From Streptomyces canus (lineage in GTDB: Bacteria > Actinomycetota > Actinomycetes > Streptomycetales > Streptomycetaceae): a stretch of 64,000 nucleotides of DNA. Positions 1-64,000 of this stretch are shown here, piece after piece. The stretch is from contig NZ_JAUSYQ010000002.1 in assembly GCF_030816965.1 (NCBI RefSeq), forward strand, positions 6,376,001-6,440,000, read 5' to 3'. The translations under genes were made by a program, and so were the position numbers. The notes beneath the pieces were generated by a model. That model saw only the letters and a program-made list of their open reading frames with translations. It did no database searches and was not told where the DNA came from. Position 1 is the first letter of the stretch. Each line of letters begins with the position of its first letter.

Positions 1-2
1 TC

Positions 3-1067
3 GCGCGCGGCACGTACATCTTCCCGCCGAAGCCCTCGCTGCGCCTGATCGCCGACATCTTCAAGTACTGCCAGGCCGAGATCCCCCGGTGGAACACGAT
101 CTCGATCTCCGGCTACCACATGGCGGAGGCGGGTGCCTCGCCCGCGCAGGAGATCGCGTTCACGCTGGCGGACGGCATCGAGTACGTGCGCACGGCGGTC
201 GCGGCCGGCATGGACGTCGACGACTTCGCCCCCCGCCTGTCGTTCTTCTTCGTCGCGCGGACGACGATCCTGGAGGAGGTCGCCAAGTTCCGTGCGGCCA
301 GGCGCATCTGGGCGAGGGTGATGCGGGACGAGTTCGGCGCGAGGAACCCGAAGTCGCTGATGCTCCGCTTCCACACGCAGACGGCCGGCGTCCAGCTGAC
401 GGCCCAGCAGCCGGAGGTCAACCTGGTCCGGGTGGCCGTCCAGGGCCTCGCCGCCGTCCTCGGCGGCACCCAGTCCCTGCACACCAACTCCTACGACGAG
501 GCCATCGCCCTCCCGACCGACAAGTCCGCCCGCCTGGCCCTGCGCACCCAGCAGGTGCTGGCCTACGAGACCGACGTGACGGCGACGGTCGACCCGTTCG
601 CGGGCTCGTACGTGATCGAGAAGATGACGGACGACCTCGAGACGGCCGCTCTGGACCTGATGCGGAAGGTCGAGGACCTCGGCGGCGCGGTCGCCGCCAT
701 CGAGCACGGCTTCCAGAAGAACGAGATCGAGCACAACGCCTACCGCATCGCCCAGGAGACCGACGCCGGCGAACGGGTGGTCGTGGGTGTCAACCGCTTC
801 CGGCTCGATGAGGAGGAGCCGTACGAGCCCCTTCGCGTCGACCCCGCCATCGAGGCCCAGCAGGCGGAGCGGCTGGCCCGGCTCCGTGCCGAGCGCGACC
901 GGTCCGCGGTGGACTCGGCCCTCGCCGCCCTGAAGAAGGCCGCCGAGGGCGAGGACAACGTCCTCTACCCGATGAAGGACGCGCTCAAGGCCCGCGCGAC
1001 GGTGGGCGAGGTGTGCAACGCGCTGCGCGAGGTGTGGGGCACCCATGTCCCGTCCGACGCGTTCTGA
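3..1067 (+). CDS. Acyl-CoA (methylmalonyl-CoA type) mutase large subunit, 5' truncated by window edge
   Basis: The frame is open from base 3 to TGA at 1065-1067 (354 residues), so the N-terminus lies left of the window. It has the substrate-barrel sequence of B12-dependent acyl-CoA mutases, for example FHTQTAGVQLTAQQP and LHTNSYDEAIALPTDKSA. The protein ends after THVPSDAF with no cobalamin-binding domain, as in split mutases of the isobutyryl-CoA mutase type, where a separate small subunit carries B12. It interconverts branched and linear acyl-CoA esters by a radical mechanism in the cytoplasm. Exact substrate specificity cannot be read because the N-terminal part is missing. An exporter gene follows 17 bases later on the same strand. 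Confidence 0.9.
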   Translation, partial: ARGTYIFPPKPSLRLIADIFKYCQAEIPRWNTISISGYHMAEAGASPAQEIAFTLADGIEYVRTAVAAGMDVDDFAPRLSFFFVARTTILEEVAKFRAARRIWARVMRDEFGARNPKSLMLRFHTQTAGVQLTAQQPEVNLVRVAVQGLAAVLGGTQSLHTNSYDEAIALPTDKSARLALRTQQVLAYETDVTATVDPFAGSYVIEKMTDDLETAALDLMRKVEDLGGAVAAIEHGFQKNEIEHNAYRIAQETDAGERVVVGVNRFRLDEEEPYEPLRVDPAIEAQQAERLARLRAERDRSAVDSALAALKKAAEGEDNVLYPMKDALKARATVGEVCNALREVWGTHVPSDAF

Positions 1068-1084
1068 GTGCGACACTCGATCCC

Positions 1085-1735
1085 ATGTTCGGAGTCATAG
1101 ACCTTCCCACCTATCTGGTGGGCCTCATCCTGATCATCCTGCTGCCCGGGCCCAACTCGCTGTACGTCGTCTCCGTCGCCGCGCGGCGGGGCGTGCGGGC
1201 CGGGTACACGGCGGCGGCGGGCGTCTGGTGCGGGGACGCCGTGCTGATGACCCTGTCCGCGGCCGGGGTCGCCTCGCTGCTCCAGGCCAACGCCGTGCTG
1301 TTCGGGATCGTGAAGTACGCGGGGGCCGGATATCTGACCTGGCTCGCGGTGGGCATGCTGCGGGCCGCGTGGGGGATGTGGCGGACCCGGCGGGAGCAGG
1401 CCGCCGAGGAGGCTCCCGTCGCCGGGGCCGGTGACGAACGGCCGTACCGCAGGGCCCTCGTGATCAGTCTGTTCAACCCCAAGGCGATCCTGTTCTTCGT
1501 CGCCTTCTTCGTGCAGTTCGTGGATCCGGGCTACGCGTATCCGGCGATCTCGTTCGTCGTCCTGGGAGCCTTCGCCCAGCTGGCCAGCTTCCTGTACCTC
1601 ACCGCGCTGATCTTCGGCGGGACGAGGCTGGCGGATGCCTTCCGGCGCCGGCGGCGGTTGTCGGCGGGGGCGACTTCGGCGGCGGGGGCGCTGTTCCTCG
1701 GGTTCGCGGTGAAGTTGTCGTTCGCTAGCGCGTGA
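1085..1735 (+). CDS. leuE: LysE/RhtB family amino-acid exporter, LeuE-like
   Basis: A 216-residue integral membrane protein of about six hydrophobic segments. The N-terminus, MFGVIDLPTYLVGLILIILL followed by PGPNSLYVVSVAARRG, carries the family signature PGPN and is very like leucine exporter LeuE (about 212 residues). The ATG at 1085 fits that family start; the upstream in-frame codons look non-coding. The likely role is proton-driven efflux of leucine or similar neutral amino acids across the cytoplasmic membrane. It ends convergently with the monooxygenase, overlapping it by 11 bases. Family assignment is firm; the substrate is inferred. Confidence 0.85.
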   Translation: MFGVIDLPTYLVGLILIILLPGPNSLYVVSVAARRGVRAGYTAAAGVWCGDAVLMTLSAAGVASLLQANAVLFGIVKYAGAGYLTWLAVGMLRAAWGMWRTRREQAAEEAPVAGAGDERPYRRALVISLFNPKAILFFVAFFVQFVDPGYAYPAISFVVLGAFAQLASFLYLTALIFGGTRLADAFRRRRRLSAGATSAAGALFLGFAVKLSFASA

Positions 1736-3122
1736 CCCTGCGGCCGGCATAACTCACCAGCGTCGAGGCGTCCTCGCCCGCCCAGCCCACATAGCCGTCC
1801 GGACGCACCAGGAACAGTCCCTTCCCGTACGACGGCTGCTCCTCGCCGGTGACGACACGCACGGACTCCGGCAGCTCCGGTGCCTCCACGCCCACCGCCA
1901 CCAGCGTCCAGTGCGGGCCCCGGAACACGTCGAAGAGGCGGACGTCGCCCAGCTTGCCGTCGGGGGCGCGATCGCCCGCGCGCAGCCCGCTCGGAGCCGT
2001 GCGCGTCTCTTTTGTCAGGGACGAGTCCCGGTATCCGAGGCCCAGTTGGCGGGTCGCCTCGCCGCGGCGGACCTCGCCCCGGTGCACGCCCGTCGAGATG
2101 CCGAGCATGTGCGCGGCGATGGGCCGGCGTTCCTCCTCGTAGGTGTCCAGGAGGGCGGCCGGGGCACCGCCCCGCAGCACCGCGCCCAGCTTCCAGCCCA
2201 GGTTGTACGCGTCCTGGACGCTCGTGTTCAGGCCCTGGCCGCCCGCGGGGGAGTGGACGTGGGCCGCGTCACCGGCGAGGAAGATCCGGCCGCAGCGGAA
2301 GCTGTCCGCGAGGGCCGCGCGGGGCCGGAAGTCGGAGGCCCAGCGGACCTCGGTCACCGACTCGGCGGCCAGGTGGGAGCGGGCCGCGACGACCGCGCGG
2401 ACGGCGTCGAGGGACAGGTCCACCGCCGTGCCCTCCGGGAACTGGGCCACGACCTGGAAGTCCTCGGTGCCGGCGAGCGGGCAGATCGCGAGGTAGCCGC
2501 TCTCGCCGCGCGGCGGGAAGACGTGCCAGTTGTCCCGGTCAAGCCCGGTGATGCGGACGTCCGCGACGAGGAGCGGGTTCGGGTCGACCGTCTCGCCGGT
2601 CATGCCGATGCCGAGCGTCCGGCGGACGACGGAGCGCCCGCCGTCGGCGGCGACCACGTACCGGGCGCGGACGTCCTCTCCCGCCGCGAAGCGCACGGTC
2701 ACCCCGTCCGCGTCCTGCTCGACCCCCACGACCTCCCGGCCGAAGGACACCCGCCCGCCCAGCTCCTCCAGCCGTGCGAACAGCACTTCCTGGGTGCGCC
2801 ACTGCGGCACCATCCAGGGCGCGTTGTACGGCGAGTCCTCCGTCGCCTCAGCCGGGTCGAACATCCGGTGCTCGCCGACCCGCTCACCGTCCTGCCAGAC
2901 CATGCCGACCGGGTAGGTCCCGCCGACCGCGAGGATCGCGTCGAGCACGCCGAGGTCGTCGAAGACCTCCAGTGTGCGCGGCTGGAGGCCCTTGCCGCGT
3001 GAGCCCGGGAACAGCCGGTCCGCCTTCTCCACGACCAGCGCGTCCACGCCCCGCCGGGCGAGGTCGATGCCGAGGGCGAGCCCCGTGGGGCCGGCGCCGA
3101 CGACCAGTACGTCCGTGTTCAT
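1725..3122 (-). CDS. FAD-dependent aromatic monooxygenase (PheA/TfdB/Rox class)
   Basis: A 465-residue class A flavoprotein monooxygenase. It has the FAD-binding GAGPTG at residues 9-14, the DG motif at 160-161 (ADGGRSVVRR) and the GD motif at 284-285 (GRIFLAGDAAHVHSPAGGQG). A thioredoxin-like C-terminal extension is present, as in rifampicin or tetracycline hydroxylases and phenol hydroxylases. The start at 3122 is chosen because AAGGAG lies 6 bases upstream; an in-frame ATG at 3128 is possible. It is divergent from a TetR regulator, and the shared gap holds two identical palindromes, so the enzyme is probably derepressed by an aromatic ligand. It hydroxylates an aromatic substrate using NAD(P)H and O2; the substrate is unknown, and a drug-inactivating role is only one option. 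Confidence 0.85.
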   Translation of the reverse strand: MNTDVLVVGAGPTGLALGIDLARRGVDALVVEKADRLFPGSRGKGLQPRTLEVFDDLGVLDAILAVGGTYPVGMVWQDGERVGEHRMFDPAEATEDSPYNAPWMVPQWRTQEVLFARLEELGGRVSFGREVVGVEQDADGVTVRFAAGEDVRARYVVAADGGRSVVRRTLGIGMTGETVDPNPLLVADVRITGLDRDNWHVFPPRGESGYLAICPLAGTEDFQVVAQFPEGTAVDLSLDAVRAVVAARSHLAAESVTEVRWASDFRPRAALADSFRCGRIFLAGDAAHVHSPAGGQGLNTSVQDAYNLGWKLGAVLRGGAPAALLDTYEEERRPIAAHMLGISTGVHRGEVRRGEATRQLGLGYRDSSLTKETRTAPSGLRAGDRAPDGKLGDVRLFDVFRGPHWTLVAVGVEAPELPESVRVVTGEEQPSYGKGLFLVRPDGYVGWAGEDASTLVSYAGRRVTR

Positions 3123-3131
3123 ACCCATCTC

Positions 3132-3183
3132 CTTAACGCTGTTAAGTGCCGCTGACGTCGAGAGTGCCCTTAACGCTGTTAAG
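3132..3183. promoter_or_regulatory. Two identical TetR-type operator palindromes
   Basis: CTTAACGCTGTTAAG occurs exactly twice in the divergent gap, at 3132-3146 and 3169-3183. Each copy is a perfect 6+6 inverted repeat around a GCT spacer, and the copies are 37 bases apart. One copy lies just upstream of the monooxygenase Shine-Dalgarno sequence; the other ends 9 bases before the tetR GTG. This placement suggests autoregulation and repression of the monooxygenase. Binding by the adjacent TetR protein is inferred. Confidence 0.8.
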
Positions 3184-3192
3184 CTGTCAAGC

Positions 3193-3870
3193 GTGAGTAC
3201 GGAGAAACGCCCGCCCCTGGACCGCGCCCGGGTCGCCGACACCGCCCTGAAGCTCCTGAACGAGGTGGGCCTCGACGGCCTCACCCTGCGGGCCATCGCC
3301 AAGGAACTCGACGTCAAGGCCCCCGCCCTGTACTGGCACTTCAAGGACAAGCAGGCGCTGCTCGACGAAATGGCGACGGAGATGTTCCGCCGGATGGTCG
3401 CCGGGACCGCACTCGACCCCTCCGACACCTGGCGGGAGCGACTCCTCAAGTCCAACCGCGGACTGCGCACCGCCCTGCTCGGCTACCGCGACGGCGCCAA
3501 GGTCTACAGCGGCTCACGCTTCACGGGCCTGGTCCACGTCGAGCAGATGGAGGAGACCCTCCGCCTCTTCACGGCCGCCGGCTTCACCCTCGCCCAGGCG
3601 GTCCGGGCCACGTCGACGTCGTACCTCTACACCCTCGGATTCGTCACCGAGGAGCAGGGCGTGGAGCCACTGCCCGGCGAGCGCCGCGAAGGCTTCGACG
3701 TGGCGGAACGCGCCCGCCTGATGGCCGGCTTCCCGTTGTCGGCGGCGGCGGGCGCGGAGATCTTCCAGGACTTCGAGCGGCATTACGAGGAGGGGCTGGC
3801 CCTGGTGCTGGCGGGAATCGAGAAGCAGTACCGGCCTACCGGGCCCGCACCTTCCGCACCGCGCGCGTGA
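3193..3870 (+). CDS. TetR family transcriptional repressor (TetR_C class)
   Basis: A 225-residue regulator with an N-terminal helix-turn-helix (GLTLRAIAKELDVKAPALYW, then HFKDKQALLDEMA, about residues 30-65). Its C-terminal ligand domain resembles the tetracycline-repressor class more than QacR. The GTG at 3193 is used because it directly follows the palindrome at 3169-3183 and the protein begins in the usual STEKRPPLDR manner; earlier in-frame ATGs would run back through the divergent monooxygenase. It likely represses itself and the monooxygenase. Its 3' end overlaps the convergent methyltransferase gene by 35 bases. Confidence 0.88.
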   Translation: MSTEKRPPLDRARVADTALKLLNEVGLDGLTLRAIAKELDVKAPALYWHFKDKQALLDEMATEMFRRMVAGTALDPSDTWRERLLKSNRGLRTALLGYRDGAKVYSGSRFTGLVHVEQMEETLRLFTAAGFTLAQAVRATSTSYLYTLGFVTEEQGVEPLPGERREGFDVAERARLMAGFPLSAAAGAEIFQDFERHYEEGLALVLAGIEKQYRPTGPAPSAPRA

Positions 3871-4708
3871 CCACGGGCGGCAACAGGTCCACGGCGATCC
3901 GCCGGGCCGGAGACCGGCGTGGCTTCGGAGTGGGGACGGGCGCGGCCGCCGGCGCGACATAGTGCCGGGAGCGAGGGAACGGCGGCGCCTGCATCTTCTG
4001 CGCCCGCGCCCGCACCAGACGGTGACCGGCCGCCTCCTGCACGCTCAGCCCGACGTCCGCGCGCTCCCGGAGCATGGCCAGCAACTCCTCCTGCACCGGC
4101 TCGGGGTCCCCCCATGTGCCGTACAGCTTCTGCGTGCTGAGGCAGATCGGCCGCAGCCCGCGGTTCAGCACGGCCTCCCACACGGCGACGGAGACACCGG
4201 GGGTGTGCTCGGAGCGGAAGTCGTCCAGGACGACCAGCCCGTCCGGCAGCAGGATCTCGCGCGCCGCGCCGATGTCGTCGCGCACATGCTCGTACAGATG
4301 CGAGGCGTCGATGTGGACGAAGCGGCAGGTGCCCGCCTTCACCTCGCCGGAGATGACCGAGGTGGGGGCCTCGATCACCCTCGGCAGGGTGTCGTGGAAG
4401 GAGAGGTAGTTGCGCTCGAAGGTCTCGCGGGTGAGGGAGGCGTACGACTTGGAGGTCTCCGCGCGGTTCGCGCCGTCGGGGGCCTCGCCGCCGAACAGGT
4501 CGCAGACGGTGAACGCCTCGCCCGGGCGCAGATGGTGCCCGAGCAGGATCGCGCTCTTGCCCATGTAGACGCCGAGTTCGAGGAGATCTCCGGCGAGCTG
4601 CTGTTTCTCCAGGAACCAGGTGAACAGCAGCTGGTCGAGCGGCGGGAACCAGCCCGGGACGTCCTTCAGTTCACCGGGGAGCGCGGGAGTCTGCTGTGAG
4701 TCGACCAT
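3836..4708 (-). CDS. SAM-dependent O-methyltransferase, TylF/macrocin class
   Basis: A 290-residue class I methyltransferase. Motif I LLELGVYMGKSA lies at residues 42-53. The acidic metal-binding style segment VHIDASHLYEHVRDDI includes D134 and H137, followed by GLVVLDDF, as in TylF-like sugar O-methyltransferases. The C-terminal 40 residues are basic and Pro-rich and may interact with membrane or glycan. The ATG at 4708 has no good Shine-Dalgarno sequence, so the start is tentative. It lies at the left edge of the nonulosonic-acid glycan cluster, so it probably methylates a sugar in that polymer. That role is inferred from context. Confidence 0.78.
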   Translation of the reverse strand: MVDSQQTPALPGELKDVPGWFPPLDQLLFTWFLEKQQLAGDLLELGVYMGKSAILLGHHLRPGEAFTVCDLFGGEAPDGANRAETSKSYASLTRETFERNYLSFHDTLPRVIEAPTSVISGEVKAGTCRFVHIDASHLYEHVRDDIGAAREILLPDGLVVLDDFRSEHTPGVSVAVWEAVLNRGLRPICLSTQKLYGTWGDPEPVQEELLAMLRERADVGLSVQEAAGHRLVRARAQKMQAPPFPRSRHYVAPAAAPVPTPKPRRSPARRIAVDLLPPVVTRAVRKVRAR

Positions 4709-4773
4709 GAGACATGCTTGCTCGCCCACGTCCGGCCCAACTGGCGGCCCGTTGAACGTCCGGTGAACAGATG

Positions 4774-5919
4774 TCAGAGCCGGCGGGCCAGCGCCGAGCG
4801 CAGGCGTGGGGTCAGTGGTTTCTCGACGTAGCGGTTCATCAGCCAGGCCAGCAGCAGCATCCCCGCGATCGTCAGCGCGAAGGTCCCGGCCGCGGGCACG
4901 CCGAGGCGGACGTGCAGCTCGTGCACGACCACCCAGCCCAGGTGCTCGTGCACCAGGTAGAAGGGGTACGTCAGCGCCCCGGCCACCGTCAGCCAGCGCC
5001 AGTTCGCCCAGCTCAGCCAGCCCAGCGCGATGGCCGCGACGGCGAGGAAGCCGAAGGCCACCACCAGCACGATGCCCAGCGTGGTGCGGTGGGCGAAGGC
5101 GTTCGGGTCGGACGCGTTCCACAGCGAACGGACCGCGTAGTGCTGCCCGATCAGGAAGCTGACCGCGACGATGCCCCACGCGTACACGTCCCGCCGGTCG
5201 CGGTGGACGAGGTAGAGGCCGACACCGCCGATGAAGAAGGGGGCGTACTCGGGCATGAACACCACGTCGAGCAGCGGCTGGTGCGCGGCCTGTGTGATCG
5301 CCGCCGCCAGCGTCCAGCCCGCGCAGAACATGATCACCCGGCGCCGGGAGGCCCCGGGCAGGACCACGCACAGCGCGAACAGCGCGTAGAAGCGGACCTC
5401 CGCCCACAGCGTCCAGCACACCCCGAGCACCCGGTCCACGCCCAGCGGCTGCTGAAGCATGGTCAGGTTCACCAGGACATCGCTGGGCGACAGCGCCTCG
5501 TAGGCGACCACCGGCAGCGCGAACACCGCGGTGACCAGCAGAACGGCGAACCAGTACGCGGGCAGGAGCCGGGAGGCGCGGGAGGCGAAGAACGACTTCA
5601 GGGTCCGCCCCCAGCCGCTCATGCAGATCACGAATCCGCTGATCACGAAAAAGACCTGGACGCCGAGGCAGCCGTAGGAGAAATACGTGTGCAGCGTGGG
5701 GAACTGCTGTTGTGCGGAACTTCCCCAGGCCTTGGTGATCTCGCCGCCCCGGCCGCCGTAGTGGTACGCCGCCACCATGAGCGCGGCCACCAGCCGCAGT
5801 CCGTCCAGGGCCCGCAGCCGGGTCTCACGGGGGCGTGGTGCGGGCGGCGGCCCTACCGGTTGCGGCCCTTCCGGCCGCCGGGGCAGGTCGGCCGCCGGCC
5901 GGACGGTCATGCTGGTCAC
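4774..5919 (-). CDS. Acyltransferase 3 family membrane O-acyltransferase
   Basis: A 381-residue polytopic protein of the acyltransferase 3 family. The N-terminal signature LRALDGLRLVAALMVAAYHY contains the conserved Arg/His region, and about ten hydrophobic segments follow. A GTG at 5919 is preferred because AAGGGG lies 6 bases upstream; the in-frame ATG at 5910 lacks that spacing. Members acetylate sugars of surface polysaccharides, peptidoglycan or antibiotics using cytoplasmic acyl-CoA. Next to the glycan genes it is likely to O-acetylate the nonulosonic-acid polymer. The tail after the last helix is short and basic. About 230 bases of divergent promoter region separate it from the GT29 gene. 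Confidence 0.85.
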   Translation of the reverse strand: MTSMTVRPAADLPRRPEGPQPVGPPPAPRPRETRLRALDGLRLVAALMVAAYHYGGRGGEITKAWGSSAQQQFPTLHTYFSYGCLGVQVFFVISGFVICMSGWGRTLKSFFASRASRLLPAYWFAVLLVTAVFALPVVAYEALSPSDVLVNLTMLQQPLGVDRVLGVCWTLWAEVRFYALFALCVVLPGASRRRVIMFCAGWTLAAAITQAAHQPLLDVVFMPEYAPFFIGGVGLYLVHRDRRDVYAWGIVAVSFLIGQHYAVRSLWNASDPNAFAHRTTLGIVLVVAFGFLAVAAIALGWLSWANWRWLTVAGALTYPFYLVHEHLGWVVVHELHVRLGVPAAGTFALTIAGMLLLAWLMNRYVEKPLTPRLRSALARRL

Positions 5920-6150
5920 GGAAATCCCCTTCGCAAGCTCTGCGGAGCCTATGGCACTCCTTTGGATGCGCCCCAGCACGTTAGTCCGAATCACGGCGAT
6001 GTCTTACTCATCGGGCCAACCATTGGCCGCCTGGTCCCGGTGAGTTCACCTGTATGTCGTTTTGGCTTTCTAAGTTCGCCCAGAATCCCCCCACGTCGCA
6101 GTAAACCCGTGAACTTGTCTTTGCTTTGGCAAGAAAACAACAGGAGTGCC
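5920..6150. promoter_or_regulatory. Divergent promoter region between acyltransferase and GT29 operon
   Basis: This 231-base gap holds no convincing gene. It is AT-richer than its surroundings, consistent with back-to-back promoters for the leftward acyltransferase and the rightward glycosyltransferase operon. CAGGAG at 6141-6146 is the Shine-Dalgarno sequence for the ATG at 6151. No clear operator was found. Confidence 0.45.
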
Positions 6151-7614
6151 ATGACGACGGTCCAGAAGAGGCGTGCACGCGCGCGTGGAGGGGAGCTGGA
6201 CGAGTGCCTGCGCGCCTGCGCGGCGCACAGCGGCAAGGTCGTCGGCAGTGTCGACCGGCGCCGCGTCGAACTCGGCGAACAGCTGCGCAAGCTGCTTGTC
6301 GTGTGGGGGACGACCGCCACCGCGGCCCCCGCGACGCCCGCCCCGTCCGGTGCGACGGCCCTGCTCAAGCGGGCCGTCAAGGGCGCCCCGAGCCCCACCG
6401 CCGGCATCCCCGCCGAACTGCTCGACGCCTTGCTCGCCGTCGCCAACAAGGCCCTGGAGTGCGGTTACGACGACGAGCTGAACCTCGCCCTGATCATCAG
6501 CGACACCGTCCTCGCCCAGCGCAAGAACTCCCGCGCCGGCTGGCGGCTGCGCGCCCGGCTCCTGGAGGCGCTCGGTGAGGAGGCCGAGGCCCTGGAGGCC
6601 TACGAGCGCTATCTCGCCCTCACCGACGACGACGGTTTCGGCGTCCGCGCCCGGATCGCGGGCCTGCGCATCGCGGGGGAGAAGGAGCGCGCGCTCCTCG
6701 ACCTCCTGAAGCGCCAGGTCCCCGGAGCCCGCGCGTTCGCCGCCCGCCCTGCCACCGACGTGTGGGCCGAGGGCCTCGCCGCGCATGCCGTCGGCGACTG
6801 GGCCGAGGCCGAGCCCCGGCTCGTGGGAGCGCTCCTCTCGCTGACCGACGAGAGCGCCCCCGTGCAGGAACGCCAGGAACTGCTCAGCCAGTACCTCGAC
6901 CTGCGCTCCGCCGAGGACACCGACCTCGCCGCGCTCACCCAGGCCGTGGCGCTCTACGCCGAGCAGCGCCGCAACCGCATGCGCGGTCCGGTCACCGACC
7001 CGACCGTGGGCGGCGTGCAGTGGATCACCCTGGGCGAGTTCCGCAACCAGATCGCCGGAAAGTCGATCTGCCTGATCGCCAACTCCGGTCGGGTGGGCGC
7101 CAGTTCGATGGGCGCCGAGATCGACGCGTACGACCTCGTCGTCCGCTTCAACTCGTACCGGATCGACCCGAAGCACACCGGCAGCAGGACCGACATCCAC
7201 GCCACGATCCACAAGCACGGCTTCAACTGGGACCAGCACGTCACCACCCGGCTCGTCTTCGGCGGGGTCTCCGGCGACTGGAAGTACTCGCTGCGCAACC
7301 GCCTGGTGCCCGGCGCCCAGACCTACCTCGGCGACGAGTCGCTGCGCTGGCCCGTGCGCAACATCGGCAAGGTCTCCACCGACGTCTGGTCCGGCATCCC
7401 GACCACCGGCTTCAACATGCTCTACCTGCTGGACTTCCTCGACGTCAGCCCGAAGCTCGACCTGATCGGCTTCGACTTCTACGAGAGCGGCCCCTACCGC
7501 GTCCAGGAAGCGATGAAGCTCGCCATCACCTCCGTGCACGAGTACACCAGCGAGAAGGCATGGGTCATGGAGCGGGCCCAGAGCGCGACCGACATGAGGA
7601 TATCCCTGCGATGA
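6151..7614 (+). CDS. TPR-like protein with GT29 sialyltransferase-like domain
   Basis: A 487-residue protein. Residues about 80-270 look like helical TPR repeats. The C-terminal half matches CAZy family GT29: L motif around C307 (SICLIANSGRVGASSMGAEI, then DAYDLVVRFN), S motif at about P417 (GIPTTGFNMLYLLDFL) and the VS motif HEYTSE (H463 to E468, HxxxxE). GT29 enzymes use CMP-sialic acid as donor, and the cluster encodes CMP-nonulosonate synthesis. A role adding a Kdn-like sugar is therefore plausible. The ATG at 6151 is supported by CAGGAG. Its stop overlaps the next start in ATGA, so the two genes are translationally coupled. No signal peptide is seen, so it probably acts in the cytoplasm. 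Confidence 0.82.
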   Translation: MTTVQKRRARARGGELDECLRACAAHSGKVVGSVDRRRVELGEQLRKLLVVWGTTATAAPATPAPSGATALLKRAVKGAPSPTAGIPAELLDALLAVANKALECGYDDELNLALIISDTVLAQRKNSRAGWRLRARLLEALGEEAEALEAYERYLALTDDDGFGVRARIAGLRIAGEKERALLDLLKRQVPGARAFAARPATDVWAEGLAAHAVGDWAEAEPRLVGALLSLTDESAPVQERQELLSQYLDLRSAEDTDLAALTQAVALYAEQRRNRMRGPVTDPTVGGVQWITLGEFRNQIAGKSICLIANSGRVGASSMGAEIDAYDLVVRFNSYRIDPKHTGSRTDIHATIHKHGFNWDQHVTTRLVFGGVSGDWKYSLRNRLVPGAQTYLGDESLRWPVRNIGKVSTDVWSGIPTTGFNMLYLLDFLDVSPKLDLIGFDFYESGPYRVQEAMKLAITSVHEYTSEKAWVMERAQSATDMRISLR

Positions 7615-9944
7615 CCATCAACTCCCTTACCGGGACCGCCGCCCCCCTGGCCCCGGTGACCGACGCCCACGCCCTCACCGGCAAGCGCAGGATCGCCTTC
7701 GCCAGCTTCGTCGACGAGAACTACCTGCCCGGCTTCCTCGTCCTGCTGCGCAGTCTCGCCCTGTCGAACCCCGGCGTGTGCGAGGACTTCGTCGTCCTCT
7801 ACGACGACCTGCGCCCCGGCTCGATCGCCCGGATCCGCGCACTGCACCCGCGGATCGTCCTCAAGCGGGTCGACGCCGACCACTACGACTCGTACAAGAA
7901 GGGCGACCAGGACAACTACCTGGTCCGCAAGGCGTACTTCATCCTGGACGTCTTCAGGATCCGCGAGTACGACACCGTCATCACGCTCGACACCGACATG
8001 GTCGTCCTCGGCGACCTGAGCGAACTCCTCCGGCTGCGCGAGGGGCTGGCGGCCGTCCCGCAGTTCTTCTACGGGCAGCACAAGCTCAACTCCGGTCTGC
8101 TGGTCATCCAGCGCGAGTACCTGAGCGACGCGTTCTGCGCCCGGCTCGACAAGTGCGGCCGCTCCGGCGACTACGAGCTCGACAAGCACGACCAGGGCAT
8201 CCTCAACGCCGTCCTGGACGGCGACTTCGTGCGCCTCGACGCGCGCTACAACTTCGTCAAGCGGCGCCTCTCGGGCGACCTGCCCGTCCCCGACGACACT
8301 GCGATCCTGCACTTCACCGGCCGCCACAAGCCCTGGCAGGGCGGTGAGAGCGGCTACAGCCTGGCCGAGGACCGCTGGCGCGAGTTCGAGCTGTCCGACG
8401 CCGACTTCCACTCCGCGTACCTGGAGTCCGCCGGCGCGCTGCACCACGACCTGATCGTGCACTACGGCACCCCGCACGTGGCACGCACCGGGGACGTCGA
8501 GGCCGCCCGCAAAGTGGCCGCCGCGCACATCGCCTCCGGTGACTACCAGGACGCCGTCGACATCCTCTCGAGCGTCCGCATCCCCCTCGACGAGGCCTGG
8601 CCGCACGAGGTCCTCGGCCACGCCCTGATGAGCGTCTCCCGCTACGAGGAGGCGAAGACACAGCTCCTGCTGGCCACCGCCGCCCCCAACCGGGCCGCCA
8701 CCGCCTACGCCCGCCTCGCCCAGATGGCCTGGGTGCACGGCGACCAGACCGAGGCCCTGAAGTACGCCACGGCCGGCATGTCCGTCGACCCGACGCACCG
8801 CCCAAGCCGTCTGTGGGCGCAGCGCGCGGCCGCCGTACCGGCACAGGAACTGGGCGCCCCCGAGGACCAGTTGTCCCATGTCGCCTTCTACATGGACCGC
8901 CAGGGCAACGCCGGTGACAAGCTCCTCCCGGAGAGCGTCCGCTCCGCCTTCGGACCGGACACCACCTCCCGCCGCTGGCACTCCGTGCACGCCCACCGTC
9001 TCTTCGACGAGGCCGCCCTGCAGCGCGTCAACCGCCGCCGAGGCCTGGTCATCGGCGGCGGCGGACTGTTCATCCCGGACACCATGCCCAACGGCAACAG
9101 CGCATGGCAGTGGAACGTCCCGGACGAGCTGCTCAAGCGCATCGACGTCCCCATCGCGGTCTTCGCCGTCGGCTTCAACGCCTTCGACGGCCAGTCCTAC
9201 CGCGCCAACCGCTTCCGGGACTCGCTGCGCCTGCTCGTCGAGCAGTCCTCCTTCTTCGGTCTGCGCAACCACGGCTCGATCGAGAAGGTCAGGGCCATGG
9301 TCCCGGCCCATCTGCACGACAAGATCCGCTTCCAGCCCTGTCCGACGACCGTCGCCCGACAGCTGGTGCCCGGCTGGCAGGACCCGGCCAAGCGCGACGA
9401 CACGATCCTCATCAACGCCGCCTACGACCGCGCGGGCCTGCGCTTCGGCCACGACTACGGCTATTTCCTGGCCCAGATGGCCCAGGCCGTACGGGACCTG
9501 GGCAAGCTGGCCGAGGTGCAGTGCGTGGCGCACTCCCTCGACGACGAGAAGATCGTCTTCGACCTGCGTCGCGAGCACGGCATCTCGATGCCGGTCATCC
9601 CGATGTACGACTTCGAGAACAAGGAGATCCTCGACCTCTACGCCCGCACCAGGCTGGTCATCGGCATGCGCGGCCACGCGGGAATGATCCCCTTCGGCGT
9701 CGGCACCCCGATCATCAGCCTGATCTCGCACCCGAAGATGGCGTACTTCCTGCGGGACATCGAGCGGCCCGAGTGGGGCGTCTCGGTCCACGACCGCCAC
9801 CTCGCCGCCCGCCTGGTGGAGCGCTCGACGGAGCTGCTCGCCGACCACGACAGGACGGTCGCCGACGTCCACGGCCGCCAGCAGGAGCTGTGGAAGGTCA
9901 CCGAGGCGAACGCGGCCGACCTCCGGGTCATCCTGGGCGGCTGA
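7611..9944 (+). CDS. GT8 glycosyltransferase fused to polysaccharide pyruvyl transferase domain
   Basis: A 777-residue two-enzyme protein. Residues about 25-270 form a GT8-type glycosyltransferase with the metal-binding LDTDMVV (D127, D129), the QFFYGQHKLNSGLLV strand and HFTGRHKPW. A TPR-like linker spans about 300-410. Residues about 430-760 resemble polysaccharide pyruvyl transferases: FYMDRQGNAGDKLLPE, then GGGGLFIPDT, and MRGHAGMIPFGVGTP near the end. It may add a hexose and then a pyruvate ketal to the same repeat unit; activity of the second domain is inferred. It starts in the ATGA overlap with the GT29 gene and ends 2 bases before the next gene, so the three genes form one operon. 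Confidence 0.8.
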   Translation: MTINSLTGTAAPLAPVTDAHALTGKRRIAFASFVDENYLPGFLVLLRSLALSNPGVCEDFVVLYDDLRPGSIARIRALHPRIVLKRVDADHYDSYKKGDQDNYLVRKAYFILDVFRIREYDTVITLDTDMVVLGDLSELLRLREGLAAVPQFFYGQHKLNSGLLVIQREYLSDAFCARLDKCGRSGDYELDKHDQGILNAVLDGDFVRLDARYNFVKRRLSGDLPVPDDTAILHFTGRHKPWQGGESGYSLAEDRWREFELSDADFHSAYLESAGALHHDLIVHYGTPHVARTGDVEAARKVAAAHIASGDYQDAVDILSSVRIPLDEAWPHEVLGHALMSVSRYEEAKTQLLLATAAPNRAATAYARLAQMAWVHGDQTEALKYATAGMSVDPTHRPSRLWAQRAAAVPAQELGAPEDQLSHVAFYMDRQGNAGDKLLPESVRSAFGPDTTSRRWHSVHAHRLFDEAALQRVNRRRGLVIGGGGLFIPDTMPNGNSAWQWNVPDELLKRIDVPIAVFAVGFNAFDGQSYRANRFRDSLRLLVEQSSFFGLRNHGSIEKVRAMVPAHLHDKIRFQPCPTTVARQLVPGWQDPAKRDDTILINAAYDRAGLRFGHDYGYFLAQMAQAVRDLGKLAEVQCVAHSLDDEKIVFDLRREHGISMPVIPMYDFENKEILDLYARTRLVIGMRGHAGMIPFGVGTPIISLISHPKMAYFLRDIERPEWGVSVHDRHLAARLVERSTELLADHDRTVADVHGRQQELWKVTEANAADLRVILGG

Positions 9945-9946
9945 CC

Positions 9947-11638
9947 GTGACGAGCACCCTGGCCGGCGGCGCCACCGTCGCCCGGCCCCGTGCCACCGGC
10001 CGCCGCTCACCCCAGTGGTGGGCGGCGGCCGCCGTGCCGTCCGCGGTGGTCGTGGTCTACACGGCCCTCACCCGCGGCCTGACGGGCGACCTCCACTACG
10101 TCCTCGCCGCCCTGCGCACCGGCCGCGCGGTCGGCTACTCGCCGTCGGAGGTCTTCACCCACCGCCCCTACTTCTACCGGTGGTTCGTCGCGCTCCTGGA
10201 CCGGCTCGCCTTCTTCGGGAGCACGGCGGTGCGCGAGGCGACGATGAACGTGGCCGGGGTCCTCCTGGCCATCGCCGCCGGTTACGCGCTGTACGTGGCG
10301 CTGGTTCGCCGCGTGGGCGCCCGCGAGGCCGCCGTGACGGCCGGCGCCACAGGACTGGCCCTGGCGCTCGCGCCCCGCAACGACTTCCTCCAGCCGGAGT
10401 GGGCGGCCGTCGTCCTCACGGTGTTCGGGGCGGCCGCCGCGCTCGGCCTGCGGCGGCCCTGGCCGGCCGCGCTGCTCGCCGCGCTCCCGTTCGGCCTCGC
10501 GGTGATGATGAAGTACTCCACCGCCGCGACCGCCGCGATCGGCGTGCTCCTCGTCTACGCGGTCGACCGGGGCCGGGCGGTACGCGTCGCGGTCCTCGGT
10601 GTACCCGCCGCACTGGCCCTGTTCGGCATCAGCGTGCTCGCCGGCAGCCATGAGTGGCAGTGGACCGAGGACATGCCGCAGATCAACCAGTCGGCACTGA
10701 GCCGCACCGGCATCCGGCCGCACTTCATCCTCGACCGTTCCCTGGACTTCCTCGCCGACCGCGCGGTGGCCAGTCCGGTCCTGCTGCTTCTGCCGGGCGC
10801 GCTGCTGCTGGTCCTGACCCGGGTCCGGGGCAGCCTGCGGCGGGCCGAACTCCTGGCGGTCGCCGCGCTCATCGGCCTCGCCGCGCAGGCGGTCGTGGTC
10901 GTCCAGGGCAACTGGTTCCTCTACCACGGGGCCCAGATGCCGGTCGTCGCCGCCGTGATCTGGGGCGTCGCGGTCGGGGGAGCGCGCCGCTCGCCGCCGT
11001 GGTGCTTCGGGGCCGTATCGCTGCTGTACGGCGTGGCGCCCGTGGTGTACGCGCAGTTGCCCAGGGGAGCCCAGCGGTCGTGGGAGGTGGGGGCGGCGGG
11101 GCTGGTCGCGCTGCTCGCGGCCGTGCTGGACGTGGTGCTGGAGAAACGGCTCCGGAACCGGTCGGCCGTCCTGGTCGCCCTGTCCGGCGTGGTGCTGCTG
11201 ACCGCGAGCATCTGGCCCGGCTCCCCGCACCTGGTGCAGTACGGCAAGGTCACCGTCACCGGCGCCGAGTACCTGAAGTCGCAGCGGCGGGCCGCCGAGG
11301 ACGCCGACCGCATCCGTGCCGAGCTGCCCGCCGGAGCCCCGGTGCTGTACCTCGCCTTCGGCGAGACGGCGTACGACGTCGGCCACCCGGCCCGGTGCCG
11401 CTACCCGATCGCCACGTTCCTCCAGCGCACCCGCTATCTGCCGGACGTGGCCGAGCTGAAGTCGTTCAAGGAGAACGCCGACTGCGTCGACCACGACCCG
11501 GCCCCGTACGCCGTCCTGGAGCGGCCCTGGTTCCAGCCGGGCCGCGTGGACCCGGAGCTGTGGCGCCGGGTCACCGCCGTGTACGACTGCCCGCGCGGCG
11601 AGGAGGGCGCGAGGCTGGTGCTGTGCGTCAGGCGCTGA
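9947..11638 (+). CDS. Polytopic membrane protein, GT-C/ArnT-like glycosyltransferase candidate
   Basis: A 563-residue protein with about ten or more hydrophobic helices and a periplasmic-type C-terminal region containing several Cys residues (PARCRYPIATF, NADCVDHDP, YDCPRGEE). Layout and size resemble lipid-linked GT-C glycosyltransferases of the GT39/ArnT group, but no diagnostic acidic loop motif is certain. The GTG at 9947 is 2 bases after the upstream stop, implying coupling. In the cluster it could transfer a lipid-linked sugar outside the membrane. The family call is moderate and the function unproven. Its 3' end overlaps the convergent flavoprotein gene by 11 bases. Confidence 0.65.
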   Translation: MTSTLAGGATVARPRATGRRSPQWWAAAAVPSAVVVVYTALTRGLTGDLHYVLAALRTGRAVGYSPSEVFTHRPYFYRWFVALLDRLAFFGSTAVREATMNVAGVLLAIAAGYALYVALVRRVGAREAAVTAGATGLALALAPRNDFLQPEWAAVVLTVFGAAAALGLRRPWPAALLAALPFGLAVMMKYSTAATAAIGVLLVYAVDRGRAVRVAVLGVPAALALFGISVLAGSHEWQWTEDMPQINQSALSRTGIRPHFILDRSLDFLADRAVASPVLLLLPGALLLVLTRVRGSLRRAELLAVAALIGLAAQAVVVVQGNWFLYHGAQMPVVAAVIWGVAVGGARRSPPWCFGAVSLLYGVAPVVYAQLPRGAQRSWEVGAAGLVALLAAVLDVVLEKRLRNRSAVLVALSGVVLLTASIWPGSPHLVQYGKVTVTGAEYLKSQRRAAEDADRIRAELPAGAPVLYLAFGETAYDVGHPARCRYPIATFLQRTRYLPDVAELKSFKENADCVDHDPAPYAVLERPWFQPGRVDPELWRRVTAVYDCPRGEEGARLVLCVRR

Positions 11639-12893
11639 GGCCCAGGGTCCTGACGACCTCGCGGGCCATGGACACCGAGTAGCTCTGACCCCGGTCCTGC
11701 GGGTAGATCTGGGCCATCGTGGCCAGCGTGACCCGGCTCATGGGTGTCTCATGGGCCGGGATCAGCGCGCGGTACGCCGGCGTCACCACCGGCTGGGCGA
11801 AGCCGGCCTTCGAGAAGTGCCAGTCCTTGATCCAGGACTTCTCGAAGGCCGGGTTGATCCGCCTCAGATACGGCACGAACGCGTCGAGCAGCTCACTCGG
11901 CTCGGTGGTGAAGCGCCAGTCCTCGCGCTCCACGTAGTTGCCGACGTAGAGGATGTGCCGCCCGCCGTAGACAGCCGGGTCGATCATCTTGGTGTGTTCG
12001 ACGACCGCGAGGAAGGGGAAGTCGGGCTCGTTGATGTTGAGCCAGTAGTACGGGATCGCACTGCGGTCCAGTTCCAGGACGAAGCAGGTGGCGCCCAGGT
12101 ACTGGTTCTTCCACACCGTGTCGTCGGCCGGCAGCCCCGCCGCCTTCGCGAAGGCCGGCTGCGGGGTCGTGACGATCAGGTGGTCGAACTCGTAGGCGGA
12201 ACCGTGCGCGCAGCGCACCGACACCAGGTCGCCCTCCTGCCGTATCGTCCCGGCCGCCTTGCCGAACTCCACCTTGCCGCCGCGCTCCTCGATGCCGTCC
12301 CGCAGCGCCGCGTAGACCCGCTCGAACCCGCCGTCCACATAGCCCAGTTCGAAGGTCCGGCAGTGGATCCGGGCCCACAGCCAGGCCATCGACACCTGTT
12401 CGGCGCGGTCGCCGAACTTGCCGGTCAGCAGGGGCTCCCAGACGGCCGCGGTGGCCTTCTTCCCGGCCCACTTGCGCAGCCAGGCCAGCGCGGTGAGGTC
12501 GTTGTAGCGGTCCCCCTTGCGAACCGCCTTGAGCACCGCCGAGGAGCCGGCGAAGCGCACCGCGTCGACCGGGCCGAACTCCGGGAAGCGCACCATGTCG
12601 AAGGGCGTCGTGAAGTCGATCAGCCTGCCACCCCGGTAGATACCGGTGGTCGGCCTGTGGAAGCGCAGCGCGTCCCCGAGCCCCAGCTCCTCGATGAGCG
12701 CGATCATCGCCTTGTCGCTGCGGAAGATGTGGTGGTAGTAGCGCTCCAGGGGAACCCCGCCGACCTCCAACGAGGCGGCCAGGCCGCCGAGTTCGTCCGC
12801 CGCCTCCAGGATGGTGACCTGGTGGCCGGCGCGTACGGCGTCCCAGGCGGCCGTCAGGCCGGTGGCGCCGGCGCCGATGATGCCGAGGTTCAT
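11628..12893 (-). CDS. FAD-dependent oxidoreductase, UDP-galactopyranose mutase/amine oxidase fold
   Basis: A 421-residue flavoprotein beginning MNLGIIGAGATGLTAAWDAV with the dinucleotide motif GAGATG and the ILEAADELGG flavin segment. The fold class covers amine oxidases, protoporphyrinogen oxidases and UDP-galactopyranose mutase. Members beside GT2 and GtrA genes are common in polysaccharide loci. GGAG lies 6 bases before the ATG at 12893, and this ATG overlaps the stop of the upstream GtrA gene (ATGA). It probably remodels a nucleotide or lipid-linked sugar. A mutase role is only inferred; conserved YYHHIF and YLGATCFVLEL segments are present. Confidence 0.75.
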   Translation of the reverse strand: MNLGIIGAGATGLTAAWDAVRAGHQVTILEAADELGGLAASLEVGGVPLERYYHHIFRSDKAMIALIEELGLGDALRFHRPTTGIYRGGRLIDFTTPFDMVRFPEFGPVDAVRFAGSSAVLKAVRKGDRYNDLTALAWLRKWAGKKATAAVWEPLLTGKFGDRAEQVSMAWLWARIHCRTFELGYVDGGFERVYAALRDGIEERGGKVEFGKAAGTIRQEGDLVSVRCAHGSAYEFDHLIVTTPQPAFAKAAGLPADDTVWKNQYLGATCFVLELDRSAIPYYWLNINEPDFPFLAVVEHTKMIDPAVYGGRHILYVGNYVEREDWRFTTEPSELLDAFVPYLRRINPAFEKSWIKDWHFSKAGFAQPVVTPAYRALIPAHETPMSRVTLATMAQIYPQDRGQSYSVSMAREVVRTLGLSA

Positions 12894-13303
12894 GCGAAGC
12901 TCCACTTTCTGTTGAGCACGAACTGGAGCGCCAGGACCAGCGGCAGTGAACCCGCCTTGACCAGGTTGGCGTCGATCCCCAGACCGTCGGTGAAGGCGAG
13001 GAACAGCAGGTTCGTCAGGGCGATCCCGGTCAGCCCGACGGCGTAGAAACGCAGGAAGCGGACCACGAGCCGGTCGCGGCGCTCGAAGGTGAACCGGGCG
13101 TTCAGGGCGAAGTTGTTGACTATGCCGAGCGTGGTGCTCAGAGCGTTGGCGAACTGCTCGTTCACCCCTGTGAGGTTGTGCAGCAGCAGGAAGACGACCA
13201 GGTCGACGGCGACGCCGCTGCCGCCGATGAGGGTGTAGCGCAGGAGTTGCCGGGTGATCCGGGGCGGGGCGGGCGCGGGGGCGGTGTCAGTGGTCACCGT
13301 CAC
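12890..13303 (-). CDS. GtrA family membrane protein
   Basis: A 137-residue protein with four hydrophobic helices, an N-terminal Ala/Pro tail and the typical C-terminal LQFVLNRKWSFA of GtrA proteins. The GtrA family assists movement of polyprenyl-phosphate-linked sugars across the membrane or anchors the matching GT2. The GTG at 13303 overlaps the end of the GT2 gene by 17 bases, and its own stop overlaps the flavoprotein start, so GT2, gtrA and the flavoprotein form one coupled operon. The in-frame GTG at 13297 is an alternative start. Confidence 0.85.
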   Translation of the reverse strand: MTVTTDTAPAPAPPRITRQLLRYTLIGGSGVAVDLVVFLLLHNLTGVNEQFANALSTTLGIVNNFALNARFTFERRDRLVVRFLRFYAVGLTGIALTNLLFLAFTDGLGIDANLVKAGSLPLVLALQFVLNRKWSFA

Positions 13304-14312
13304 CGCCGACGACCTCGCGCACCAGATACAGCGGCCGGCCCTGTGCCTCGCTGTAGATGCGCCCTATGTACGCGCCGATGACGCCCAGCGACAGCATCTG
13401 CGTGCCGCCCAGGAACAGCACGACGCACATCAGCATCGTCCAGCCGGAGACGGTGATCTCGGGCCGGAAGAACTTCATGGCCAGCGCGTAGAGGATGCCG
13501 AGCAGCGACAGCGCGAGCACCACGAAGCCGAGCCGGGTGATCATCTTCAGCGGGGCGGTGGAGAAGCTGGTCACGCCGTCGATCGCGAGCCGGGCCATCT
13601 TGCGCAGCGGGTACTTCGTCTCGCCCGCGAACCGTTCGTCGCGGTCGAAGGCCACCTCGGTCTGCCGGTAGCCCATCGAGGCGACGATGCCGCGCACGAA
13701 ACGGCTGCGCTCGCGGTACCTGCGCAGCTCGTCGGCGACCCGCCGGTCCAGGAGCCGGAAGTCCCCCGTGTCCAGAGGGATGTCCACGTCGGTGGAGGAG
13801 CGCAGGACGCGGTAGTACAGGTGCGCGGTGGCCCGCTTGAACGCGCTGTCCTGCCGGGAGCGCCGGCGCGCGTGCACGATCTCGGCCCCCTCACGCCAGG
13901 CGTCGACCAGCTCCAGGCTGACCTTCGGCGGGTCCTGGAGGTCGGTGTCCATCACGATCACCGCGTCGCCCCGGGCGAGGTCGAGCCCGGCGGTGATGGC
14001 GAGCTGGTGCCCGAAGTTGCGCGCGAAGTCGACGACCCGGACCCGTCCGTCCCGCTCCGCGAGGCCCTTGAGCAGCTCCAAAGACCCGTCCGTGGAGCCG
14101 TCGTTGACGTACACCAGCTCGAAGTCCAGCTCGGGGCGGCTGGCGAGGGCCGCGGTGAGCTCGGTGTGGAAGGCGGTGAGGCCGTCCCGCTCGTTGTAGA
14201 CGGGGAGGACGTAGGAGATCAACGGCCGCCCGCGCTCCGGCTCCGGCTCCACACTGACGAGCGTGACGGGAGCCGGAGCGGGGGACGGCGGACGTATGTC
14301 CTGTTGGGTCAT
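13287..14312 (-). CDS. GT2 polyprenyl-phosphate sugar transferase (ArnC/DPM1-like)
   Basis: A 341-residue protein. Its N-terminal GT2 domain has SYVLPVYNERDGL and the metal-binding VIVMDTDLQDPPK, and two C-terminal transmembrane helices follow (about residues 245-315), as in ArnC, GtrB and bacterial dolichol-phosphate mannosyltransferase-like enzymes. The expected reaction is transfer of a sugar from a nucleotide to undecaprenyl phosphate on the inner membrane face. Its coupled gtrA neighbour supports a lipid-linked sugar route feeding the membrane transferase at 9947. The ATG at 14312 has no strong Shine-Dalgarno sequence. The sugar is unknown. Confidence 0.87.
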   Translation of the reverse strand: MTQQDIRPPSPAPAPVTLVSVEPEPERGRPLISYVLPVYNERDGLTAFHTELTAALASRPELDFELVYVNDGSTDGSLELLKGLAERDGRVRVVDFARNFGHQLAITAGLDLARGDAVIVMDTDLQDPPKVSLELVDAWREGAEIVHARRRSRQDSAFKRATAHLYYRVLRSSTDVDIPLDTGDFRLLDRRVADELRRYRERSRFVRGIVASMGYRQTEVAFDRDERFAGETKYPLRKMARLAIDGVTSFSTAPLKMITRLGFVVLALSLLGILYALAMKFFRPEITVSGWTMLMCVVLFLGGTQMLSLGVIGAYIGRIYSEAQGRPLYLVREVVGGDGDH

Positions 14313-14420
14313 GTTGCGGGAAGTTATGGAGCTCCTGTGAACCGCGGCCCAACAACCCGCGTCGGTAAGGCGTCCTCCCTGTTTCTCTTCGGCTTTCTTC
14401 CGCGATTTCGGGTTCCGACG

Positions 14421-15263
14421 TCAGTCGCGGGGGAGGAACAACAGATTCCGCGTCCTGGGCGGCCGCGGCGCGGAGGAAGGAACGAGTTCACCGTCGAGTT
14501 CGGCGATCCAATGGGATTCGTAGCCGAGCGGGTCGAATTCCGCGAGAAGCGGGTCCAGCGGGGCGCCGGCGAGTGCCTCCAGCAATACGGAGGGCCGGTC
14601 GCGTTTCAGGACCTGCCGGGCGCCTTGCAGGACCGACATCTCGTGACCCTCCACGTCGATCTTGATGAGGTCCAGTTTCGTGTCGGCGAACACCTCGTCG
14701 AGGGAGACCAGACGAATGCGCTTGAGTTGGGCGTCGTCGGTGGAGTGCTCCAGGGTGGAGCCCGTCGACAGCAGGTTTCCCGAGAAGCGGACGCTGATCT
14801 CCGCCCAGCCCGCCGCACTGGACACGCCGGCCTGGTGGAGCCTGACGTTCTGGACGCCGTTCGACCGGACGTTCACCGAGAGCCGGGCGTGGATCTGGTC
14901 CACCGGCTCGAAGGAGTGCACCGTCGCCTGCGGAGCGGAGAGCGCGGCGATCATCGAGAAGTAGCCGACGTGCGCGCCGACATCGGCGATCGTCGTGCTC
15001 TTCGCGGCGAGCCGGGCCCAGGTGGCGAGGCTGCCGGGCTCGTAGCCGAACCGTCCGTTCCAGAGGGTGTCGAGGGCGACGGCGTCGTCGTTCACACAGA
15101 ACATGACGAACGGCGGACAGTACGGGGAGTCGATCTCGGCGTAGCCCCGGTACGGGTGCTTCTTGCGGTGGACGCGGATGATGTCGCTGGTCGGGACCGG
15201 CCTGACGGATGGTGCGTGGGCCAGCATGCGGGCATTGGCTTCATCGAGCTGGTGGATACGCAT
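14421..15263 (-). CDS. FkbM family methyltransferase
   Basis: A FkbM-type SAM methyltransferase of 280 residues from the ATG at 15263. Motif I is IADVGAHVGYFSMIAAL, followed by VHSFEPVDQIHARL, and LDLIKIDVEGHEMSVLQGA is the family's acidic post-motif. An in-frame GTG at 15341 would add 26 residues and place the start 12 bases from the upstream stop; neither start has a clear Shine-Dalgarno sequence. FkbM enzymes O-methylate sugars or polyketides, and here a glycan sugar is the likely acceptor. About 108 non-coding bases separate it from the GT2 gene downstream. Confidence 0.8.
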   Translation of the reverse strand: MRIHQLDEANARMLAHAPSVRPVPTSDIIRVHRKKHPYRGYAEIDSPYCPPFVMFCVNDDAVALDTLWNGRFGYEPGSLATWARLAAKSTTIADVGAHVGYFSMIAALSAPQATVHSFEPVDQIHARLSVNVRSNGVQNVRLHQAGVSSAAGWAEISVRFSGNLLSTGSTLEHSTDDAQLKRIRLVSLDEVFADTKLDLIKIDVEGHEMSVLQGARQVLKRDRPSVLLEALAGAPLDPLLAEFDPLGYESHWIAELDGELVPSSAPRPPRTRNLLFLPRD

Positions 15264-15352
15264 CCGGCGATGGTAGGGCCAGGTCAGACGGGGTGACCTG
15301 GCCTTTTCCCGGGCGTCATGTTCCAGGTGCGCCGCGTTCACTCACGGTTCGT

Positions 15353-16696
15353 TCAGCGCTTCACAGCCTTCTTCAGCGCCCGGGCCCGCCGCACCACCCG
15401 GCGCGCGGTGGAGCTGCGCGGCAGGAAGGCCAGCCGCTCGGGAATGCCGCCGGGCAGGCCCAGCGAGGTGAGCCGCTTGCGCTTGAAGTAGCGCTGGGTG
15501 CGCGGCTTGAAGTGCGTCGAGAGGTACCCCTCCGCAGCCGGTCGCAAGCTCGGATAGATCTGCGGCTGCATGGTGAATCCGACCGCGGTGACCAGGGCGT
15601 TCAGATCCCCGGCCGGGATCGCGTCCTCACTCCCGCGCCCCTCCAGATCCGGCAGCACCGCGTCGGCCAGCACCACCGGGACCCGGTTGCTGTTCTGGTA
15701 CGGCGTCAGCCGCTCCAGCAGCAGCTCGGTGCCGATGCGGGCGGCCGACAGGTCGTAGAGGGCGGAGGCCGTGAACAGCGCGGTGGAGAAGCAGCCGACG
15801 ACCAGTGCGGGCCGTGCCTTCTGGAACAGCACCTCGGCGAGCACCGGTGTGTCCAGGACGGTGAGGTCCACGCCGCGTTTCTCGGCCTCGGCCTCCAGGA
15901 CGCGGCTGAAGCGGGCCGGCGCGCTGGGGTGCGGCTTGAAGACGATCGAGCGGTGCCCCTTGGCGACCGCGCCCTTCAGCATGCGTACGTGCAGGTCCTC
16001 CTCCTCGACGGGGGAGAGGATGTCCAGGGCGGAGAGGTACTGGCCGAGCAGCAGCGCCGCGTTGTCCGGCAGCGGAGGCAACTCCTCAACGACGGCGGTC
16101 AGTTCGCCCATCGCCTTCAGGAAGGCGGACGTCGGCACCACGACCGGCGGTACGCCGAACTCGGTCAGCAGCATCGGCGTGAGGCCCGTGATCAGGTCCA
16201 GGTGGAGCAGCCGCCGCACGCGCGTGCCGACCAGCGGGTCGAGCTTGTTGCGGGTGGGGCCGTAACTCATCAGGCCGTCGGCGTAGACGTCGACCGGGGC
16301 GCCGGTGAAGATCTGGGCGACGGTGAGGGCGGGGGCGACCTGGAGGGACTCCAGGACCAGTTCGACACGGTCCTCGCCGAGGCCCCACAGCAGCCGCAGA
16401 TAGCGCTCGAAGAGGGGGATGTCGTCCGGGCGGGGGACCCAGGAGCCCGGGTGGAAGGGGCGGATGGCCTCGTTCCAGGAGAGCACCTCGTCGAAGTGGT
16501 CGCGCAGGGGAGCGAAGCCCGGCATCGCGTCCAGCGGCAGTGAGGTCTCCGGCGTCGTGGTGTTGTTGAACACCAGCAGCACCCGGCGCTCCGCCTCCTC
16601 GAAGAGGTCGGAGTCGATCGCGGCGGCCAGGGTGACGGCGCCGTACAGCGTGGAGGCGCAGAAGATCTGCGTGGTGCGGGGGGTAAGGGGGGACAT
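15353..16696 (-). CDS. Polysialyltransferase-like glycosyltransferase (HP and S motifs)
   Basis: A 447-residue protein whose sequence pattern matches the bacterial polysialyltransferase group. The HP motif FKPHPS is at H256-P257, and the later S motif is VVGCFSTALFTASALYDL. In the known enzymes these motifs bind CMP-sialic acid. A basic tail (RVVRRARALKKAVKR) probably binds the membrane. The ATG at 16696 overlaps the upstream stop (TGATG), so it is coupled to the GT2 gene before it. With CMP-nonulosonate synthesis in the same cluster it is a good candidate for the chain-forming transferase. No acceptor data can be read from the sequence. Confidence 0.8.
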   Translation of the reverse strand: MSPLTPRTTQIFCASTLYGAVTLAAAIDSDLFEEAERRVLLVFNNTTTPETSLPLDAMPGFAPLRDHFDEVLSWNEAIRPFHPGSWVPRPDDIPLFERYLRLLWGLGEDRVELVLESLQVAPALTVAQIFTGAPVDVYADGLMSYGPTRNKLDPLVGTRVRRLLHLDLITGLTPMLLTEFGVPPVVVPTSAFLKAMGELTAVVEELPPLPDNAALLLGQYLSALDILSPVEEEDLHVRMLKGAVAKGHRSIVFKPHPSAPARFSRVLEAEAEKRGVDLTVLDTPVLAEVLFQKARPALVVGCFSTALFTASALYDLSAARIGTELLLERLTPYQNSNRVPVVLADAVLPDLEGRGSEDAIPAGDLNALVTAVGFTMQPQIYPSLRPAAEGYLSTHFKPRTQRYFKRKRLTSLGLPGGIPERLAFLPRSSTARRVVRRARALKKAVKR

Positions 16697-17766
16697 CACG
16701 CGGCCGCCTTCGCTGTGGTGATCCGCCGCCGCAGCCGCCGCAGCTTGGCGGAGCGGCGCAGGTCCATGGTGTCGAGTACGTCACCGAGCGCGTCCTGCGG
16801 CATCCGCTGTATGGCCGCCGCGCTCATCGCCCGCAGCTGTTTGGCCACGGACGGCTCCCACTTGGACTCGTCGGAGAGATGGTGGGCGATGATCGCGCAG
16901 TAGGTGCGCACCGCCTTGGGGAGCAGCTTGTCGGAGTCCCGGTCCGCCGCGGTCTCCTCGATGACCTGGTCGAAGGCGCGGATGAAGTCGAGCTGGCGGG
17001 CGTCGCCGATCTGGGTGAGGGAGGAGGCCACCCCGCGCCGGTAGAACACGCCCAGCAGACTCACCACGGCGAACGACTCGGCCTCGCGGTGCAGCTTCCA
17101 GATCCACGGTCGGTCCTCGGCCGTGCGCAGCCCGTCGGTGAAGTGCAGCAGGCCTTTGTCCAGCAGGCGGCGGTGGTAGGCGCCGGCCCACGCGTACGCG
17201 TAGTCGACGGAGGTCGACCGGTCGGCGGGCAGGATCTCCTCCCGCGGGTTCAGCACCTCGCCCCGCCGCCCGATCGGGACCCGGTGCACGGTGCGGGCGC
17301 GCGCGACGGTCTGCACATGGTCGGTGCGGACGAAGTCACAGCCCAACTCCTCGATGGCGGTGACCAGTTGCGTGAGGTAGCCCGGCGCGAGCCAGTCGTC
17401 GCCGTCCAGGAAGGTCAGGTACTCGCCGCGCGCCGCGTCCAGGCCGGTGTTGCGCGCGGTGGCGAGCCCTCCGTTCGTCTCGTGGTGGAGGACCTGCACC
17501 TGGGCGACGTCCGAGAGCTCCTCGGCCGCACGGTCGAGAATCGCCGGAGTTTCGTCCTTTGATTTGTCGTTCACCAGCACGAACTCGAAATCTCGCCGCG
17601 CATTCATGCGAAGACTTCGGAGGGTGTCCGGGGCGTATTGCTGCACGTTGTAGAACGGCACGATGAGGGAGAGCTTTGGCACCCGAGAAACGCTAGAAGG
17701 CGGTCCGGCAGCGGAACTTTCGGGCAGGGAGACTGTGGGTGAACTCGATGTGTCGGAACGGTGCAT
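16696..17766 (-). CDS. GT2 family glycosyltransferase
   Basis: A 356-residue GT2 enzyme: LSLIVPFYNVQQYAPDTL, then VLVNDKSKDET, the metal-binding TFLDGDDWLAPGYL and the basic helix region RTAEDRPWIWKLH. The first 30 residues are Ser/Pro-rich and poorly conserved in style; GGGAAG lies 8 bases before the ATG at 17766. The C-terminus is very basic (LRRLRRRITTAKAAA), typical of wall-glycan transferases such as teichoic-acid glycosyltransferases. It is divergent from the gene at 17881 and coupled to the polysialyltransferase-like gene downstream. The donor sugar is unknown. Confidence 0.85.
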   Translation of the reverse strand: MHRSDTSSSPTVSLPESSAAGPPSSVSRVPKLSLIVPFYNVQQYAPDTLRSLRMNARRDFEFVLVNDKSKDETPAILDRAAEELSDVAQVQVLHHETNGGLATARNTGLDAARGEYLTFLDGDDWLAPGYLTQLVTAIEELGCDFVRTDHVQTVARARTVHRVPIGRRGEVLNPREEILPADRSTSVDYAYAWAGAYHRRLLDKGLLHFTDGLRTAEDRPWIWKLHREAESFAVVSLLGVFYRRGVASSLTQIGDARQLDFIRAFDQVIEETAADRDSDKLLPKAVRTYCAIIAHHLSDESKWEPSVAKQLRAMSAAAIQRMPQDALGDVLDTMDLRRSAKLRRLRRRITTAKAAA

Positions 17767-17830
17767 CCCGTGTACTTCCCGGTCTTCGGCGGGCCAGTTC
17801 GGCTCTCGGTGGGCTTTTGTTAACTTCTCG

Positions 17831-17860
17831 TTGATTCGCGGTTGGGCAGGACCTAGAAAT
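17831..17860 (+). promoter_or_regulatory. Candidate sigma-70-like promoter for the 17881 operon
   Basis: TTGATT at 17831-17836 and TAGAAA at 17854-17859 are spaced by 17 bases, close to a vegetative promoter. A start near 17866 would leave about a 15-base leader before the GTG at 17881 and would exclude the upstream TTG at 17860. This is inferred from consensus only. Confidence 0.4.
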
Positions 17861-17880
17861 TGCTTCCTAGCGTCTTCGTC

Positions 17881-19248
17881 GTGCCGCCAAGTACAACGAA
17901 GTCCCTTCGAATCGCCGTCCTCGCGGACTCCGACACCCGCTGGAAATGGGGTGCTCTGACCGCCGACCGCATCGCTCCGGATCCGTCCATGGAAGCCGGA
18001 CCGCGAGGCGGGGCGCAAGTCGGCCTCGCGCTGGACGGATTCCTGCTGCGCGGCCGGGCCACACCCACCGCACGCCAGCTCGAGGAGGTCGGTGTGCGCG
18101 CGGACTCCCTGCGGGAGGTCACCGCCGTCGAGTTCCTGCGCGCCATGGCCGAGACGTCGTACGACATCGTCGTGCTGGCCCTGGTCGGCGGCGGCGTCCA
18201 GGCCATGCTGCACGGCCTGAAGCGGGTCTGGGAGGGGCGCGGCCAGCGGCCCGTCGTCGTCACCGGCTATGTCGGCGTCGTCTACGAGAAGCTCGCCGAC
18301 GGCCTGCTCCTGCGGCACGGAGCCGACCTGGTCCTCGCCAACTCCCGCCAGGACGCCGAGCGTTTCCGGGCCGTGTACGAGGGTGTCGGCGCGGATTCCT
18401 CCTCCGTGACCGAGGTGGCGCTGCCGTTCCTGGGCGGCGCGGCCTACGAAGGCGAACACGACCCGTCTGCGAAGCAAGGGCGCAGGCCCTGCACCGTGGT
18501 GTTCGCGGTCCAGCCCTCCGTGCCCGACAACCGCAGGGACCGGGTGTACCTGCTGGAGCGGCTCGTGGGCCACGCCCGGCTGCACCCCGAGCGCGAGGTG
18601 CTGCTCAAGCTGCGCTCCAGGCCCGGCGAACACACCACGCACATCGAGGAGTTGCCGTACCAGAAGCTGATCCAGCGGCTCGATCCGCCGGCCAACTTCC
18701 GTCTGGTGTACGGCAACATGGGCGAGGTCCTCGACCGGACCGACCTGCTGGTCACGATCAGCTCCACGGCGGCGCTCGAGTCGCTGCACCGCGGCATCCC
18801 GACGGTGGTGCTGACTGATCTGGGTGTGCGCGAGGTCCTGGGCAACCACCACTTCGTCGGCTCCGGCTGCCTCGCCTCCTGGGACCAGCTCGACGAAGGG
18901 CACCGGCCGGTGCCCGACGAGGAGTGGGTGGCCCGGCAGGGCGTCGTAGCGGACGGTACGTACGCGCACGCCTTCGACGGGGCGCGCGAGCGCATCGCCA
19001 AGCTGCTGGCCTCGCCCGAGCGGCCGCCGCTGACCCCGTACTACACACCCGTCACCGCCCCCGGCTACCTCCCCGGCATCCTCGCCCGCCACCACCTCGG
19101 CCCCGACGGCACACCGTTGCCCGGCGCCCCCGTCCACGACAAGGAGCCGGGCCCGGTGCGGCAGATCGTCCGCCGCGCGGCCCGCGGCGCCTACCGGCAC
19201 GGGGTGCAGCGCGTGGCCCCGGTGATCCGGCGGATGGGCGAGCTGTGA
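17881..19248 (+). CDS. Putative GT-B type glycosyltransferase of the glycan cluster (DUF6716-like)
   Basis: A 455-residue protein with a two-lobe layout. The N-terminal lobe begins KSLRIAVLADSDTRWKWG and includes VVVTGYVGVVYEKLADG. The C-terminal lobe has LLVTISSTAALESLHRGIPT, a Ser/Thr-rich donor loop like those of polysialyl- and CDP-glycerol-type transferases, after LLKLRSRPGEH. From memory this resembles the putative glycosyltransferase family DUF6716; I cannot verify that here. The GTG at 17881 is chosen from promoter spacing; a TTG at 17860 with AGGA upstream would add 7 residues. It precedes the CMP-nonulosonate synthetase, so it is probably another nonulosonate transferase. Confidence 0.65.
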   Translation: MPPSTTKSLRIAVLADSDTRWKWGALTADRIAPDPSMEAGPRGGAQVGLALDGFLLRGRATPTARQLEEVGVRADSLREVTAVEFLRAMAETSYDIVVLALVGGGVQAMLHGLKRVWEGRGQRPVVVTGYVGVVYEKLADGLLLRHGADLVLANSRQDAERFRAVYEGVGADSSSVTEVALPFLGGAAYEGEHDPSAKQGRRPCTVVFAVQPSVPDNRRDRVYLLERLVGHARLHPEREVLLKLRSRPGEHTTHIEELPYQKLIQRLDPPANFRLVYGNMGEVLDRTDLLVTISSTAALESLHRGIPTVVLTDLGVREVLGNHHFVGSGCLASWDQLDEGHRPVPDEEWVARQGVVADGTYAHAFDGARERIAKLLASPERPPLTPYYTPVTAPGYLPGILARHHLGPDGTPLPGAPVHDKEPGPVRQIVRRAARGAYRHGVQRVAPVIRRMGEL

Positions 19249-19283
19249 ACACCTTCCAAGGCCTTTCGCAAGGAGCAGACCCC

Positions 19284-20525
19284 ATGTCCAACCCGCAAGC
19301 GGGCCAAGGTGCTTCGGTGCGCCGGGTGCTCGCGGTGATCCCCGCGCGCGGCGGCTCCAAGGGCGTGCCCGCGAAGAACCTCGCCCCGGTGGGCGGTGTG
19401 CCGCTGGTGGCACGGGCCGTACGCGAGTGCCGCGCCACCCGGCTGGTGACCGACGTCCTGGTCTCCACCGACGACCAGGCGATCGCCGCCGCCGCCCGCG
19501 AGGCAGGCGCCGAGGTCGTGATGCGGCCCGCGGCCATCGCCGGTGACACGGCCACCTCGGAGGCCGCCGTCCTGCACGCGCTGGACACCCACGAGGCCCT
19601 GCACGGCGCGGCCGTCGACGTGGTGGTGTTCGTGCAGTGCACCAGCCCCTTCATCGTCCGCGAGGACATCGACGGGGTCGCCGCCGCGATCGTCGAGGAC
19701 GGCGCCGACACCGCCGTCACCGTGGCGCCCTTCCACGGTTTCATCTGGCGGGACGCGGAGTCCTCACAGGACGCGGCCACCCGCGGCGGCCACGGCGTCA
19801 ACCACGACAAGTCCTACCGCCCCCGCCGCCAGGACCGCCCCCAGGACTTCCTGGAGACCGGCGCCGCCTACGCGATGGACGCGCCGGGCTTCCGCAAGCA
19901 CCAGCACCGCTTCTTCGGCCGCACCGAACTCGTCCGCACGGACCCCGCGCGCGTGCTGGAGATCGACGACCCGCACGACCTGGCCCGCGCCCGCGCGCTG
20001 GCCCCCCTCTTCGACGCGGACCGCGCCGGCGCCCTGCCGTCCTTCGGCGACGTGGACGCGGTCGTACTGGACTTCGACGGCACCCAGACCGACGACCGGG
20101 TGCTGATCGACGCCGATGGAAAGGAGTTCGTCTCCGTCCACCGCGGAGACGGACTCGGCATCGCCGCCCTGCGCAAGTCGGGCCTGAAGATGCTGACCCT
20201 CTCCACGGAGCAGAACCCGGTCGTCGCCGCCCGCGCACGGAAGCTGAAGATCCCCGTGCTGCACGGCATCGACCGGAAGGACCTCGCACTGAAGCAGTGG
20301 TGCGAGGAGCAGGGCATCGCGCCCGAGCGCGTGCTCTACGTCGGCAACGACGTCAACGACCTCCCGTGCTTCGCCCTCGTGGGCTGGCCCGTGGCGGTCG
20401 CGAGCGCCCACGACGTGGTACGCGGCGCCGCCCGTGCGGTCACCACCGTCCCCGGTGGCGACGGCGCGATCCGAGAGATCGCCAGCTGGATCCTCGGCCC
20501 CTCTCTCGACTCCCTCGACACGTAA
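19284..20525 (+). CDS. neuA: CMP-nonulosonate (Kdn/sialate) synthetase fused to KdsC-like HAD phosphatase
   Basis: A 413-residue bifunctional protein. The N-terminal domain (about 1-240) has the cytidylyltransferase signature IPARGGSKGVPAKN and VFVQCTSPF, activating the sugar as CMP-nonulosonate. The C-terminal domain (about 255-410) is a capless HAD phosphatase of the KdsC/YrbI type with DFDGTQTDD (D263, D265), STEQNPVV, and YVGNDVNDLPCF. Such fusions dephosphorylate the 9-phosphate and activate the product. AAGGAG at 19270-19275 sets the ATG at 19284; a GTG at 19245 overlapping the upstream stop is less likely. The next gene, 14 bases on, is the matching synthase. Confidence 0.92.
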   Translation: MSNPQAGQGASVRRVLAVIPARGGSKGVPAKNLAPVGGVPLVARAVRECRATRLVTDVLVSTDDQAIAAAAREAGAEVVMRPAAIAGDTATSEAAVLHALDTHEALHGAAVDVVVFVQCTSPFIVREDIDGVAAAIVEDGADTAVTVAPFHGFIWRDAESSQDAATRGGHGVNHDKSYRPRRQDRPQDFLETGAAYAMDAPGFRKHQHRFFGRTELVRTDPARVLEIDDPHDLARARALAPLFDADRAGALPSFGDVDAVVLDFDGTQTDDRVLIDADGKEFVSVHRGDGLGIAALRKSGLKMLTLSTEQNPVVAARARKLKIPVLHGIDRKDLALKQWCEEQGIAPERVLYVGNDVNDLPCFALVGWPVAVASAHDVVRGAARAVTTVPGGDGAIREIASWILGPSLDSLDT

Positions 20526-20539
20526 GGAACCGTCCCGTC

Positions 20540-21481
20540 ATGTCTGTTAACTCCCGCCTGCGCACCTTCGGCACCGAGCGCATCGCCGGTCCCGGCCAGC
20601 CCGTCTACATCTGCGGCGAGATCGGCATCAACCACAACGGCGAGCTGGAGAACGCCTTCAAGCTCATCGACGTGGCCGCCGAGGCCGGCTGCGACGCCGT
20701 GAAGTTCCAGAAGCGCACGCCCGAGATCTGCACCCCGCGCGACCAGTGGGACATCGAGCGCGACACCCCCTGGGGCCGGATGACCTACATCGACTACCGC
20801 CACCGCGTGGAGTTCGGCGAGGACGAGTACCGCCAGATCGACGAGTACTGCAAGGAGAAGGGGATCGCCTGGTTCGCCTCCCCGTGGGACACCGAGGCCG
20901 TCGCCTTCCTGGAGAAGTTCGACGTCCCGGCCCACAAGGTGGCCTCCGCCTCCCTCACGGACGACGAGCTGCTGAAGGCGCTGCGCGCCACCGGCCGCAC
21001 GATCATCCTGTCCTCCGGCATGTCGACCCCGAAGCAGATCCGCCACGCGGTCGAGGTCCTCGGCTCGGAGAACATCCTTCTCTGCCACGCCACTTCGACC
21101 TACCCCGCGAAGGCCGAGGAGCTCAACCTGCGCGTGATCAACACCCTCCAGGAGGAGTACCCGAACGTCCCGATCGGCTACTCCGGCCACGAGACGGGCC
21201 TGCAGACCACGCTGGCCGCGGTCGCCCTCGGCGCGACCTTCGTCGAGCGCCACATCACCCTGGACCGCGCCATGTGGGGCTCCGACCAGGCCGCGTCGGT
21301 GGAGCCGCAGGGCCTTCAGAGGCTGGTGAGGGACATCCGCACCATCGAGGCCTCCCTCGGCGACGGCGTCAAGAAGGTCTACGACTCCGAGCTCGGCCCC
21401 ATGAAGAAGCTGCGCCGCGTCACCGGCGTCGTCGCCGAGGCGGAGATCGCCGCCGCCGCGGGCGAGCCGGTCTCGGTCTGA
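20540..21481 (+). CDS. neuB: NeuB-type nonulosonic acid synthase, SAF domain absent
   Basis: A 313-residue TIM-barrel synthase: YICGEIGINHNGELENAFKL, FQKRTPEICTP, PWDTEAVAFLEKFDVPAHKV, SSGMST, HATSTYPAK, IGYSGHETG and VERHITLDRAMWGSDQA match N-acetylneuraminate/Kdn synthases, which condense PEP with a hexosamine or mannose (phosphate). The usual antifreeze-like SAF domain after about residue 290 is missing; the protein stops at GEPVSV. TAAGGAA precedes the ATG. With the fused phosphatase upstream, and no NeuC-like epimerase in the cluster, a Kdn-9-phosphate product from mannose 6-phosphate is the best inference. Confidence 0.9.
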   Translation: MSVNSRLRTFGTERIAGPGQPVYICGEIGINHNGELENAFKLIDVAAEAGCDAVKFQKRTPEICTPRDQWDIERDTPWGRMTYIDYRHRVEFGEDEYRQIDEYCKEKGIAWFASPWDTEAVAFLEKFDVPAHKVASASLTDDELLKALRATGRTIILSSGMSTPKQIRHAVEVLGSENILLCHATSTYPAKAEELNLRVINTLQEEYPNVPIGYSGHETGLQTTLAAVALGATFVERHITLDRAMWGSDQAASVEPQGLQRLVRDIRTIEASLGDGVKKVYDSELGPMKKLRRVTGVVAEAEIAAAAGEPVSV

Positions 21482-21491
21482 ACCACCAGAT

Positions 21492-21528
21492 ACCGGGTCC
21501 CCGGCGGCTGTCGCTCCGGGGACCCGGT
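21492..21528. terminator. Perfect 13-bp hairpin after the nonulosonate synthase gene
   Basis: ACCGGGTCCCCGG at 21492-21504 pairs perfectly with 21516-21528, loop 11 bases, just 11 bases after the stop. It looks like a GC-type terminator or attenuator partly insulating the following glycosyltransferase gene. Confidence 0.65.
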
Positions 21529-21546
21529 GATCATCACCCGCGCCGC

Positions 21547-22644
21547 ATGAGCGCCTTACGACGGGACGGTCGTACGTCGATGAGCCCCCGCGCCGGGAAC
21601 ACCGGCCCCCCCACTCTCGCGTTCGTCGAGAGCCCGGTCCAGCTGCTGAACGTGCTGGAGTGGGCGCACGGCCACGCGCCCGGCGCGGAGCTCACCCTCG
21701 TCGTGCTGTCCCCGACCGACCCCATGACCCGAGGCCAGCTGCGCCGGATGGCCGAACTCGCCCGCGAGGAGGGCCACGAGGTCCGCTGGGAGGAGGCCAG
21801 GGGCGGCCCCGCGGCCCCCTTCCAGACCATCGGGGGCCTGGCGGGCATGCTCCGCAAGGCGGACCGCGTGGTCCTGGGCGACCCCTTCTCCCGCTATGTA
21901 CAGCTGCTCCTGACCATCACCCGCGCCACCGACCTGGTCGTGGTCGACGACGGCACGGCGACGATGGAGTTCGTGTCCCAACTGGCCCGCGGCGAACGCC
22001 TGGTGCGCTGGCACCGCAAGGGCGGCCGCCCGAGCCCCCGGGACCTCGCGTTCGCCCCGATCTCGGCGGCGGCCCGCAGGCGTCTGACGCCGGGGGAGGG
22101 CAGGGGAGTCGAGATCTTCTCCTCGATGCCGATGGCGGATACCCCGGCTGGCGTGACGGTCTCGTCCCACTCCTTCGCCTGGACTCGCGGCCGCTTCGGC
22201 CCGCCGCGCATCACGAAGGGCGCGGACATGGTCGGCACCTCGCTGGTGGAGACAGGAGTGGTGGACGCCGACCGCTATGTGGAGGCGGTCACCCGCCTGG
22301 CCAAGTCCCATGGCGCGACCCGCTACTTCGCCCACCGCCGCGAGTCGACGGAGAAGCTCCACCGGCTGGCCGTGGAGACGCGGCTGGAGATCGTCCGCCC
22401 CGACCTCCCACTGGAGCTGATCGCCCGACGCGGACCCATCGGCCGTACGATCCTCAGCTTCCCTTCCACGGTCGTGCACACCCTGCCGCTGGCGTTGGCG
22501 GGCACGGGGGTCCGTGTGGCCGTGTGCGACATCGACCCGGAGTGGCTGACGGAGACGGCCTCGCCGCGGGCGCAGGGGTTCTTGTCGGGGGTCACGGGGA
22601 CGGCCCGGGACGTGCACCGGTTGTCGGCGGTGGCGACGGTGTGA
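21547..22644 (+). CDS. Polysialyltransferase-like protein, second copy type
   Basis: A 365-residue protein with TLAFVESPVQLLNVLEWAHG near the start, VVDDGTATMEF, RYFAHRRES and the late LSFPSTVVHTLPLALAGTG. The opening ESPVQLLN and the F-S-T/S-T turn are typical of bacterial sialyl/polysialyltransferase-like GT52 relatives. The ATG at 21547 lacks a clear Shine-Dalgarno sequence; the in-frame ATG at 21580 is an alternative. It is the last gene of the glycan cluster and could extend or initiate the nonulosonate chain. Similarity to the protein at 15353 is in motif layout, not in close sequence. Confidence 0.68.
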   Translation: MSALRRDGRTSMSPRAGNTGPPTLAFVESPVQLLNVLEWAHGHAPGAELTLVVLSPTDPMTRGQLRRMAELAREEGHEVRWEEARGGPAAPFQTIGGLAGMLRKADRVVLGDPFSRYVQLLLTITRATDLVVVDDGTATMEFVSQLARGERLVRWHRKGGRPSPRDLAFAPISAAARRRLTPGEGRGVEIFSSMPMADTPAGVTVSSHSFAWTRGRFGPPRITKGADMVGTSLVETGVVDADRYVEAVTRLAKSHGATRYFAHRRESTEKLHRLAVETRLEIVRPDLPLELIARRGPIGRTILSFPSTVVHTLPLALAGTGVRVAVCDIDPEWLTETASPRAQGFLSGVTGTARDVHRLSAVATV

Positions 22645-22722
22645 GTTCGGGGCCTGGCCGAAAACGCCCAAGTCGCTCTCAGCTGCATCGTCTAGCATCG
22701 TCGTTCACTTGTGTGACGTTCG

Positions 22723-23121
22723 ATGAGGGTTACGACGGGGGCGGCTGGAGTGAATGCCGAGACGTTGCGGCAGGGCAACCTGCGTGCGGCAGTGGGGGAG
22801 TTCCGGCGCAGCCAGGTACTGGTGCCGGTCGTGGCCGGGTCGTTGCTGTCGGCGGAGGCGGGCGGGATTCGCTGGCTGTTTGCGTTCACGGATCTCGCGG
22901 CGCTGGAACGATTCGCCGAGGCGCGGGGTGAGGCCGTACCGGAGCGAATACCGGTGTACGGCGCGCGTCTGCTGGACCAGGTGATCCCGAGGGTGGACGG
23001 TCCGGCCGGGATAGCGGTGGACGCGGGAAGTCCGTCGGGCCTGGTGTTGCCCCCGGTGACGGGGATCGTGCCGGACGCGGTGGCCGTGGATGCCGCTTCG
23101 GAAGGAGCTGGGGCGGCGTGA
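22723..23121 (+). CDS. SseB-like protein of a polymorphic toxin locus
   Basis: A 132-residue protein. The central stretch VLVPVVAGSLLSAEAGGIRW, then LFAFTDLAALERFAEARGE, resembles the SseB N-terminal domain found beside WXG/RHS loci in Streptomyces. The ATG at 22723 is listed, but the GTG at 22750, with GGGGG upstream, may be the true start, giving VNAETLRQGNLRAAVGEFR. Its stop overlaps the GTG of the next gene (GTGA), so the two are co-translated. The role is unknown; association with type VII-like export of the neighbouring RHS protein is inferred from conserved company. Confidence 0.7.
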   Translation: MRVTTGAAGVNAETLRQGNLRAAVGEFRRSQVLVPVVAGSLLSAEAGGIRWLFAFTDLAALERFAEARGEAVPERIPVYGARLLDQVIPRVDGPAGIAVDAGSPSGLVLPPVTGIVPDAVAVDAASEGAGAA

Positions 23122-23729
23122 GCGACGGCTACCAGGTCGATCCGGAGGCGATGGAACGGATCACCCGAGGCATCAACCAGGCGATGGCGGAGCTCAAGGA
23201 GTTCGGCTTCGACATCGAGGCGAACCTGGGCCGCGGTTTCGACGACCTGTCGATGACGGGCCTGGAGGTGGGCGACGACGGCCTCCAGCAGGTGTTCGCC
23301 GACTTCTGCGACCGCTGGGGCTGGGGCGTGCGCTCGCTGATGCAGGACGCGAACGAGTTCGCGGGCCGGCTGGGCCTGTCGGCGGGGATCTACCACGAGC
23401 AGGAGCAGTACGTCTCCGACACCCTGAAGTCGGTGTGGACGGCCGGCACGGGCAACCCGTACCTGTCCCCGGACGAGGTGAAGGCACGATCCTGGTCGGA
23501 GACGCTGAAGGACAACCCGGTCAGCCAGGTGGCGAACGCGGACTACAGCGCGGAGTCCTTCACGTCGGGCGCGGACGAGGTGAAGGCGGCCTGGTCGCAG
23601 GCGGCCGAGGACGTGCAGACGTCGACGGTGACGCCGGACGCGATGTTCGACCCGGTGGGGCTGTTCGGCTCGGACACGGACTGGCAGTGGAGCGGCCCGC
23701 CCTCCGCAGACGGGGAGGGTGAGGGCTGA
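23118..23729 (+). CDS. WXG-like helical partner protein of the RHS toxin
   Basis: A 203-residue mainly helical protein starting VSDGYQVDPEAMERITRGIN and containing a RWGWGVRSLMQDANEF segment. It has no signal peptide. Such small proteins precede RHS toxins in actinobacterial polymorphic-toxin operons and probably act as chaperone or co-exported partner. The GTG at 23118 overlaps the upstream stop, and its own stop TGA at 23727-23729 shares a base with the ATG of the RHS gene, indicating a tight three-gene operon. No enzymatic motif is visible. The acidic Gly-rich tail (SADGEGEG) is probably disordered. Confidence 0.7.
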   Translation: MSDGYQVDPEAMERITRGINQAMAELKEFGFDIEANLGRGFDDLSMTGLEVGDDGLQQVFADFCDRWGWGVRSLMQDANEFAGRLGLSAGIYHEQEQYVSDTLKSVWTAGTGNPYLSPDEVKARSWSETLKDNPVSQVANADYSAESFTSGADEVKAAWSQAAEDVQTSTVTPDAMFDPVGLFGSDTDWQWSGPPSADGEGEG

Positions 23730-26700
23730 TGGGCTTCGGGGATCTGGTCGACGACTTCGGCGACGGCCTGGAGAGCGCCTCCGACAGCCTGAACAAGGGT
23801 GTCGGCGAGGCGGTCAACTGGGGCACGGACAAGACGGCGGGACTGCTGTCGGACGTGGGCGCGGATGGCGCGGCCGAGAAGGTCCGCGACTTCGGCGAGA
23901 GCGTGAACAACCGCCTGGGCGGCACGGTTTCCGAGCGCGCGCTGGGGGAGAGCGAGGACCCGAAGGAACTGGTCCACGGCAGCGAGTCGGCGCTCCGCGA
24001 GCGGGCCGGGCATCTGCTGAAGTTCGCGGGGGCCTTCGAGAACGTCGGCCAGGGCATGCGCTCGCTCGACCCGGGCGAGTGGCGGGGCCAGGCGGCGGAC
24101 GCGTTCCGCGCGAAGTTCGACGTGCAGCCGAAGCAGTGGCTGACGGCGGCGGACGCGTGCACGGCGGCGGCCACCGCTCTGGACGCGTACGCGGACATGG
24201 TGGGCTGGGCACAGCAGCAGGCGCAGGTGGCGATCGACGCCTACCGCAGGGCGCAGGACGCCTCACGACGGGCGGCGGACGCGTACGACGCGAAGGTGAC
24301 GGCGTACAACCAGGCGGCCGACCGCTACAACGCGACCGCCGAGGCGGGCGGCGATCCGGGAGCGAAGCCGACGAAACCGGGCGACTTCGTCGACCCTGGG
24401 ACGGTGGGCCGCGAGGAAGCACAGGAGATCCTGTCCCACGCCCGCCGTCTGCGCACGGACGCGGCGCAGGACGCCCGCCGCAAGCTGGCCGCAGCCCTGG
24501 AATCGGCCCCGCCGAAACCGGAGTTCACCGACCGCCTGGGCGCGGGCGCGGCCGACCTGTTCGTCGGCACCCAGCTCAACTCGGTCCACGTCCTGGGCGG
24601 CCTCCTGCGCGGCGGCACGGACATGCTGAAACTGGCCCGCACGGTCAACCCCCTGGACCCGTACAACCTGACCCACCCCGGCGAGTGGACGAAGAACTCC
24701 CAGCTGCTGCTGGCGGGCCTGGTGGGGACGGCGGCGCACCCGGAGCGGCTGCCGATGTCGATCCTGGGGACGGGGTGGTCGAGCGATCCGGGGGACTCGG
24801 CGGGGTATCTGTTCTCGAACCTGATCGGGGGGAAGGGCGCGGGCGGCCTGGGCCGGGCAGTTGGGCGTGACGCTCTGCGCGGGGTGGCGAAGGACGCGGC
24901 GACGGGAGCCGCACGGCAAGGCACGCGCCGGGGACTCATGGACGTCGCCCGGGAACTGAAGTGCAAGCTCTTCGGCAGCGACCCGATCGACATGGCCACC
25001 GGCCGCATGTCGCTGCCACAGACGGATGTGACGCTCCCCGCCCGACTTCCGCTGGTGTTCTCGCGCCAGTTCGAGTCGTCGTACCGGGCGGGCCGCTGGT
25101 TCGGCCCCTGCTGGGCCTCGACGGCCGACCAGCGCCTGGAGATCGACGCCGAGGGCGTCGTCTTCGTCCGCGAGGACGGCTCCCTGTTGGCGTACCCGCA
25201 TCCGGCTCCCGGTGTTCCGGTGCTGCCCCTGGCCGGCGAGGGCCACCCGCTGACGGTGGACGCGTACGGCGACTACACCGTCACCGACCCCGCCAGTGGT
25301 AGTATGTGGGACTTCGCGGGCCCGGGCGGCGACGGCGACGGCATCGCCCTCCTCTCCCAGATCATCGACCGCTCCGGCCAGTGGCTCACCTTTGAGTACG
25401 ACGACCGGGGCGCTCCGACAGGGATCGTCCACTCGGCCGGGTACCACCTGCAGATCACCACCGAGGGCGAGCGGATCACCGCCCTGCACCTTGCCTCAGG
25501 CGACGACATCGAGCTGGTCCGCTTCGGTTACGACGACGCAGGCCACCTGACGACGGTCACGAAGTCCTCCGGCCTGCCGACCCGCTTCACCAACGACACC
25601 CTCGGTCGGATCACCGCCTGGACGGACACGAACAACTCCTCGTACCACTACGTCTACGACGATGAAGATCGCTGCATCTCCCAGGGCGGCGAGGCGGGCC
25701 ACCTGACCTACACCTACACCTACGGCGACCCGGACCCGGCGACCGGCAACCGGATCGTCACAGCAGTCGACTCCCTGGGCCACAGCACCCTGTATGAGAT
25801 CAACAGAGACGTACAAGTGACGGCGGTGACCACCCCAGACGGCGCCACGACCCGCACCATCCACGACCGTGCCCACCGCCCCCTCACGGTCATTGACCCC
25901 CTGGGCCGCACGGTGAGCTACGCCTACGACGAGGCGGGCCGCACGGTCCTGGCGGTCCGCCCGGACGGCCGTTACACCAGCGTCGCCTACGACTCCCAGG
26001 GCCTGCCGGTCACGGTGGTGGGCGCGGACGGCACTCAAGTCACCCAGCAGTTCGACGAGTTCGGCAACCGCACGGCGGTGACCGACGCGTCGAGGACGAC
26101 GACCTGCTTCACGTACGACGACCGGGGCCATCTGGAGTCCGTCACCAACGCCCTTGGGGACACCACAAGGGTGCGCTGCAACCTGGCGGGCCTGCCCCTG
26201 GAGGTCACCGATCCCCTGGGCGCGGTGACCCGCTACGAACGGGACGCCTTCGGCCGCCCGGTGAGGATCACCGACCCCACGGGTGCGGTGACGGCCCTGG
26301 AATGGACGGTGGAGGGCCGCCTGTCCCGCCGTACGGCGGCGGACGGCACGTCGGAATCCTGGACGTACGACGGCGAGGGCAACTGCGTCGCCCACACCGA
26401 CGCGTTGGGCAAGGTCTCCCGCTTCGAGTACACCCACTTCGACCTGCTGGCGGCCCGCACGGGCCCGGACGGGGTGCGCTACGAGTTCGCCCACGACACG
26501 GAACTGCGCCTGACAAGGGTCACGAACCCGCAGGGCCTGACGTGGAGTTATGAGTACGACCCGGCGGGCCGCCTGATCGCGGAGACGGACTTCGACGACC
26601 GCACGCTGACCTACGACCATGACCGGGCAGGCCAACTGAGCAGCAGCACCACGGCATCCGGCGAGTCGATCACCTTCTCCCGTGACGTCCTGGGCCGGGT

Positions 26701-28477
26701 GATCCGCAAGGAGGCGGCCGGGGCGGTCACGACATACGCCTACGACCCGTCGGGCGCCCTGGCGCAGGCGACGGGCCCGGACGCGGTCCTGAGGCTGCAC
26801 CGTGACGAGGCGGGCCGAGTGCTGTCGGAGACGGTGAACGACCGTACGCTCACCTACACCTACGACGAGCTGGGCCGCAGAACGGGCCGTACCACTCCCA
26901 CCGGCGCGACGACGACGTGGTCGTACGACGCGTCGGGCAACCGCACCGGCATGGTCGTGTCGGGCCGCACCCTCACCTTCAAGCACGACGAGGCGGGCCG
27001 CGAACTGACCCGCCACATAGGCGAGTCGGTGACCCTGACCCAGTCCTTCGACCCACTGGGCCGCCTGACAAAACAGGACCTGGTCGGCCCCACGGGCCGA
27101 CGCCTCCAACGCCGCGCGTACACCTACCAGGCCGACGGCAACCTCACCGCCATCGACGACCACCTGAACGGCACACGCCACTTCGACCTGGACGCAGCGG
27201 GCCGGGTGACGGCGGTGCACGCGGCGAACTGGACGGAGAAGTACGCATACGACGAGGCGGGCAACCAGACGTCGGCGACCTGGCCCTCCACGCACCCGGG
27301 TCAGGACGCCGTGGGCGCACGAGCGTATGCGGGCACCCGCATCACCCGAGCCGGCGCCATCCGCTACGAACACGACGAAGCGGGCCGCATCACCCTCCGC
27401 CAGAAAACCCGCCTCTCCCGCAAGCCGGACACCTGGCGCTACGAATGGGACCCGGAGGACCGCCTGACGGCGGTGACAACCCCGGACGGCACCCGCTGGC
27501 GCTACCGCTATGACCCGCTGGGCCGCAGGGTCGCGAAGCAACGCCTGGCCCCGGACGGCGAATCAGTCCTGGAGCAGGTGGACTTCACCTGGGACGGCAC
27601 AACTCTCTGTGAACAGACGACGAAGTCCCCGTCCTACTCCAATCCGGTGACGCTGACCTGGGACCACCAGGGCCTGCACCCGCTCGCTCAGACGGAACGC
27701 ATCACCGGGGCCGAAGCCCCGCAGGAGGAGATCGACTCCCGCTTCTTCGCCATCGTCACGGACTTGGTCGGCACCCCGACTGAGTTGATCGGCGAATCCG
27801 GCGACATAGCCTGGCGCACCCGCAGCACCCTGTGGGGCACAACAGCCTGGGCCGCCGACAGCACGGCATACACCCCGCTCCGTTTCCCGGGCCAGTACTA
27901 CGACCCTGAGACCGGTCTGCATTACAACTACTTCCGACACTACGACCCCGAAACCGGCCGTTACACCAGCCTCGATCCCCTCGGGCTGGCCCCCGCACCC
28001 AATCCCACCACCTACGTTCACAATCCACACACATGGATAGATCCTCTCGGCCTGGCGGGGTGCCGCCCCTTGCCCAGGGGACACAGCTCACAGCCGGCTT
28101 TCAGGAACGACCCTTATAACCCTGACGTTGTCAGACGGCGCATTGAGGACATGCGCCGGCTGTACGGGATCGAGGAGCCTCCTCCGGCTGCTACTGCCAG
28201 CGGCATGATCGGCGCCAACGGCACACAAGTGACGAGCAAGACAATGTGGAACCACGGCCCGTATCGCATCGATGTCGAGAACCCTAATCCCGGGCAGCGG
28301 GCCGGACAGTTGCACTTCCAAGACCAAAGCAATCTCACCGCGAAGTACCAGTATAATTTTGAAACTGGGAATTTTGAGGGACTTCCCCGCGCGATCGAGA
28401 AGGAAGTCGGCAAGAGCCCTGGATTTCAGGCCGGTATTGACAAGGGACTGCGTATGCTCGGAGAAGAGCGACCATGA
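23729..28477 (+). CDS. RHS/YD-repeat polymorphic toxin with WXG-like N-terminus
   Basis: A 1582-residue protein. The N-terminal 250 residues are helical and WXG/LXG-like, with W118-R-G120 in PGEWRGQAADAF. From about residue 415 (GSDPIDMATGRMSLPQTDV) runs the DUF6531-type entry to the RHS shell. YD repeats such as YDEAGRTV and YDPSGAL fill about 540-1370. The RHS core ends with HYDPETGRYTSLDPLGL (D1416) and the junction WIDPLGLAG (W1436). The last 140 residues form a variable tip (MWNHGPYRIDVENPNPGQRA, GQLHFQD, YNFETGNFEG) that I cannot assign to a toxin family. DNA of the tip is clearly AT-richer. The shell likely encapsulates the toxin; export by a type VII-like route is inferred. Confidence 0.9.
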   Translation: MGFGDLVDDFGDGLESASDSLNKGVGEAVNWGTDKTAGLLSDVGADGAAEKVRDFGESVNNRLGGTVSERALGESEDPKELVHGSESALRERAGHLLKFAGAFENVGQGMRSLDPGEWRGQAADAFRAKFDVQPKQWLTAADACTAAATALDAYADMVGWAQQQAQVAIDAYRRAQDASRRAADAYDAKVTAYNQAADRYNATAEAGGDPGAKPTKPGDFVDPGTVGREEAQEILSHARRLRTDAAQDARRKLAAALESAPPKPEFTDRLGAGAADLFVGTQLNSVHVLGGLLRGGTDMLKLARTVNPLDPYNLTHPGEWTKNSQLLLAGLVGTAAHPERLPMSILGTGWSSDPGDSAGYLFSNLIGGKGAGGLGRAVGRDALRGVAKDAATGAARQGTRRGLMDVARELKCKLFGSDPIDMATGRMSLPQTDVTLPARLPLVFSRQFESSYRAGRWFGPCWASTADQRLEIDAEGVVFVREDGSLLAYPHPAPGVPVLPLAGEGHPLTVDAYGDYTVTDPASGSMWDFAGPGGDGDGIALLSQIIDRSGQWLTFEYDDRGAPTGIVHSAGYHLQITTEGERITALHLASGDDIELVRFGYDDAGHLTTVTKSSGLPTRFTNDTLGRITAWTDTNNSSYHYVYDDEDRCISQGGEAGHLTYTYTYGDPDPATGNRIVTAVDSLGHSTLYEINRDVQVTAVTTPDGATTRTIHDRAHRPLTVIDPLGRTVSYAYDEAGRTVLAVRPDGRYTSVAYDSQGLPVTVVGADGTQVTQQFDEFGNRTAVTDASRTTTCFTYDDRGHLESVTNALGDTTRVRCNLAGLPLEVTDPLGAVTRYERDAFGRPVRITDPTGAVTALEWTVEGRLSRRTAADGTSESWTYDGEGNCVAHTDALGKVSRFEYTHFDLLAARTGPDGVRYEFAHDTELRLTRVTNPQGLTWSYEYDPAGRLIAETDFDDRTLTYDHDRAGQLSSSTTASGESITFSRDVLGRVIRKEAAGAVTTYAYDPSGALAQATGPDAVLRLHRDEAGRVLSETVNDRTLTYTYDELGRRTGRTTPTGATTTWSYDASGNRTGMVVSGRTLTFKHDEAGRELTRHIGESVTLTQSFDPLGRLTKQDLVGPTGRRLQRRAYTYQADGNLTAIDDHLNGTRHFDLDAAGRVTAVHAANWTEKYAYDEAGNQTSATWPSTHPGQDAVGARAYAGTRITRAGAIRYEHDEAGRITLRQKTRLSRKPDTWRYEWDPEDRLTAVTTPDGTRWRYRYDPLGRRVAKQRLAPDGESVLEQVDFTWDGTTLCEQTTKSPSYSNPVTLTWDHQGLHPLAQTERITGAEAPQEEIDSRFFAIVTDLVGTPTELIGESGDIAWRTRSTLWGTTAWAADSTAYTPLRFPGQYYDPETGLHYNYFRHYDPETGRYTSLDPLGLAPAPNPTTYVHNPHTWIDPLGLAGCRPLPRGHSSQPAFRNDPYNPDVVRRRIEDMRRLYGIEEPPPAATASGMIGANGTQVTSKTMWNHGPYRIDVENPNPGQRAGQLHFQDQSNLTAKYQYNFETGNFEGLPRAIEKEVGKSPGFQAGIDKGLRMLGEERP

Positions 28478-28989
28478 AGATGAATGCCAGTATGGCAGAA
28501 CTCCTTGAGGGTGGCGAATTTTGCGTTCGAGAAGAAGATGTGCCGGACCAGTTCCGTGCAGTTGTGCGTGAGGGGTGGACCGTGGACGGTGAGGCGCAAC
28601 TACTTACGGCCCTCCATTCCGGCTACTCCGGAGTTAGAAGGCAGCAGTTCCAGGACGTCGTTCACTACGAGGCCACTGTGAACGGTCGCGGCATGATGGA
28701 CTATGACCTCCCGAAATCAGGCCCCGAGAGGCGCGCGTCACTCTTGCGAAGGTCCCTCGGATACGCCTGCTCAGCTCTGCTGGCAGTACCGGCCAGCCAG
28801 CGGTGGCCGGTACTGGGATATGTCTCCCTGTCCGAGGGAGGAATCGAGGGCGACTCACTCACCGCGCATGTCACTTTCTGCTCTCAGCGACTGGAGCTAC
28901 CAGCCTACGCGAGCGACATGGATTCCTACGTACACGAGGCACTGATGGAAATCTCTCAGGAAGATGCGTCGGAACTTCTCAGGAAGTGA
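28474..28989 (+). CDS. Candidate immunity protein for the RHS toxin tip
   Basis: A 171-residue protein with no recognised domain. It starts in an ATGA overlap with the RHS stop, the standard place for a cognate immunity gene, and its lower GC matches the toxin tip rather than the shell. The sequence is acidic at both ends (EEDVPDQF; SQEDASELLRK) and lacks a signal peptide, consistent with cytoplasmic neutralisation. It contains one segment, RRSLGYACSALLAVPASQRW, that is hydrophobic but short. An in-frame ATG at 28480 and another at 28492 are possible starts. Function is inferred from position only. Confidence 0.65.
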   Translation: MKMNASMAELLEGGEFCVREEDVPDQFRAVVREGWTVDGEAQLLTALHSGYSGVRRQQFQDVVHYEATVNGRGMMDYDLPKSGPERRASLLRRSLGYACSALLAVPASQRWPVLGYVSLSEGGIEGDSLTAHVTFCSQRLELPAYASDMDSYVHEALMEISQEDASELLRK

Positions 28990-29144
28990 GGGTTCACGGA
29001 GGCGATTGGGGATCAGCTAGGCACGGTCGTTCTGGACAGTTCAAGGCGGCGGCCTCCTCGGCTGAGTGCATTGCAGGAGATATTGAGACTGGTAGAAGAG
29101 TTCGAGTCGATGAGATATGCCCCTCGGATGCTGCTGAATTCTGG

Positions 29145-29547
29145 GCGACGAAACAGGACGTGGTCGGCCCGACCGGCAGGCGCCTCCAGCGCCGCGCGTA
29201 CACTTACCGGGCCGACGGCAGCCCTTAGGCCATCGACACCACCTGAATGGCACATGCCGCTTCGACGTCGATGTGGTGGGCCGGATGATGGCGGTGCACG
29301 CGGCGACTGGACGGAGACGTACGCCTACGACGAGGCGGGCAACCAAACGTCGGCGACCTGGCCCTCCACGCACCCCGGCCACCGAGTCGACGGGGGACCG
29401 TACCTATACGGGCACCCGCATCACCCGAGCCGGCGCCATCCGCTACGACCACGAAGAAGCGGGCCGCATCACCCTCCGCCTGATGAGGAGCTCTATGCCG
29501 CCATTCGAGAGCTCTGGGATGTGTTCCGTGGATCGGCGGCCGATTGA
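29145..29547 (+). pseudogene. Decayed RHS repeat cassette (displaced toxin end)
   Basis: Bases about 29150-29482 are a degraded copy of 27070-27403 in the intact RHS gene. Shared stretches include GCGGGCAACCA and ACGTCGGCGACCTGGCCCTC, then CGGGCACCCGCATCACCCGA. Frame changes and a TAG at 29226-29228 break the reading frame, so no RHS product can be made. After the homology ends, a short frame reading DEELYAAIRELWDVFRGSAA up to a stop at 29545-29547 may be the remnant of another toxin tip. This is the usual scar of toxin-tip replacement: an old RHS 3' end displaced downstream with its immunity genes. Confidence 0.75.
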
Positions 29548-29695
29548 CGACAAACCCTCAGGGAACGTTGGTAACGCGCGATCTGTCTCACATCCACCTC
29601 ATGTCGACCCGTGGGGTGCCGCCCATCTCCCGCAATGACTATGAAGGGACCCGACGATAACGCGATCTGTCGACCGTACCAAGTCCCTTGAACAG
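29548..29695 (+). other. Non-coding scar between RHS remnant and CdiI-like gene
   Basis: About 150 bases without a confident gene. One frame reads DLSHIHLMSTRGVPPISRND and stops at 29658-29660, which could be the last piece of a lost toxin domain. AAGGGA at 29644-29649 precedes the position where the immunity gene would be expected to start (ATA at 29657). I see no promoter or terminator. Confidence 0.35.
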
Positions 29696-30073
29696 TTGGA
29701 CAGCGAGCGCTGGGGAGACCCGCCTGCCGATGCGACGTCACTGGTCAGAACAGTTCATGAGTGGCGCCGACGACCTATCGGAACGCTGGAACCCGACGAG
29801 CTAGCACGTTTGATCGGCCAGGATGTCGGCTTGCTGTGGCTGCTCCCTCTGGCGGTGGAGATTCTTCGGGACGGAGTGCTTAAACAGCCTGCTGGTGGTT
29901 TCATCGACGGTGACTTGCTTTATTCGGTGGTCACGAGAAGCTCGGAAGTATGGACCGCTCATCCCGATCTTGCGCGAGAGCTAAAAGACGCCGTAACCTT
30001 GCTGATCGATCTGTCGACCTATGAGAAGTGCGAGGTTGAGGCGTTCCTGGCATCGCTCCCTGAGGGACTCTGA
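29696..30073 (+). CDS. CdiI_2-like contact-dependent inhibition immunity protein, orphan
   Basis: A 125-residue protein from a TTG at 29696. DATSLVRTVHEWRRRPIGTL and ELARLIGQDVGLLWLLPLAV, then GDLLYSVV and the W in SSEVWTAH, match the contact-dependent growth inhibition immunity family (CdiI_2). The in-frame stretch upstream reads TRSVDRTKSLEQLDSERW, also conserved in the family, and begins at ATA (29657-29659) where an ATG would be expected, with AAGGGA about 7 bases before it. The original start may therefore have mutated. No cognate toxin remains nearby except the broken RHS cassette upstream, so it is probably an orphan immunity gene. Confidence 0.75.
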   Translation: MDSERWGDPPADATSLVRTVHEWRRRPIGTLEPDELARLIGQDVGLLWLLPLAVEILRDGVLKQPAGGFIDGDLLYSVVTRSSEVWTAHPDLARELKDAVTLLIDLSTYEKCEVEAFLASLPEGL

Positions 30074-30157
30074 AATATAGTGGCAGGCGGGCCGGTATCT
30101 CCGGGGTGTACCATTTCGGCCAGCTGGAATTACCGCTAGAAAGGATGATGCTAGATA

Positions 30158-30370
30158 GTGGTAAACACGTCCCGCGAAGAACTGGTTCGCACGGTTCAGT
30201 TGCTTATTGACGCGAATCTCGCAGAGGAGGAAGAAGATCAAATCATTAAGGGACTGAAGTCGAGCATTTTTCATCCCAGTATTACTGACCTGATCTATTA
30301 CAGCGACCCTAAACTGACAGCGGAAGAGGTAGTGGACAGGGCCCTCGCCTACCGCCCCATCGAGCTGTAG
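30158..30370 (+). CDS. Small bacteriocin/colicin-type immunity protein, orphan
   Basis: A 70-residue acidic protein: SREELVRTVQLLIDANLAEE, then EEDQIIKGLKSSIFHPSITD and LIYYSDPKLTAEEVVDRALA, ending YRPIEL. The pattern (helical start, HPxxxDLIYY, LTAEEVVDxAL, Y-P) is that of small nuclease-bacteriocin immunity proteins found in polymorphic-toxin arrays. The GTG at 30158 has AAAGGA upstream, somewhat far. Codon use and GC content are lower than in housekeeping neighbours, pointing to transfer. It has no intact partner toxin in the window. Confidence 0.65.
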   Translation: MVNTSREELVRTVQLLIDANLAEEEEDQIIKGLKSSIFHPSITDLIYYSDPKLTAEEVVDRALAYRPIEL

Positions 30371-30669
30371 GCCTACCTGCCGGGGAACTCCGCCTACCTC
30401 ATTGGCCGTGTCACTCGCTACGAGGCCCGTATGCGCGCCGACCACATCCTCGGTGACGGGCAGCACGTCACCTCCGCCGACGCCTGGGACGTGAGCCGCG
30501 CCTCCTGCATGGCCCGCTGGGGTCCGAGCACGCGTTACTCCAGCCTGCCGGAAGCGGAGGCCACCGTTCGAGGGCGGGTACAACGCAGCTCGCTGCTATA
30601 AGTCCCCCCGTCCACAGGACCCTGACCCGGGAAGCCGGCAGTCTCTGGCTCAACATTCCCTTCCGATAG
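30371..30669 (+). pseudogene. DUF1266 domain protein remnant (C-terminal part)
   Basis: Directly after the previous stop an open frame reads AYLPGNSAYLIGRVTRYEAR, then MRADHILGDGQHVTSADAWD and VSRASCMARWG, to a stop at 30599-30601. In another frame LTREAGSLWLNIPFR follows and ends with TAG at 30667-30669. Together they match the C-terminal half of Streptomyces DUF1266 proteins, with the start missing and a deletion or frameshift after RYSSLPEAEA. No start codon or Shine-Dalgarno sequence is present. It marks the right edge of the toxin island. Confidence 0.65.
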
Positions 30670-30671
30670 GG

Positions 30672-32126
30672 CTACCGGGGTCGCCATGCCCGTACGAGAT
30701 CCTCCGGCCCCCAATACGCGGTCAGCGGCAGACCGTCTGTCACTCCGCAGCGTGAGACCACGACACGTGCGGTGTCGGGACCGGCGCCGGGGACGGCAAG
30801 CATGTCCCGGACGAGAGCGTCGTACTCATGGCGGCCGAAAGACTGGTTCTCGAGCCACTTGATCGACCCGACAAAGTGCACCTGCCGGGCCACTGGTTCG
30901 CGGTCGGCGCCGATGAGGTCGATCTCGGGATTGTTCTGCCGGTTCCACCAGCCGCCGATGGCCTCGGTCTCGGGCCACTCGTCGTCCGGAAGCAGGTGCA
31001 GCAATGACTCGCGAATCAGCGGCTCGACCGCACGACCACGCCAGGTGGTCCAGGATCGTTCGATGCGTTCCAGCGCCACGTCACCACGCCCGCGCTCGAT
31101 GAGCGGGATCGCGCGCTGCAGGAAGGCCAGCCAGAACCGCAGGTACGGGTCAGCGATCCGATACCGCTTGTTCCTGCTGTCCGGTTTGACGGACAGCGGG
31201 AGATCAGCCGCCAGAACCCGCTTGGCCTGCAAGGTCGTCAGCAGCGGGGAAAGTGTGCCGGACGGCAGCGCTCCGCCACCACCGGCTTGTGCCGCGATCG
31301 CGCTGAACGTGCGCTCACCACTGCCTACTGCTTCCAGGACGGCCCGTGAGTGCGACGCTTCGGGGAACTCACCCAAGAGGGACAGCTCGCCGGCCACCAG
31401 CAAGGGAGAGAGGGGGTTGGCGACGGAAGCCCGGAGAAAGTCGACGCGACTCATTCCCGGACGCCACGACTGCACGATCTCCGGAAAACCTCCCGTGATC
31501 AGCTGGGCATCCATGGCGTCTGCCGCGTTCAACTCGGTCATGGTCTGCACGTCGGCCAGGTTGAGGGGGTAGACGGTCATTTTCGTCGCCCGACCGAAGA
31601 ACGGCCGCCCGTAAGACTGCAACGCCTCCATCACCGACACATCGCTGCCGACGAGCAGGAGCAGCACCGGCTTGGAGGACAGATGACGGTCCCAGACGGT
31701 CTGCAGTGCGCCCTCGAACTCCTGATCCTGCTCGACCAGCCAGGGCACCTCGTCGATTACCGCGATGCTGGGTGAGTCATCGGCGACCGCGAGCGCCAGC
31801 GAGCGCAAGGCCTGGTTCCAGTCCTGTGCCTGGAGACCGGCGACCAGCTCCGCCTCCGGCAGCGGGGACTGCGCCAGAGCTGCGGCAAACTCGGCACGCT
31901 CCGTCACGGGGTTGCGCCCGCGGGTGGCCTGAAACACCACGTACGGCAGTCCCGAGCGGTCGCAGAACTCCTGAACCAGCCGTGACTTTCCCACCCGGCG
32001 CCGACCAGTCATGATCACAGCTCGTCCCCGAGTGGTCCCACGACCTTCTGTCACCGATGCGAGCTGCTCAGTCAACAGTTCAAGATCTGCGGCCCGACCA
32101 TGGAACTTCACGAAGCGACCTCGCAT
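30672..32126 (-). CDS. ATPase of the archaeal-type AAA family with C-terminal DUF234-like nuclease-fold region
   Basis: A 484-residue protein. Walker A is GRRRVGKS at 41-48, Walker B is SIAVIDEVPWLVE near 120, and LLLLVGSDVSVME resembles sensor 1. A winged-helix segment (SGTLSPLLTTLQAKRVLAAD) follows, and the C-terminal region (NNPEIDLIGAD) resembles the DUF234/PD-(D/E)XK-like domain of this family, where D and E residues would bind metal. Such ATPases are mobile, lineage-specific genes, often regarded as toxin- or defence-associated, with unknown role. The ATG at 32126 lies within a tandem repeat that may be its operator. It ends 2 bases from the DUF1266 remnant. Confidence 0.8.
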   Translation of the reverse strand: MRGRFVKFHGRAADLELLTEQLASVTEGRGTTRGRAVIMTGRRRVGKSRLVQEFCDRSGLPYVVFQATRGRNPVTERAEFAAALAQSPLPEAELVAGLQAQDWNQALRSLALAVADDSPSIAVIDEVPWLVEQDQEFEGALQTVWDRHLSSKPVLLLLVGSDVSVMEALQSYGRPFFGRATKMTVYPLNLADVQTMTELNAADAMDAQLITGGFPEIVQSWRPGMSRVDFLRASVANPLSPLLVAGELSLLGEFPEASHSRAVLEAVGSGERTFSAIAAQAGGGGALPSGTLSPLLTTLQAKRVLAADLPLSVKPDSRNKRYRIADPYLRFWLAFLQRAIPLIERGRGDVALERIERSWTTWRGRAVEPLIRESLLHLLPDDEWPETEAIGGWWNRQNNPEIDLIGADREPVARQVHFVGSIKWLENQSFGRHEYDALVRDMLAVPGAGPDTARVVVSRCGVTDGLPLTAYWGPEDLVRAWRPR

Positions 32127-32153
32127 CTAACGTAGATCTATCCTAACGTAGAT
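32127..32153. repeat. Tandem CTAACGTAGAT repeats at the ATPase start
   Basis: CTAACGTAGAT occurs at 32127-32137 and 32143-32153, a 16-base period. The first copy is also part of the imperfect palindrome ATCTA-ACG-TAGAT (32125-32137). Position over the start of the ATPase gene suggests an operator or autoregulatory site; no regulator is identified. Confidence 0.5.
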
Positions 32154-32232
32154 GAAATCTTACTTTACCTCTGCTGCCTTTGTCGGTAGTCCGTAGATGT
32201 CCTGTGCTTGAAGGGTTTGCGGCCCGGGACTT

Positions 32233-33177
32233 TTATGAGTCGGTCCAGCGGCTCGGGTGACCGGATGCGTCTGTGGTGAGCCAGGTTCCGTCGCCAAGGG
32301 GCTGGATGTCGTAGGGATTGGCAGAGTGCGCGTCGAACTCAGTGCGGACTTGGCCCGAGCGCACATCGACGCGGTAGTGACGGAACCACTCCTGCTCGTC
32401 CTCGGTTTCGCCGACGAGGGTGACGATGGCAGTGTCCGGACTCAAGTACCCGCCACTCCATTCCACGTAGATCTCGTCCGGGTCGTGTCCGAAGGCGTCG
32501 ACGGGGAGGGCGAACGTCACCTCGCCGTCGGGGTACGTGTGGATGGCGACGTCGGCCTGCTCGTGGTGAACGGTCATGAAGTGGTGTCCGTCGGGCGACA
32601 GGTCGATGAGGCAACGCTCGCTCCAGGGATAGCAGAAGAGGTCCATCCGGTCCCCGGTCAGCGACGCACGGTAGATGACCGAGCCGTCCTGCCCTTCGCC
32701 CACGTCGAGGAGGACCTGATCACTCGCTGGGTGCCGCAGTTGCTGTCCGCCGTGCCCGACGGTCTGGAGATCCGCCTGCGCGATGACCGTTCCGGCCTCG
32801 GCGTCCAAGGCGACCCACTGGTCGGGGCGGTTACGGTCAGCCATGGCGTCGGGCCGGTAGACCCACACCACACGGTCGTCCCGCGACAGCACACAGCTGG
32901 GCCGGTGTCCGTATTGCTGATCTGACTGTGGCTCGAACTGCGACCGCCAGAGCTCGGCCCCGTCTGCCGTCACGCAAACGGCCGCGTTGAGGGTCGTGTA
33001 GTAGGCGCGCCGAAGACCAGCTGCAACGGCGTGGCCAACGACATCGTCCTCGGGGGCTGGCCGAAAGACCATCGCGGGCGACAGCACGCCCCTGGCATCG
33101 GCAGCCAGGTCATAGGCGCAGATGTGCCCGTCAACGAGCCGCGTGATGAGTTGCAGGGAACGCGGGGATTGAGCCAT
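32233..33177 (-). CDS. Hypothetical beta-propeller-like protein
   Basis: A 314-residue soluble protein without a signal peptide. Repeated strand patterns such as VVWVYRPDAM, DQWVALDAEAGTVI, CLIDLSPDGHHFMTV and WLTTDASGHPSRW suggest a WD40/PQQ-like propeller of about six blades. The ATG at 33177 is preferred; an in-frame TTG at 33246 would add a basic stretch of 23 residues that looks unlike the rest. No Shine-Dalgarno sequence is evident. Function is unknown; similar proteins are scattered in Streptomyces without fixed neighbours. It ends about 107 bases before the ATPase start. Confidence 0.6.
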   Translation of the reverse strand: MAQSPRSLQLITRLVDGHICAYDLAADARGVLSPAMVFRPAPEDDVVGHAVAAGLRRAYYTTLNAAVCVTADGAELWRSQFEPQSDQQYGHRPSCVLSRDDRVVWVYRPDAMADRNRPDQWVALDAEAGTVIAQADLQTVGHGGQQLRHPASDQVLLDVGEGQDGSVIYRASLTGDRMDLFCYPWSERCLIDLSPDGHHFMTVHHEQADVAIHTYPDGEVTFALPVDAFGHDPDEIYVEWSGGYLSPDTAIVTLVGETEDEQEWFRHYRVDVRSGQVRTEFDAHSANPYDIQPLGDGTWLTTDASGHPSRWTDS

Positions 33178-33257
33178 GCGTCGGAGGTTAGCGCCCGAGC
33201 GGATCTTCGGTCCGGCGGCCCTGGCGGGCTTCGGCCTGTCGCTCAATTGATGCTGTC

Positions 33258-33917
33258 CTACGCCGGTTTCTGCGCCACCAGGTATGCGCGGGACAGCTTT
33301 TCCTCGCCGAGGGGCTCCCTGAGGACCCGGAGGATCACCTGGAAGCCTGCCTTGATGAGGGGCTCGGCGACTGTCTCCGGGGCGCGCAACCAGTAGTCCA
33401 GGGAGATCTTGTGGCCGAAGCGTTCGTCGAGGTGCATGTGGGTGCCGCCGGGCTCGTACTGGAAGCCGATCAGGGCGTGGGCGCCGGGGGCGAGGACGCG
33501 GTGGAACTCCGCGAAGGCCGTCGGGAGGTGGTCGTCCGGGACGTGGATGATCGAGTACAGCGCGGTGATGCCGCCCAGGGTTTCCGACGGTAGGTCCAGC
33601 GACGTCATCGAGCCCACGTGGAAGCGGAGGTTCGGATGGGCTCTGCGGGCCAGTTCCACCATCTTCGGGGAGACGTCCACGCCGAAGACCCGGACGCCGA
33701 GTTCGTGGAGTGCCGCGGTCACGTGTCCCGGGCCGCTGCCGATGTCGGCCACCGGGCCCTTGCTCTGCTCCTTCACCAACTCCGCGAAGCCGGTGATCTG
33801 GGCTCTGTCCAGCGTGGGGATGCCGGCCCAGTCGGAGAACTGCTCGGTGTAGGGCTCGGCGATCGTGTCGTACGCGGTTCGGGTGGCCCGTATGAAGTCG
33901 GGGGTCTCGGCGTTCAC
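33258..33917 (-). CDS. Class I SAM-dependent methyltransferase
   Basis: A 219-residue methyltransferase of the Methyltransf_25/11 type. Motif I is VADIGSGPGHVTAAL, followed by VFGVDVSPKMVELARR, FHVGSMTSLDLP and the late HMHLDERFGHKISLDYWL. GTG at 33917 is preceded by AGGG at about 9 bases; GTG at 33926 is an alternative. It is monocistronic in appearance, with its own short upstream gap. The substrate cannot be predicted from the sequence. Confidence 0.82.
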   Translation of the reverse strand: MNAETPDFIRATRTAYDTIAEPYTEQFSDWAGIPTLDRAQITGFAELVKEQSKGPVADIGSGPGHVTAALHELGVRVFGVDVSPKMVELARRAHPNLRFHVGSMTSLDLPSETLGGITALYSIIHVPDDHLPTAFAEFHRVLAPGAHALIGFQYEPGGTHMHLDERFGHKISLDYWLRAPETVAEPLIKAGFQVILRVLREPLGEEKLSRAYLVAQKPA

Positions 33918-33992
33918 TCGCTGCACCCTAGCGGGGGGTCTCGGGGCGGCGGGTGGGAAGTTACGGAGCGCCGCGTGGAGTTTCCCTGGCGG

Positions 33993-34193
33993 TCAGCGGG
34001 CGGTGCAGTCCAGGGACTTGAGGGCTTCGAGGAAGGCCGTGAAGGTTCCGGTCGGGAAGGTGAGGGTTGCCCTGGTCGGGGTCTTGGAGTCGCGGATCGC
34101 TATGTGGGTGGTGCGGGTTGCGATCTCCACGCAGTTGTTGCCCTCGCCTCCGCCGGAGTAGGAGGACTTACGCCAGTTGTCGGGCGTCGTCAT
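33993..34193 (-). CDS. DUF397 small regulatory protein
   Basis: A 66-residue DUF397 protein: WRKSSYSGGGEGNNCVEIA, then IAIRDSKTPTRATLTFPTGT and FTAFLEAL. In Streptomyces these proteins are encoded with an XRE/DUF5753 regulator (WhiJ-type systems) and modulate its activity. The ATG at 34193 is chosen; a GTG at 34205 would overlap the XRE stop (GTGA) and add four residues. Coupling with the upstream XRE gene is clear either way. It probably acts as an antagonist or partner of that DNA-binding protein. Confidence 0.85.
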   Translation of the reverse strand: MTTPDNWRKSSYSGGGEGNNCVEIATRTTHIAIRDSKTPTRATLTFPTGTFTAFLEALKSLDCTAR

Positions 34194-34201
34194 TGTGTGT
34201 C

Positions 34202-35053
34202 TCACAGTTCTTTCGCCAGCCGGTGGATGAAGTCACGAGAGGGTTCTGGGCCGAGAGCGTCAGCTTCTACTTTACGGAAAAGCGTTCGAAAGACAGCCAG
34301 TTGGGCTTCTGAGTCGATGAAGGCCGTTCCGTGCGGTGCGTCGCGTACAGCAGTGTCCAGCTTCGGTACGGCACCACCGGCGTACATCATGGCGCTCCAG
34401 GCGCCCGCGAAGTCGTCCAGCTCGAAAGGGATGACGCACACGGTGACGTGTTCGGCTTCGGAGAACTCCAGAACGCGTCTGAGCTGAGTCCGTGCGGCGG
34501 TGCGGCCGCCTACCCTGATGCGCAGCGCAGCCTCGTGGACCACTGCCTTGTAGGGCAGCGGGGATGGGCGTTCGAGCACGGCCTTGCGTGCCATTCGGTG
34601 ATGGACGCGCAGCTCCAGATCCTCGTCCGGCAGCCGCGGGACCTGGTAGGAGAACATGGCGCGGGCGTACTCCGCTGTCTGGAGGAGGCCTGGAATGTGG
34701 AGGAACTCCACGTCATGTCGGTAGGTGGCGTGGTGTTCCAGCTCGGCGAGATCCAGGTACAACGTGGGAAGCTGGCCCCGGTACTTCTCCCACCAACCTG
34801 CTGTCCGGTCGGTGGCAATCGAGACCAAAGCGTCGACGAACTCACTGTCTGTGCATGCGTAGTGGGTCGCGAGCCGGCGTAGGCGCTTCTCGCTCACCCC
34901 CGCGATGCCCGACTCGATCTGGCTGATGACCGGAGCAGTCACCCCAAGCAGGGCTGCCGCTTCGCGGGCGGTGAGCCCTGCTGCGTCGCGGAGGCGGCGC
35001 AGTTCGACCGCCAGCCGCGCCTGACGTGCTGTCGGCTCGGCCCTCAGTGCCAT
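34202..35053 (-). CDS. XRE helix-turn-helix regulator with DUF5753 domain
   Basis: A 283-residue regulator. The N-terminal HTH (LRRLRDAAGLTAREAAALLG and VTAPVISQIESG, about 15-50) is followed by a DUF5753 domain (FLHIPGLLQTAEYARAMFSY, EAALRIRVGG, VCVIPFELDDFAGAWSAMMY). GGAGG lies 7 bases before the ATG at 35053. WhiJ-like proteins of this type pair with DUF397 proteins and HATPase-type proteins; all three kinds occur here within 1.7 kb. They usually regulate differentiation or antibiotic genes; the targets are unknown. The gene is divergent from the HATPase gene at 35266. Confidence 0.9.
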   Translation of the reverse strand: MALRAEPTARQARLAVELRRLRDAAGLTAREAAALLGVTAPVISQIESGIAGVSEKRLRRLATHYACTDSEFVDALVSIATDRTAGWWEKYRGQLPTLYLDLAELEHHATYRHDVEFLHIPGLLQTAEYARAMFSYQVPRLPDEDLELRVHHRMARKAVLERPSPLPYKAVVHEAALRIRVGGRTAARTQLRRVLEFSEAEHVTVCVIPFELDDFAGAWSAMMYAGGAVPKLDTAVRDAPHGTAFIDSEAQLAVFRTLFRKVEADALGPEPSRDFIHRLAKEL

Positions 35054-35265
35054 GACTGTTCCTCCCAAGGCCCCTGTGGGCACTACTCGTTCGGGCGTCA
35101 CACTACGCGATCGGCTTGCGGAATTTAAACAATTAGCCCTACCGTCGGTGACGCGACGCACACGCTGCGGAATCGCCGGGATCCCGGAAGCGCACCGCCC
35201 CGTCCTGCCACGACGGCTGCGGCACTGCCACCGCCCGAAGCCACCTGGAGAGCTGGAGTTGAGCC

Positions 35266-35673
35266 ATGCCCGAAAACGCCCCCTGGGAGTACACCCTGTA
35301 CATCCCGAACGACGTCCGAGCCGTCACCGTCGCCCGCCGTACTCTCCGGCTCATCCTCACGATGCATGGCCTGATCCGTCTGACCGACACCGCCGAGCTC
35401 CTCGCGGCCGAGCTGGTCTCCAATGCCGTACTGCACACGAAAGGGTCGGCCGCCCTCAGGGTGCGCTGGTCGGCGGGGGTGCTGCGGATCGGGGCGTGGG
35501 ACGCGGACCCTGAACCTCCCCAGCCGCCCGGTGCGTTGCACGCCATGGGGGAGGCGGAGGAGGGGCGGGGATTGGCCTTGGTCAAGGCATGCGCGGATCT
35601 GTGGGGATGGCAGCCCTTGTCCAGGCAGGGCAACCGGGGCAAGTACGTGTGGTGCGAACTGGCCGCGGCTTGA
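35266..35673 (+). CDS. HATPase-type serine kinase-like (anti-sigma/AbaA-orfA style) protein
   Basis: A 135-residue ATP-binding domain protein of the RsbW/SpoIIAB superfamily. AAELVSNAVLHTKG is the N-box, IGAWDADPEPPQPP replaces the usual DxGxG, and EEGRGLALVKACADLWGW is the G2 region. CTGGAG lies before the ATG. These short HATPases are the third member of the WhiJ-type gene sets. Loss of the classical GxG suggests altered nucleotide handling, common in the Streptomyces subgroup. It is divergently oriented from the XRE gene with about 210 bases between. Confidence 0.82.
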   Translation: MPENAPWEYTLYIPNDVRAVTVARRTLRLILTMHGLIRLTDTAELLAAELVSNAVLHTKGSAALRVRWSAGVLRIGAWDADPEPPQPPGALHAMGEAEEGRGLALVKACADLWGWQPLSRQGNRGKYVWCELAAA

Positions 35674-35691
35674 GGCGGGACTCGGCAGGGC

Positions 35692-35940
35692 TCAGCCCCC
35701 GCGGGGCGGCTCGTCCGTCCAGGTGAATCCCGCCAGAGGATGCTGCGAGGCTTCGTCGATCGGCGCCGGTGCCGGTGCCGGTGTGTGGCGTCGGCGTACC
35801 AGCCACACCAGCGAGGACAGCAGCCAGCCCGCCGCGATCATGGTGATCAGTATTCCCAGGATCAGCGCCGCCGAGCCCAGGAAACCGAATTTCGCCAGCA
35901 TCCAGGGAATTTGGTCCTCGCCGCATCCGCACGCGTTCAT
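35692..35940 (-). CDS. Small single-span membrane protein, unknown
   Basis: An 82-residue protein with a Cys/Gly-rich start (MNACGCGEDQ), one long hydrophobic span (FLGSAALILGILITMIAAGW, about 19-47) followed by RRR, and a Pro/Ala-rich cytoplasmic tail (TPAPAPAPIDEA). The start and topology are plausible, but there is no strong Shine-Dalgarno sequence. It is convergent with the HATPase gene, 18 bases apart. I recognise no family. Confidence 0.5.
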   Translation of the reverse strand: MNACGCGEDQIPWMLAKFGFLGSAALILGILITMIAAGWLLSSLVWLVRRRHTPAPAPAPIDEASQHPLAGFTWTDEPPRGG

Positions 35941-36224
35941 GCGGGGAAGGTTGCCCGGCTCACGCCCGTCGATCGCGCTGCGTGGCGCAATCGTCACGTG
36001 GTGGTGATGCTTCCGGGACCTCGATCCGATTCCGCCTCCGTGGAGTTCCGAAAGGTGAACAGATCGGCATGCGGGAGCGGAGGCATGGTATGTGTGGGAA
36101 AAGAGGTTCCTACCCACCTCAAATCACGTCCATGCGTCGAGCGGCCAGATTTTCTGCCCTGTGTGGGTTGAAGTTTTGTTGATCGCGGGTCGGTTGGTCG
36201 CCCCGGCGTCCTACCCTTTAGAGG
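35941..36224. other. Intergenic region before the M20 amidohydrolase
   Basis: About 284 bases lacking a convincing gene. AT content is locally raised at 36150-36220, consistent with the amidohydrolase promoter. TACCCT at 36212-36217 could be a -10 element for a nearly leaderless GTG start at 36225; no matching -35 was found. Confidence 0.35.
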
Positions 36225-37457
36225 GTGAAGCAACTGATGTCACTGGAGTCCGAGGTCGATCTGCCCGGGGAAGCCATGCTCCCCGGCGTGCTCAGCGACG
36301 CGCTGCACGCCGAACTCGTCCACTTCCGACGCGACCTGCACATGCACCCGGAGCTCGGCAACCAGGAGTTCCGCACCACCGCGGCGATCAAGGAACGGCT
36401 GGAGAGGGCCGGACTGAAGCCGCGCGTGCTCGCCGTCGGGACCGGGCTCGTGTGTGACATCGGGGAGTGGGACGGCGAGCGGCCCATGCTCGCCCTGCGC
36501 GCCGACATCGACGGCCTGCCCATCCCGGACACGAAGAGCGAGTGCTCGTACCGGTCGACCGTGCCTGATCGGGCGCATGCCTGCGGGCATGACGTTCACA
36601 CGACCGTCGTGCTCGGGGCCGGGCTCGTCCTCGCCGACCTGCACAAGCGTGGGCTGCTGCCGCGGCCCGTGCGGCTGCTCTTCCAGCCCGCCGAGGAAGT
36701 GCTGCCCGGCGGTGCCGCCGACGCCATCGACTGCGGGGTGCTGGAGGGCGTCGGCAAGATCCTCGCCGTGCACTGCGACCCGCGGGTCGACGCCGGGAAG
36801 GTCGGGCTCAGGACCGGCGCCATCACCTCCGCCTGCGACCGGCTGGAGATCTCCCTCGACGGGCCCGGTGGGCACACCGCCCGGCCCCACCTCACCACCG
36901 ACCTCGTCACCGCCGCGGCCCGCGTCGTCACCGACGTGCCCGCCATCGTCGGGCGACGGGTGGACACGCGGGCCGGGCTCGCCGTGACCTGGGGGCGCAT
37001 CGAGTCGGGGCATGCGCCGAATGTGATCCCGCAGCACGCCGAGCTCTCCGGGACCGTGCGCTGCCTGGACCTCGACACCTGGCGGCAGGCCCCGGACATC
37101 GTGGTTGCCGCGATCGACGAGGTCGCCAATCTGCACGGGGCCAAGTCCGAGATCAACTACGTGCGCGGTGTCCCGCCCGTCGTCAACGACGAGGGCGTCA
37201 CCGACTTGATGCGCGACGCCATGACCGCCCGGCGCGGGGCCGACTCCGTCGAGAGCACCGAGCAGAGCCTCGGCGGCGAGGACTTCTCCTGGTACCTGCA
37301 GCACGTCCCCGGTGCCATGGCCCGCCTCGGAGTGCGTACGCCGGGGGAGCGGACCGTGCGCGACCTTCACCAGGGCGACTTCGACGCCGACGAGTCCGCC
37401 ATCACCGTCGGTGTGGAGATGTTCACGGCGGCGGCCCTGCTGGACGCCGCTCAGTGA
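36225..37457 (+). CDS. M20 family metal-dependent amidohydrolase/peptidase
   Basis: A 410-residue M20D-type enzyme: RRDLHMHPELGNQEFRTTAA, LRADIDGLPIPD, HACGHDVHTT (metal ligands), LFQPAEEVLPGGA (catalytic and bridging Glu), DGPGGHTARPH and QSLGGEDFSWYL. These hydrolyse N-acyl amino acids, hippurate-like amides or similar in the cytoplasm. GTG at 36225 or ATG at 36237 can start it; GAGGG at 36221-36225 would serve the latter. A strong hairpin follows the stop, so it is probably a single-gene unit. The substrate is not readable. Confidence 0.88.
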   Translation: MKQLMSLESEVDLPGEAMLPGVLSDALHAELVHFRRDLHMHPELGNQEFRTTAAIKERLERAGLKPRVLAVGTGLVCDIGEWDGERPMLALRADIDGLPIPDTKSECSYRSTVPDRAHACGHDVHTTVVLGAGLVLADLHKRGLLPRPVRLLFQPAEEVLPGGAADAIDCGVLEGVGKILAVHCDPRVDAGKVGLRTGAITSACDRLEISLDGPGGHTARPHLTTDLVTAAARVVTDVPAIVGRRVDTRAGLAVTWGRIESGHAPNVIPQHAELSGTVRCLDLDTWRQAPDIVVAAIDEVANLHGAKSEINYVRGVPPVVNDEGVTDLMRDAMTARRGADSVESTEQSLGGEDFSWYLQHVPGAMARLGVRTPGERTVRDLHQGDFDADESAITVGVEMFTAAALLDAAQ

Positions 37458-37471
37458 TCCGAGCGTGACGG

Positions 37472-37491
37472 ACGGCCCCCTCGGGGGCCGT
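37472..37491. terminator. Hairpin terminator after the amidohydrolase
   Basis: ACGGCCCCC (37472-37480) pairs perfectly with GGGGGCCGT (37483-37491), with a 2-base turn (so a smaller real loop of 4), 14 bases past the stop. It is a GC-rich Streptomyces-type terminator. Confidence 0.7.
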
Positions 37492-37629
37492 TCCGCCGAC
37501 CGGCGCAACATGGTCGTAAGCCAATTGTGCGCACATCGAAATCCCGGTGTGCCAAGGCCGAAGAGCCTGAGTTCAGACCCTGTTTGCCTCGAATCGATAA
37601 CGGCTTTGGAAGAGGTCTGTTTCCGACAT

Positions 37630-37641
37630 CTACGCGCGTTA
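37630..37641. promoter_or_regulatory. Nucleoside-regulon palindrome upstream of bmpA (10/12 match)
   Basis: CTACGCGCGTTA shares its first ten bases with CTACGCGCGTAG found before add and deoC. It lies about 105 bases before the bmpA start and 1 base over a possible -10 (TACGAT at 37640-37645). Inferred operator of an unidentified regulator. Confidence 0.55.
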
Positions 37642-37745
37642 CGATGCCGCGAAGCCAACGCCGCAGGGGCGTACAGGCCCGGGCACTGGCATGGTGCTCA
37701 CATGAAGCGCCGACAAGGCGCTCAGGTCAGGTGAAGGAGCCTCCC

Positions 37746-38804
37746 GTGCGCCGGGTAGCCAAGCTTTCCGCTGCGTGTATCGCCACCGCAGCTCTCGCAC
37801 TGACTGCCACTGCCTGTGGCAGCACCTCCTCCGAGGACGACAGCTCCTCGTCCGCCTCCGCGGGCAGCGGCAAGGGCGGCATCAAGATCGGCCTCGCCTA
37901 CGACGTCGGCGGCCGTGGTGACCGTTCCTTCAACGACTCCGCCGCGCGCGGTGCCGATAAGGCCCAGAAGGAGTTCAGCGGCTCCCTCAAGGAGCTGACC
38001 GCCAAGAGCTCCGACACCGAGGCCGACCGCGAGCAGCGCCTGACCGACCTCGCCGACGCGGGCTACAACCCGATCGTCGCCGTCGGCTTCTCCTACGCCA
38101 CCTCGGTCGACAAGGTCGCCGCCAAGTACCCGAAGGTCAGCTTCGGCCTCATCGACGCGGTCGCGAACGCCAAGAACGTCGACAGCATCACGTTCACCGA
38201 GGAACAGGGTTCCTACCTGGCCGGTGTCGCCGCGGCGCTGAAGACCAAGAAGGATCACGTCGGCTTCATCGGCGGCGTGGACACCCCGCTGATCAAGAAG
38301 TTCGAGGCGGGCTACGCCCAGGGCGTCAAGGACACCAACCCCAAGGTCAAGGTCGACGTCCAGTACCTGACCCATGGCTCGGACTTCTCCGGTTTCGCCG
38401 ACCCCGCCAAGGGCAAGGAAGCCGCGTCCGGCATGCTCGACAACGGCGCTGACGTGATCTACGCCGCGGCCGGCTCCTCCGGCAACGGCTCGATCGAGGC
38501 CGTCTCCGGCGTCAAGGGCGCCTGGGCCATCGGCGTGGACTCGGACCAGTACAACATCCCGGGTCTGGCCAAGTTCAAGAACTCGATCCTGACCTCGATG
38601 GTCAAGAACGTCGACGTCGGCGTCTACGACTTCATCAAGTCCGTCCACGAGGGCAAGCCGCTGACCGGCAACCAGCTCTACTCGCTCGCCAAGGGCGGTG
38701 TCGCCCTGTCCACCAGCGGTGGCTTCATCGACGACATCCAGCCCAAGCTGGACGAGGCGAAGAAGAAGATCGTCGACGGCACCATCAAGGTCAAGACCAG
38801 CTGA
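37746..38804 (+). CDS. bmpA: BmpA/PnrA-type nucleoside-binding lipoprotein
   Basis: A 352-residue lipoprotein. A basic-hydrophobic leader ends in the lipobox with C24 (LALTATAC), then a Ser-rich linker. The ligand domain has IKIGLAYDVGGRGDRSFNDS, VGFSYATSVDKVA, FTEEQGSYLAGVAAAL and GFIGGVDTPLIKKFEAGY, the pattern of PnrA-like purine-nucleoside receptors. AAGGAG at 37734-37739 sets the GTG start. It delivers nucleosides to the ABC transporter encoded immediately downstream after a terminator and a second operator-like palindrome. As the receptor it is normally made in excess, which fits its separate promoter. Confidence 0.92.
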   Translation: MRRVAKLSAACIATAALALTATACGSTSSEDDSSSSASAGSGKGGIKIGLAYDVGGRGDRSFNDSAARGADKAQKEFSGSLKELTAKSSDTEADREQRLTDLADAGYNPIVAVGFSYATSVDKVAAKYPKVSFGLIDAVANAKNVDSITFTEEQGSYLAGVAAALKTKKDHVGFIGGVDTPLIKKFEAGYAQGVKDTNPKVKVDVQYLTHGSDFSGFADPAKGKEAASGMLDNGADVIYAAAGSSGNGSIEAVSGVKGAWAIGVDSDQYNIPGLAKFKNSILTSMVKNVDVGVYDFIKSVHEGKPLTGNQLYSLAKGGVALSTSGGFIDDIQPKLDEAKKKIVDGTIKVKTS

Positions 38805-38828
38805 CCTGACGGTTCCCGCCGGAACCCG

Positions 38829-38867
38829 GGCTCGACGAGGGGGCCTCGACAACCCCCTCGTCGAGCC
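38829..38867. terminator. Perfect 15-bp hairpin after bmpA
   Basis: GGCTCGACGAGGGGG (38829-38843) is exactly complementary to 38853-38867, loop 9 bases, 25 bases past the bmpA stop. It likely ends or attenuates bmpA transcription, giving the receptor a higher dose than the transporter core. Confidence 0.75.
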
Positions 38868-38884
38868 ATAACAATGTGTCAACT

Positions 38885-38896
38885 CTACGCGTGTAG
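38885..38896. promoter_or_regulatory. Nucleoside-regulon palindrome before the ABC-cdd-deoA operon (11/12)
   Basis: CTACGCGTGTAG differs at one base from CTACGCGCGTAG. It lies between the bmpA terminator and the ABC ATPase gene, 75 bases before its start, where the operon promoter is expected. Confidence 0.7.
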
Positions 38897-38971
38897 CACG
38901 GAGTTGCCGCGCTAGCGTCACCGACGCCTGCCCTCCCCTACGCAGCCCCTTTTCCCCGAGGAGAGTGCGCC

Positions 38972-40552
38972 ATCAACGCGTCCAGCCCTCCCGCTGCCGT
39001 CGAACTGCGCGGCATCACCAAGCGATTCCCCGGCGTCGTGGCCAACAAGGACATCGACATCACCGTCCGCACGGGCACCGTGCACGCCCTGTGCGGTGAG
39101 AACGGTGCCGGCAAGTCCACCCTGATGAAGATCCTCTACGGCATGCAGCAGCCGGACGAGGGCACCATCACGGTGAACGGCGAGACGGTCACCTTCCACA
39201 CCCCCGCCGACGCCATCGCCCGTGGCATCGGCATGGTGCACCAGCACTTCATGCTCGCCGACAACCTCACGGTCCTGGAGAACGTCGTCCTGGGCGCGGA
39301 GAAGCTGTACGGCATCGGCGCCAAGGCCCGCGCGAAGATCAGGGAGATCTCCGACGCGTACAGCCTGAACGTACGGCCCGACGTCCTCCTTGAGGAGCTC
39401 GGCGTCGCCGACCGCCAGCGCGTGGAGATCCTCAAGGTCCTCTACCGCGGCGCCAAGACCCTGATCCTCGACGAGCCCACCGCCGTCCTCGTGCCGCAGG
39501 AGGTCGACGCCCTCTTCGACAACCTGCGCGAGCTCAAGGCCGAGGGCCTCACCGTCATCTTCATCTCGCACAAGCTCGGCGAGGTCCTGTCGGTGGCCGA
39601 CGAGATCACCGTCATCCGCCGCGGCACCACCGTCGGCACGGTCGAACCCGCCGGCACCACCTCCAAGCAGCTCGCCGAGCTGATGGTCGGGAGCGAACTG
39701 CCCACCCCGGAGACCGAGGAGTCCACGGTCACCGGCGTCCCGCTGCTGAAGCTGGACGGTCTGCGCCTGGCCCAGACCGACCTCGACGGCATCGAGCGGA
39801 TCATCCTCGACGACATCTCCTTCACCATCCACAAGGGCGAGGTCCTCGGGATCGCCGGCGTGGAGGGCAACGGCCAGTCCGAACTGGTCGAGGCCATCAT
39901 GGGCATCCGCGACCCCGACTCCGGCACGGTCACCCTCGACGGCACCGACATCTCCCACATCCCCACCCGCCGCCGCCGCGAGGCCGGCGTCGGCTACATC
40001 CCCGAGGACCGCCACCGCCACGGCCTGCTCCTCGAAGCCCCGCTGTGGGAGAACCGCATCCTCGGCCATGTCACCGAGAAGCCCAACTCCCGCGGCCAGC
40101 TGCTCGACATCAAGGCCGCCCGCACCGACACCGAGCGCATCATCAAGGCGTACGACGTCCGCACCCCCGGCATCGACGTCACCGCCGCCTCCCTGTCCGG
40201 CGGCAACCAGCAGAAGCTGATCGTCGGCCGCGAGATGAGCCACGCGCCCAAGCTGCTCATCGCCGCCCACCCCACCCGCGGTGTGGACGTCGGCGCGCAG
40301 GCCGCGATCTGGGACCACATCCGCGAGGCCCGCCGTGAGGGCCTGGCCGTGCTGCTGATCTCCGCCGACCTGGACGAGCTCATCGGCCTGTCCGACACCC
40401 TGCGGGTGATGTACCGCGGCCGACTGGTCGCCGACGCCGACCCCGCCACCATCACCCCCGAGGAGCTGGGCTCCGCCATGACCGGTGCGGCCACCGGCCA
40501 CCTGGAGCACGCAGAGGACTCCGCCGAGGACCACGAGGACGACGCCCGATGA
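38972..40552 (+). CDS. Nucleoside ABC transporter ATPase (NupO/RbsA-like), apparent ATC start
   Basis: A 526-residue duplicated ABC ATPase. Walker A of the first half is GENGAGKST. The second half carries GVEGNGQSE and SLSGGNQQKLIVGREM. The frame is open back to a stop at 38894-38896, but there is no ATG, GTG or TTG before 39038. GAGGAG at 38958-38963 is 8 bases before ATC at 38972, and the residues after it (NASSPPAAVELRGITKRFPG) include the first strand and A-loop aromatic of an ABC ATPase. Starting at GTG 39038 would remove them. ATC initiation is therefore the best reading. It energises uptake with the two permeases that follow. Confidence 0.85.
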   Translation: MNASSPPAAVELRGITKRFPGVVANKDIDITVRTGTVHALCGENGAGKSTLMKILYGMQQPDEGTITVNGETVTFHTPADAIARGIGMVHQHFMLADNLTVLENVVLGAEKLYGIGAKARAKIREISDAYSLNVRPDVLLEELGVADRQRVEILKVLYRGAKTLILDEPTAVLVPQEVDALFDNLRELKAEGLTVIFISHKLGEVLSVADEITVIRRGTTVGTVEPAGTTSKQLAELMVGSELPTPETEESTVTGVPLLKLDGLRLAQTDLDGIERIILDDISFTIHKGEVLGIAGVEGNGQSELVEAIMGIRDPDSGTVTLDGTDISHIPTRRRREAGVGYIPEDRHRHGLLLEAPLWENRILGHVTEKPNSRGQLLDIKAARTDTERIIKAYDVRTPGIDVTAASLSGGNQQKLIVGREMSHAPKLLIAAHPTRGVDVGAQAAIWDHIREARREGLAVLLISADLDELIGLSDTLRVMYRGRLVADADPATITPEELGSAMTGAATGHLEHAEDSAEDHEDDAR

Positions 40553-41676
40553 ACAAGCTGACCCAACGCATCGACAAGGAGCGGCTGCTCCTCGGCATCG
40601 CGGCCCCGCTGCTTGCGCTCGTCGCCGCGCTCGTCGTCACCACCCTGGTGATCCTCGCGACCGGCAAGAACCCGGGCGCCGCCTTCAGCGACATGCTGAC
40701 CTACGGCTCCGCCAGCGACAGCCAGGTCTACATCCTCAACAAGGCGACGACGTACTACCTCGCGGGTGTCGCGGTGGCCATCGGCTTCCGCATGAACCTG
40801 TTCAACATCGGCGTCGACGGCCAGTACCGCATCGCCGCGTTCTTCGCCGCCGTCCTCGGCGGCGCGCTGACCACGCCCGGCTGGATCTCCATCCCGCTGA
40901 TCATCCTGTGCGCCATGGGCACCGGCGCCGTATGGGCGGGCATCGCGGGCATCCTCAAGGTGACCCGCGGCGTCAGCGAGGTCATCTCGACGATCATGCT
41001 CAACGCGATCGCCACCGCGATCATCGCCTACCTGCTCCAGCCCGGAAAGCTCGCCGAGCTCCAGGCCGGCGGCACGGTCGTCTCCACCAAGCCGCTGCCG
41101 TCGTCCTCGTACTTCTTCCAGATCGACACCGGCGCCGCGGGCGAACTGTGGGGCTTCATCGTCATCGCCGTACTCGTCGGCATCGCGTACTGGTTCGTGC
41201 TCGGCCGCACCCGCTTCGGCTTCGACCTGCGCACCGTCGGCCAGTCCGAGAGCGCCGCTGCCGCGAGCGGTGTCTCGGTCAAGAAGATGATCGCCACCAG
41301 CATGCTCATCTCGGGCGCGGTGGCCGGCCTGATCGGCATGCCGACGCTGCTCAACGACAGCCACCAGTTCAGCAACGACTTCCCCGTAGGCATCGGCTTC
41401 ACCGGTATCGCCATCGCCCTGCTCGGCCGCAACAACCCGGTCGGCATCGCGCTGGGCGCGCTGCTGTGGGGCTTCCTGGAGCGCACCACCAACCACCTGG
41501 AGTTCGAGGGCTACGACAAGGAGATCCTCGGCGTGATCCAGGGCGTCATTGTCCTGTCCGTCGTCATCGCCTACGAAGTCGTACGCCGTTACGGACTCAA
41601 GCGCCAGCAGCAGCGGGTCGGCGCCGAGCTCGCCGCCCAGGCCGCAGCCCCGACCCAGAAGCAGGAGGTGGCGTGA
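40549..41676 (+). CDS. Nucleoside ABC transporter permease 1
   Basis: A 375-residue permease of the BPD_transp_2/NupP type with about ten hydrophobic spans. GVAVAIGFRMNLFNIGVDGQ, then GGVSEVISTIMLN-like and FGFDLRTVGQSESAAAASGV, and a signature GIGFTGIAIALLGRNNPVGI are typical of nucleoside permeases of the RbsC superfamily. The ATG at 40549 overlaps the ATPase stop (ATGA), so it is translationally coupled. The C-terminus is charged and cytoplasmic. It pairs with the permease encoded next, whose ATG overlaps this stop by one base. Confidence 0.9.
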   Translation: MNKLTQRIDKERLLLGIAAPLLALVAALVVTTLVILATGKNPGAAFSDMLTYGSASDSQVYILNKATTYYLAGVAVAIGFRMNLFNIGVDGQYRIAAFFAAVLGGALTTPGWISIPLIILCAMGTGAVWAGIAGILKVTRGVSEVISTIMLNAIATAIIAYLLQPGKLAELQAGGTVVSTKPLPSSSYFFQIDTGAAGELWGFIVIAVLVGIAYWFVLGRTRFGFDLRTVGQSESAAAASGVSVKKMIATSMLISGAVAGLIGMPTLLNDSHQFSNDFPVGIGFTGIAIALLGRNNPVGIALGALLWGFLERTTNHLEFEGYDKEILGVIQGVIVLSVVIAYEVVRRYGLKRQQQRVGAELAAQAAAPTQKQEVA

Positions 41677-42959
41677 TGACTGCCACGACGACCCACACGC
41701 CGCCCCCCGCGGCACCCAAGGCGGACACCGCCACCCGGTCGGGCCGCTCGCTCGGCCAGATCCTCATGATCGTCGCCGGTGCGCTGCTGCTCGTCGCAGC
41801 GGTCCGCGTCATCTCCGGCTCCGACCAGCTCACCTCCGAGGGCCAGGTCTCCGCGGCGCTCAGCCTCGCCGTGCCGATCGGCCTCGCCGGTCTGGCCGGT
41901 CTGTGGTCCGAGCGGTCCGGCGTGGTCAACATCGGCCTCGAGGGCATGATGATCCTCGGCACCTTCGGCGCCGGCTGGATCGGCTGGCAGTCCAGCCCCT
42001 GGCTCGGCCTGCTGTGCGGCGTCGGCTTCGGCGTCCTGGGCGGCCTGCTGCACGCGGTCGCGACCGTCACCTTCGGAGTCGACCACATCGTCTCCGGTGT
42101 CGCGATCAACCTCCTCGCCCTCGGCACCACCCAGTACCTCGCCAAGCTCTTCTTCGTGGACGGCAAGGCGGCGGAAGCGGGCGGCAACCCCAAGCAGTCC
42201 CCGCCCGTGGACTCACTGCCCAGCTTCGACGTCCCGGGCCTGTCCAGCGGTCTGCACTCCGTCGAGAACCACCACTGGTTCCTGATCTCCGACATCGCGG
42301 GCATCCTCGGCGGCCTGTTCACCAACCTGTCCATCGTGACGGTCCTGGCGTTCGTGCTGTTCGTCGGCAGCTGGTGGCTGCTGTGGCGCACCCCGTTCGG
42401 CCTGCGGCTGCGCTCCTGCGGCGAGAACCCGATCGCCGCCGAGTCCCTCGGCGTCAACGTCTACAAGTACAAGTACATGGCCGTGGCGGTCTCCGGCGGC
42501 CTCGCCGGCCTCGGCGGCGCCTTCCTGGCCCTGGTCACCTCGCACACCTACCTGGAGGGCCAGACCGGCGGACGCGGCTACATCGGCCTCGCCGCCATGA
42601 TCTTCGGCAACTGGCGGCCCGGCGGACTCGCCATGGGCGCGGGCCTGTTCGGCTACTCCGACGCACTCCAGCTGCGCAACGGCGGCGAGACCGTCCACGC
42701 GCTGCTGCTCCTGCTGTTCGTGCTGCTCCTGGCGATGGCCGGCTGGAAGCTGTACAAGAAGGCGCACTGGCAGGGCGGCATCAGCCTCATGGTGGCCGCG
42801 GGCGTCCTGGTCTGGTACCTGGTCACCGACGAGGTACCGAGCGACTTCGTGGGCGCCACCCCGTACGTCGTCACGCTGCTGGTGCTGTCGCTGTCCGCGC
42901 AGCGCCTGCGGATGCCCAAGGCGGACGGCATGCGCTACCGGAAGGGCCAGGGCAAGTGA
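41676..42959 (+). CDS. Nucleoside ABC transporter permease 2
   Basis: A 427-residue permease of the same superfamily: VPIGLAGLAGLWSERSGVVN, then IGLEGMMILGTFGAGW, GVDHIVSGVAINLLALGTTQ, FGLRLRSCGENPIAAESLGV and RGYIGLAAMIFGNWRPGG. It is longer than permease 1 because of an N-terminal Thr/Pro-rich tail and an extra C-terminal helical segment. GGAGGTG precedes the ATG at 41676, which overlaps the upstream stop (TGATG). The stop overlaps the GTG of cdd, so transport and deamination are coupled in one operon. Confidence 0.9.
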   Translation: MTATTTHTPPPAAPKADTATRSGRSLGQILMIVAGALLLVAAVRVISGSDQLTSEGQVSAALSLAVPIGLAGLAGLWSERSGVVNIGLEGMMILGTFGAGWIGWQSSPWLGLLCGVGFGVLGGLLHAVATVTFGVDHIVSGVAINLLALGTTQYLAKLFFVDGKAAEAGGNPKQSPPVDSLPSFDVPGLSSGLHSVENHHWFLISDIAGILGGLFTNLSIVTVLAFVLFVGSWWLLWRTPFGLRLRSCGENPIAAESLGVNVYKYKYMAVAVSGGLAGLGGAFLALVTSHTYLEGQTGGRGYIGLAAMIFGNWRPGGLAMGAGLFGYSDALQLRNGGETVHALLLLLFVLLLAMAGWKLYKKAHWQGGISLMVAAGVLVWYLVTDEVPSDFVGATPYVVTLLVLSLSAQRLRMPKADGMRYRKGQGK

Positions 42960-43357
42960 CCCCGCCGTCCGACGTCGACTGGGAGTCGCTGCGCGAGCGG
43001 GCCCGGGACGCCATGTCCCGGGCGTACGCCCCGTACTCCGGCTACCCGGTCGGCGTCGCCGCCCTGGTCGACGACGGCCGTACGGTCACCGGCTGCAACG
43101 TCGAGAACGCCTCGTACGGCCTCGGCCTGTGCGCCGAGTGCGGTCTGGTCTCGGAGCTGCAGAACACCGGCGGCGGCCGTCTCACCCACTTCACGTGCGT
43201 GGACGGCCGGGGCGAGATCCTCGTCCCCTGCGGCCGCTGCCGGCAACTGCTGTACGAGTTCGGCGGCCCGGACCTGCTCCTGGAGACCCCGGCGGGCATC
43301 CTGCCGCTGTCGGAGATGCTGCCGCAGGCCTTCGGGCCGGGGCATCTCACCAAGTAA
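42956..43357 (+). CDS. cdd: Cytidine deaminase
   Basis: A 133-residue tetrameric-type cytidine deaminase. Zinc and catalytic motif GLCAECGLVSELQNTGGGRL has the Cys-Ala-Glu, and PCGRCRQLLYEF supplies the other two Cys ligands. It converts cytidine or deoxycytidine to uridine or deoxyuridine in the cytoplasm. The GTG at 42956 overlaps the permease stop (GTGA). Immediately downstream, deoA splits the pyrimidine nucleosides, so the operon imports and degrades nucleosides. Length and motif spacing are normal for the family. Confidence 0.95.
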   Translation: MTPPSDVDWESLRERARDAMSRAYAPYSGYPVGVAALVDDGRTVTGCNVENASYGLGLCAECGLVSELQNTGGGRLTHFTCVDGRGEILVPCGRCRQLLYEFGGPDLLLETPAGILPLSEMLPQAFGPGHLTK

Positions 43358-43378
43358 TTCCCGGAAGGAAAGCCCTGC

Positions 43379-44662
43379 ATGGCCATGGACGCCATCTCCG
43401 TCATCCGCACCAAGCGCGACCGCGGTGAACTCAGCGACGAGCAGATCGACTGGGTCATCGACGCGTACACCCGCGGGGAGGTCGCCGACGAGCAGATGTC
43501 CGCGCTCGCGATGGCGATCCTGCTCAACGGCATGAACCGCCGCGAGATCGCCCGCTGGACCGCCGCGATGATCGCCTCCGGCGAGCGCATGGACTTCTCG
43601 TCCCTGTCCCGGCCGACGGCCGACAAGCACTCCACGGGCGGCGTCGGCGACAAGATCACGCTCCCGCTGGCGCCCCTGGTGGCGGCCTGCGGCGCGGCCG
43701 TCCCCCAGCTCTCGGGCCGCGGCCTCGGCCACACCGGCGGCACGCTGGACAAGCTGGAGTCGATCCCGGGCTGGCGCGCGCTGCTGTCCAACGAGGAGAT
43801 GCTGAACGTCCTCGACACCACCGGCGCGGTGATCTGCGCGGCGGGCGACGGTCTGGCTCCGGCCGACAAGAAGCTGTACGCCCTGCGTGACGTCACGGGG
43901 ACGGTCGAGGCCATCCCCCTGATCGCCTCCTCGATCATGTCGAAGAAGATCGCGGAGGGGACGGGCTCGCTGGTCCTGGACGTGAAGGTCGGCACCGGCG
44001 CCTTCATGAAGACCATCGAGGACGCCCGGGAACTGGCGTCCACGATGGTGAGCCTGGGCACGGACCACGGCGTGAAGACGGTCGCGCTCCTGACGGACAT
44101 GAGCACGCCCCTCGGCCTGACGGCGGGCAACGCGCTGGAGGTACGCGAGTCGGTCGAGGTCCTGGCGGGCGGCGGACCCTCGGACGTGGTGGAACTGACC
44201 CTCGCGCTGGCCCGCGAGATGCTCGACGCGGCGGGCGTCCGCGACGCCGACCCCGCGAAGGCCCTGGCCGACGGCTCGGCGATGGACGTGTGGCGCCGGA
44301 TGATCGCGGCGCAGGGCGGCGACCCGGACGCGGAGCTGCCGGTGGCCCGCGAACAGCACGTGATCAAGGCGGGAGCCTCGGGCGTCCTGACCCGACTCGA
44401 CGCCTACGGCATCGGCGTCGCCGCCTGGCGCCTCGGCGCGGGGCGTGCCCGCAAGGAGGACCCGGTCCAGGCGGGCGCGGGCGTGGAACTGCACGCCAAG
44501 CCGGGCGACACGGTGACCGAGGGCCAGCCCCTGCTGACCCTGCACACCGACACCCCGGAGCGCTTCGAGTACGCCCTCCAGGCGGTCGAGGGTTCCTACG
44601 ACATCGGGGCGACGGGGACGGCCTTCACGGCGTCCCCGGTGGTGCTGGAACGTATCGCCTGA
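43379..44662 (+). CDS. deoA: Thymidine (pyrimidine nucleoside) phosphorylase
   Basis: A 427-residue enzyme: VIRTKRDRGELSDEQIDWVI, DKHSTGGVGDKITLPLAPLV, the signature SGRGLGHTGGTLDKLESIPG and SIMSKKIAEGTGSLVLDVKV. It phosphorolyses thymidine or uridine to the base and (deoxy)ribose 1-phosphate. GGAAGGAAAG precedes the ATG at 43379 by a normal distance. It is the last gene of the operon headed by the palindrome at 38885. The product enters the deoxyribose-phosphate route, whose aldolase, deoC, is 17 kb away but carries the same palindrome. Confidence 0.95.
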   Translation: MAMDAISVIRTKRDRGELSDEQIDWVIDAYTRGEVADEQMSALAMAILLNGMNRREIARWTAAMIASGERMDFSSLSRPTADKHSTGGVGDKITLPLAPLVAACGAAVPQLSGRGLGHTGGTLDKLESIPGWRALLSNEEMLNVLDTTGAVICAAGDGLAPADKKLYALRDVTGTVEAIPLIASSIMSKKIAEGTGSLVLDVKVGTGAFMKTIEDARELASTMVSLGTDHGVKTVALLTDMSTPLGLTAGNALEVRESVEVLAGGGPSDVVELTLALAREMLDAAGVRDADPAKALADGSAMDVWRRMIAAQGGDPDAELPVAREQHVIKAGASGVLTRLDAYGIGVAAWRLGAGRARKEDPVQAGAGVELHAKPGDTVTEGQPLLTLHTDTPERFEYALQAVEGSYDIGATGTAFTASPVVLERIA

Positions 44663-44757
44663 CCAGGTACTTCCACTTTCGGGTGAACGGGATCGGTGGA
44701 CCGCCGCCGGTCCCGTTCGGCATGCTGGACTCGGTGACGCACCGATAGGAGACCGCC

Positions 44758-45342
44758 ATGAGCGCACTCACCGTGGGCCACGACCCCGAGCAGAGCTGGG
44801 ACGACCTCGTCCGGTTCTGGGAGGAGATGGAATGGCCAGAGGGCAGCAAGGTGGAGATCATTGAGGGGATCATCACCGTGTCACCCGCTCCCGCGCCCCG
44901 CCACAACGTGATCGCGGCCCGTATCCAGCGTCGCCTGTACTCCGTGATCCCTGAGGACTGGGAGATTTTCCAGACCCAGGCCATCGCAGTCCCGTCGCGG
45001 CTGGGCATGTTCATCCCGGACATCCTGGTCGCCCCGGTTCAGGAGTGCACCGAGGCGGACTCCTACCTGCCGGGTGCCGTCGCCGAACTGGTCGTGGAGG
45101 TCACCTCCAGGAAGAACGCCCGCCACGACCGCGTGAGCAAGCCGGCCGCCTACGCCTCCGCGGGCATCCCGCTCTACCTCCTCGTCGACCGCTGGGCGCC
45201 CGAAGGTCCCACCGCGACGCTCTACGGCGAGCCCCAGGGAGACGTCTACCGCCCCCTGGCCGTGGCGAAGTTCGGCGAACTTCTCACCATCCCGGCGCCG
45301 TTCGACCTCGTCATCGACACCAGCGAGTTCCCCGAGACCTGA
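44758..45342 (+). CDS. Uma2 family endonuclease-like protein
   Basis: A 194-residue protein with the PD-(D/E)XK core of the Uma2 group: KVEIIEGIITVSPAPAPRHN, GMFIPDILVAP (catalytic Asp), AELVVEVTSRKNARHDRVSK (E and K), and KPAAYASAGIPLYLLVDR. Members are numerous in Streptomyces and cyanobacteria, with unknown biological role. AGGAG precedes the ATG at 44758. The gene is monocistronic, 95 bases after deoA, and its stop is 1 base from the convergent AEC transporter's stop. No methylase or partner gene is adjacent. Confidence 0.85.
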   Translation: MSALTVGHDPEQSWDDLVRFWEEMEWPEGSKVEIIEGIITVSPAPAPRHNVIAARIQRRLYSVIPEDWEIFQTQAIAVPSRLGMFIPDILVAPVQECTEADSYLPGAVAELVVEVTSRKNARHDRVSKPAAYASAGIPLYLLVDRWAPEGPTATLYGEPQGDVYRPLAVAKFGELLTIPAPFDLVIDTSEFPET

Positions 45343-45343
45343 G

Positions 45344-46267
45344 TCAGCCGAGCAACGCCGCCACCCCCACCAGCACCGGTACCGACAACACCGTCGACAC
45401 CAGGATCGAGTCCCGGGCCAACCGCTCGCCCACGCCGTAGGTGGAGGCGTACGTGTAGAGGTTCTGCGCGGCCGGCAGGGCCGACGTCACCACCACGTCG
45501 AGGAGTTGGGCCCCGTGCAGGCCGAAGACCCCGGCCGCCAGTGCCCAGGCCGCCGCGGGCTGCCCCACCGACTTCAGCGCAACCGAGAGCAGGACCAGCT
45601 GTCGGTCCGGGCCCCGGCCGGGCATCGTGCTGCCGCACAGGGAGATGCCGAAGGCGAGGAGGACGGCCGGGACCGACATGCCGCCGATCAGGGTCAGGGG
45701 GTCCATGACGGGGGCCGGGACCTTGAGACCGGCCGCCGAGACCGCCACGCCGGTCAGCGAGCCCACCGCGATCGGATTGCGGAGCGGGGCCAGCAGTCTC
45801 CGCCACAGTGGCCCCTTCTCCCCCTCGCCCGACGCCAGGTCCAGCACCGTCAGCGCGATCGGGGTCACCCCCACCAGCTGGAACAGCAGAACCGGCGCCA
45901 CGAGTGACGCGTCGCCGAGGACGTAGACCGCGATCGGGATGCCGAGATTGCCGGAGTTGACATAGGACGAGCACAGCGCGCCGATCGTCGTACGGCCCAG
46001 CCCCCAGCCCCGTACGACACCCACCGCCACGAAGACACCCGCCGCCGCTGCCGTGCTGAGCGCGGTGACCAGGAGACGGCTGGAGAAGATCACCGACAGG
46101 TCGGCCCGCGCCAGCGTGGTGAACAGCAGGGCCGGGGACGCCACATGGAAGGCCAGCTTGGTCAGGACCTCCCGGCCCTGGTCGCCGAGGTAGCCGCGCA
46201 GACCGATGACATACCCGACCCCGATGACCACCGCGATGACCGCGAAGCCGGTCAGCACTCCCTGCAC
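45344..46267 (-). CDS. AEC (auxin efflux carrier) family transporter
   Basis: A 307-residue polytopic protein: GFAVIAVVIGVGYVIGLRGY, SSYVNSGNLGIPIAVYVLGD and LTLIGGMSVPAVLLAFGISL, with ten hydrophobic spans in two inverted halves, as in MleP/AEC transporters that move organic acids or amino acids. GAGGAG lies 5 bases before the GTG at 46267. The ligand is unknown. It is divergent from the STAS-like gene by about 175 bases. Confidence 0.85.
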   Translation of the reverse strand: MQGVLTGFAVIAVVIGVGYVIGLRGYLGDQGREVLTKLAFHVASPALLFTTLARADLSVIFSSRLLVTALSTAAAAGVFVAVGVVRGWGLGRTTIGALCSSYVNSGNLGIPIAVYVLGDASLVAPVLLFQLVGVTPIALTVLDLASGEGEKGPLWRRLLAPLRNPIAVGSLTGVAVSAAGLKVPAPVMDPLTLIGGMSVPAVLLAFGISLCGSTMPGRGPDRQLVLLSVALKSVGQPAAAWALAAGVFGLHGAQLLDVVVTSALPAAQNLYTYASTYGVGERLARDSILVSTVLSVPVLVGVAALLG

Positions 46268-46442
46268 GGAGACTCCTCAAGCGTGAGGAGGGCGTGGCAT
46301 ATCCAGGGAGGTGCTGATGGGTGGCGCATACAGGTAACCCTCGCGGGAAGGCGGCCCGCAGGTCAACGTGATCCTGCCCGCGCGGACAGGGCGTCGGCCG
46401 ATGAGTTGCGCCCGCCCGCCCGGTCTACCGATCGTGGACGCC

Positions 46443-46787
46443 ATGACACCCGCTGTACTCGTGCTGGCCGGCCCCGTCACCCGGGACGAGGTGACGGGGC
46501 TGAGCGACGAGGTCCGTGCGCTGTTGCGGACGACCCGTGCCGGGGTGGTGGTCTGCGATGTCGCCGGGCTCGGGCCGCCGGGGCTCGGCACGGTCGAGCT
46601 GCTCGCCCGGCTCCAGCTCGCGGCCCGGCGCGACGGGGGCCGGATCAGGCTCCGTGACCCCGACCCCGGCCTACACGCCCTCCTTGACCTCGTCGGCCTC
46701 CGCTTCGAGGTGGAGGGGCAGTCCGAACAGGGGGAACCAACGCTGGGTGTCGAGGAAGAAGTGGAACCCGGTGAGCCGGCCGTCTGA
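46443..46787 (+). CDS. STAS-domain-like protein
   Basis: A 114-residue protein: PAVLVLAGPVTRDEVTGLSD, VVVCDVAGLGPPGLGTVELL and RIRLRDPDPGLHALLDLVGL resemble a STAS (anti-anti-sigma or MlaB-like) fold, with a Gly in place of the usual phosphorylated Ser after LGPP. The 3' end overlaps the convergent ECF sigma gene by 117 bases. The last 20 residues (GEPTLGVEEEVEPGEPAV) are read-through-like and not typical of STAS. The start has no good Shine-Dalgarno sequence. It is a real gene by its first 95 residues; the partner protein is unknown. Confidence 0.55.
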   Translation: MTPAVLVLAGPVTRDEVTGLSDEVRALLRTTRAGVVVCDVAGLGPPGLGTVELLARLQLAARRDGGRIRLRDPDPGLHALLDLVGLRFEVEGQSEQGEPTLGVEEEVEPGEPAV

Positions 46788-47687
46788 GATCTCCAGCACC
46801 TGTACCGCCCAGGGCGTGTGACCACCCTTCTCCGGGTCCGGCTTGTACTGGGCGAACCCCGGCAGGCCATTGACCTGCACCGGCACCAGACGTGATCCCT
46901 CGCAGGCCGAGCCCAGGGTCGTCATGAAGCCCGTGATGTCGTCGTGGCCCGTCAGCCAGAGGTCGAACGGCGGCATCGTCATGATGGCGTCCTCGTGGAG
47001 GAGGGCCGTCAGCGCCGTCATGTCGTACCCCTCGAACGCCTTCACATAGCGGTCCAGGAGTCTCTGCTGCTCCTCGTTCAGCGGGTCGGACACGGCCGCG
47101 TCGGCGCCGTGCTCCTCCCGCTCGGCGAGGGTGGCGCGGGCCCGCTGGAGGGCGCTGTTGACCGAGGCGACGGAGGTGTCGAGCAGTTCGGCGACCTCGC
47201 TCGCCTTCCACGCCAGCACCTCGCGCAGGATCAGCACCGCGCGCTGCTTGGGCGGCAGCTGCTGGAGGGCGGCCATGAAGGCGAGGCGCACGGTCTCCTT
47301 GGCGACCGCCGCCTCCGCCGGGTCCTCGACCGTCGGCAGGATGCGGTTGTCCGGCATCGGCTCCAGCCAGGTGTGGTCGGGGCGGGGGGAGAGGGCGGCC
47401 TGGGCGAGGGGGGTCGACTCCGAGAGGTCCATGGGACGGGCGCGCTTGTTGCCCGCGGTCAGCATGTCCAGGCAGACGTTCGTCGCGATGCGGTACAGCC
47501 AGGAGCGGAGGCTGGAGCGGCCCTCGAACTTGTCGTAGCTCCGCCAGGCCCGCACCAGCGTGTCCTGCACCGCGTCCTCGGCCTCGAAGGAGGAACCGAG
47601 CATGCGGTAGCAGTACCCCGTCAGCTCCGTTCGGTGTTTCTCGAGCCTGACGTCGAGGTCCGTCGTCGTAGCCGTAGCGTCCGTCAT
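46671..47687 (-). CDS. ECF sigma factor with C-terminal SnoaL-like domain (SigG/TIGR02960 type)
   Basis: A 338-residue sigma-70 factor. Region 2 has RMLGSSFEAEDAVQDTLVRA and WRSYDKFEGRSSLRSWLYRI, and region 4 has QLPPKQRAVLILREVLAWKA, then SEVAELLDTSVASVNSALQR. A SnoaL-like domain (about 210-330, YVKAFEGYDMTALTALLHED) replaces an anti-sigma partner, as in the SigG/TIGR02960-like group, where it modulates activity. GGGTGG precedes the ATG at 47687. No anti-sigma gene is adjacent, consistent with that group. The target promoters are unknown. Confidence 0.88.
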   Translation of the reverse strand: MTDATATTTDLDVRLEKHRTELTGYCYRMLGSSFEAEDAVQDTLVRAWRSYDKFEGRSSLRSWLYRIATNVCLDMLTAGNKRARPMDLSESTPLAQAALSPRPDHTWLEPMPDNRILPTVEDPAEAAVAKETVRLAFMAALQQLPPKQRAVLILREVLAWKASEVAELLDTSVASVNSALQRARATLAEREEHGADAAVSDPLNEEQQRLLDRYVKAFEGYDMTALTALLHEDAIMTMPPFDLWLTGHDDITGFMTTLGSACEGSRLVPVQVNGLPGFAQYKPDPEKGGHTPWAVQVLEISDGRLTGFHFFLDTQRWFPLFGLPLHLEAEADEVKEGV

Positions 47688-47829
47688 CGTCCACCCACCC
47701 CTGTGGCCGTGCTGTGCCGCGCCTTTGCGCCCACTACTCGGAAACTACCGCAGCCCACTGACAACGGCCCCTGGAGCGGACGAACACCCAGGTGGGAGGC
47801 CGTGTGCAGCACACCCTCCGGACAAACCG

Positions 47830-47863
47830 TTCCCCCCGGTCGACCGACCTCGACCGGGGGGAA
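47830..47863. terminator. Perfect 14-bp hairpin in the sigma/MFS gap
   Basis: TTCCCCCCGGTCGA (47830-47843) pairs exactly with TCGACCGGGGGGAA (47850-47863), loop 6 bases. The GC-rich stem with flanking A run is terminator-like. It lies upstream of the sigma gene and downstream of the MFS gene, which is read toward it. Confidence 0.6.
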
Positions 47864-47909
47864 AGGGGATGTGCGGCTCAGGCCGTCGCGACCCGCTGCT
47901 GGGCCCTGG

Positions 47910-48083
47910 GGCCGGCCAGGCACATTCCTGCCTGCCGCGCGGCGCCTGGCACGCACGCTCGCCGCGTTGCCGAACCACGCACGTGGCTCCGCCACGAGCG
48001 CGCTCCGGCGCCTTGCGATCGCACGCACCAGGCGCCGCGCGGCCCGCCCTTCGGGCGGACGTCAGGAATGTGCCTGGTCGGCC
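47910..48083. repeat. 174-base foldback (MITE-like) inverted-repeat element
   Basis: Outer arms 47910-47930 and 48063-48083 are 21-bp inverted repeats with one mismatch (GGCCAGGCACATTCCTG core). Inside, CCGCGCGGCGCCTGG (47935-47949) pairs perfectly with 48028-48042, and GTGGC-TCC-GCCAC (47983-47995) forms the centre. The right arm supplies the last codons and stop of the MFS gene. No transposase is present. With the sequence before it, it fills the 374-base gap between the sigma and MFS genes. Confidence 0.7.
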
Positions 48084-49333
48084 CTCGCCGCACGCGTACC
48101 AAGGACGGTGATCGACACCACGCCGAGCACCGCCAGCAGTCCGACCCCGACCGTCCCGGTCCAGCCGCCCGCGTGGAAGGCGAGCGCGCCGACCGTGCTG
48201 CCCGCGCTGGAGCCGATGTAGTAGGCGGACTGGTAGAGGGCCGAGGCCTGGGCGCGGCCGTGGGTGGCCGTCTTGCTGACTGCCGAGGACGCCACCGCGT
48301 GTCCGGCGAAGAAGCCGCCGGTGATCAGGACCAGGCCCAGCAGGACCAGCGCCAGGGAGCCGGCCAGGGAGAGCACCAGGCCGGCCGCCGTCGTACCGCC
48401 CGCCGCGTACAGCGCGCCCCGGCGGCCCAGGCGGCCGACCAGCCGGCCCGCCGTCGACGCGGACACCGTGCCCACCAGGTAGACCAGGAAGATCGAGCCG
48501 ACGATGCCCTGGGGGAGCGAGAAGGGCGCCTCGGTCAGCCGGTAGCCGATCACCGTGTACACGCCGCCGAAGACCGTCATGAACAGCGCGCCGATCGCGT
48601 AGAGGCGGCGCAGCAGCGGATCGCCCAGGTGTTCGCGGACCGTGCCGAGCAGCACCCGCGGCCGCAGCGAGCCCGCCACGAAGTGCTTCGGCGCCGGCAG
48701 CAGAAGGCGGAACGCCACCGCGCAGGCCACCGCGATCGCGCCGATGACCCCCACGGCCACCCGCCAGCCCCACTCCTGCGCGACCCAGCCGGTGATGACC
48801 CGGCCGCTCATTCCGCCGACGCTGTTGCCGGCGACGAACAGCCCGATCGCCGTGACCAGCGCCTTCGGCCTGACCTCCTCGGCGAGATACGCCGTCGCGG
48901 AGGCGGGCAGCCCCGCCAGGGCCGCCCCCTGCACGGCCCGCAGCACGACCAGCGCGGTCAGCGAGGGCGCGAACGGGACCAGGAGACCGACCGTCACCGC
49001 GACCGCCAGTGACGCCGTCATGACCGTACGGCGTCCGAAGCGCTCCGACAGGGCGCTCATCGGCAGCACGAAGAGGGCCAGACCACCGGTCGCCGCCGCC
49101 ACCGTCCAGCTCGCCTCGCTCGCCGCCACCCCGAAGTCGCCCGAGATCAGCGGGAGAAGGGCCTGCGTGGAGTACAGCAGCGCGAAGGTCGCGACACCGG
49201 CGAGGAAGAGGGCGAAGCTCATCCGGCGGTAGCCGGGGCCACCCGGGGTCAGACGGGAATCGACGACGGCAGAGGCGGCAGAGGCGGGAGATACGGCGCC
49301 CACGCGGGTGGGCGCCTCGGTACTGGCAGGCAT
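48062..49333 (-). CDS. Major facilitator superfamily exporter (12 TM)
   Basis: A 423-residue MFS transporter: MSFALFLAGVATFALLYSTQ, PMSALSERFGRRTVMTASLA (motif A) and VRAVQGAALAGLPASATAYL are of the drug:H+ antiporter YnfM-like class. The ATG at 49333 is divergent from a LysR gene 64 bases away, a typical regulator-target pair. The last codons lie inside the right arm of the foldback element, so the C-terminus may have been altered by that insertion. Substrate unknown. Confidence 0.88.
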   Translation of the reverse strand: MPASTEAPTRVGAVSPASAASAVVDSRLTPGGPGYRRMSFALFLAGVATFALLYSTQALLPLISGDFGVAASEASWTVAAATGGLALFVLPMSALSERFGRRTVMTASLAVAVTVGLLVPFAPSLTALVVLRAVQGAALAGLPASATAYLAEEVRPKALVTAIGLFVAGNSVGGMSGRVITGWVAQEWGWRVAVGVIGAIAVACAVAFRLLLPAPKHFVAGSLRPRVLLGTVREHLGDPLLRRLYAIGALFMTVFGGVYTVIGYRLTEAPFSLPQGIVGSIFLVYLVGTVSASTAGRLVGRLGRRGALYAAGGTTAAGLVLSLAGSLALVLLGLVLITGGFFAGHAVASSAVSKTATHGRAQASALYQSAYYIGSSAGSTVGALAFHAGGWTGTVGVGLLAVLGVVSITVLGTRAARADQAHS

Positions 49334-49396
49334 GCTTCGAAGTTACGTACGACTCCGCTCATCCGTCCAATGCATGGATTCGCCATAATCGTTCCC

Positions 49397-50347
49397 ATGG
49401 AGCATCAGCAGAGGTCACAGGCGCGCCTGTCACCATCCAGTGACACAGAAGACATGGTGATGGTGCTGGCCCCGCGGCTCGCCTACTTCGCCGGTGTGGC
49501 CCGCACCGAGCACGTCACCCGCGCCGCGCAGGAGATGGACGTACCCCAGTCGACCCTCTCGCGCGCCATGGTCCGCCTGGAACAGGACCTCGGCGTCGAC
49601 CTGTTCGCCAGGATCGGCCGCACGGTCTCCCTCACCCCCGCGGGCCGCACCTTCCTCGCCTCCGCCGAACGCGCCCTCGCCGAGATCCAGCGCGCCGCGG
49701 ACGAGGTCCGCGCGGACGCCGACCCGGCCACCGGCAAGGTCGCCTTCGGCTTCCTGCACACCATGGGCTCGGAAACGGTCCCCGGCCTCATCCGGGCCTT
49801 CCGCGCCGACCATCCCCGTGTCCGCTTCAGCCTGGTCCAGAACTACGGCGAGGCGATGATCGAACGCCTGCGGGCGGGGGAGCTGGACCTGTGTCTGACC
49901 TCCCCGGTCCCGGACGCCCCCGACCTCGTGGCCCGCCGCCTCGACGAACAGAAGCTACGGCTCGTGGTCCCCGCCGATCACCCCCTCGCGGCCCGCAGGC
50001 GGGTGCGCCTCGCCGAGGCCGCCGAGGAGTCCTTCGTCACCCTGGAGCCCGGCTACGGCCTGCGCCGCATCACGGACGACCTCTGCCAGGAGGCCGGCTT
50101 CAAGCCGAGGATCGCCTTCGAGGGAGAGGAGGCGGAGACGCTGAGAGGGCTGGTGGCGGCAGGACTGGGCGTCGCCCTCCTGCCCCCGCCGGCCTTCCCC
50201 CGCCCAGGGGTCGCGGAACTGACGGTCACGGCCCCACGCGCGGCCCGCGAGATCGGAGTGGCCTGGCTGGACGGCCACCCGGACACACCCCCGGTGGCCG
50301 CCTTCAAGAAGTTCCTGCTGTCGAGAAGGGGGAACCTGCTGCCCTGA
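49397..50347 (+). CDS. LysR family transcriptional regulator
   Basis: A 316-residue LysR regulator from the ATG at 49397. Its helix-turn-helix is HVTRAAQEMDVPQSTLSRAM and VRLEQDLGVDLFARIGRTVS (about 40-75), and the effector domain has KVAFGFLHTMGSETVPGLIR. An ATG nine codons upstream is possible but would reach the MFS promoter. It likely controls the divergent MFS exporter in response to its substrate. Its stop lies 2 bases before the convergent hydrolase stop. Confidence 0.88.
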   Translation: MEHQQRSQARLSPSSDTEDMVMVLAPRLAYFAGVARTEHVTRAAQEMDVPQSTLSRAMVRLEQDLGVDLFARIGRTVSLTPAGRTFLASAERALAEIQRAADEVRADADPATGKVAFGFLHTMGSETVPGLIRAFRADHPRVRFSLVQNYGEAMIERLRAGELDLCLTSPVPDAPDLVARRLDEQKLRLVVPADHPLAARRRVRLAEAAEESFVTLEPGYGLRRITDDLCQEAGFKPRIAFEGEEAETLRGLVAAGLGVALLPPPAFPRPGVAELTVTAPRAAREIGVAWLDGHPDTPPVAAFKKFLLSRRGNLLP

Positions 50348-50348
50348 C

Positions 50349-51104
50349 CTACCGTCTGCGCCCGAACCCGGAGGCGAGCGGCATCCGCAGCCCCAGCGGC
50401 GGAGGCGCGGCCAGCGCGTCCTGCACAGGCCGCGACAGCGCCCGCCCGAACAGCGCTCCCATGACGAAGTCCTCGGTCAGTGCCTGTACTTCGGCCCGGT
50501 ACTGATGCAGCCCGTGTCCGTCGGAGTGCACCTCGAACCGGCACACCTCCCGGTTCGCCTTCTTCGCCCGGGACGCGAGCCGGAACGACAACTCCGGGTC
50601 CGACTGCTGGTCGTTCGTGCCGTGCACGATCAGCACCCGCCGCCCCACGAGCTGCTTCACCGGTTCGGGGGCGGCCGCCACATCCACCTCGGGCAGCCAA
50701 GGAGCGAGCGCCACCACGGAGTTGACGGCCTCGTGCCCGCCCGCGCGCAGTGCGGCCCGTGCGCCCATGTCGATGCCCACCAGGGACACGGGGACGTCGC
50801 CGTAGCGCCGTACGATCTCGTCGGCGGCCCAGGTCGCGTCGTGCGCGAGATGCGCCTCGCTGCCGTTCCATCCGCGATAGCGGTAGTGCACCAGGTGTGC
50901 CGCCAGCCCGTCCGCGTGTCCCGACCGGGCGAGCCGCCGCCCCAACGCCCGTACGGCGGAGGGGAGTCGCATCGGGGCGGGCCTGCGCAGAGAGGTTTCG
51001 TCGCCGCCCGGGAGGAGCAGCACCACCCCGCTCACCGCCGCCGGGTCCGGGCCGAGTGTCCTGCCCAGTCGGGCGCTGCGAACCGGCGTCGCTTGCTGTG
51101 CCAT
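50349..51104 (-). CDS. Alpha/beta-hydrolase fold protein with Asp at nucleophile position
   Basis: A 251-residue protein. The strand-turn-helix VSLVGIDMGARAALRAGG is the nucleophile elbow, but D112 stands where Ser is usual (GxSxG becomes GxDxG). LIVHGTNDQQSDP supplies the acid and SDGHGLHQY the His. Upstream it begins VVLLLPGGDE, the oxyanion region. The ATG at 51104 has no clear Shine-Dalgarno sequence. It may be a hydrolase with Asp nucleophile or an inactive or binding relative. It is divergent from add by 113 bases. Confidence 0.72.
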   Translation of the reverse strand: MAQQATPVRSARLGRTLGPDPAAVSGVVLLLPGGDETSLRRPAPMRLPSAVRALGRRLARSGHADGLAAHLVHYRYRGWNGSEAHLAHDATWAADEIVRRYGDVPVSLVGIDMGARAALRAGGHEAVNSVVALAPWLPEVDVAAAPEPVKQLVGRRVLIVHGTNDQQSDPELSFRLASRAKKANREVCRFEVHSDGHGLHQYRAEVQALTEDFVMGALFGRALSRPVQDALAAPPPLGLRMPLASGFGRRR

Positions 51105-51189
51105 GACAGAACAGTGTCAGAAGCGCGGGTGTACGACACGGGGCGGGGCGGTCACCGTTACGTATCGGCGGATTCGTACAACGAGCCGT

Positions 51190-51201
51190 CTACGCGCGTA
51201 G
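51190..51201. promoter_or_regulatory. Nucleoside-regulon palindrome upstream of add
   Basis: CTACGCGCGTAG is a perfect 12-bp palindrome 16 bases before the adenosine deaminase ATG. An identical site precedes deoC and near matches precede bmpA and the ABC operon. It probably overlaps the add promoter or leader. Confidence 0.75.
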
Positions 51202-51217
51202 GCGTTAGAGTGCCAAG

Positions 51218-52390
51218 ATGACGAGCAAGACTGACCGGATGGGGAACCCCCCGAGCTCGGACCAGATCCGCCGGGCACCCAAGGTTCTGCTGCACGATCA
51301 CCTCGACGGCGGGCTGCGCCCCGGCACGATCGTCGACCTCGCCCGGGACGCCGGTTACTCCGGGCTCCCCGAGACCGACGCGGACCGACTGGGCGTCTGG
51401 TTCCGCGAAGCCGCCGACTCCGGTTCGCTGGAGCGGTACTTGGAGACCTTCTCGCACACCGTCGGCGTCATGCAGACCCGTGACGCGCTGGTGCGGGTGG
51501 CCGCCGAGTGCGCCGAGGACCTCGCCGAGGACGGTGTCGTCTACGCCGAGGTGCGCTACGCCCCCGAGCAGCACCTGGAGAAGGGCCTGACCCTCGAAGA
51601 GGTCGTCGAGGCCGTCAACGAGGGCTTCCGGGAAGGGGAGCGCAGGGCCAGGGCGAACGGCCACCGCATCCGCGTGGGCGCCCTGCTCACCGCGATGCGG
51701 CACGCGGCCCGTGCCCTGGAGATCGCCGAACTCGCCAACCGTTACCGCGACCTGGCGGGCGGCGGTGTCGTCGGCTTTGACATCGCGGGCGCGGAGGCCG
51801 GTTACCCGCCCACCCGCCACCTCGACGCCTTCGAGTACCTGAAGCGCGAGAACAACCACTTCACCATCCACGCCGGAGAGGCCTTCGGGCTGCCGTCCAT
51901 CTGGCAGGCCCTGCAGTGGTGCGGCGCCGACCGGCTCGGGCACGGCGTGCGCATCATCGACGACATCCAGGTCCACGAGGACGGCACGGTCAAGCTCGGG
52001 CGGCTCGCCTCCTACGTCCGGGACAAGCGGATCCCGCTGGAGCTGTGCCCCAGCTCCAATCTGCAGACCGGGGCGGCCTCGTCGTACGCCGAGCACCCGA
52101 TCGGGCTCCTGCGGCGCCTGCACTTCCGGGCGACCGTGAACACCGACAACCGGCTGATGTCCGGCACCAGTATGAGCCGGGAATTCGAGCACCTCGTCGA
52201 CGCGTTCGGCTATACGCTCGACGATCTCCAGTGGTTCTCCGTCAATGCGATGAAATCAGCGTTCATTCCGTTCGATGAAAGACTCGCGATGATCAATGAT
52301 GTCATCAAGCCCGGATATGCCGAGCTGAAGTCCGAATGGCTGTTCCGGCAGACCGCTTCCACCAGCGGTTCTGTGGCCGAGGAGAGCTGA
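51218..52390 (+). CDS. add: Adenosine deaminase
   Basis: A 390-residue zinc enzyme: [12 protein letters not shown] gives the zinc ligands H26 and H28. [15 protein letters not shown], the His in [11 protein letters not shown], and [18 protein letters not shown] complete the site. It deaminates adenosine and deoxyadenosine to inosine forms. The regulatory palindrome 16 bases upstream links it to uptake and phosphorolysis genes. Length is normal; a short N-terminal extension ([12 protein letters not shown]) precedes the fold. A hairpin at 52410-52448 follows the stop. Confidence 0.95.
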
Positions 52391-52409
52391 CCGAGCACAT
52401 TCCCGGGTA

Positions 52410-52448
52410 CGAAATGCGGGCGGGTGTTCACCATTCGTCCGCATTTCG
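52410..52448. terminator. Hairpin after add
   Basis: CGAAATGCGG (52410-52419) pairs with CCGCATTTCG (52439-52448), 10 bp with a 19-base loop, 19 bases past the add stop. It is weaker than other hairpins of the window. Confidence 0.5.
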
Positions 52449-52527
52449 ATGTTTGCGGCCGGCGGGCCCGCCCGTTTACGGTCGTGAACCGCTGGCATTC
52501 GCGTAAACCATTTTCGAGGACGCATTT

Positions 52528-52884
52528 TTGAAGCAGTCTGCTGCCAAGACCCTCGGTGCCGCCGCCCTCGGTGCCGCCTTCGCCGCCACCGGCGCGGGTG
52601 CCGCGAACGCCGCTCCGGCGGTCCCGGACGCCACTCAGGCGCTCGGCTCCGTCTCCGAGGGGCTCCCCACCGAGAACGTCACCAAGGCGCTGCCGGGTGG
52701 CGGTGAGTCGCTGGCGCAGGCCCAGCCGACGCTCGGCGCGGGCCTCGCGACCGCGCAGCCCGCCGCCGAGAAGGTGCTCGCCGACGGTCGGGCCACGCCC
52801 GTCGCCGGTCTCCTCGGCGGCCTGCCGGCCGGCCAGCTCCTGCTGGGCGGCGACTCCAGCCTGAACGGCCTGCCGCTCGGCTGA
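52528..52884 (+). CDS. Small secreted protein (Ala/Gly/Pro-rich), TTG start
   Basis: A 118-residue protein with a classical signal peptide: MKQSAAKTLGAAALGAAFAA, TGAGAANA then cleavage near A28. The mature part is a low-complexity Ala/Leu/Gly chain (PTENVTKALPGGGESLAQAQ) with no enzyme motif. The TTG at 52528 is supported by GAGGA (52516-52520) 7 bases before it. It resembles other short secreted Streptomyces proteins, including the one at 59114, but is not clearly homologous. A strong bidirectional hairpin follows. Confidence 0.65.
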   Translation: MKQSAAKTLGAAALGAAFAATGAGAANAAPAVPDATQALGSVSEGLPTENVTKALPGGGESLAQAQPTLGAGLATAQPAAEKVLADGRATPVAGLLGGLPAGQLLLGGDSSLNGLPLG

Positions 52885-52903
52885 GTCCGGCACTCCTCGC
52901 ACG

Positions 52904-52948
52904 CGCCGGTGGGGCGCACGCCGTGGTCTCGGGTGCGCCCCACCGGCG
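52904..52948. terminator. 16-bp bidirectional terminator between convergent genes
   Basis: CGCCGGTGGGGCGCAC (52904-52919) pairs perfectly with 52933-52948, loop 13 bases. It lies between the secreted-protein gene and the leftward PspC gene, whose stop is at 52966. Confidence 0.75.
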
Positions 52949-52965
52949 TACGTGCGTAGGGGGTG

Positions 52966-53166
52966 TTACCAGGCGGCCTGCGCCTTCTCCTCCGAGGGGA
53001 ACAGGATCCACAGCGCGATGTAGAGCAGGAACTGCGGGCCCGGCAGCAGACAGGACACCAGGAAGATCACGCGCATCGTGGTCGCGGAGGTGCCGAAGCG
53101 CCGTGCCAGCGCGGCACACACTCCGCCGATCATGCGGCCGTTGGTGGGGCGGGCAAGGCGGGACAT
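52966..53166 (-). CDS. PspC domain membrane protein
   Basis: A 66-residue PspC-type protein: RPTNGRMIGGVCAALARRFG, then a hydrophobic span VIFLVSCLLPGPQFLLYIAL. AAGGAG lies 6 bases before the ATG at 53166. PspC domains respond to or signal envelope stress. Being short, it is a stand-alone version without extra domains. The neighbouring genes are not phage-shock genes, so its partner is unknown. Confidence 0.85.
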   Translation of the reverse strand: MSRLARPTNGRMIGGVCAALARRFGTSATTMRVIFLVSCLLPGPQFLLYIALWILFPSEEKAQAAW

Positions 53167-53258
53167 TGCGGCTCCTTCGTGAGCGTCGGTGGTCGGGTCC
53201 GGGTGACCCTCTCCAACTGTCCTCAACGCTACGGAGACGAACGGCACAAAGCGTCGCT

Positions 53259-53810
53259 CTACGGTGCGATCCCGACCCTGGGAATCGTCGGGGTCCGACC
53301 CTGAGCCGGCTCCTCCTGGCGGACGGCGGTGCGCCGGCGGCGCTCGGTCCCGCGGCGGAGCCAGTGGCGTGCCGACGGCACGACCGCGAGGTGCGCGAGG
53401 GCCACGCCGGCGGTGTTCAGGAGCAGCGAGTCGATGTCGACGACCTGGCCCGGGACACCGGTCTGGAGGAGCGCGATGCCCAGGGAGATCAGGGCGCCCG
53501 CGGCGGACGTACGGATCAGGGAGCCGAGCGGAGAGGCCCACAGCCTGCCGTGCGCCATCGGGAGCAGGAAGCCGAGCGGGGCGAGCAGGGCCAGTCCCTC
53601 GCCGATACGGCGGGCCCCCTCCTGCCAGCCGAGAGCGAGGTCGGCTCGGATGCCGGCCAGCGGGTGCAGGTTGGCCGGGACGACCCAGGGCACGTCCAGC
53701 GGCCGCAGCGTGAACCAGGCGACGAACGCGAGGTGTGCGACCAGGAGGGCACCTCCTGCCACACGGACGCGAAGGGCGGCACTGCCGCCGACGAAGCCTT
53801 GACGCTGCAC
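53259..53810 (-). CDS. VanZ-like family protein
   Basis: A 183-residue membrane protein with about four spans: GALLVAHLAFVAWFTLRPLD, NLHPLAGIRADL, ALLAPLGFLLPMAHGRLWAS and GALISLGIALLQTGVPGQVV, then DIDSLLLNTAGVALAHL. The D-I-D-x-L-L-N-T pattern is that of VanZ-like proteins linked to glycopeptide tolerance. The GTG at 53810 is preceded by GGGGG. The C-terminal 35 residues are charged. Function in this strain is unknown. Confidence 0.85.
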   Translation of the reverse strand: MQRQGFVGGSAALRVRVAGGALLVAHLAFVAWFTLRPLDVPWVVPANLHPLAGIRADLALGWQEGARRIGEGLALLAPLGFLLPMAHGRLWASPLGSLIRTSAAGALISLGIALLQTGVPGQVVDIDSLLLNTAGVALAHLAVVPSARHWLRRGTERRRRTAVRQEEPAQGRTPTIPRVGIAP

Positions 53811-53903
53811 GACCCCCTAGACGCCCCGCTCGCCACGATCGGTTCCGGAACACCCCGAGGTACCTGGGTGAGGTCTGCGCCACACGTGGTCGTCGGACCC
53901 CCG

Positions 53904-54566
53904 TCAGCCGCCCGTCACCTCGCTCGACGCGGGCTGCCGGCTGCCCGGCTGGGAGCGGACCTCGTCCGTGCACTCGTAGCGGCGCAGAGGGGCGGTCGTG
54001 GGGCCGCCGAGGATGACGGAACCGTCGCCCTCGGCCGCGGCCGAGTCGGAGAACGTGCACACCAGCTGGGCGAGGGCGTAGGCGGAGAGCTCGGTGGGTG
54101 GGGTGCTCAGCCGGAGCGTGTCCTCGGGGTCCTTGGCGCGCGGTCCGCTGACGGTCATGCCGCCGCGCACATACGTCTGGTACCCGGCCTCCCGCTCGGC
54201 TGCCGACGGTGTCTCGGCGAGCTGGTCGAGGAGCCCCTGGGCGACCAGCACCCTTCGCGCGGAGTCCGCGGTCCCGTCCGGGACCCTGAGGCTCCGGTCC
54301 ACGGCCACCAGCGACGACCCGCACAGCAGGAACACCTGTACGGCCAGCCCTCGCGAGGCCTGCGTCGCCGTGTCCGGCTCGGACAACGAACACCGCACCC
54401 GCGAGGGCGCAGGACCGAAGTCGGTGGGCACCTCGGTGGAGCGGATCCCGCACCCGGCGACCAGCAGCCCGAGCAGGGGCAACGCCAGCAGCCGGCGTAC
54501 GTTCCGCCCGGGGCGCGCCCCTTCCGACCGTACGGCCTGCCCCCGGTGTCGCCTCTCGGAGCTCAT
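53904..54566 (-). CDS. Lipoprotein of the afsQ operon
   Basis: A 220-residue lipoprotein with a positively charged N-terminus and lipobox LLGLLVAGC (C39). The remainder has several Cys residues (RVRCSL, LLCGSS, LVCTFS, YECTDE) that could form disulfides, and no enzyme motif. Its ATG overlaps the stop of the sensor-kinase gene (TGATG), so it is the third gene of the afsQ operon and may modulate signal perception by AfsQ2 outside the membrane. That role is inferred from position; in S. coelicolor a lipoprotein gene occupies the same place. Confidence 0.78.
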   Translation of the reverse strand: MSSERRHRGQAVRSEGARPGRNVRRLLALPLLGLLVAGCGIRSTEVPTDFGPAPSRVRCSLSEPDTATQASRGLAVQVFLLCGSSLVAVDRSLRVPDGTADSARRVLVAQGLLDQLAETPSAAEREAGYQTYVRGGMTVSGPRAKDPEDTLRLSTPPTELSAYALAQLVCTFSDSAAAEGDGSVILGGPTTAPLRRYECTDEVRSQPGSRQPASSEVTGG

Positions 54567-56143
54567 CAGGCGTCCCCCTTCTTCGACGCGCCGTCGTCCT
54601 TCTTGGCCTCCAGGAGTTCCTCGGCCAGCTCCGAGGCGTCCCGGGGGAGCCGCAGCGTGAAGACGGCGCCTCCGTCGGGGGAGTTCGCCGCGGTGATCTC
54701 GCCGCCGTGGATGTGGGCGTTCTCCCGGGCGATGGACAGACCGAGGCCGCTGCCCTCGGAGCGGGGGCGGGAGGCGCTGGCCTTGTAGAAGCGGTCGAAG
54801 ACGTGCGGGAGGACGTCCTCGGGGATGCCGGGGCCGTGGTCGCGGACCCCGATGACCACCTCGTCGGCCGCCGTGCGCACCGCCACCCGCACCGGGGAGC
54901 CGCCGTGCTTGAGGGCGTTGCCGATGAGGTTGGCCAGGATCACGTCGAGGCGGCGCGGGTCGAGGCGGGCGTGGATGCCGCGCTCGGCGTCCAGTTCCAC
55001 CGCGTCCAGCCACGCGCGCGCGTCGATGCACGCGGTGATCTGGTCGGCCACGTCGACGTCGTCGAGGACCAGCCGGGCCGTACCCGCGTCGAAGCGGGTG
55101 ACCTCCATGAGGTTCTCGACCAGGTCGTTGAGCCTGCGCGTCTCGCTGACCACCAGCCGCACGGCCGGCTCGATCATCGGGTCCACCGAGCCGGTCTCCG
55201 CCTCCAGCTCCTCCTCCAGGATCTCCGTGACGGCGGTGATCGCGGTGAGCGGCGTACGGAGTTCATGGCTCATGTCCGCCACGAAGCGCCGTGAGGCGTC
55301 GTCGCGGGCGGCCATGTCGGCGACCCGTTTCTCCAGCGCCTGGGCCGCGTGGTTGAACGTCCTCGAGAGGTCGGCGAGTTCGTCGGTGCCCGTCACGCTG
55401 AGCCGGGTGTCCAGCTTGCCCTCGCCGAGCCGGCGCGCGGCGACCCCGAGCCGGTGCACCGGCTTCAGTACGGTCGTCGCGGCGGCCTGCGCGAGCAGCG
55501 CGGAGCCGATCAGGGCCAGCCCGGTGGCGATACCCAGCGACCAGGCGAGGGAGTTGAGGTCCTTGGCCTCCGGCTCGAGGGACGTGAGCATGTAACCGGT
55601 CGGGCCGCCGCCGATCACCCTCGTGCCGGCGACCAGATACGGGGTGTCGTGGTCGACGGTCCGCTGCCAGTACAGGTGGTAGGCGTACTTGTTGGCGGAG
55701 TCGACCTTCTGCTTCTCGTTCACCGCCTCGCGCAGCGACACGGGCACGTCCTGGAGCGTGAAGCCGTCCAGGGCGCCCGAATTGCCGTACACCGTCCTGC
55801 CGTTGGCGTCGTCGGCGACGAGCAGCACGCTGAAGCGCTGGCTGCTGCCCGCCATCTGCCCCGCCGCCTGCTGGAGTTCGTCCTGCGTGGGGTCCTCGGG
55901 CAGGGCGCCCGCGCGGTTCTGCATCTCCTGCTGGAAGTCCCGCAGCACCGCGTCCTGGGCGCGGGTGAGTACCGCCTCGCGGTTGAGCCAGTAGGCGATC
56001 CCGGACGCGGACACGGCGGCGGTCAGCGCCACCAGGCCGAAGACGACCACGAGCCGCAGGCGCAGACTGGTGAAACGCAGCCGTGACCACACACCCTTGC
56101 GAGCCGCGAACCAGCCGCGGAGCCCCCCTTGCGCTTCGGTCAC
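54566..56143 (-). CDS. afsQ2: Sensor histidine kinase AfsQ2
   Basis: A 525-residue transmembrane kinase. One helix near residue 30 and another near 200 flank an extracytoplasmic sensor. A HAMP region follows, then the H box FVADMSHELRTPLTAI with the phosphorylated H293, the N box DVILANLIGNALKHGG and the G boxes VRDHGPGIPEDVLPHVFDRF and SGLGLSIARENAHIHGG. It phosphorylates AfsQ1, encoded just upstream. GTG at 56143 overlaps the AfsQ1 stop (GTGA). In S. coelicolor AfsQ1/Q2 controls antibiotic production, development and nitrogen metabolism, including through sigQ. Confidence 0.9.
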   Translation of the reverse strand: MTEAQGGLRGWFAARKGVWSRLRFTSLRLRLVVVFGLVALTAAVSASGIAYWLNREAVLTRAQDAVLRDFQQEMQNRAGALPEDPTQDELQQAAGQMAGSSQRFSVLLVADDANGRTVYGNSGALDGFTLQDVPVSLREAVNEKQKVDSANKYAYHLYWQRTVDHDTPYLVAGTRVIGGGPTGYMLTSLEPEAKDLNSLAWSLGIATGLALIGSALLAQAAATTVLKPVHRLGVAARRLGEGKLDTRLSVTGTDELADLSRTFNHAAQALEKRVADMAARDDASRRFVADMSHELRTPLTAITAVTEILEEELEAETGSVDPMIEPAVRLVVSETRRLNDLVENLMEVTRFDAGTARLVLDDVDVADQITACIDARAWLDAVELDAERGIHARLDPRRLDVILANLIGNALKHGGSPVRVAVRTAADEVVIGVRDHGPGIPEDVLPHVFDRFYKASASRPRSEGSGLGLSIARENAHIHGGEITAANSPDGGAVFTLRLPRDASELAEELLEAKKDDGASKKGDA

Positions 56144-56817
56144 TGAGGCGTGTCCAGCCGATAACCCACGCCCCGCACGGTACGGATCAGCGTCGGGGAC
56201 GACGGCACGTCCTCGACCTTGGCGCGCAGCCGCTGCACACAGGCGTCCACCAGGCGCGAGTCACCGAGGTAGTCGTGCTCCCAGACCAGCCGCAGCAACT
56301 GCTGCCGCGACAGGGCCTGGCCGGGCCGCCGGCTCAGCTCCAGGAGCAGCCTGAGTTCGGTGGGCGTGAGCTGGAGGTCCTCGCCGTTCTTCGTCACGGT
56401 CATGGCCGCGCGGTCGATGACCAGGGAGCCGAAGCTCGCCGCGTCGGTCGACTCGCGTTCCCCGCGTCGCAGCACGGCCCGGATCCGGGCGTCCAGCACC
56501 CGCCCCTGGATCGGCTTGACGACATAGTCGTCGGCGCCGGACTCCAGTCCGACGACGATGTCGATGTCGTCGTTGCGCGCGGTCAGCAGAATGATCGGCA
56601 GCTGGTCCGTGCGCCGGATGCGCCGGCACACCTCGAACCCGTCGATGCCGGGCAGCATGACATCCAGCACGATCAGGTCCGGCCGCTGCTCACGCAGCAG
56701 CTTCAGGCCGTCCTCGCCGGTGGCAGCGGTGGCAACCCGGTGGCCCTGGCGCGTGAGGCTCAGCTCCAGGGCCGTACGGATGGCGTCGTCGTCCTCGATC
56801 AGCAACAGGGAAGGCAC
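56140..56817 (-). CDS. afsQ1: Response regulator AfsQ1 (OmpR family)
   Basis: A 225-residue OmpR-type regulator. The receiver has PSLLLIEDDDAIRTALELSL and the phosphorylated D52 in LIVLDVMLPG, with the conserved K at VVKPIQG. The winged helix ends VDACVQRLRAKVEDVPSSPT, then IRTVRGVGYRLD. The GTG at 56817 gives exactly the usual AfsQ1 length; an ATG at 56835 would add 6 residues. It is transcribed divergently from sigQ, and a GTGAC-n6-GTGAC site lies between them. It activates stationary-phase and antibiotic genes. Confidence 0.92.
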   Translation of the reverse strand: MPSLLLIEDDDAIRTALELSLTRQGHRVATAATGEDGLKLLREQRPDLIVLDVMLPGIDGFEVCRRIRRTDQLPIILLTARNDDIDIVVGLESGADDYVVKPIQGRVLDARIRAVLRRGERESTDAASFGSLVIDRAAMTVTKNGEDLQLTPTELRLLLELSRRPGQALSRQQLLRLVWEHDYLGDSRLVDACVQRLRAKVEDVPSSPTLIRTVRGVGYRLDTPQ

Positions 56818-56923
56818 GGGCTCATTCTGGCCCATGGAGGGGGTGCGGTACGACCTGTGGGGACAGGCAGTCCTTACGGCACCCATCCGTGGGTCCGCTG
56901 TGCAATTCCTGAGACGGGCCCCT

Positions 56924-56939
56924 GTGACAGGTCTGTGAC
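56924..56939. promoter_or_regulatory. AfsQ1 binding site between afsQ1 and sigQ
   Basis: GTGAC at 56924-56928, six bases, then GTGAC at 56935-56939 reproduce the known AfsQ1 consensus GTnAC-n6-GTnAC. It sits 108 bases before the sigQ start, the promoter AfsQ1 is reported to activate. Confidence 0.8.
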
Positions 56940-57046
56940 AGTCGGCGGACACGGCCATGAAGGTGCGAGGGCAAGCTTCTCGGCACGGGCAAGGCAGCAC
57001 CGCCCGAGCAGACCGAACACCGGAAGTCCACGACGGGGGGCGCGAG

Positions 57047-57786
57047 ATGAACACGCTGCACAGCATCAGCACCAGCGCAGTGGTCACGCGGCTGCACGAC
57101 GTGACCCGGGGTTCCGAGAAGTCCGGTGCCGTGAGCGGGCGGGGGTGCGCTCGCGGCACCGGGCGTCAGCACACCGCGTACATGTCGGTGGTTGACACCT
57201 TCACGGGGGAATCGCACGGGGGATCGTCGTACAGGGAGGACACGGGGGAGCGTCGTTCGCTGTCGGAGGCGGAGTTCACCGCCTACGTCCAGGAGCGCCG
57301 CGCCTCCCTGTACGCCACCGCGTACCACCTGACCGGGGACCGCTTCGAGGCCGAGGACCTGCTGCAGAGCGCGCTGTTCTCGACGTACAGGGCATGGGAC
57401 CGGATCAGCGACAAGGCCGCGGTCGGGGGCTACCTCCGCCGCACCATGACGAACCTGCACATCAGCGCGTGGCGCCGCCGCAAGCTGAACGAATACGACC
57501 GACCGAGGAACTGCCGGAGACGCCCGGCGACACGGACGCGATGCGCGGCACGGAGCTGCGCGCGGTCCTGTGGCAGGCGCTGGCCCGGCTGCCCGAACTC
57601 CAGCGGACGATGCTGGTCCTCCGTTACTACGAGGGCCGCACCGACCCGGAGATCGCGGAGATCCTCGACATCAGTGTCGGCACGGTGAAGTCCAGCATCT
57701 GGCGGTCGCTCCGCCGGCTGCGCGAGGACGAGGTCCTCAGCTTCGGCCGTGACGAGGAGAACGCCTTCGGGGAGCTCGTCGCCTGA
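57047..57786 (+). pseudogene. sigQ: ECF sigma factor SigQ, frameshifted in this sequence
   Basis: The 5' frame encodes MNTLHSISTSAVVTRLHDV through region 2 (LYATAYHLTGDRFEAEDLLQ, then SALFSTYRAWDRI) up to WRRRKLNEY at 57496. The rest of the sigma factor continues in a different frame: PTEELPETPGDTDAMRG, LPELQRTMLVLRYYEGRTDP, EIAEILDISVGTVKSSIWRS, ending FGELVA at 57786. A one-base loss or two-base gain in CGACCGACCGA (about 57496-57505) explains the break. An alternative start is the ATG at 57182. It is the AfsQ-controlled sigma factor of the afsQ locus. Either a real mutation or a sequence error; the unmodified reading would lack region 4. Confidence 0.85.
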
Positions 57787-57897
57787 GGGTGGGGGGAGCA
57801 AGGAACGGGGGGCCAGGGGTGCCGGCTGGGGGGCCGGTACCCGGGGGGATCAACGGGGGTCACGGGGGACCCACGGGGACAGCGGGGAAGCACCAAG

Positions 57898-57938
57898 AAG
57901 CGGGACCGGAGGGCCGGGGGGTCCGTCCGGTCCCGCTT
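57898..57938. terminator. 13-bp hairpin after sigQ
   Basis: AAGCGGGACCGGA (57898-57910) pairs with TCCGGTCCCGCTT (57926-57938), loop 15 bases, extended by CACCA/TGGTG flanks (57891-57895 and 57939-57943). It separates sigQ from the convergent lipoprotein gene. Confidence 0.7.
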
Positions 57939-57948
57939 TGGTGTGTGC

Positions 57949-58275
57949 TCAGCGGTGGAGGTCCATGAGGATCGCCTCGCCGGGCGAGTCACCCACCGCG
58001 ATCGCCTCGGCGGGATCCACTCCGTCGACCGCGTACGCGCCGGTCGTCCCCTCAGCGATCGTGACCCCGGGATCGCCCGGAGTGTCGTCGCACTCGGCGA
58101 TCGTGGCGGTGCCGAGCCTCTCGCCCACGGTGAAGCCGGTCTTCTCCGTGGGCAGATAGTCCCGGTTCTCGAACGTCACCACCCCCGCGCACGAGGACGC
58201 GGCCTCGCCGCCCGACGTACAGCCGGCGACGGCCGCGAGGAGAGCGACCGCGAGGATCCGGAGGGCAGTTGTCAT
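57949..58275 (-). CDS. Small lipoprotein of unknown function
   Basis: A 108-residue lipoprotein: ILAVALLAAVAGC with C19 as the lipid site, a short Ser/Gly linker, and a compact domain (SSCAGVVTFENRDYLPTEKT, then ATIAECDDTPGDP) with two Cys that may pair. GGAAGGA lies about 5 bases before the ATG at 58275. Related small lipoproteins of unknown function occur in Streptomyces. It is convergent with sigQ. Confidence 0.7.
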   Translation of the reverse strand: MTTALRILAVALLAAVAGCTSGGEAASSCAGVVTFENRDYLPTEKTGFTVGERLGTATIAECDDTPGDPGVTIAEGTTGAYAVDGVDPAEAIAVGDSPGEAILMDLHR

Positions 58276-58347
58276 CGGGTTCCTTCCGAGGTGACCGTTT
58301 TCCGGTCCTACGACGGAGAAGGCGCCGAAGTCGTTCGGTCTGGCCGC

Positions 58348-58983
58348 TCAGGCGGCCGGAGTCGCCGCCGGCCGGTGCCCCGCTGCCGCGACGGTCAGGC
58401 GGCTCAGGGCCTCGTCCTTGTCGCAGGGGTGGGCGCCGAGGGCGGTCTGGCGGGCGACGATCGAGCGCTCCAGGCGCATCAGGCGCCAGCCGCGGCGCAG
58501 CAGGAACGGCACCGACTTGCGGCCCTCGCGCAGATCCCGAAGGAACCGGCGGCGGAACGTCCGCACCGGACCCCGGCTCAGGCACAGCGCGTCGGCCAGC
58601 ACGCCGAGCTCCCGGCAGCGGGTGACGATCTCGGCGGCGAAGATGCCCTCCGCGATGAACAGCGGGGTCCGGCCCATGTCGACCGCCTCCTCGCCGGTGC
58701 GGGCGCTCAGCGAGATGTCGTAGACCGGGATCTTCGTACGGCCCGTGCGGCACAGTTCCACGATCGCCGCCACCGCGGTGTCCGCGTCCCAGGACCCGGG
58801 GTGGTCCCAGTCGATGTCGGAGCTCCCCGCCACCAGCGGCAGCGTCGGGTCGTCGCCCTCCTTGTAGAAGTCGTCGAGCCTGAGAACCGGAAGACCGGAC
58901 CGGGCCGAGAGAAGGGACTTGCCGGAGCCGGAGGGGCCGCAGAGCAGCACGACTCGCGTCGGTATGGGCGGTTGGGAACTCAC
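58348..58983 (-). CDS. Uridine kinase-like P-loop protein
   Basis: A 211-residue P-loop NTPase. The Walker A motif is VVLLCGPSGSGKSLL at about residues 10-25, followed by PVLRLDDFYKEGDDPTLPLV and DWDHPGSWD, the nucleoside-kinase pattern of uridine kinases. RFLRDLREGRKSVPF resembles the lid. The GTG at 58983 fits the family start; an upstream GTG would extend it without similarity. It may phosphorylate uridine or cytidine, or another small substrate such as a coenzyme precursor. It lies near nucleoside genes but has no copy of the palindrome. Confidence 0.75.
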   Translation of the reverse strand: MSSQPPIPTRVVLLCGPSGSGKSLLSARSGLPVLRLDDFYKEGDDPTLPLVAGSSDIDWDHPGSWDADTAVAAIVELCRTGRTKIPVYDISLSARTGEEAVDMGRTPLFIAEGIFAAEIVTRCRELGVLADALCLSRGPVRTFRRRFLRDLREGRKSVPFLLRRGWRLMRLERSIVARQTALGAHPCDKDEALSRLTVAAAGHRPAATPAA

Positions 58984-59113
58984 GGGACACCAGTGTGAGG
59001 CATTCACCTGCTGTTCATCGACCCCGCGGGCGGGCTTTGAAGCGTGCGTCACACCTCAACCACCCTTCGTGTCGACGCGATGACCCAGTGCACGGAAAAG
59101 GTGGCGGAAACAC

Positions 59114-59509
59114 ATGGCACGACATGCGAACCCGACAGTCGGGCGCACGCTCATCGCCCTCGCCACCGCGGGTGTCGCACTCGGCGCAGGCGCCAAAGTG
59201 GCCGCCGCGGACACCGAGCCGGTCGCCGGCATGGTGGGCGCCCGGCCGGCCTCGCTGGGCAACATCGACCCGCGGGCCGGGGTGCAGGTGCCCACCGGCT
59301 CCGTCGGCTACGTCACCGGCCCGGTCGCCGGTCTCGAGCCGAAGCCGCTGGCGGGGACCGGGGTGGACCCGTTGGACAACGGGGTGGCGACGCAGCTCGG
59401 CGACTCCCAGCCGATTGCTTCACGGGCGCTTTGGGGGCCCGTTGCGCAGGCGCAGTCGATCGGGAGCATGCCGGTGGTGGGGCAGGTGGCGGGCTTGCCG
59501 AACAACTGA
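59114..59509 (+). CDS. Small secreted protein with Pro/Gly/Val-rich mature part
   Basis: A 131-residue protein with signal peptide RTLIALATAGVALGAGAKVA, cleavage near AAA|DTEP. The mature part has repeated V-A-G and P-V-G steps (GPVAGLEPKPLAGTG) without known motifs. The ATG at 59114 follows GGCGGAAA. Such proteins occur often in Streptomyces; a role in wall or hyphal surface is only a guess. A hairpin separates it from the convergent aldehyde dehydrogenase-type gene. Confidence 0.65.
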   Translation: MARHANPTVGRTLIALATAGVALGAGAKVAAADTEPVAGMVGARPASLGNIDPRAGVQVPTGSVGYVTGPVAGLEPKPLAGTGVDPLDNGVATQLGDSQPIASRALWGPVAQAQSIGSMPVVGQVAGLPNN

Positions 59510-59525
59510 TCCCGGTACGACGGCA

Positions 59526-59569
59526 GGAGAACCGCGTCCCCCCCGGACGGAGGGGAGGCGCGGCTCTCC
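59526..59569. terminator. Hairpin between secreted protein and aldehyde dehydrogenase-type genes
   Basis: GGAGAACCGCG (59526-59536) pairs with CGCGGCTCTCC (59559-59569) with one mismatch, plus an inner CCCC/GGGG stem. It terminates the rightward gene and perhaps the deoC operon. Confidence 0.55.
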
Positions 59570-59586
59570 GGTATCGCGGCCCGTTG

Positions 59587-60483
59587 TCAGTACGACGAGC
59601 CCGACGCCCCCAGGGAACCCGTCGGGTGCCAGACCGTCTTCGTCTCCAGGAAGGCCGTCAGGCGGTCGATGCCCGGAGTCGCCGACCAGTTGTCCACAGG
59701 CTGTGGACGCAGGACGCGCTTCAGGTTGTCCGCGGCCGCGATCTCCAGCTCCTTCGCGAGAACCTCGTCCGCGCCCGCCAGGTCGATCGCGTTGACGTCC
59801 TGGTGGGACGCCAGGGGAGTCGCGATCTCCGCGGTGCGGCCCGAGAGGACGTTGACGACGCCTCCGGGGACGTCGGAGGTGGCCAGCACCTCGCCCAGGG
59901 ACAGCGCCGGGAGCGGGGACTTCTCGCTCGCCACCACGATCGCCGTGTTGCCCGTGGCGATCACCGGAGCCACCACCGAGACCAGGCCCAGGAACGACGA
60001 CTCCTGCGGGGCCAGGACGGCCACCACGCCCGTCGGCTCGGGGGAGGACAGGTTGAAGTACGGGCCCGCCACCGGGTTGCCGCCGCCCACCACCTGGGCG
60101 ATCTTGTCGGTCCAGCCCGCGTACCAGACCCAGCGGTCGATCGTCGCCTCGACCTGCTCGGCCGCCCTGGACTTGGACAGACCTTCGGCGTCGGCCACCT
60201 CGTGGACGAACTGCGCCTTGCGGCCCTCCAGCATCTCCGCGACGCGGTAGAGGACCTGGCCGCGGTTGTACGCCGTCGCGCCGGACCAGCCGCCGAACGC
60301 CTTGCGCGCGGCCACGACCGCGTCACGGGCGTCCTTGCGGCTCGACTGCGGCGCGTTCGCCAGCCACCTGCCCTTGGAGTCGGTCACTTCGTACACCCGG
60401 CCGCTTTCGGAGCGGGGGAACTTGCCCCCGACGTAGAGCTTGTAGGTCTTGAAGACGCTCAAACGGTCATTGCGCTCAGACAT
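59587..60483 (-). CDS. Aldehyde dehydrogenase-like half protein lacking the catalytic region
   Basis: A 298-residue protein. It begins like an aldehyde dehydrogenase (YKLYVGGKFPRSESGRVYEV) and carries the NAD-binding region (VATGNTAIVVASEKSPLPAL), but then ends PGIDRLTAFLETKTVWHPTG. The central Cys/Glu catalytic segment (ELGGxxxN and GQxCC) of a normal about 480-residue enzyme is absent. The ATG at 60483 overlaps the upstream ALDH stop by 8 bases, so both are made together. It could be a regulatory or heteromer partner, or a decayed enzyme. No frameshift is visible, so the shortening is clean. Confidence 0.72.
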   Translation of the reverse strand: MSERNDRLSVFKTYKLYVGGKFPRSESGRVYEVTDSKGRWLANAPQSSRKDARDAVVAARKAFGGWSGATAYNRGQVLYRVAEMLEGRKAQFVHEVADAEGLSKSRAAEQVEATIDRWVWYAGWTDKIAQVVGGGNPVAGPYFNLSSPEPTGVVAVLAPQESSFLGLVSVVAPVIATGNTAIVVASEKSPLPALSLGEVLATSDVPGGVVNVLSGRTAEIATPLASHQDVNAIDLAGADEVLAKELEIAAADNLKRVLRPQPVDNWSATPGIDRLTAFLETKTVWHPTGSLGASGSSY

Positions 60484-61912
60484 CGAGGTACGCCTCCAGG
60501 CCGTGGCGACCGCCCTCGCGGCCGAAGCCCGACTCCTTGTAGCCGCCGAACGGCGACGTCGGGTCGAACTTGTTGAACGTGTTGGACCAGACGACCCCGG
60601 CCCGGAGTTTGTTCGCCACCGCCAGGATCCGCGATCCCTTCTCCGTCCAGATGCCTGCCGAGAGGCCGTACTGGGTGTTGTTGGCCTTGGCGACGGCCTC
60701 GTCCGGGGTGCGGAAGGTGAGGACCGACAGCACCGGGCCGAAGATCTCGTCGCGGGCGATGGTGTGCGCCTGGGTGACGTTCGTGAAGAGCGTCGGGGCG
60801 AACCAGTAGCCGGAGGAGGGGAGTTCGCACTCCGGGGACCAGGGCTCGGCACCCTCGGCCGCGCCCTTCTCGACGAGCGAGGTGATCCGCGACAGCTGCT
60901 CGGCGGAGTTGATCGCGCCGATGTCGGTGTTCTTGTCGAGCGGGTCGCCGAGGCGGAGGGTGGACAGGCGGCGCTTGAGGGAGTCCAGCAGCTCGTCCTG
61001 GATCGACTCCTGGACGAGAAGGCGGGAGCCCGCGCAGCAGACCTGGCCCTGGTTGAAGAAGATGCCGTTGACGATCCCCTCCACCGCCTGGTCGATCGGG
61101 GCGTCGTCGAAGACGATGTTGGCGCCCTTGCCGCCCAGTTCGAGCGTGACCTTCTTGCGGGTGCCCGCGACGGTCCGCGCGATCTCCTTGCCCACGGCGG
61201 TGGAGCCGGTGAAGGCCACCTTGTCGACGTCCGGGTGCGCGACGAGCGCGGCGCCCGTGTCGCCGTAGCCCGGAAGGATGTTGACGACACCCCTGGGCAG
61301 GCCGGCCTGACGGCAGATGTCCGCGAAGAACAGCGCCGACAGGGGGGTCGTCTCCGCAGGCTTCAGGACGACGGTGTTGCCGGTCGCCAGCGCCGGGGCG
61401 ATCTTCCACGCCAGCATCAGGAGCGGGAAGTTCCACGGGATGACCTGGCCGGCCACGCCGAGGGGCTTCGGGGAGGCACCGAACCCGGCGTGCTCCAGCT
61501 TGTCGGCCCAGCCCGCGTAGTAGAAGAAGTGCGCGGCGACCAGGGGGAGGTCGGCGTCGCGGGTCTCCTTGATGGGCTTGCCGTTGTCCAGCGTCTCCAG
61601 GACGGCGAGCTCGCGGCTGCGCTCCTGGATGATCCGGGCGATGCGGAACAGGTACTTGGCGCGCTCGGGGCCGGGCAGCGCCGACCACTTCTCGAAGGCC
61701 TTGCGGGCGGCCTTCACCGCGCGGTCCACGTCCTCGGAACCGGCCTGGGCGACCTCGGAGAGGACCTCCTCGGTGGACGGCGAGACGGTCTTGAAGACCT
61801 TGCCGTCGGCCGCGTCCACGAACTCGCCGTCGATGAACAGGCCGTAGGACGGCGCGATGTCGACGACCGAGCGGGACTCGGGTGCGGGTGCGTAATCGAA
61901 TGCCGATGCCAT
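60476..61912 (-). CDS. Aldehyde dehydrogenase in deoC operon
   Basis: A 478-residue NAD(P)-dependent aldehyde dehydrogenase. QVIPWNFPLLMLAWKIAPAL is the substrate-coenzyme region, ELGGKGANIVF carries the catalytic Glu motif, and FFNQGQVCCAGSR carries the catalytic Cys. It probably oxidises acetaldehyde released by DeoC to acetate. The ATG at 61912 is 5 bases after the deoC stop, so the two are coupled. Size is normal for the family. The truncated relative follows, overlapping by 8 bases. Confidence 0.92.
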   Translation of the reverse strand: MASAFDYAPAPESRSVVDIAPSYGLFIDGEFVDAADGKVFKTVSPSTEEVLSEVAQAGSEDVDRAVKAARKAFEKWSALPGPERAKYLFRIARIIQERSRELAVLETLDNGKPIKETRDADLPLVAAHFFYYAGWADKLEHAGFGASPKPLGVAGQVIPWNFPLLMLAWKIAPALATGNTVVLKPAETTPLSALFFADICRQAGLPRGVVNILPGYGDTGAALVAHPDVDKVAFTGSTAVGKEIARTVAGTRKKVTLELGGKGANIVFDDAPIDQAVEGIVNGIFFNQGQVCCAGSRLLVQESIQDELLDSLKRRLSTLRLGDPLDKNTDIGAINSAEQLSRITSLVEKGAAEGAEPWSPECELPSSGYWFAPTLFTNVTQAHTIARDEIFGPVLSVLTFRTPDEAVAKANNTQYGLSAGIWTEKGSRILAVANKLRAGVVWSNTFNKFDPTSPFGGYKESGFGREGGRHGLEAYLDV

Positions 61913-61917
61913 GGTGA

Positions 61918-62877
61918 TCAGTCCACCGTCACGTAGTCGGGGCCGGAGTAGCGGCCGGTGGCCAGCTTCTGACGCTGCATCAGCAGGTCGTTCAGGAGCG
62001 AGGAGGCGCCGAAGCGGAACCAGTGGTTGTCCAGCCAGTCCTCGCCCGCGGTCTCGTTGACCACCACGAGAAACTTGATGGCGTCCTTGGACGTCCTGAT
62101 GCCGCCGGCCGGCTTCACGCCCACCTGGATGCCGGTCTGCGCACGGAAGTCACGCACCGCCTCCAGCATCAGAAGAGTGTTCGCCGGGGTGGCGTTCACC
62201 GCGACCTTGCCGGTGGACGTCTTGATGAAGTCCGCGCCGGCCAGCATGCCGAGCCAGCTCGCGCGGCGGATGTTGTCGTACGTCGACAGTTCGCCCGTCT
62301 CGAAGATGACCTTGAGCCGGGCGGCCGTACCGCAGACCTCGCGCACGGCGACGATCTCGTCGTACACCTTCATGTACCTGCCGGAGAGAAACGCCCCGCG
62401 GTCGATGACCATGTCGACCTCGTCGGCGCCCGCGGCCACCGCGTCGCGCACGTCGGCCAGCTTCACGTCGAGGGCGGCGCGGCCGGCCGGGAACGCGGTG
62501 GCCACGGAGGCGACCTTCACGCCGGAACCGGCCACGGCTTCCTTCGCCACGGGCACCATGTCGGGATAGACACAGACCGCGGCCGTGGCGGGGGTCGTCC
62601 GGTCGGTCGGATCGGGGCGGGCCGCCTTGGCGCCGAGCGCCCGGACCTTGCCCGGGGTGTCCGCGCCTTCCAGCGTCGTCAGGTCGACCATCGAGATGGC
62701 GAGGTCGATGGCGTACGCCTTGGCGGTCGTCTTGATGGAACGGGTACCGAGCGAGGCGGCACGCGCCTCCAGGCCGACCGCGTCCACGCCGGGCAGCCCG
62801 TGAAGGAACCGGCGCAGCGTGCTGTCGGACGCGGTCACGTCCGTGAGCGGGTGTGCGGCTGATGCAGTGGTGGGCAT
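61918..62877 (-). CDS. deoC: Deoxyribose-phosphate aldolase
   Basis: A 319-residue aldolase, long for the family (about 220-260) because of an extra N-terminal region of about 60 residues. GADFIKTSTGKVAVNATPAN carries the Schiff-base Lys, and VGVKPAGGIRTSKDAIKFLV the second catalytic Lys; VDMVIDRGAFLSG also matches. It splits deoxyribose 5-phosphate into acetaldehyde and glyceraldehyde 3-phosphate. The ATG at 62877 is chosen; a GTG at 62883 adds two residues. The palindrome CTACGCGCGTAG is 19 bases upstream. It leads an operon with two ALDH-type genes. Confidence 0.93.
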   Translation of the reverse strand: MPTTASAAHPLTDVTASDSTLRRFLHGLPGVDAVGLEARAASLGTRSIKTTAKAYAIDLAISMVDLTTLEGADTPGKVRALGAKAARPDPTDRTTPATAAVCVYPDMVPVAKEAVAGSGVKVASVATAFPAGRAALDVKLADVRDAVAAGADEVDMVIDRGAFLSGRYMKVYDEIVAVREVCGTAARLKVIFETGELSTYDNIRRASWLGMLAGADFIKTSTGKVAVNATPANTLLMLEAVRDFRAQTGIQVGVKPAGGIRTSKDAIKFLVVVNETAGEDWLDNHWFRFGASSLLNDLLMQRQKLATGRYSGPDYVTVD

Positions 62878-62896
62878 GGTCACCAGACGAGCATAT

Positions 62897-62908
62897 CTAC
62901 GCGCGTAG
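62897..62908. promoter_or_regulatory. Nucleoside-regulon palindrome upstream of deoC
   Basis: CTACGCGCGTAG is identical to the site before add (51190-51201). It lies 19 bases before the deoC ATG, in the place of the promoter or operator. The gap to the rightward PH-domain gene is shared. Confidence 0.75.
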
Positions 62909-62987
62909 CGGCTGTACACCCCGGTGTGCGGGTTCTGATGGCACCCGCACACCGACACCCACCCGGGCCGCGCTTAGGATCGGCCTC

Positions 62988-63659
62988 ATGACGACCGCAC
63001 CCCCCGAGTCCAGGGACCGCATCTACCGCTCACCCATGGCGCTGATCGGCGGCTCCCTCGTCCTCGTCATCATCGGCTGGCTCGGCATCGACGCCGTCGT
63101 CTCCGGCACCGGCCGCACCCCCTGGCTGGCTCTCGCCACCCTGATCCTCGTCGTCCCGCTGGTCGTCGCCTTCACGCTGCGCCCGGCCGTCTTCGCGAAC
63201 CACGACCGCCTGCGCATCCGCAATCCCTTCCGCGTGATCGTCGTGCCGTGGGGCGAGGTCGAGATGCTGCGCTCCGGCTACTCGAACGAGGTGCTCGTCA
63301 AGTCCGGCGCGAAGTACCAGCTGTGGGCGATCCCGGTCTCCCTGCGCGGCCGCAAGAAGGCGGCACGGCAGACGGCCCAGCAGAGCGCCCGGCAGTCGTC
63401 GGGACGCGGTTCCACCAGGGGCCTCGGTCTGTTCGGCGGCGGAATGCAGCCGGACGGTTTCGGCGGTCGTACGCCCGTCCCGGAGGGGCCCACCCGGGCC
63501 GAGACCGACAAGATCATCGACGAACTGCGCGAGATGCTGGAGGCCCGCGGGAAGGCACAGACCTCCCAGGGCGAGGTGACCGTGCGGTGGGCGTACGAGA
63601 TCGTCGGTCCGGCGGTGGCCGGGGCGGTGCTTCTGACGATCCTGGTGGCCCTCGGGTGA
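62988..63659 (+). CDS. PH-domain membrane protein
   Basis: A 223-residue protein with two N-terminal hydrophobic spans (GGSLVLVIIGWLGIDAVVSG; LALATLILVVPLVVAFTLRP), then a bacterial PH domain: VFANHDRLRIRNPFRVIVVP, WGEVEMLRSGYSNEVLV and YQLWAIPVSL. A linker of Gln, Ser and Gly follows, then a final hydrophobic helix (VGPAVAGAVLLTILVAL). The ATG at 62988 matches the first helix start. The function of these short PH membrane proteins in Streptomyces is unknown. It is divergent from deoC. Confidence 0.82.
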   Translation: MTTAPPESRDRIYRSPMALIGGSLVLVIIGWLGIDAVVSGTGRTPWLALATLILVVPLVVAFTLRPAVFANHDRLRIRNPFRVIVVPWGEVEMLRSGYSNEVLVKSGAKYQLWAIPVSLRGRKKAARQTAQQSARQSSGRGSTRGLGLFGGGMQPDGFGGRTPVPEGPTRAETDKIIDELREMLEARGKAQTSQGEVTVRWAYEIVGPAVAGAVLLTILVALG

Positions 63660-63689
63660 CGCGTTTGGGGGGCCACGTGTTGTCGTGGC

Positions 63690-63956
63690 GTCTGCCGAAC
63701 CCGGGACTGCCGTCATCAAGATGAGCGTGCGGCAGCGGTGAGGCGCCCCCGTCAGACGTACGGCGATCGGAAGCAGGAGCGGGAAGGCCGGCAGCAGGTA
63801 GCGGGCTCGGGGGACGTAGACGCCGCCGCTGGTCAGGACGTGCGGTCCCGGGCCGACAGGGCCACAGGCCACCGACGCCGGCAGCGTGACCGTCACCGGT
63901 GCGTCCACCGTTGCCCGGGGGTGGGCGGGGAGCCTGGAGCAACAGTCCTGGATGAA
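63690..63956 (-). pseudogene. Possible decayed membrane glycosyltransferase C-terminus
   Basis: On the minus strand a frame open from 63956 reads RLPAHPRATVDAPVTVTLPA, then VPRARYLLPAFPLLLPIAVR, a pattern like the last membrane helix of GT-C mannosyltransferase-type proteins. The next upstream codon is TGA (63957-63959), and downstream the frame runs on into the antisense PH gene without a proper end. It is probably a remnant. The remaining 63660-64000 holds nothing else I can support. Confidence 0.3.
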
Positions 63957-64000
63957 TCACCCGATGGGATGCCGTGGGGTGGTGCGGGTGGGCTGAACGG

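Follow-up and report, generated by a model that had tools for sequence, protein, structure and literature searches.

The palindrome CTACGC-GCGTAG lies before genes of nucleoside uptake and catabolism in a stretch of 64,000 nucleotides from Streptomyces canus (contig NZ_JAUSYQ010000002.1, positions 6,376,001 to 6,440,000; here called the window). We consider it likely that this palindrome is the repressor operator of a scavenging regulon shared by the whole family, with RstP as its likeliest, though tentative, reader. In this study, we believe that a dimeric repressor would sit on the promoters of genes with which the Streptomycetaceae scavenge nucleosides and nucleotides. It would leave when nucleosides, or perhaps one of their products (a pentose phosphate or a purine, for example), are plentiful, the effector being one that we infer. 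A secreted nuclease, 5'-nucleotidases and the Bmp-type ABC importer would then be made together with the catabolic enzymes Add, Cdd, DeoA, PNP (purine-nucleoside phosphorylase) and DeoC-aldehyde dehydrogenase. The likeliest candidate reader is RstP, an unlinked LacI-family protein.

Probable operator sites and their genes in the window

The initial annotation had placed four related sites before nucleoside genes, and a scan of the window found all of them, at 37630, 38885, 51190 and 62897. The sites before add (51190..51201, no strand assigned, 16 bp to the add start) and deoC (62897..62908, no strand assigned, 19 bp to the deoC start) are exact copies of CTACGCGCGTAG. The site before the ABC-cdd-deoA operon, CTACGCGTGTAG (38885..38896, plus strand, found in the window and genome scans), has one mismatch, and that before bmpA, CTACGCGCGTTA (37630..37641, plus strand), has two, in agreement with the 11/12 and 10/12 matches claimed. 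The further claim that no copy lies elsewhere in the window holds for matches with zero or one mismatch. Two more matches with two mismatches lie at 52948 and 54253, so the bmpA site is unable to stand alone. It is validated at the sequence level through conservation: 15 of 15 bmpA loci, spread over 14 genomes counting that of the window, carry the 12-mer unchanged, and its core is kept while the flanks vary. With up to three mismatches, the window holds 27 matches against a shuffled mean of 45.75, a bulk count without enrichment.

The genes behind these sites were assigned by profile search. The gene bmpA (37746..38804, plus strand) encodes a basic-membrane-protein-type ABC substrate-binding lipoprotein; its best model, NF047927, gave 99.8 bits against a cut-off of 400, which makes it a relative and not a named member. 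The ABC transporter (38972..42959, plus strand) consists of an ATPase (38972-40552) and permeases (40549-41676 and 41673-42959). The models nearest to the transporter describe ABC systems of the B6, ribose and other sugar types, and no score reached its cut-off. The transporter is followed on the same strand by cdd, cytidine deaminase (42956..43357; NF004064, 184.2 bits, cut-off 74), and deoA, thymidine phosphorylase (43379..44662; NF004490, 647.1 bits, cut-off 269). Adenosine deaminase is encoded by add (51218..52390, plus strand; NF006847, 637.8 bits, cut-off 412) and deoxyribose-phosphate aldolase by deoC (61918..62877, minus strand; TIGR00126, 180.5 bits, cut-off 117.3). An aldehyde dehydrogenase gene (60476..61912, minus strand; PF00171), 5 bp downstream of deoC, probably shares its operon, and we infer that the enzyme oxidises the acetaldehyde from DeoC.

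Distribution of the motif in the genome and the family

The genome-wide scan that the initial annotation had proposed was run. It showed CTACGCGYGTAG in exactly five places, every one at a nucleoside gene, which together with the conserved promoters supports the reading of the palindrome as the mark of a nucleoside regulon. Three of these places are in the window (ABC-cdd-deoA, add and deoC), the fourth is 3.3 kb beyond the window end, before the PNP gene, and the fifth lies inside a second adenosine deaminase gene, in its first codons; four of the five fall within 28.5 kb. The in-codon site recurs in four further genomes, at loci found via the site itself. The regulon had been described as four units, all of which are nucleoside units; it is larger, with PNP, the second adenosine deaminase and more. 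Exact matches in this genome numbered 5 + 4, against 2 + 1 for a control pattern. When one mismatch was allowed, the motif gave 35 forward and 33 reverse matches and the reversed control pattern 66 and 62, so one-mismatch sites are rarer than for the control. Since the bulk counts are without enrichment, the signal consists of the near-exact sites and their locations.

The reading took in every one of the 31 one-mismatch places in the genome, of which 13 have a start about 100 bp or less downstream, promoter proximity being called by a simple gene caller. In seven of the 13 (a raw tally, without a matched control set), the gene behind the site encodes an NCS2-type nucleobase permease, a 5'-nucleotidase-family enzyme (three cases), PurS, a nuclease-like secreted protein related to ExeM/NucH or a PhoX-type phosphatase. 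An Opp-type gene of the window genome also has a one-mismatch site before it. In G140 and G011, an Opp-type transporter promoter carries exact sites at the same divergent pair; the window-genome gene is a different one and was not counted as the same target because it is 41% identical to theirs. At locus L205, a one-mismatch site lies just upstream of a nitrilase-like gene, followed by aminotransferase-like and PucR-like frames (by eye). The nitrilase-like gene was not counted as a target, its family scores being below the cut-off.

Frequent occurrence at unrelated genes was checked in part, on fetched exact sites, which are a portion of the exact sites in the listed genomes. Of the 18 fetched Streptomyces sites, most of them picked for lying off the main cluster, 12 belong to genes for nucleoside use or nucleotidases, 2 to Opp-type transporters and 4 to other genes. 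The 39 sister-genus sites, as read from the table, divide into 23 at one of the main units (add, PNP, deoC, ABC operon), 5 at purN-purH or next to it (profile test at L161 only), 4 upstream of secreted proteins whose role is unknown and 7 in other places.

Across the family, CTACGCGYGTAG was found in 61 of 61 sampled genomes and 17 of 17 genera. In regions fetched around a DeoR-type gene, 21 PNP promoters had 14 exact sites, 6 with one mismatch and 1 with two, and 14 deoC promoters had 5 exact sites and 9 with one mismatch. The mismatch sums were 8 (PNP) and 9 (deoC), against minima of 63 and 45 for 119 permuted palindromes. All of these regions come from genomes in which a site was already known, and some were extended until they included it; the deoC promoters are therefore a less independent set than those of PNP. 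Each of the 14 deoC promoters carries TANNNT one base past the site. The central CpG is kept in all 15 one-mismatch PNP and deoC sites; the deviating base is the next one out in 8 of them, the third in 6 and the outermost in 1. The ABC ATPase has a site with zero or one mismatch upstream in 24 of 24 loci (22 genomes), a biased count because most of these loci were fetched for holding an exact site. An exact site also occurs in eight genomes of the class sample that lie outside the family. Six of these (all but G130 and G083) were read, in eight stretches around sites and one between two sites (L069-L077), and no nucleoside gene lay next to a site. An add-like gene (35% identity) was seen in L071, in the stretch between two such sites. 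Judged from these patterns, CTACGC-GCGTAG is very probably the operator of one regulator.

Mode of control and candidate regulators

The position of the sites relative to predicted -10 elements suggests that they are probably repressor operators. The 3' end of the bmpA operator overlaps a -10-like TACGAT (37640-37645), the deoC operator has the minus-strand -10-like element TATGCT 1 base away, and the distance is 4 bp at add and about 10 bp at many PNP promoters. If the palindrome were instead a positive element, either bound by an activator or belonging to a special promoter, the -10 spacing could be read as spacer-bound activation, and by eye no strong -35 is evident at several sites. This alternative is unlikely; the -10 distance varies, and therefore a steric block fits better than activation.

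With a repressor operator as the preferred reading, RstP, the LacI-family ortholog of SCO3943 (G000:C2:5057391-5058392, strand not given), which is unlinked to the sites, is tentatively its likeliest reader. The ortholog was found in 29 of 31 family genomes against 0 of 11 outgroup genomes (E 1e-60). Its recognition-helix region is invariant in 29 of 29 orthologs, even with the rest 54% identical (148/274), and the LacI helix-turn-helix PF00356 scored 54.4 and 58.3 bits against a cut-off of 27 (loci L245 and L267). LacI sites are even palindromes with a central CpG, and CTACGC-GCGTAG has this shape, which is not exclusive to LacI. The reasoning from Asp22 to C presupposes a recognition code; Asp at LacI position 22 belongs to RstP alone among the 20 of 30 LacI proteins of G189 that were read, and among 21 of G195 (two read by eye). 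On a recount of the variable positions, a LacI site was no longer as clearly favoured, and we lowered our estimate for RstP because of this. At outlying targets in the window genome, the site varies mostly at the second base from outside (5/7), so tolerance extends beyond the inner base. Two genomes that keep exact sites, G008 (740 contigs) and G187, gave no RstP; two other genomes of the genus of G187 do have RstP. The 300 bp upstream of rstP hold no operator site within two mismatches. The NCBIfam ranking that placed CytR first was set aside as support for RstP: with 102.5 and 111.7 bits, the scores are far under the cut-off of 436 (NF008269), and CytR also came first for 1 of 9 control LacI proteins.

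Joint expression of three units, which supports the regulon, comes from one RNA-seq comparison in S. lividans: SCO4917 (PNP), SCO4914 (deoC) and SCO4901 (add) rose together, by 3.70, 3.24 and 2.16 log2 (PMC6302529 Table 3), and the rstP transcript dropped from 285 to 88 TPM where they rose (PMC6302529). The ABC-cdd-deoA genes are absent from the S. lividans tables consulted, which list genes of partly known function only. The SCO3943 gene is reported to be bound by ArgR in vitro and was classed by the authors of that work with genes of nucleotide biosynthesis or regulation, and the printed ArgR box of SCO3943 has a 20/20 match upstream of rstP in the window genome. The argR mutant gave a mixed picture, with DeoC protein lower and the nucleotidase SCO2015 and another adenosine deaminase, SCO5662, higher. 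RstP may conceivably be, at less than an even chance, an orphan, ArgR-controlled master repressor of nucleic-acid scavenging throughout the family, whose DNA-contact helices stayed constant along with the operator even as identity in the sensing domain fell to 54%.

The initial annotation had seen no regulator encoded beside any site, a point that was not borne out: by gene neighbourhood, a LysR-type gene (49370..50347, plus strand) lies upstream of add, and the DeoR-type gene (L018:9574-10536, strand not given), which we take to be SCO4920, lies 2.2 kb from the PNP site. The tests made do not support either neighbour as the putative binder. The DeoR-family protein was the first favourite and would sense deoxyribose-5-phosphate, as E. 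coli DeoR does. It has the Pfam domains DeoRC and HTH_DeoR, and its DeoR sensor domain matches weakly the solved deoxyribose operon repressor (8.8e-08); the E. coli DeoR model NF007961 gave 73.9 bits, under the cut-off of 244. In 21 of 21 family genomes tested outside Streptomyces, its gene has a single copy above E 1e-60, with 58-61 of 61 positions of the DNA-binding part identical. It was demoted on the neighbourhoods and promoters of its relatives. Outside the family, the nearest relatives have the same recognition helix, but their neighbours are sugar transporters and other genes, and the 13 stretches read have no 12-mer within one mismatch. CGRTC words are abundant at two of the outside promoters (9 against a shuffled mean of 1.9, and 8 against 1.7), which suggests another site for the DeoR-type protein; a third is marginal (5 against 1.7, 25/500 shuffles), a fourth has none, and the family's own deoR promoter is not enriched (1 against 1.1). 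These repeats were first noticed by eye and counted against simple dinucleotide-block shuffles. The gene's own promoter has no match to the operator better than three mismatches in 22 of 22 family genomes, and a 2010 network study, in the part available, describes a module centred on SCO4920 that is enriched in sigma factors and not in nucleoside genes. We consider the DeoR-type protein an improbable reader. The LysR-type protein is far less probable still: it is near add in the window, and in several other genera its gene stands directly before add with the site between, but its helix-turn-helix is identical at 34-40 of 57 positions in seven other-genus loci that keep the exact add site, and it was rejected on this divergence. 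A substantial possibility, short of an even chance, is another unlinked repressor of the TetR, GntR, MarR, IclR, Xre or other family, or a different LacI protein. A streptomycete genome encodes many regulators, the support for RstP is indirect, and the regulator survey covered the LacI proteins of two genomes, with several mis-extracted proteins left out of the comparison. Against such a regulator, the unchanged central CpG fits LacI, and RstP and the motif have the same family boundary in the sampled genomes. The MarR protein SCO3205 was tried and rejected, as its consensus TTnAAnnnTCAA, in the form printed in the accessible text, does not match the operator.

Significance and relation to known systems

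During development, streptomycetes recycle nucleic acids, and they also produce nucleoside antibiotics. No described regulon for nucleoside use in streptomycetes was found in the open-licence full texts searched for the motif, for the genes and functions and for rstP, a scope outside which most subscription papers lie. The analysis gives a defined operator whose likely targets number about a dozen, with a single named candidate for its regulator, and operator and recognition helix (of the candidate RstP) are held nearly constant over 17 genera. If RstP is the master repressor, it would read the 12-mer at promoters for secreted nuclease and nucleotidase, uptake, catabolism and some purine synthesis, and ArgR control of rstP would tie arginine and pyrimidine status to nucleoside use.

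RstP here is the ortholog of Streptomyces coelicolor RstP (SCO3943), as the complete ArgR box match indicates, and the portion of the open-licence literature on rstP that was available reports neither an operator nor a target for it. As described in the accessible part of the source, NupR of Bacillus thuringiensis is a nucleoside-transport regulator that, unlike RstP, belongs to the GntR/HutC family (PMC9430930). The candidate would resemble UriR, the LacI-family uridine regulator of Corynebacterium, in placing nucleoside use in an actinobacterium under LacI-family control, but RstP scores 91-94 bits against the UriR model NF051853, with a cut-off of 550. The regulon of UriR is local. In E. 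coli, the repressors of the CytR and DeoR regulons co-ordinate cdd, deoA, deoC, nucleoside phosphorylase and nucleoside uptake, and the same functions would here stand under one putative repressor. Unlike in E. coli, the operator is a different one, the candidate RstP reaches 112 bits against the CytR cut-off of 436, and the regulon adds adenosine deaminase, 5'-nucleotidases and purS.

Sites in the window and across the genome

The four sites proposed to mark a nucleoside regulon were all recovered by a mismatch search of the window. The sites before add (51190) and deoC (62897) are exact, the one before the ABC-cdd-deoA operon (38885) has one mismatch, and the one before bmpA (37630) has two. 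The window holds no further site with one mismatch or fewer; matches with two mismatches also occur at 52948 and 54253. In profile searches, cytidine deaminase, thymidine phosphorylase, adenosine deaminase and deoxyribose-phosphate aldolase all scored above the curated cut-offs. The ABC transporter and its binding protein were kin to Bmp- and sugar-type systems, below every named cut-off. The proposal of a shared operator was borne out and proved too modest. The 12-mer is the predicted family-wide operator of a regulon for nucleoside and nucleotide scavenging.

At 23729-28477 (+), the window also encodes an RHS-repeat protein of 1582 residues, which carries a putative type VII secretion signal domain and has a polymorphic-toxin-like layout; a gene at 23118-23729 (+) precedes it.

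A scan of the 10.66 Mb genome, a streptomycete's to judge from its genes and its match to rstP, found CTACGCGYGTAG exactly at five places only, three of them inside the window. Another (L018:7337-7348) lies 3.3 kb past the window end, directly 5' of a purine-nucleoside phosphorylase (PNP) gene (TIGR01698 profile), and the last (L019:8265-8276) lies within codons 3-6 of another adenosine deaminase gene. Exact matches per strand were 5 and 4 for the 12-mer versus 2 and 1 for the reversed control pattern. With one mismatch allowed, the control was commoner (66 and 62 versus 35 and 33), so the argument for the 12-mer depends on the location of sites, not on their count. All 31 one-mismatch places were inspected. 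By our own gene calls, a start lay within about 100 bp downstream in 13, and the other 18 were intragenic or had no start within about 100 bp. Seven of the 13 precede genes for an NCS2-type nucleobase permease, three 5'-nucleotidase-family enzymes, PurS, a secreted relative of the nucleases ExeM/NucH (106.4 bits, below the cut-off of 300) and a PhoX-type phosphatase. The remaining six targets were an M23 peptidase, an Opp-type permease, a nitrilase-like enzyme, an unknown secreted protein, a 110-codon membrane-type reading frame and a 92-codon reading frame. The site of the nitrilase-like gene (L205:3077) lies 31 bp 5' of it, and aminotransferase-like and PucR-like reading frames were seen by eye on its 3' side; this gene set possibly serves pyrimidine breakdown.

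Conservation of the site in relatives

The 12-mer CTACGCGYGTAG occurred in 41/41 genomes of the Streptomyces sample, at 3 to 7 per strand versus 0 to 5 for the control. It was present in 61/61 genomes and 17/17 genera of the Streptomycetaceae sample, one genome (G195) holding it solely as CTACGCGTGTAG. In the class sample it was found in 16 of 118 genomes, eight of which belong to Streptomyces; six of the eight non-Streptomyces genomes were inspected, and in none of these six did a nucleoside gene adjoin a site. Sites reappear in a block of about 30 kb in many of the genomes listed. Of 18 Streptomyces sites inspected, mostly chosen away from this block, 12 were at nucleoside or nucleotidase genes, two at Opp-type transporters and four elsewhere; the site precedes 5'-nucleotidases in three genomes (L080, L086, L091). 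Among 39 sites in sister genera, 23 were at add, PNP, deoC or the ABC operon, five at or beside purN-purH (L161 by profile; L156, L163, L165 and L170 by eye, with the divergent neighbour alone visible in L163), four before uncharacterised secreted proteins, and seven elsewhere.

Several single loci were also recorded. Two Streptomyces genomes carry an exact 12-mer in one shared divergent Opp-type transporter promoter (L081:3064, L088:2992). In four genomes of genus g94 (L159:3999, L160:3955, L164:4027, L166:3956), an exact site lies shortly 5' of the gene for an uncharacterised secreted protein, and profile searches with those of L159 and L160 gave a sub-threshold ABC_transp_aux match. The exact 12-mer at L169:4011 forms the middle of a long inverted repeat and may be a terminator rather than an operator.

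Conservation of the site cannot be shown from loci that were retrieved with it, so loci centred on the DeoR-type gene beside PNP were used. The 21 PNP promoters held 14 exact 12-mers, six with one mismatch and one with two, and the 14 deoC promoters held five exact and nine with one mismatch. The best-mismatch sums were 8 (PNP) and 9 (deoC), while 119 permuted half-site palindromes gave mean sums of 84.7 and 56.5, with minima of 63 and 45. All these genomes were already known to carry one or more sites, and some of the regions had been extended to reach one, so the deoC set is less independent than the PNP set. The bmpA site, the weakest of the four, was an identical CTACGCGCGTTA in 15/15 loci from 14 genomes, including that of the window, and its flanks were much more variable than this core.

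Promoter position and candidate regulators

At deoC, TATGCT follows one base after the palindrome in 12/14 promoters, and TACGGT or TATGGT in the others. The palindrome overlaps TACGAT or TAAGCT at bmpA; at add, TAGAGT or TAAAGT follows after about 4 bases, and in many PNP promoters TAnnCT after about 10 or 11. A site between the predicted -35 and the start, at varying distance, fits a repressor, which would block RNA polymerase when bound to the palindrome. Extracts of an RNA-seq study of cellulase-secreting S. lividans (PMC6302529) report co-induction of SCO4917, SCO4914 and SCO4901 (3.70, 3.24 and 2.16 log2), accompanied by DNA-repair induction. This induction could free deoxynucleosides, a link that is our own. 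The same tables give a drop of the SCO3943 transcript from 285 to 88 TPM.

The initial annotation held that the regulator is not encoded beside any of the sites. Two regulator genes do adjoin them, a LysR-type gene (49370-50347) next to add and a DeoR-type gene (L018:9574-10536) next to PNP; as reader of the operator, the first is rejected and the second disfavoured. The LysR-type helix-turn-helix was identical at just 34-40 of 57 positions in seven loci from other genera, all retaining the exact add site, and such divergence is at odds with an unchanged operator. The DeoR-type gene is strongly conserved, but we disfavour its product as the reader. Outside the family, relatives retain the recognition helix yet have other gene neighbours, CGRTC words are in excess in two of four promoters of such relatives counted, and the best match in the gene's own promoter has at least three mismatches in 22/22 family genomes.

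LacI proteins were surveyed (21 in G195, 30 in G189) because the site, an even palindrome whose central CpG does not vary, resembles LacI operators, although this shape is not confined to them. The most conserved reciprocal pair among comparable proteins (L245/L267) showed 80% identity and 52/56 in the helix-turn-helix. At E 1e-60, its ortholog was found in 29/31 family genomes and in 0/11 outgroup genomes. From the first helix as far as ALNGKG, 29/29 orthologs share one sequence, even in genera where the remainder was 54% identical. By LacI genetics, residue 22, usually Arg, is assigned to the base that is C here, not G; in this protein it is Asp, which differs from all other LacI proteins with a readable residue (20/30 in G189; 21 in G195, two by eye). 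The ArgR box printed in the ArgR literature for SCO3943/rstP matched 20/20 upstream of the window genome's copy, thus this gene is RstP. Published ArgR work also describes binding of the rstP promoter by ArgR in vitro, and its authors group rstP under nucleotide biosynthesis/regulation. We believe that RstP may read the operator, but we hold this tentatively, at somewhat less than even confidence. Its own upstream region lacks the operator (best match three mismatches or worse), and no ortholog turned up in G008 or G187, though both retain exact sites; other members of G187's genus do have rstP. Variation in the window genome's outlying sites falls mostly at the second base from outside (5/7), a tolerance that is not specially LacI-like and lowered our rating. 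The NCBIfam likeness to CytR is non-specific, and the published ArgR-mutant data are mixed and were counted against RstP.

5' of L018:9574, the DeoR-type promoter carries a long conserved block at the same place in 22 family genomes, around AACTTC, GCAAAC, CTGAAAGCAGACGGTC and GTTACTGTC. Relatives of the DeoR-type gene from other families (L126-L128, L131) adjoin sugar-type ABC transporters, and L126 and L127 have dense upstream CGRTC words, spaced by about 10 bp as judged by eye.

The system is of an ordinary kind, a catabolic regulon under a predicted repressor. As far as literature searches show, the novelty lies in the motif, in how far it reaches and in the candidate regulator.
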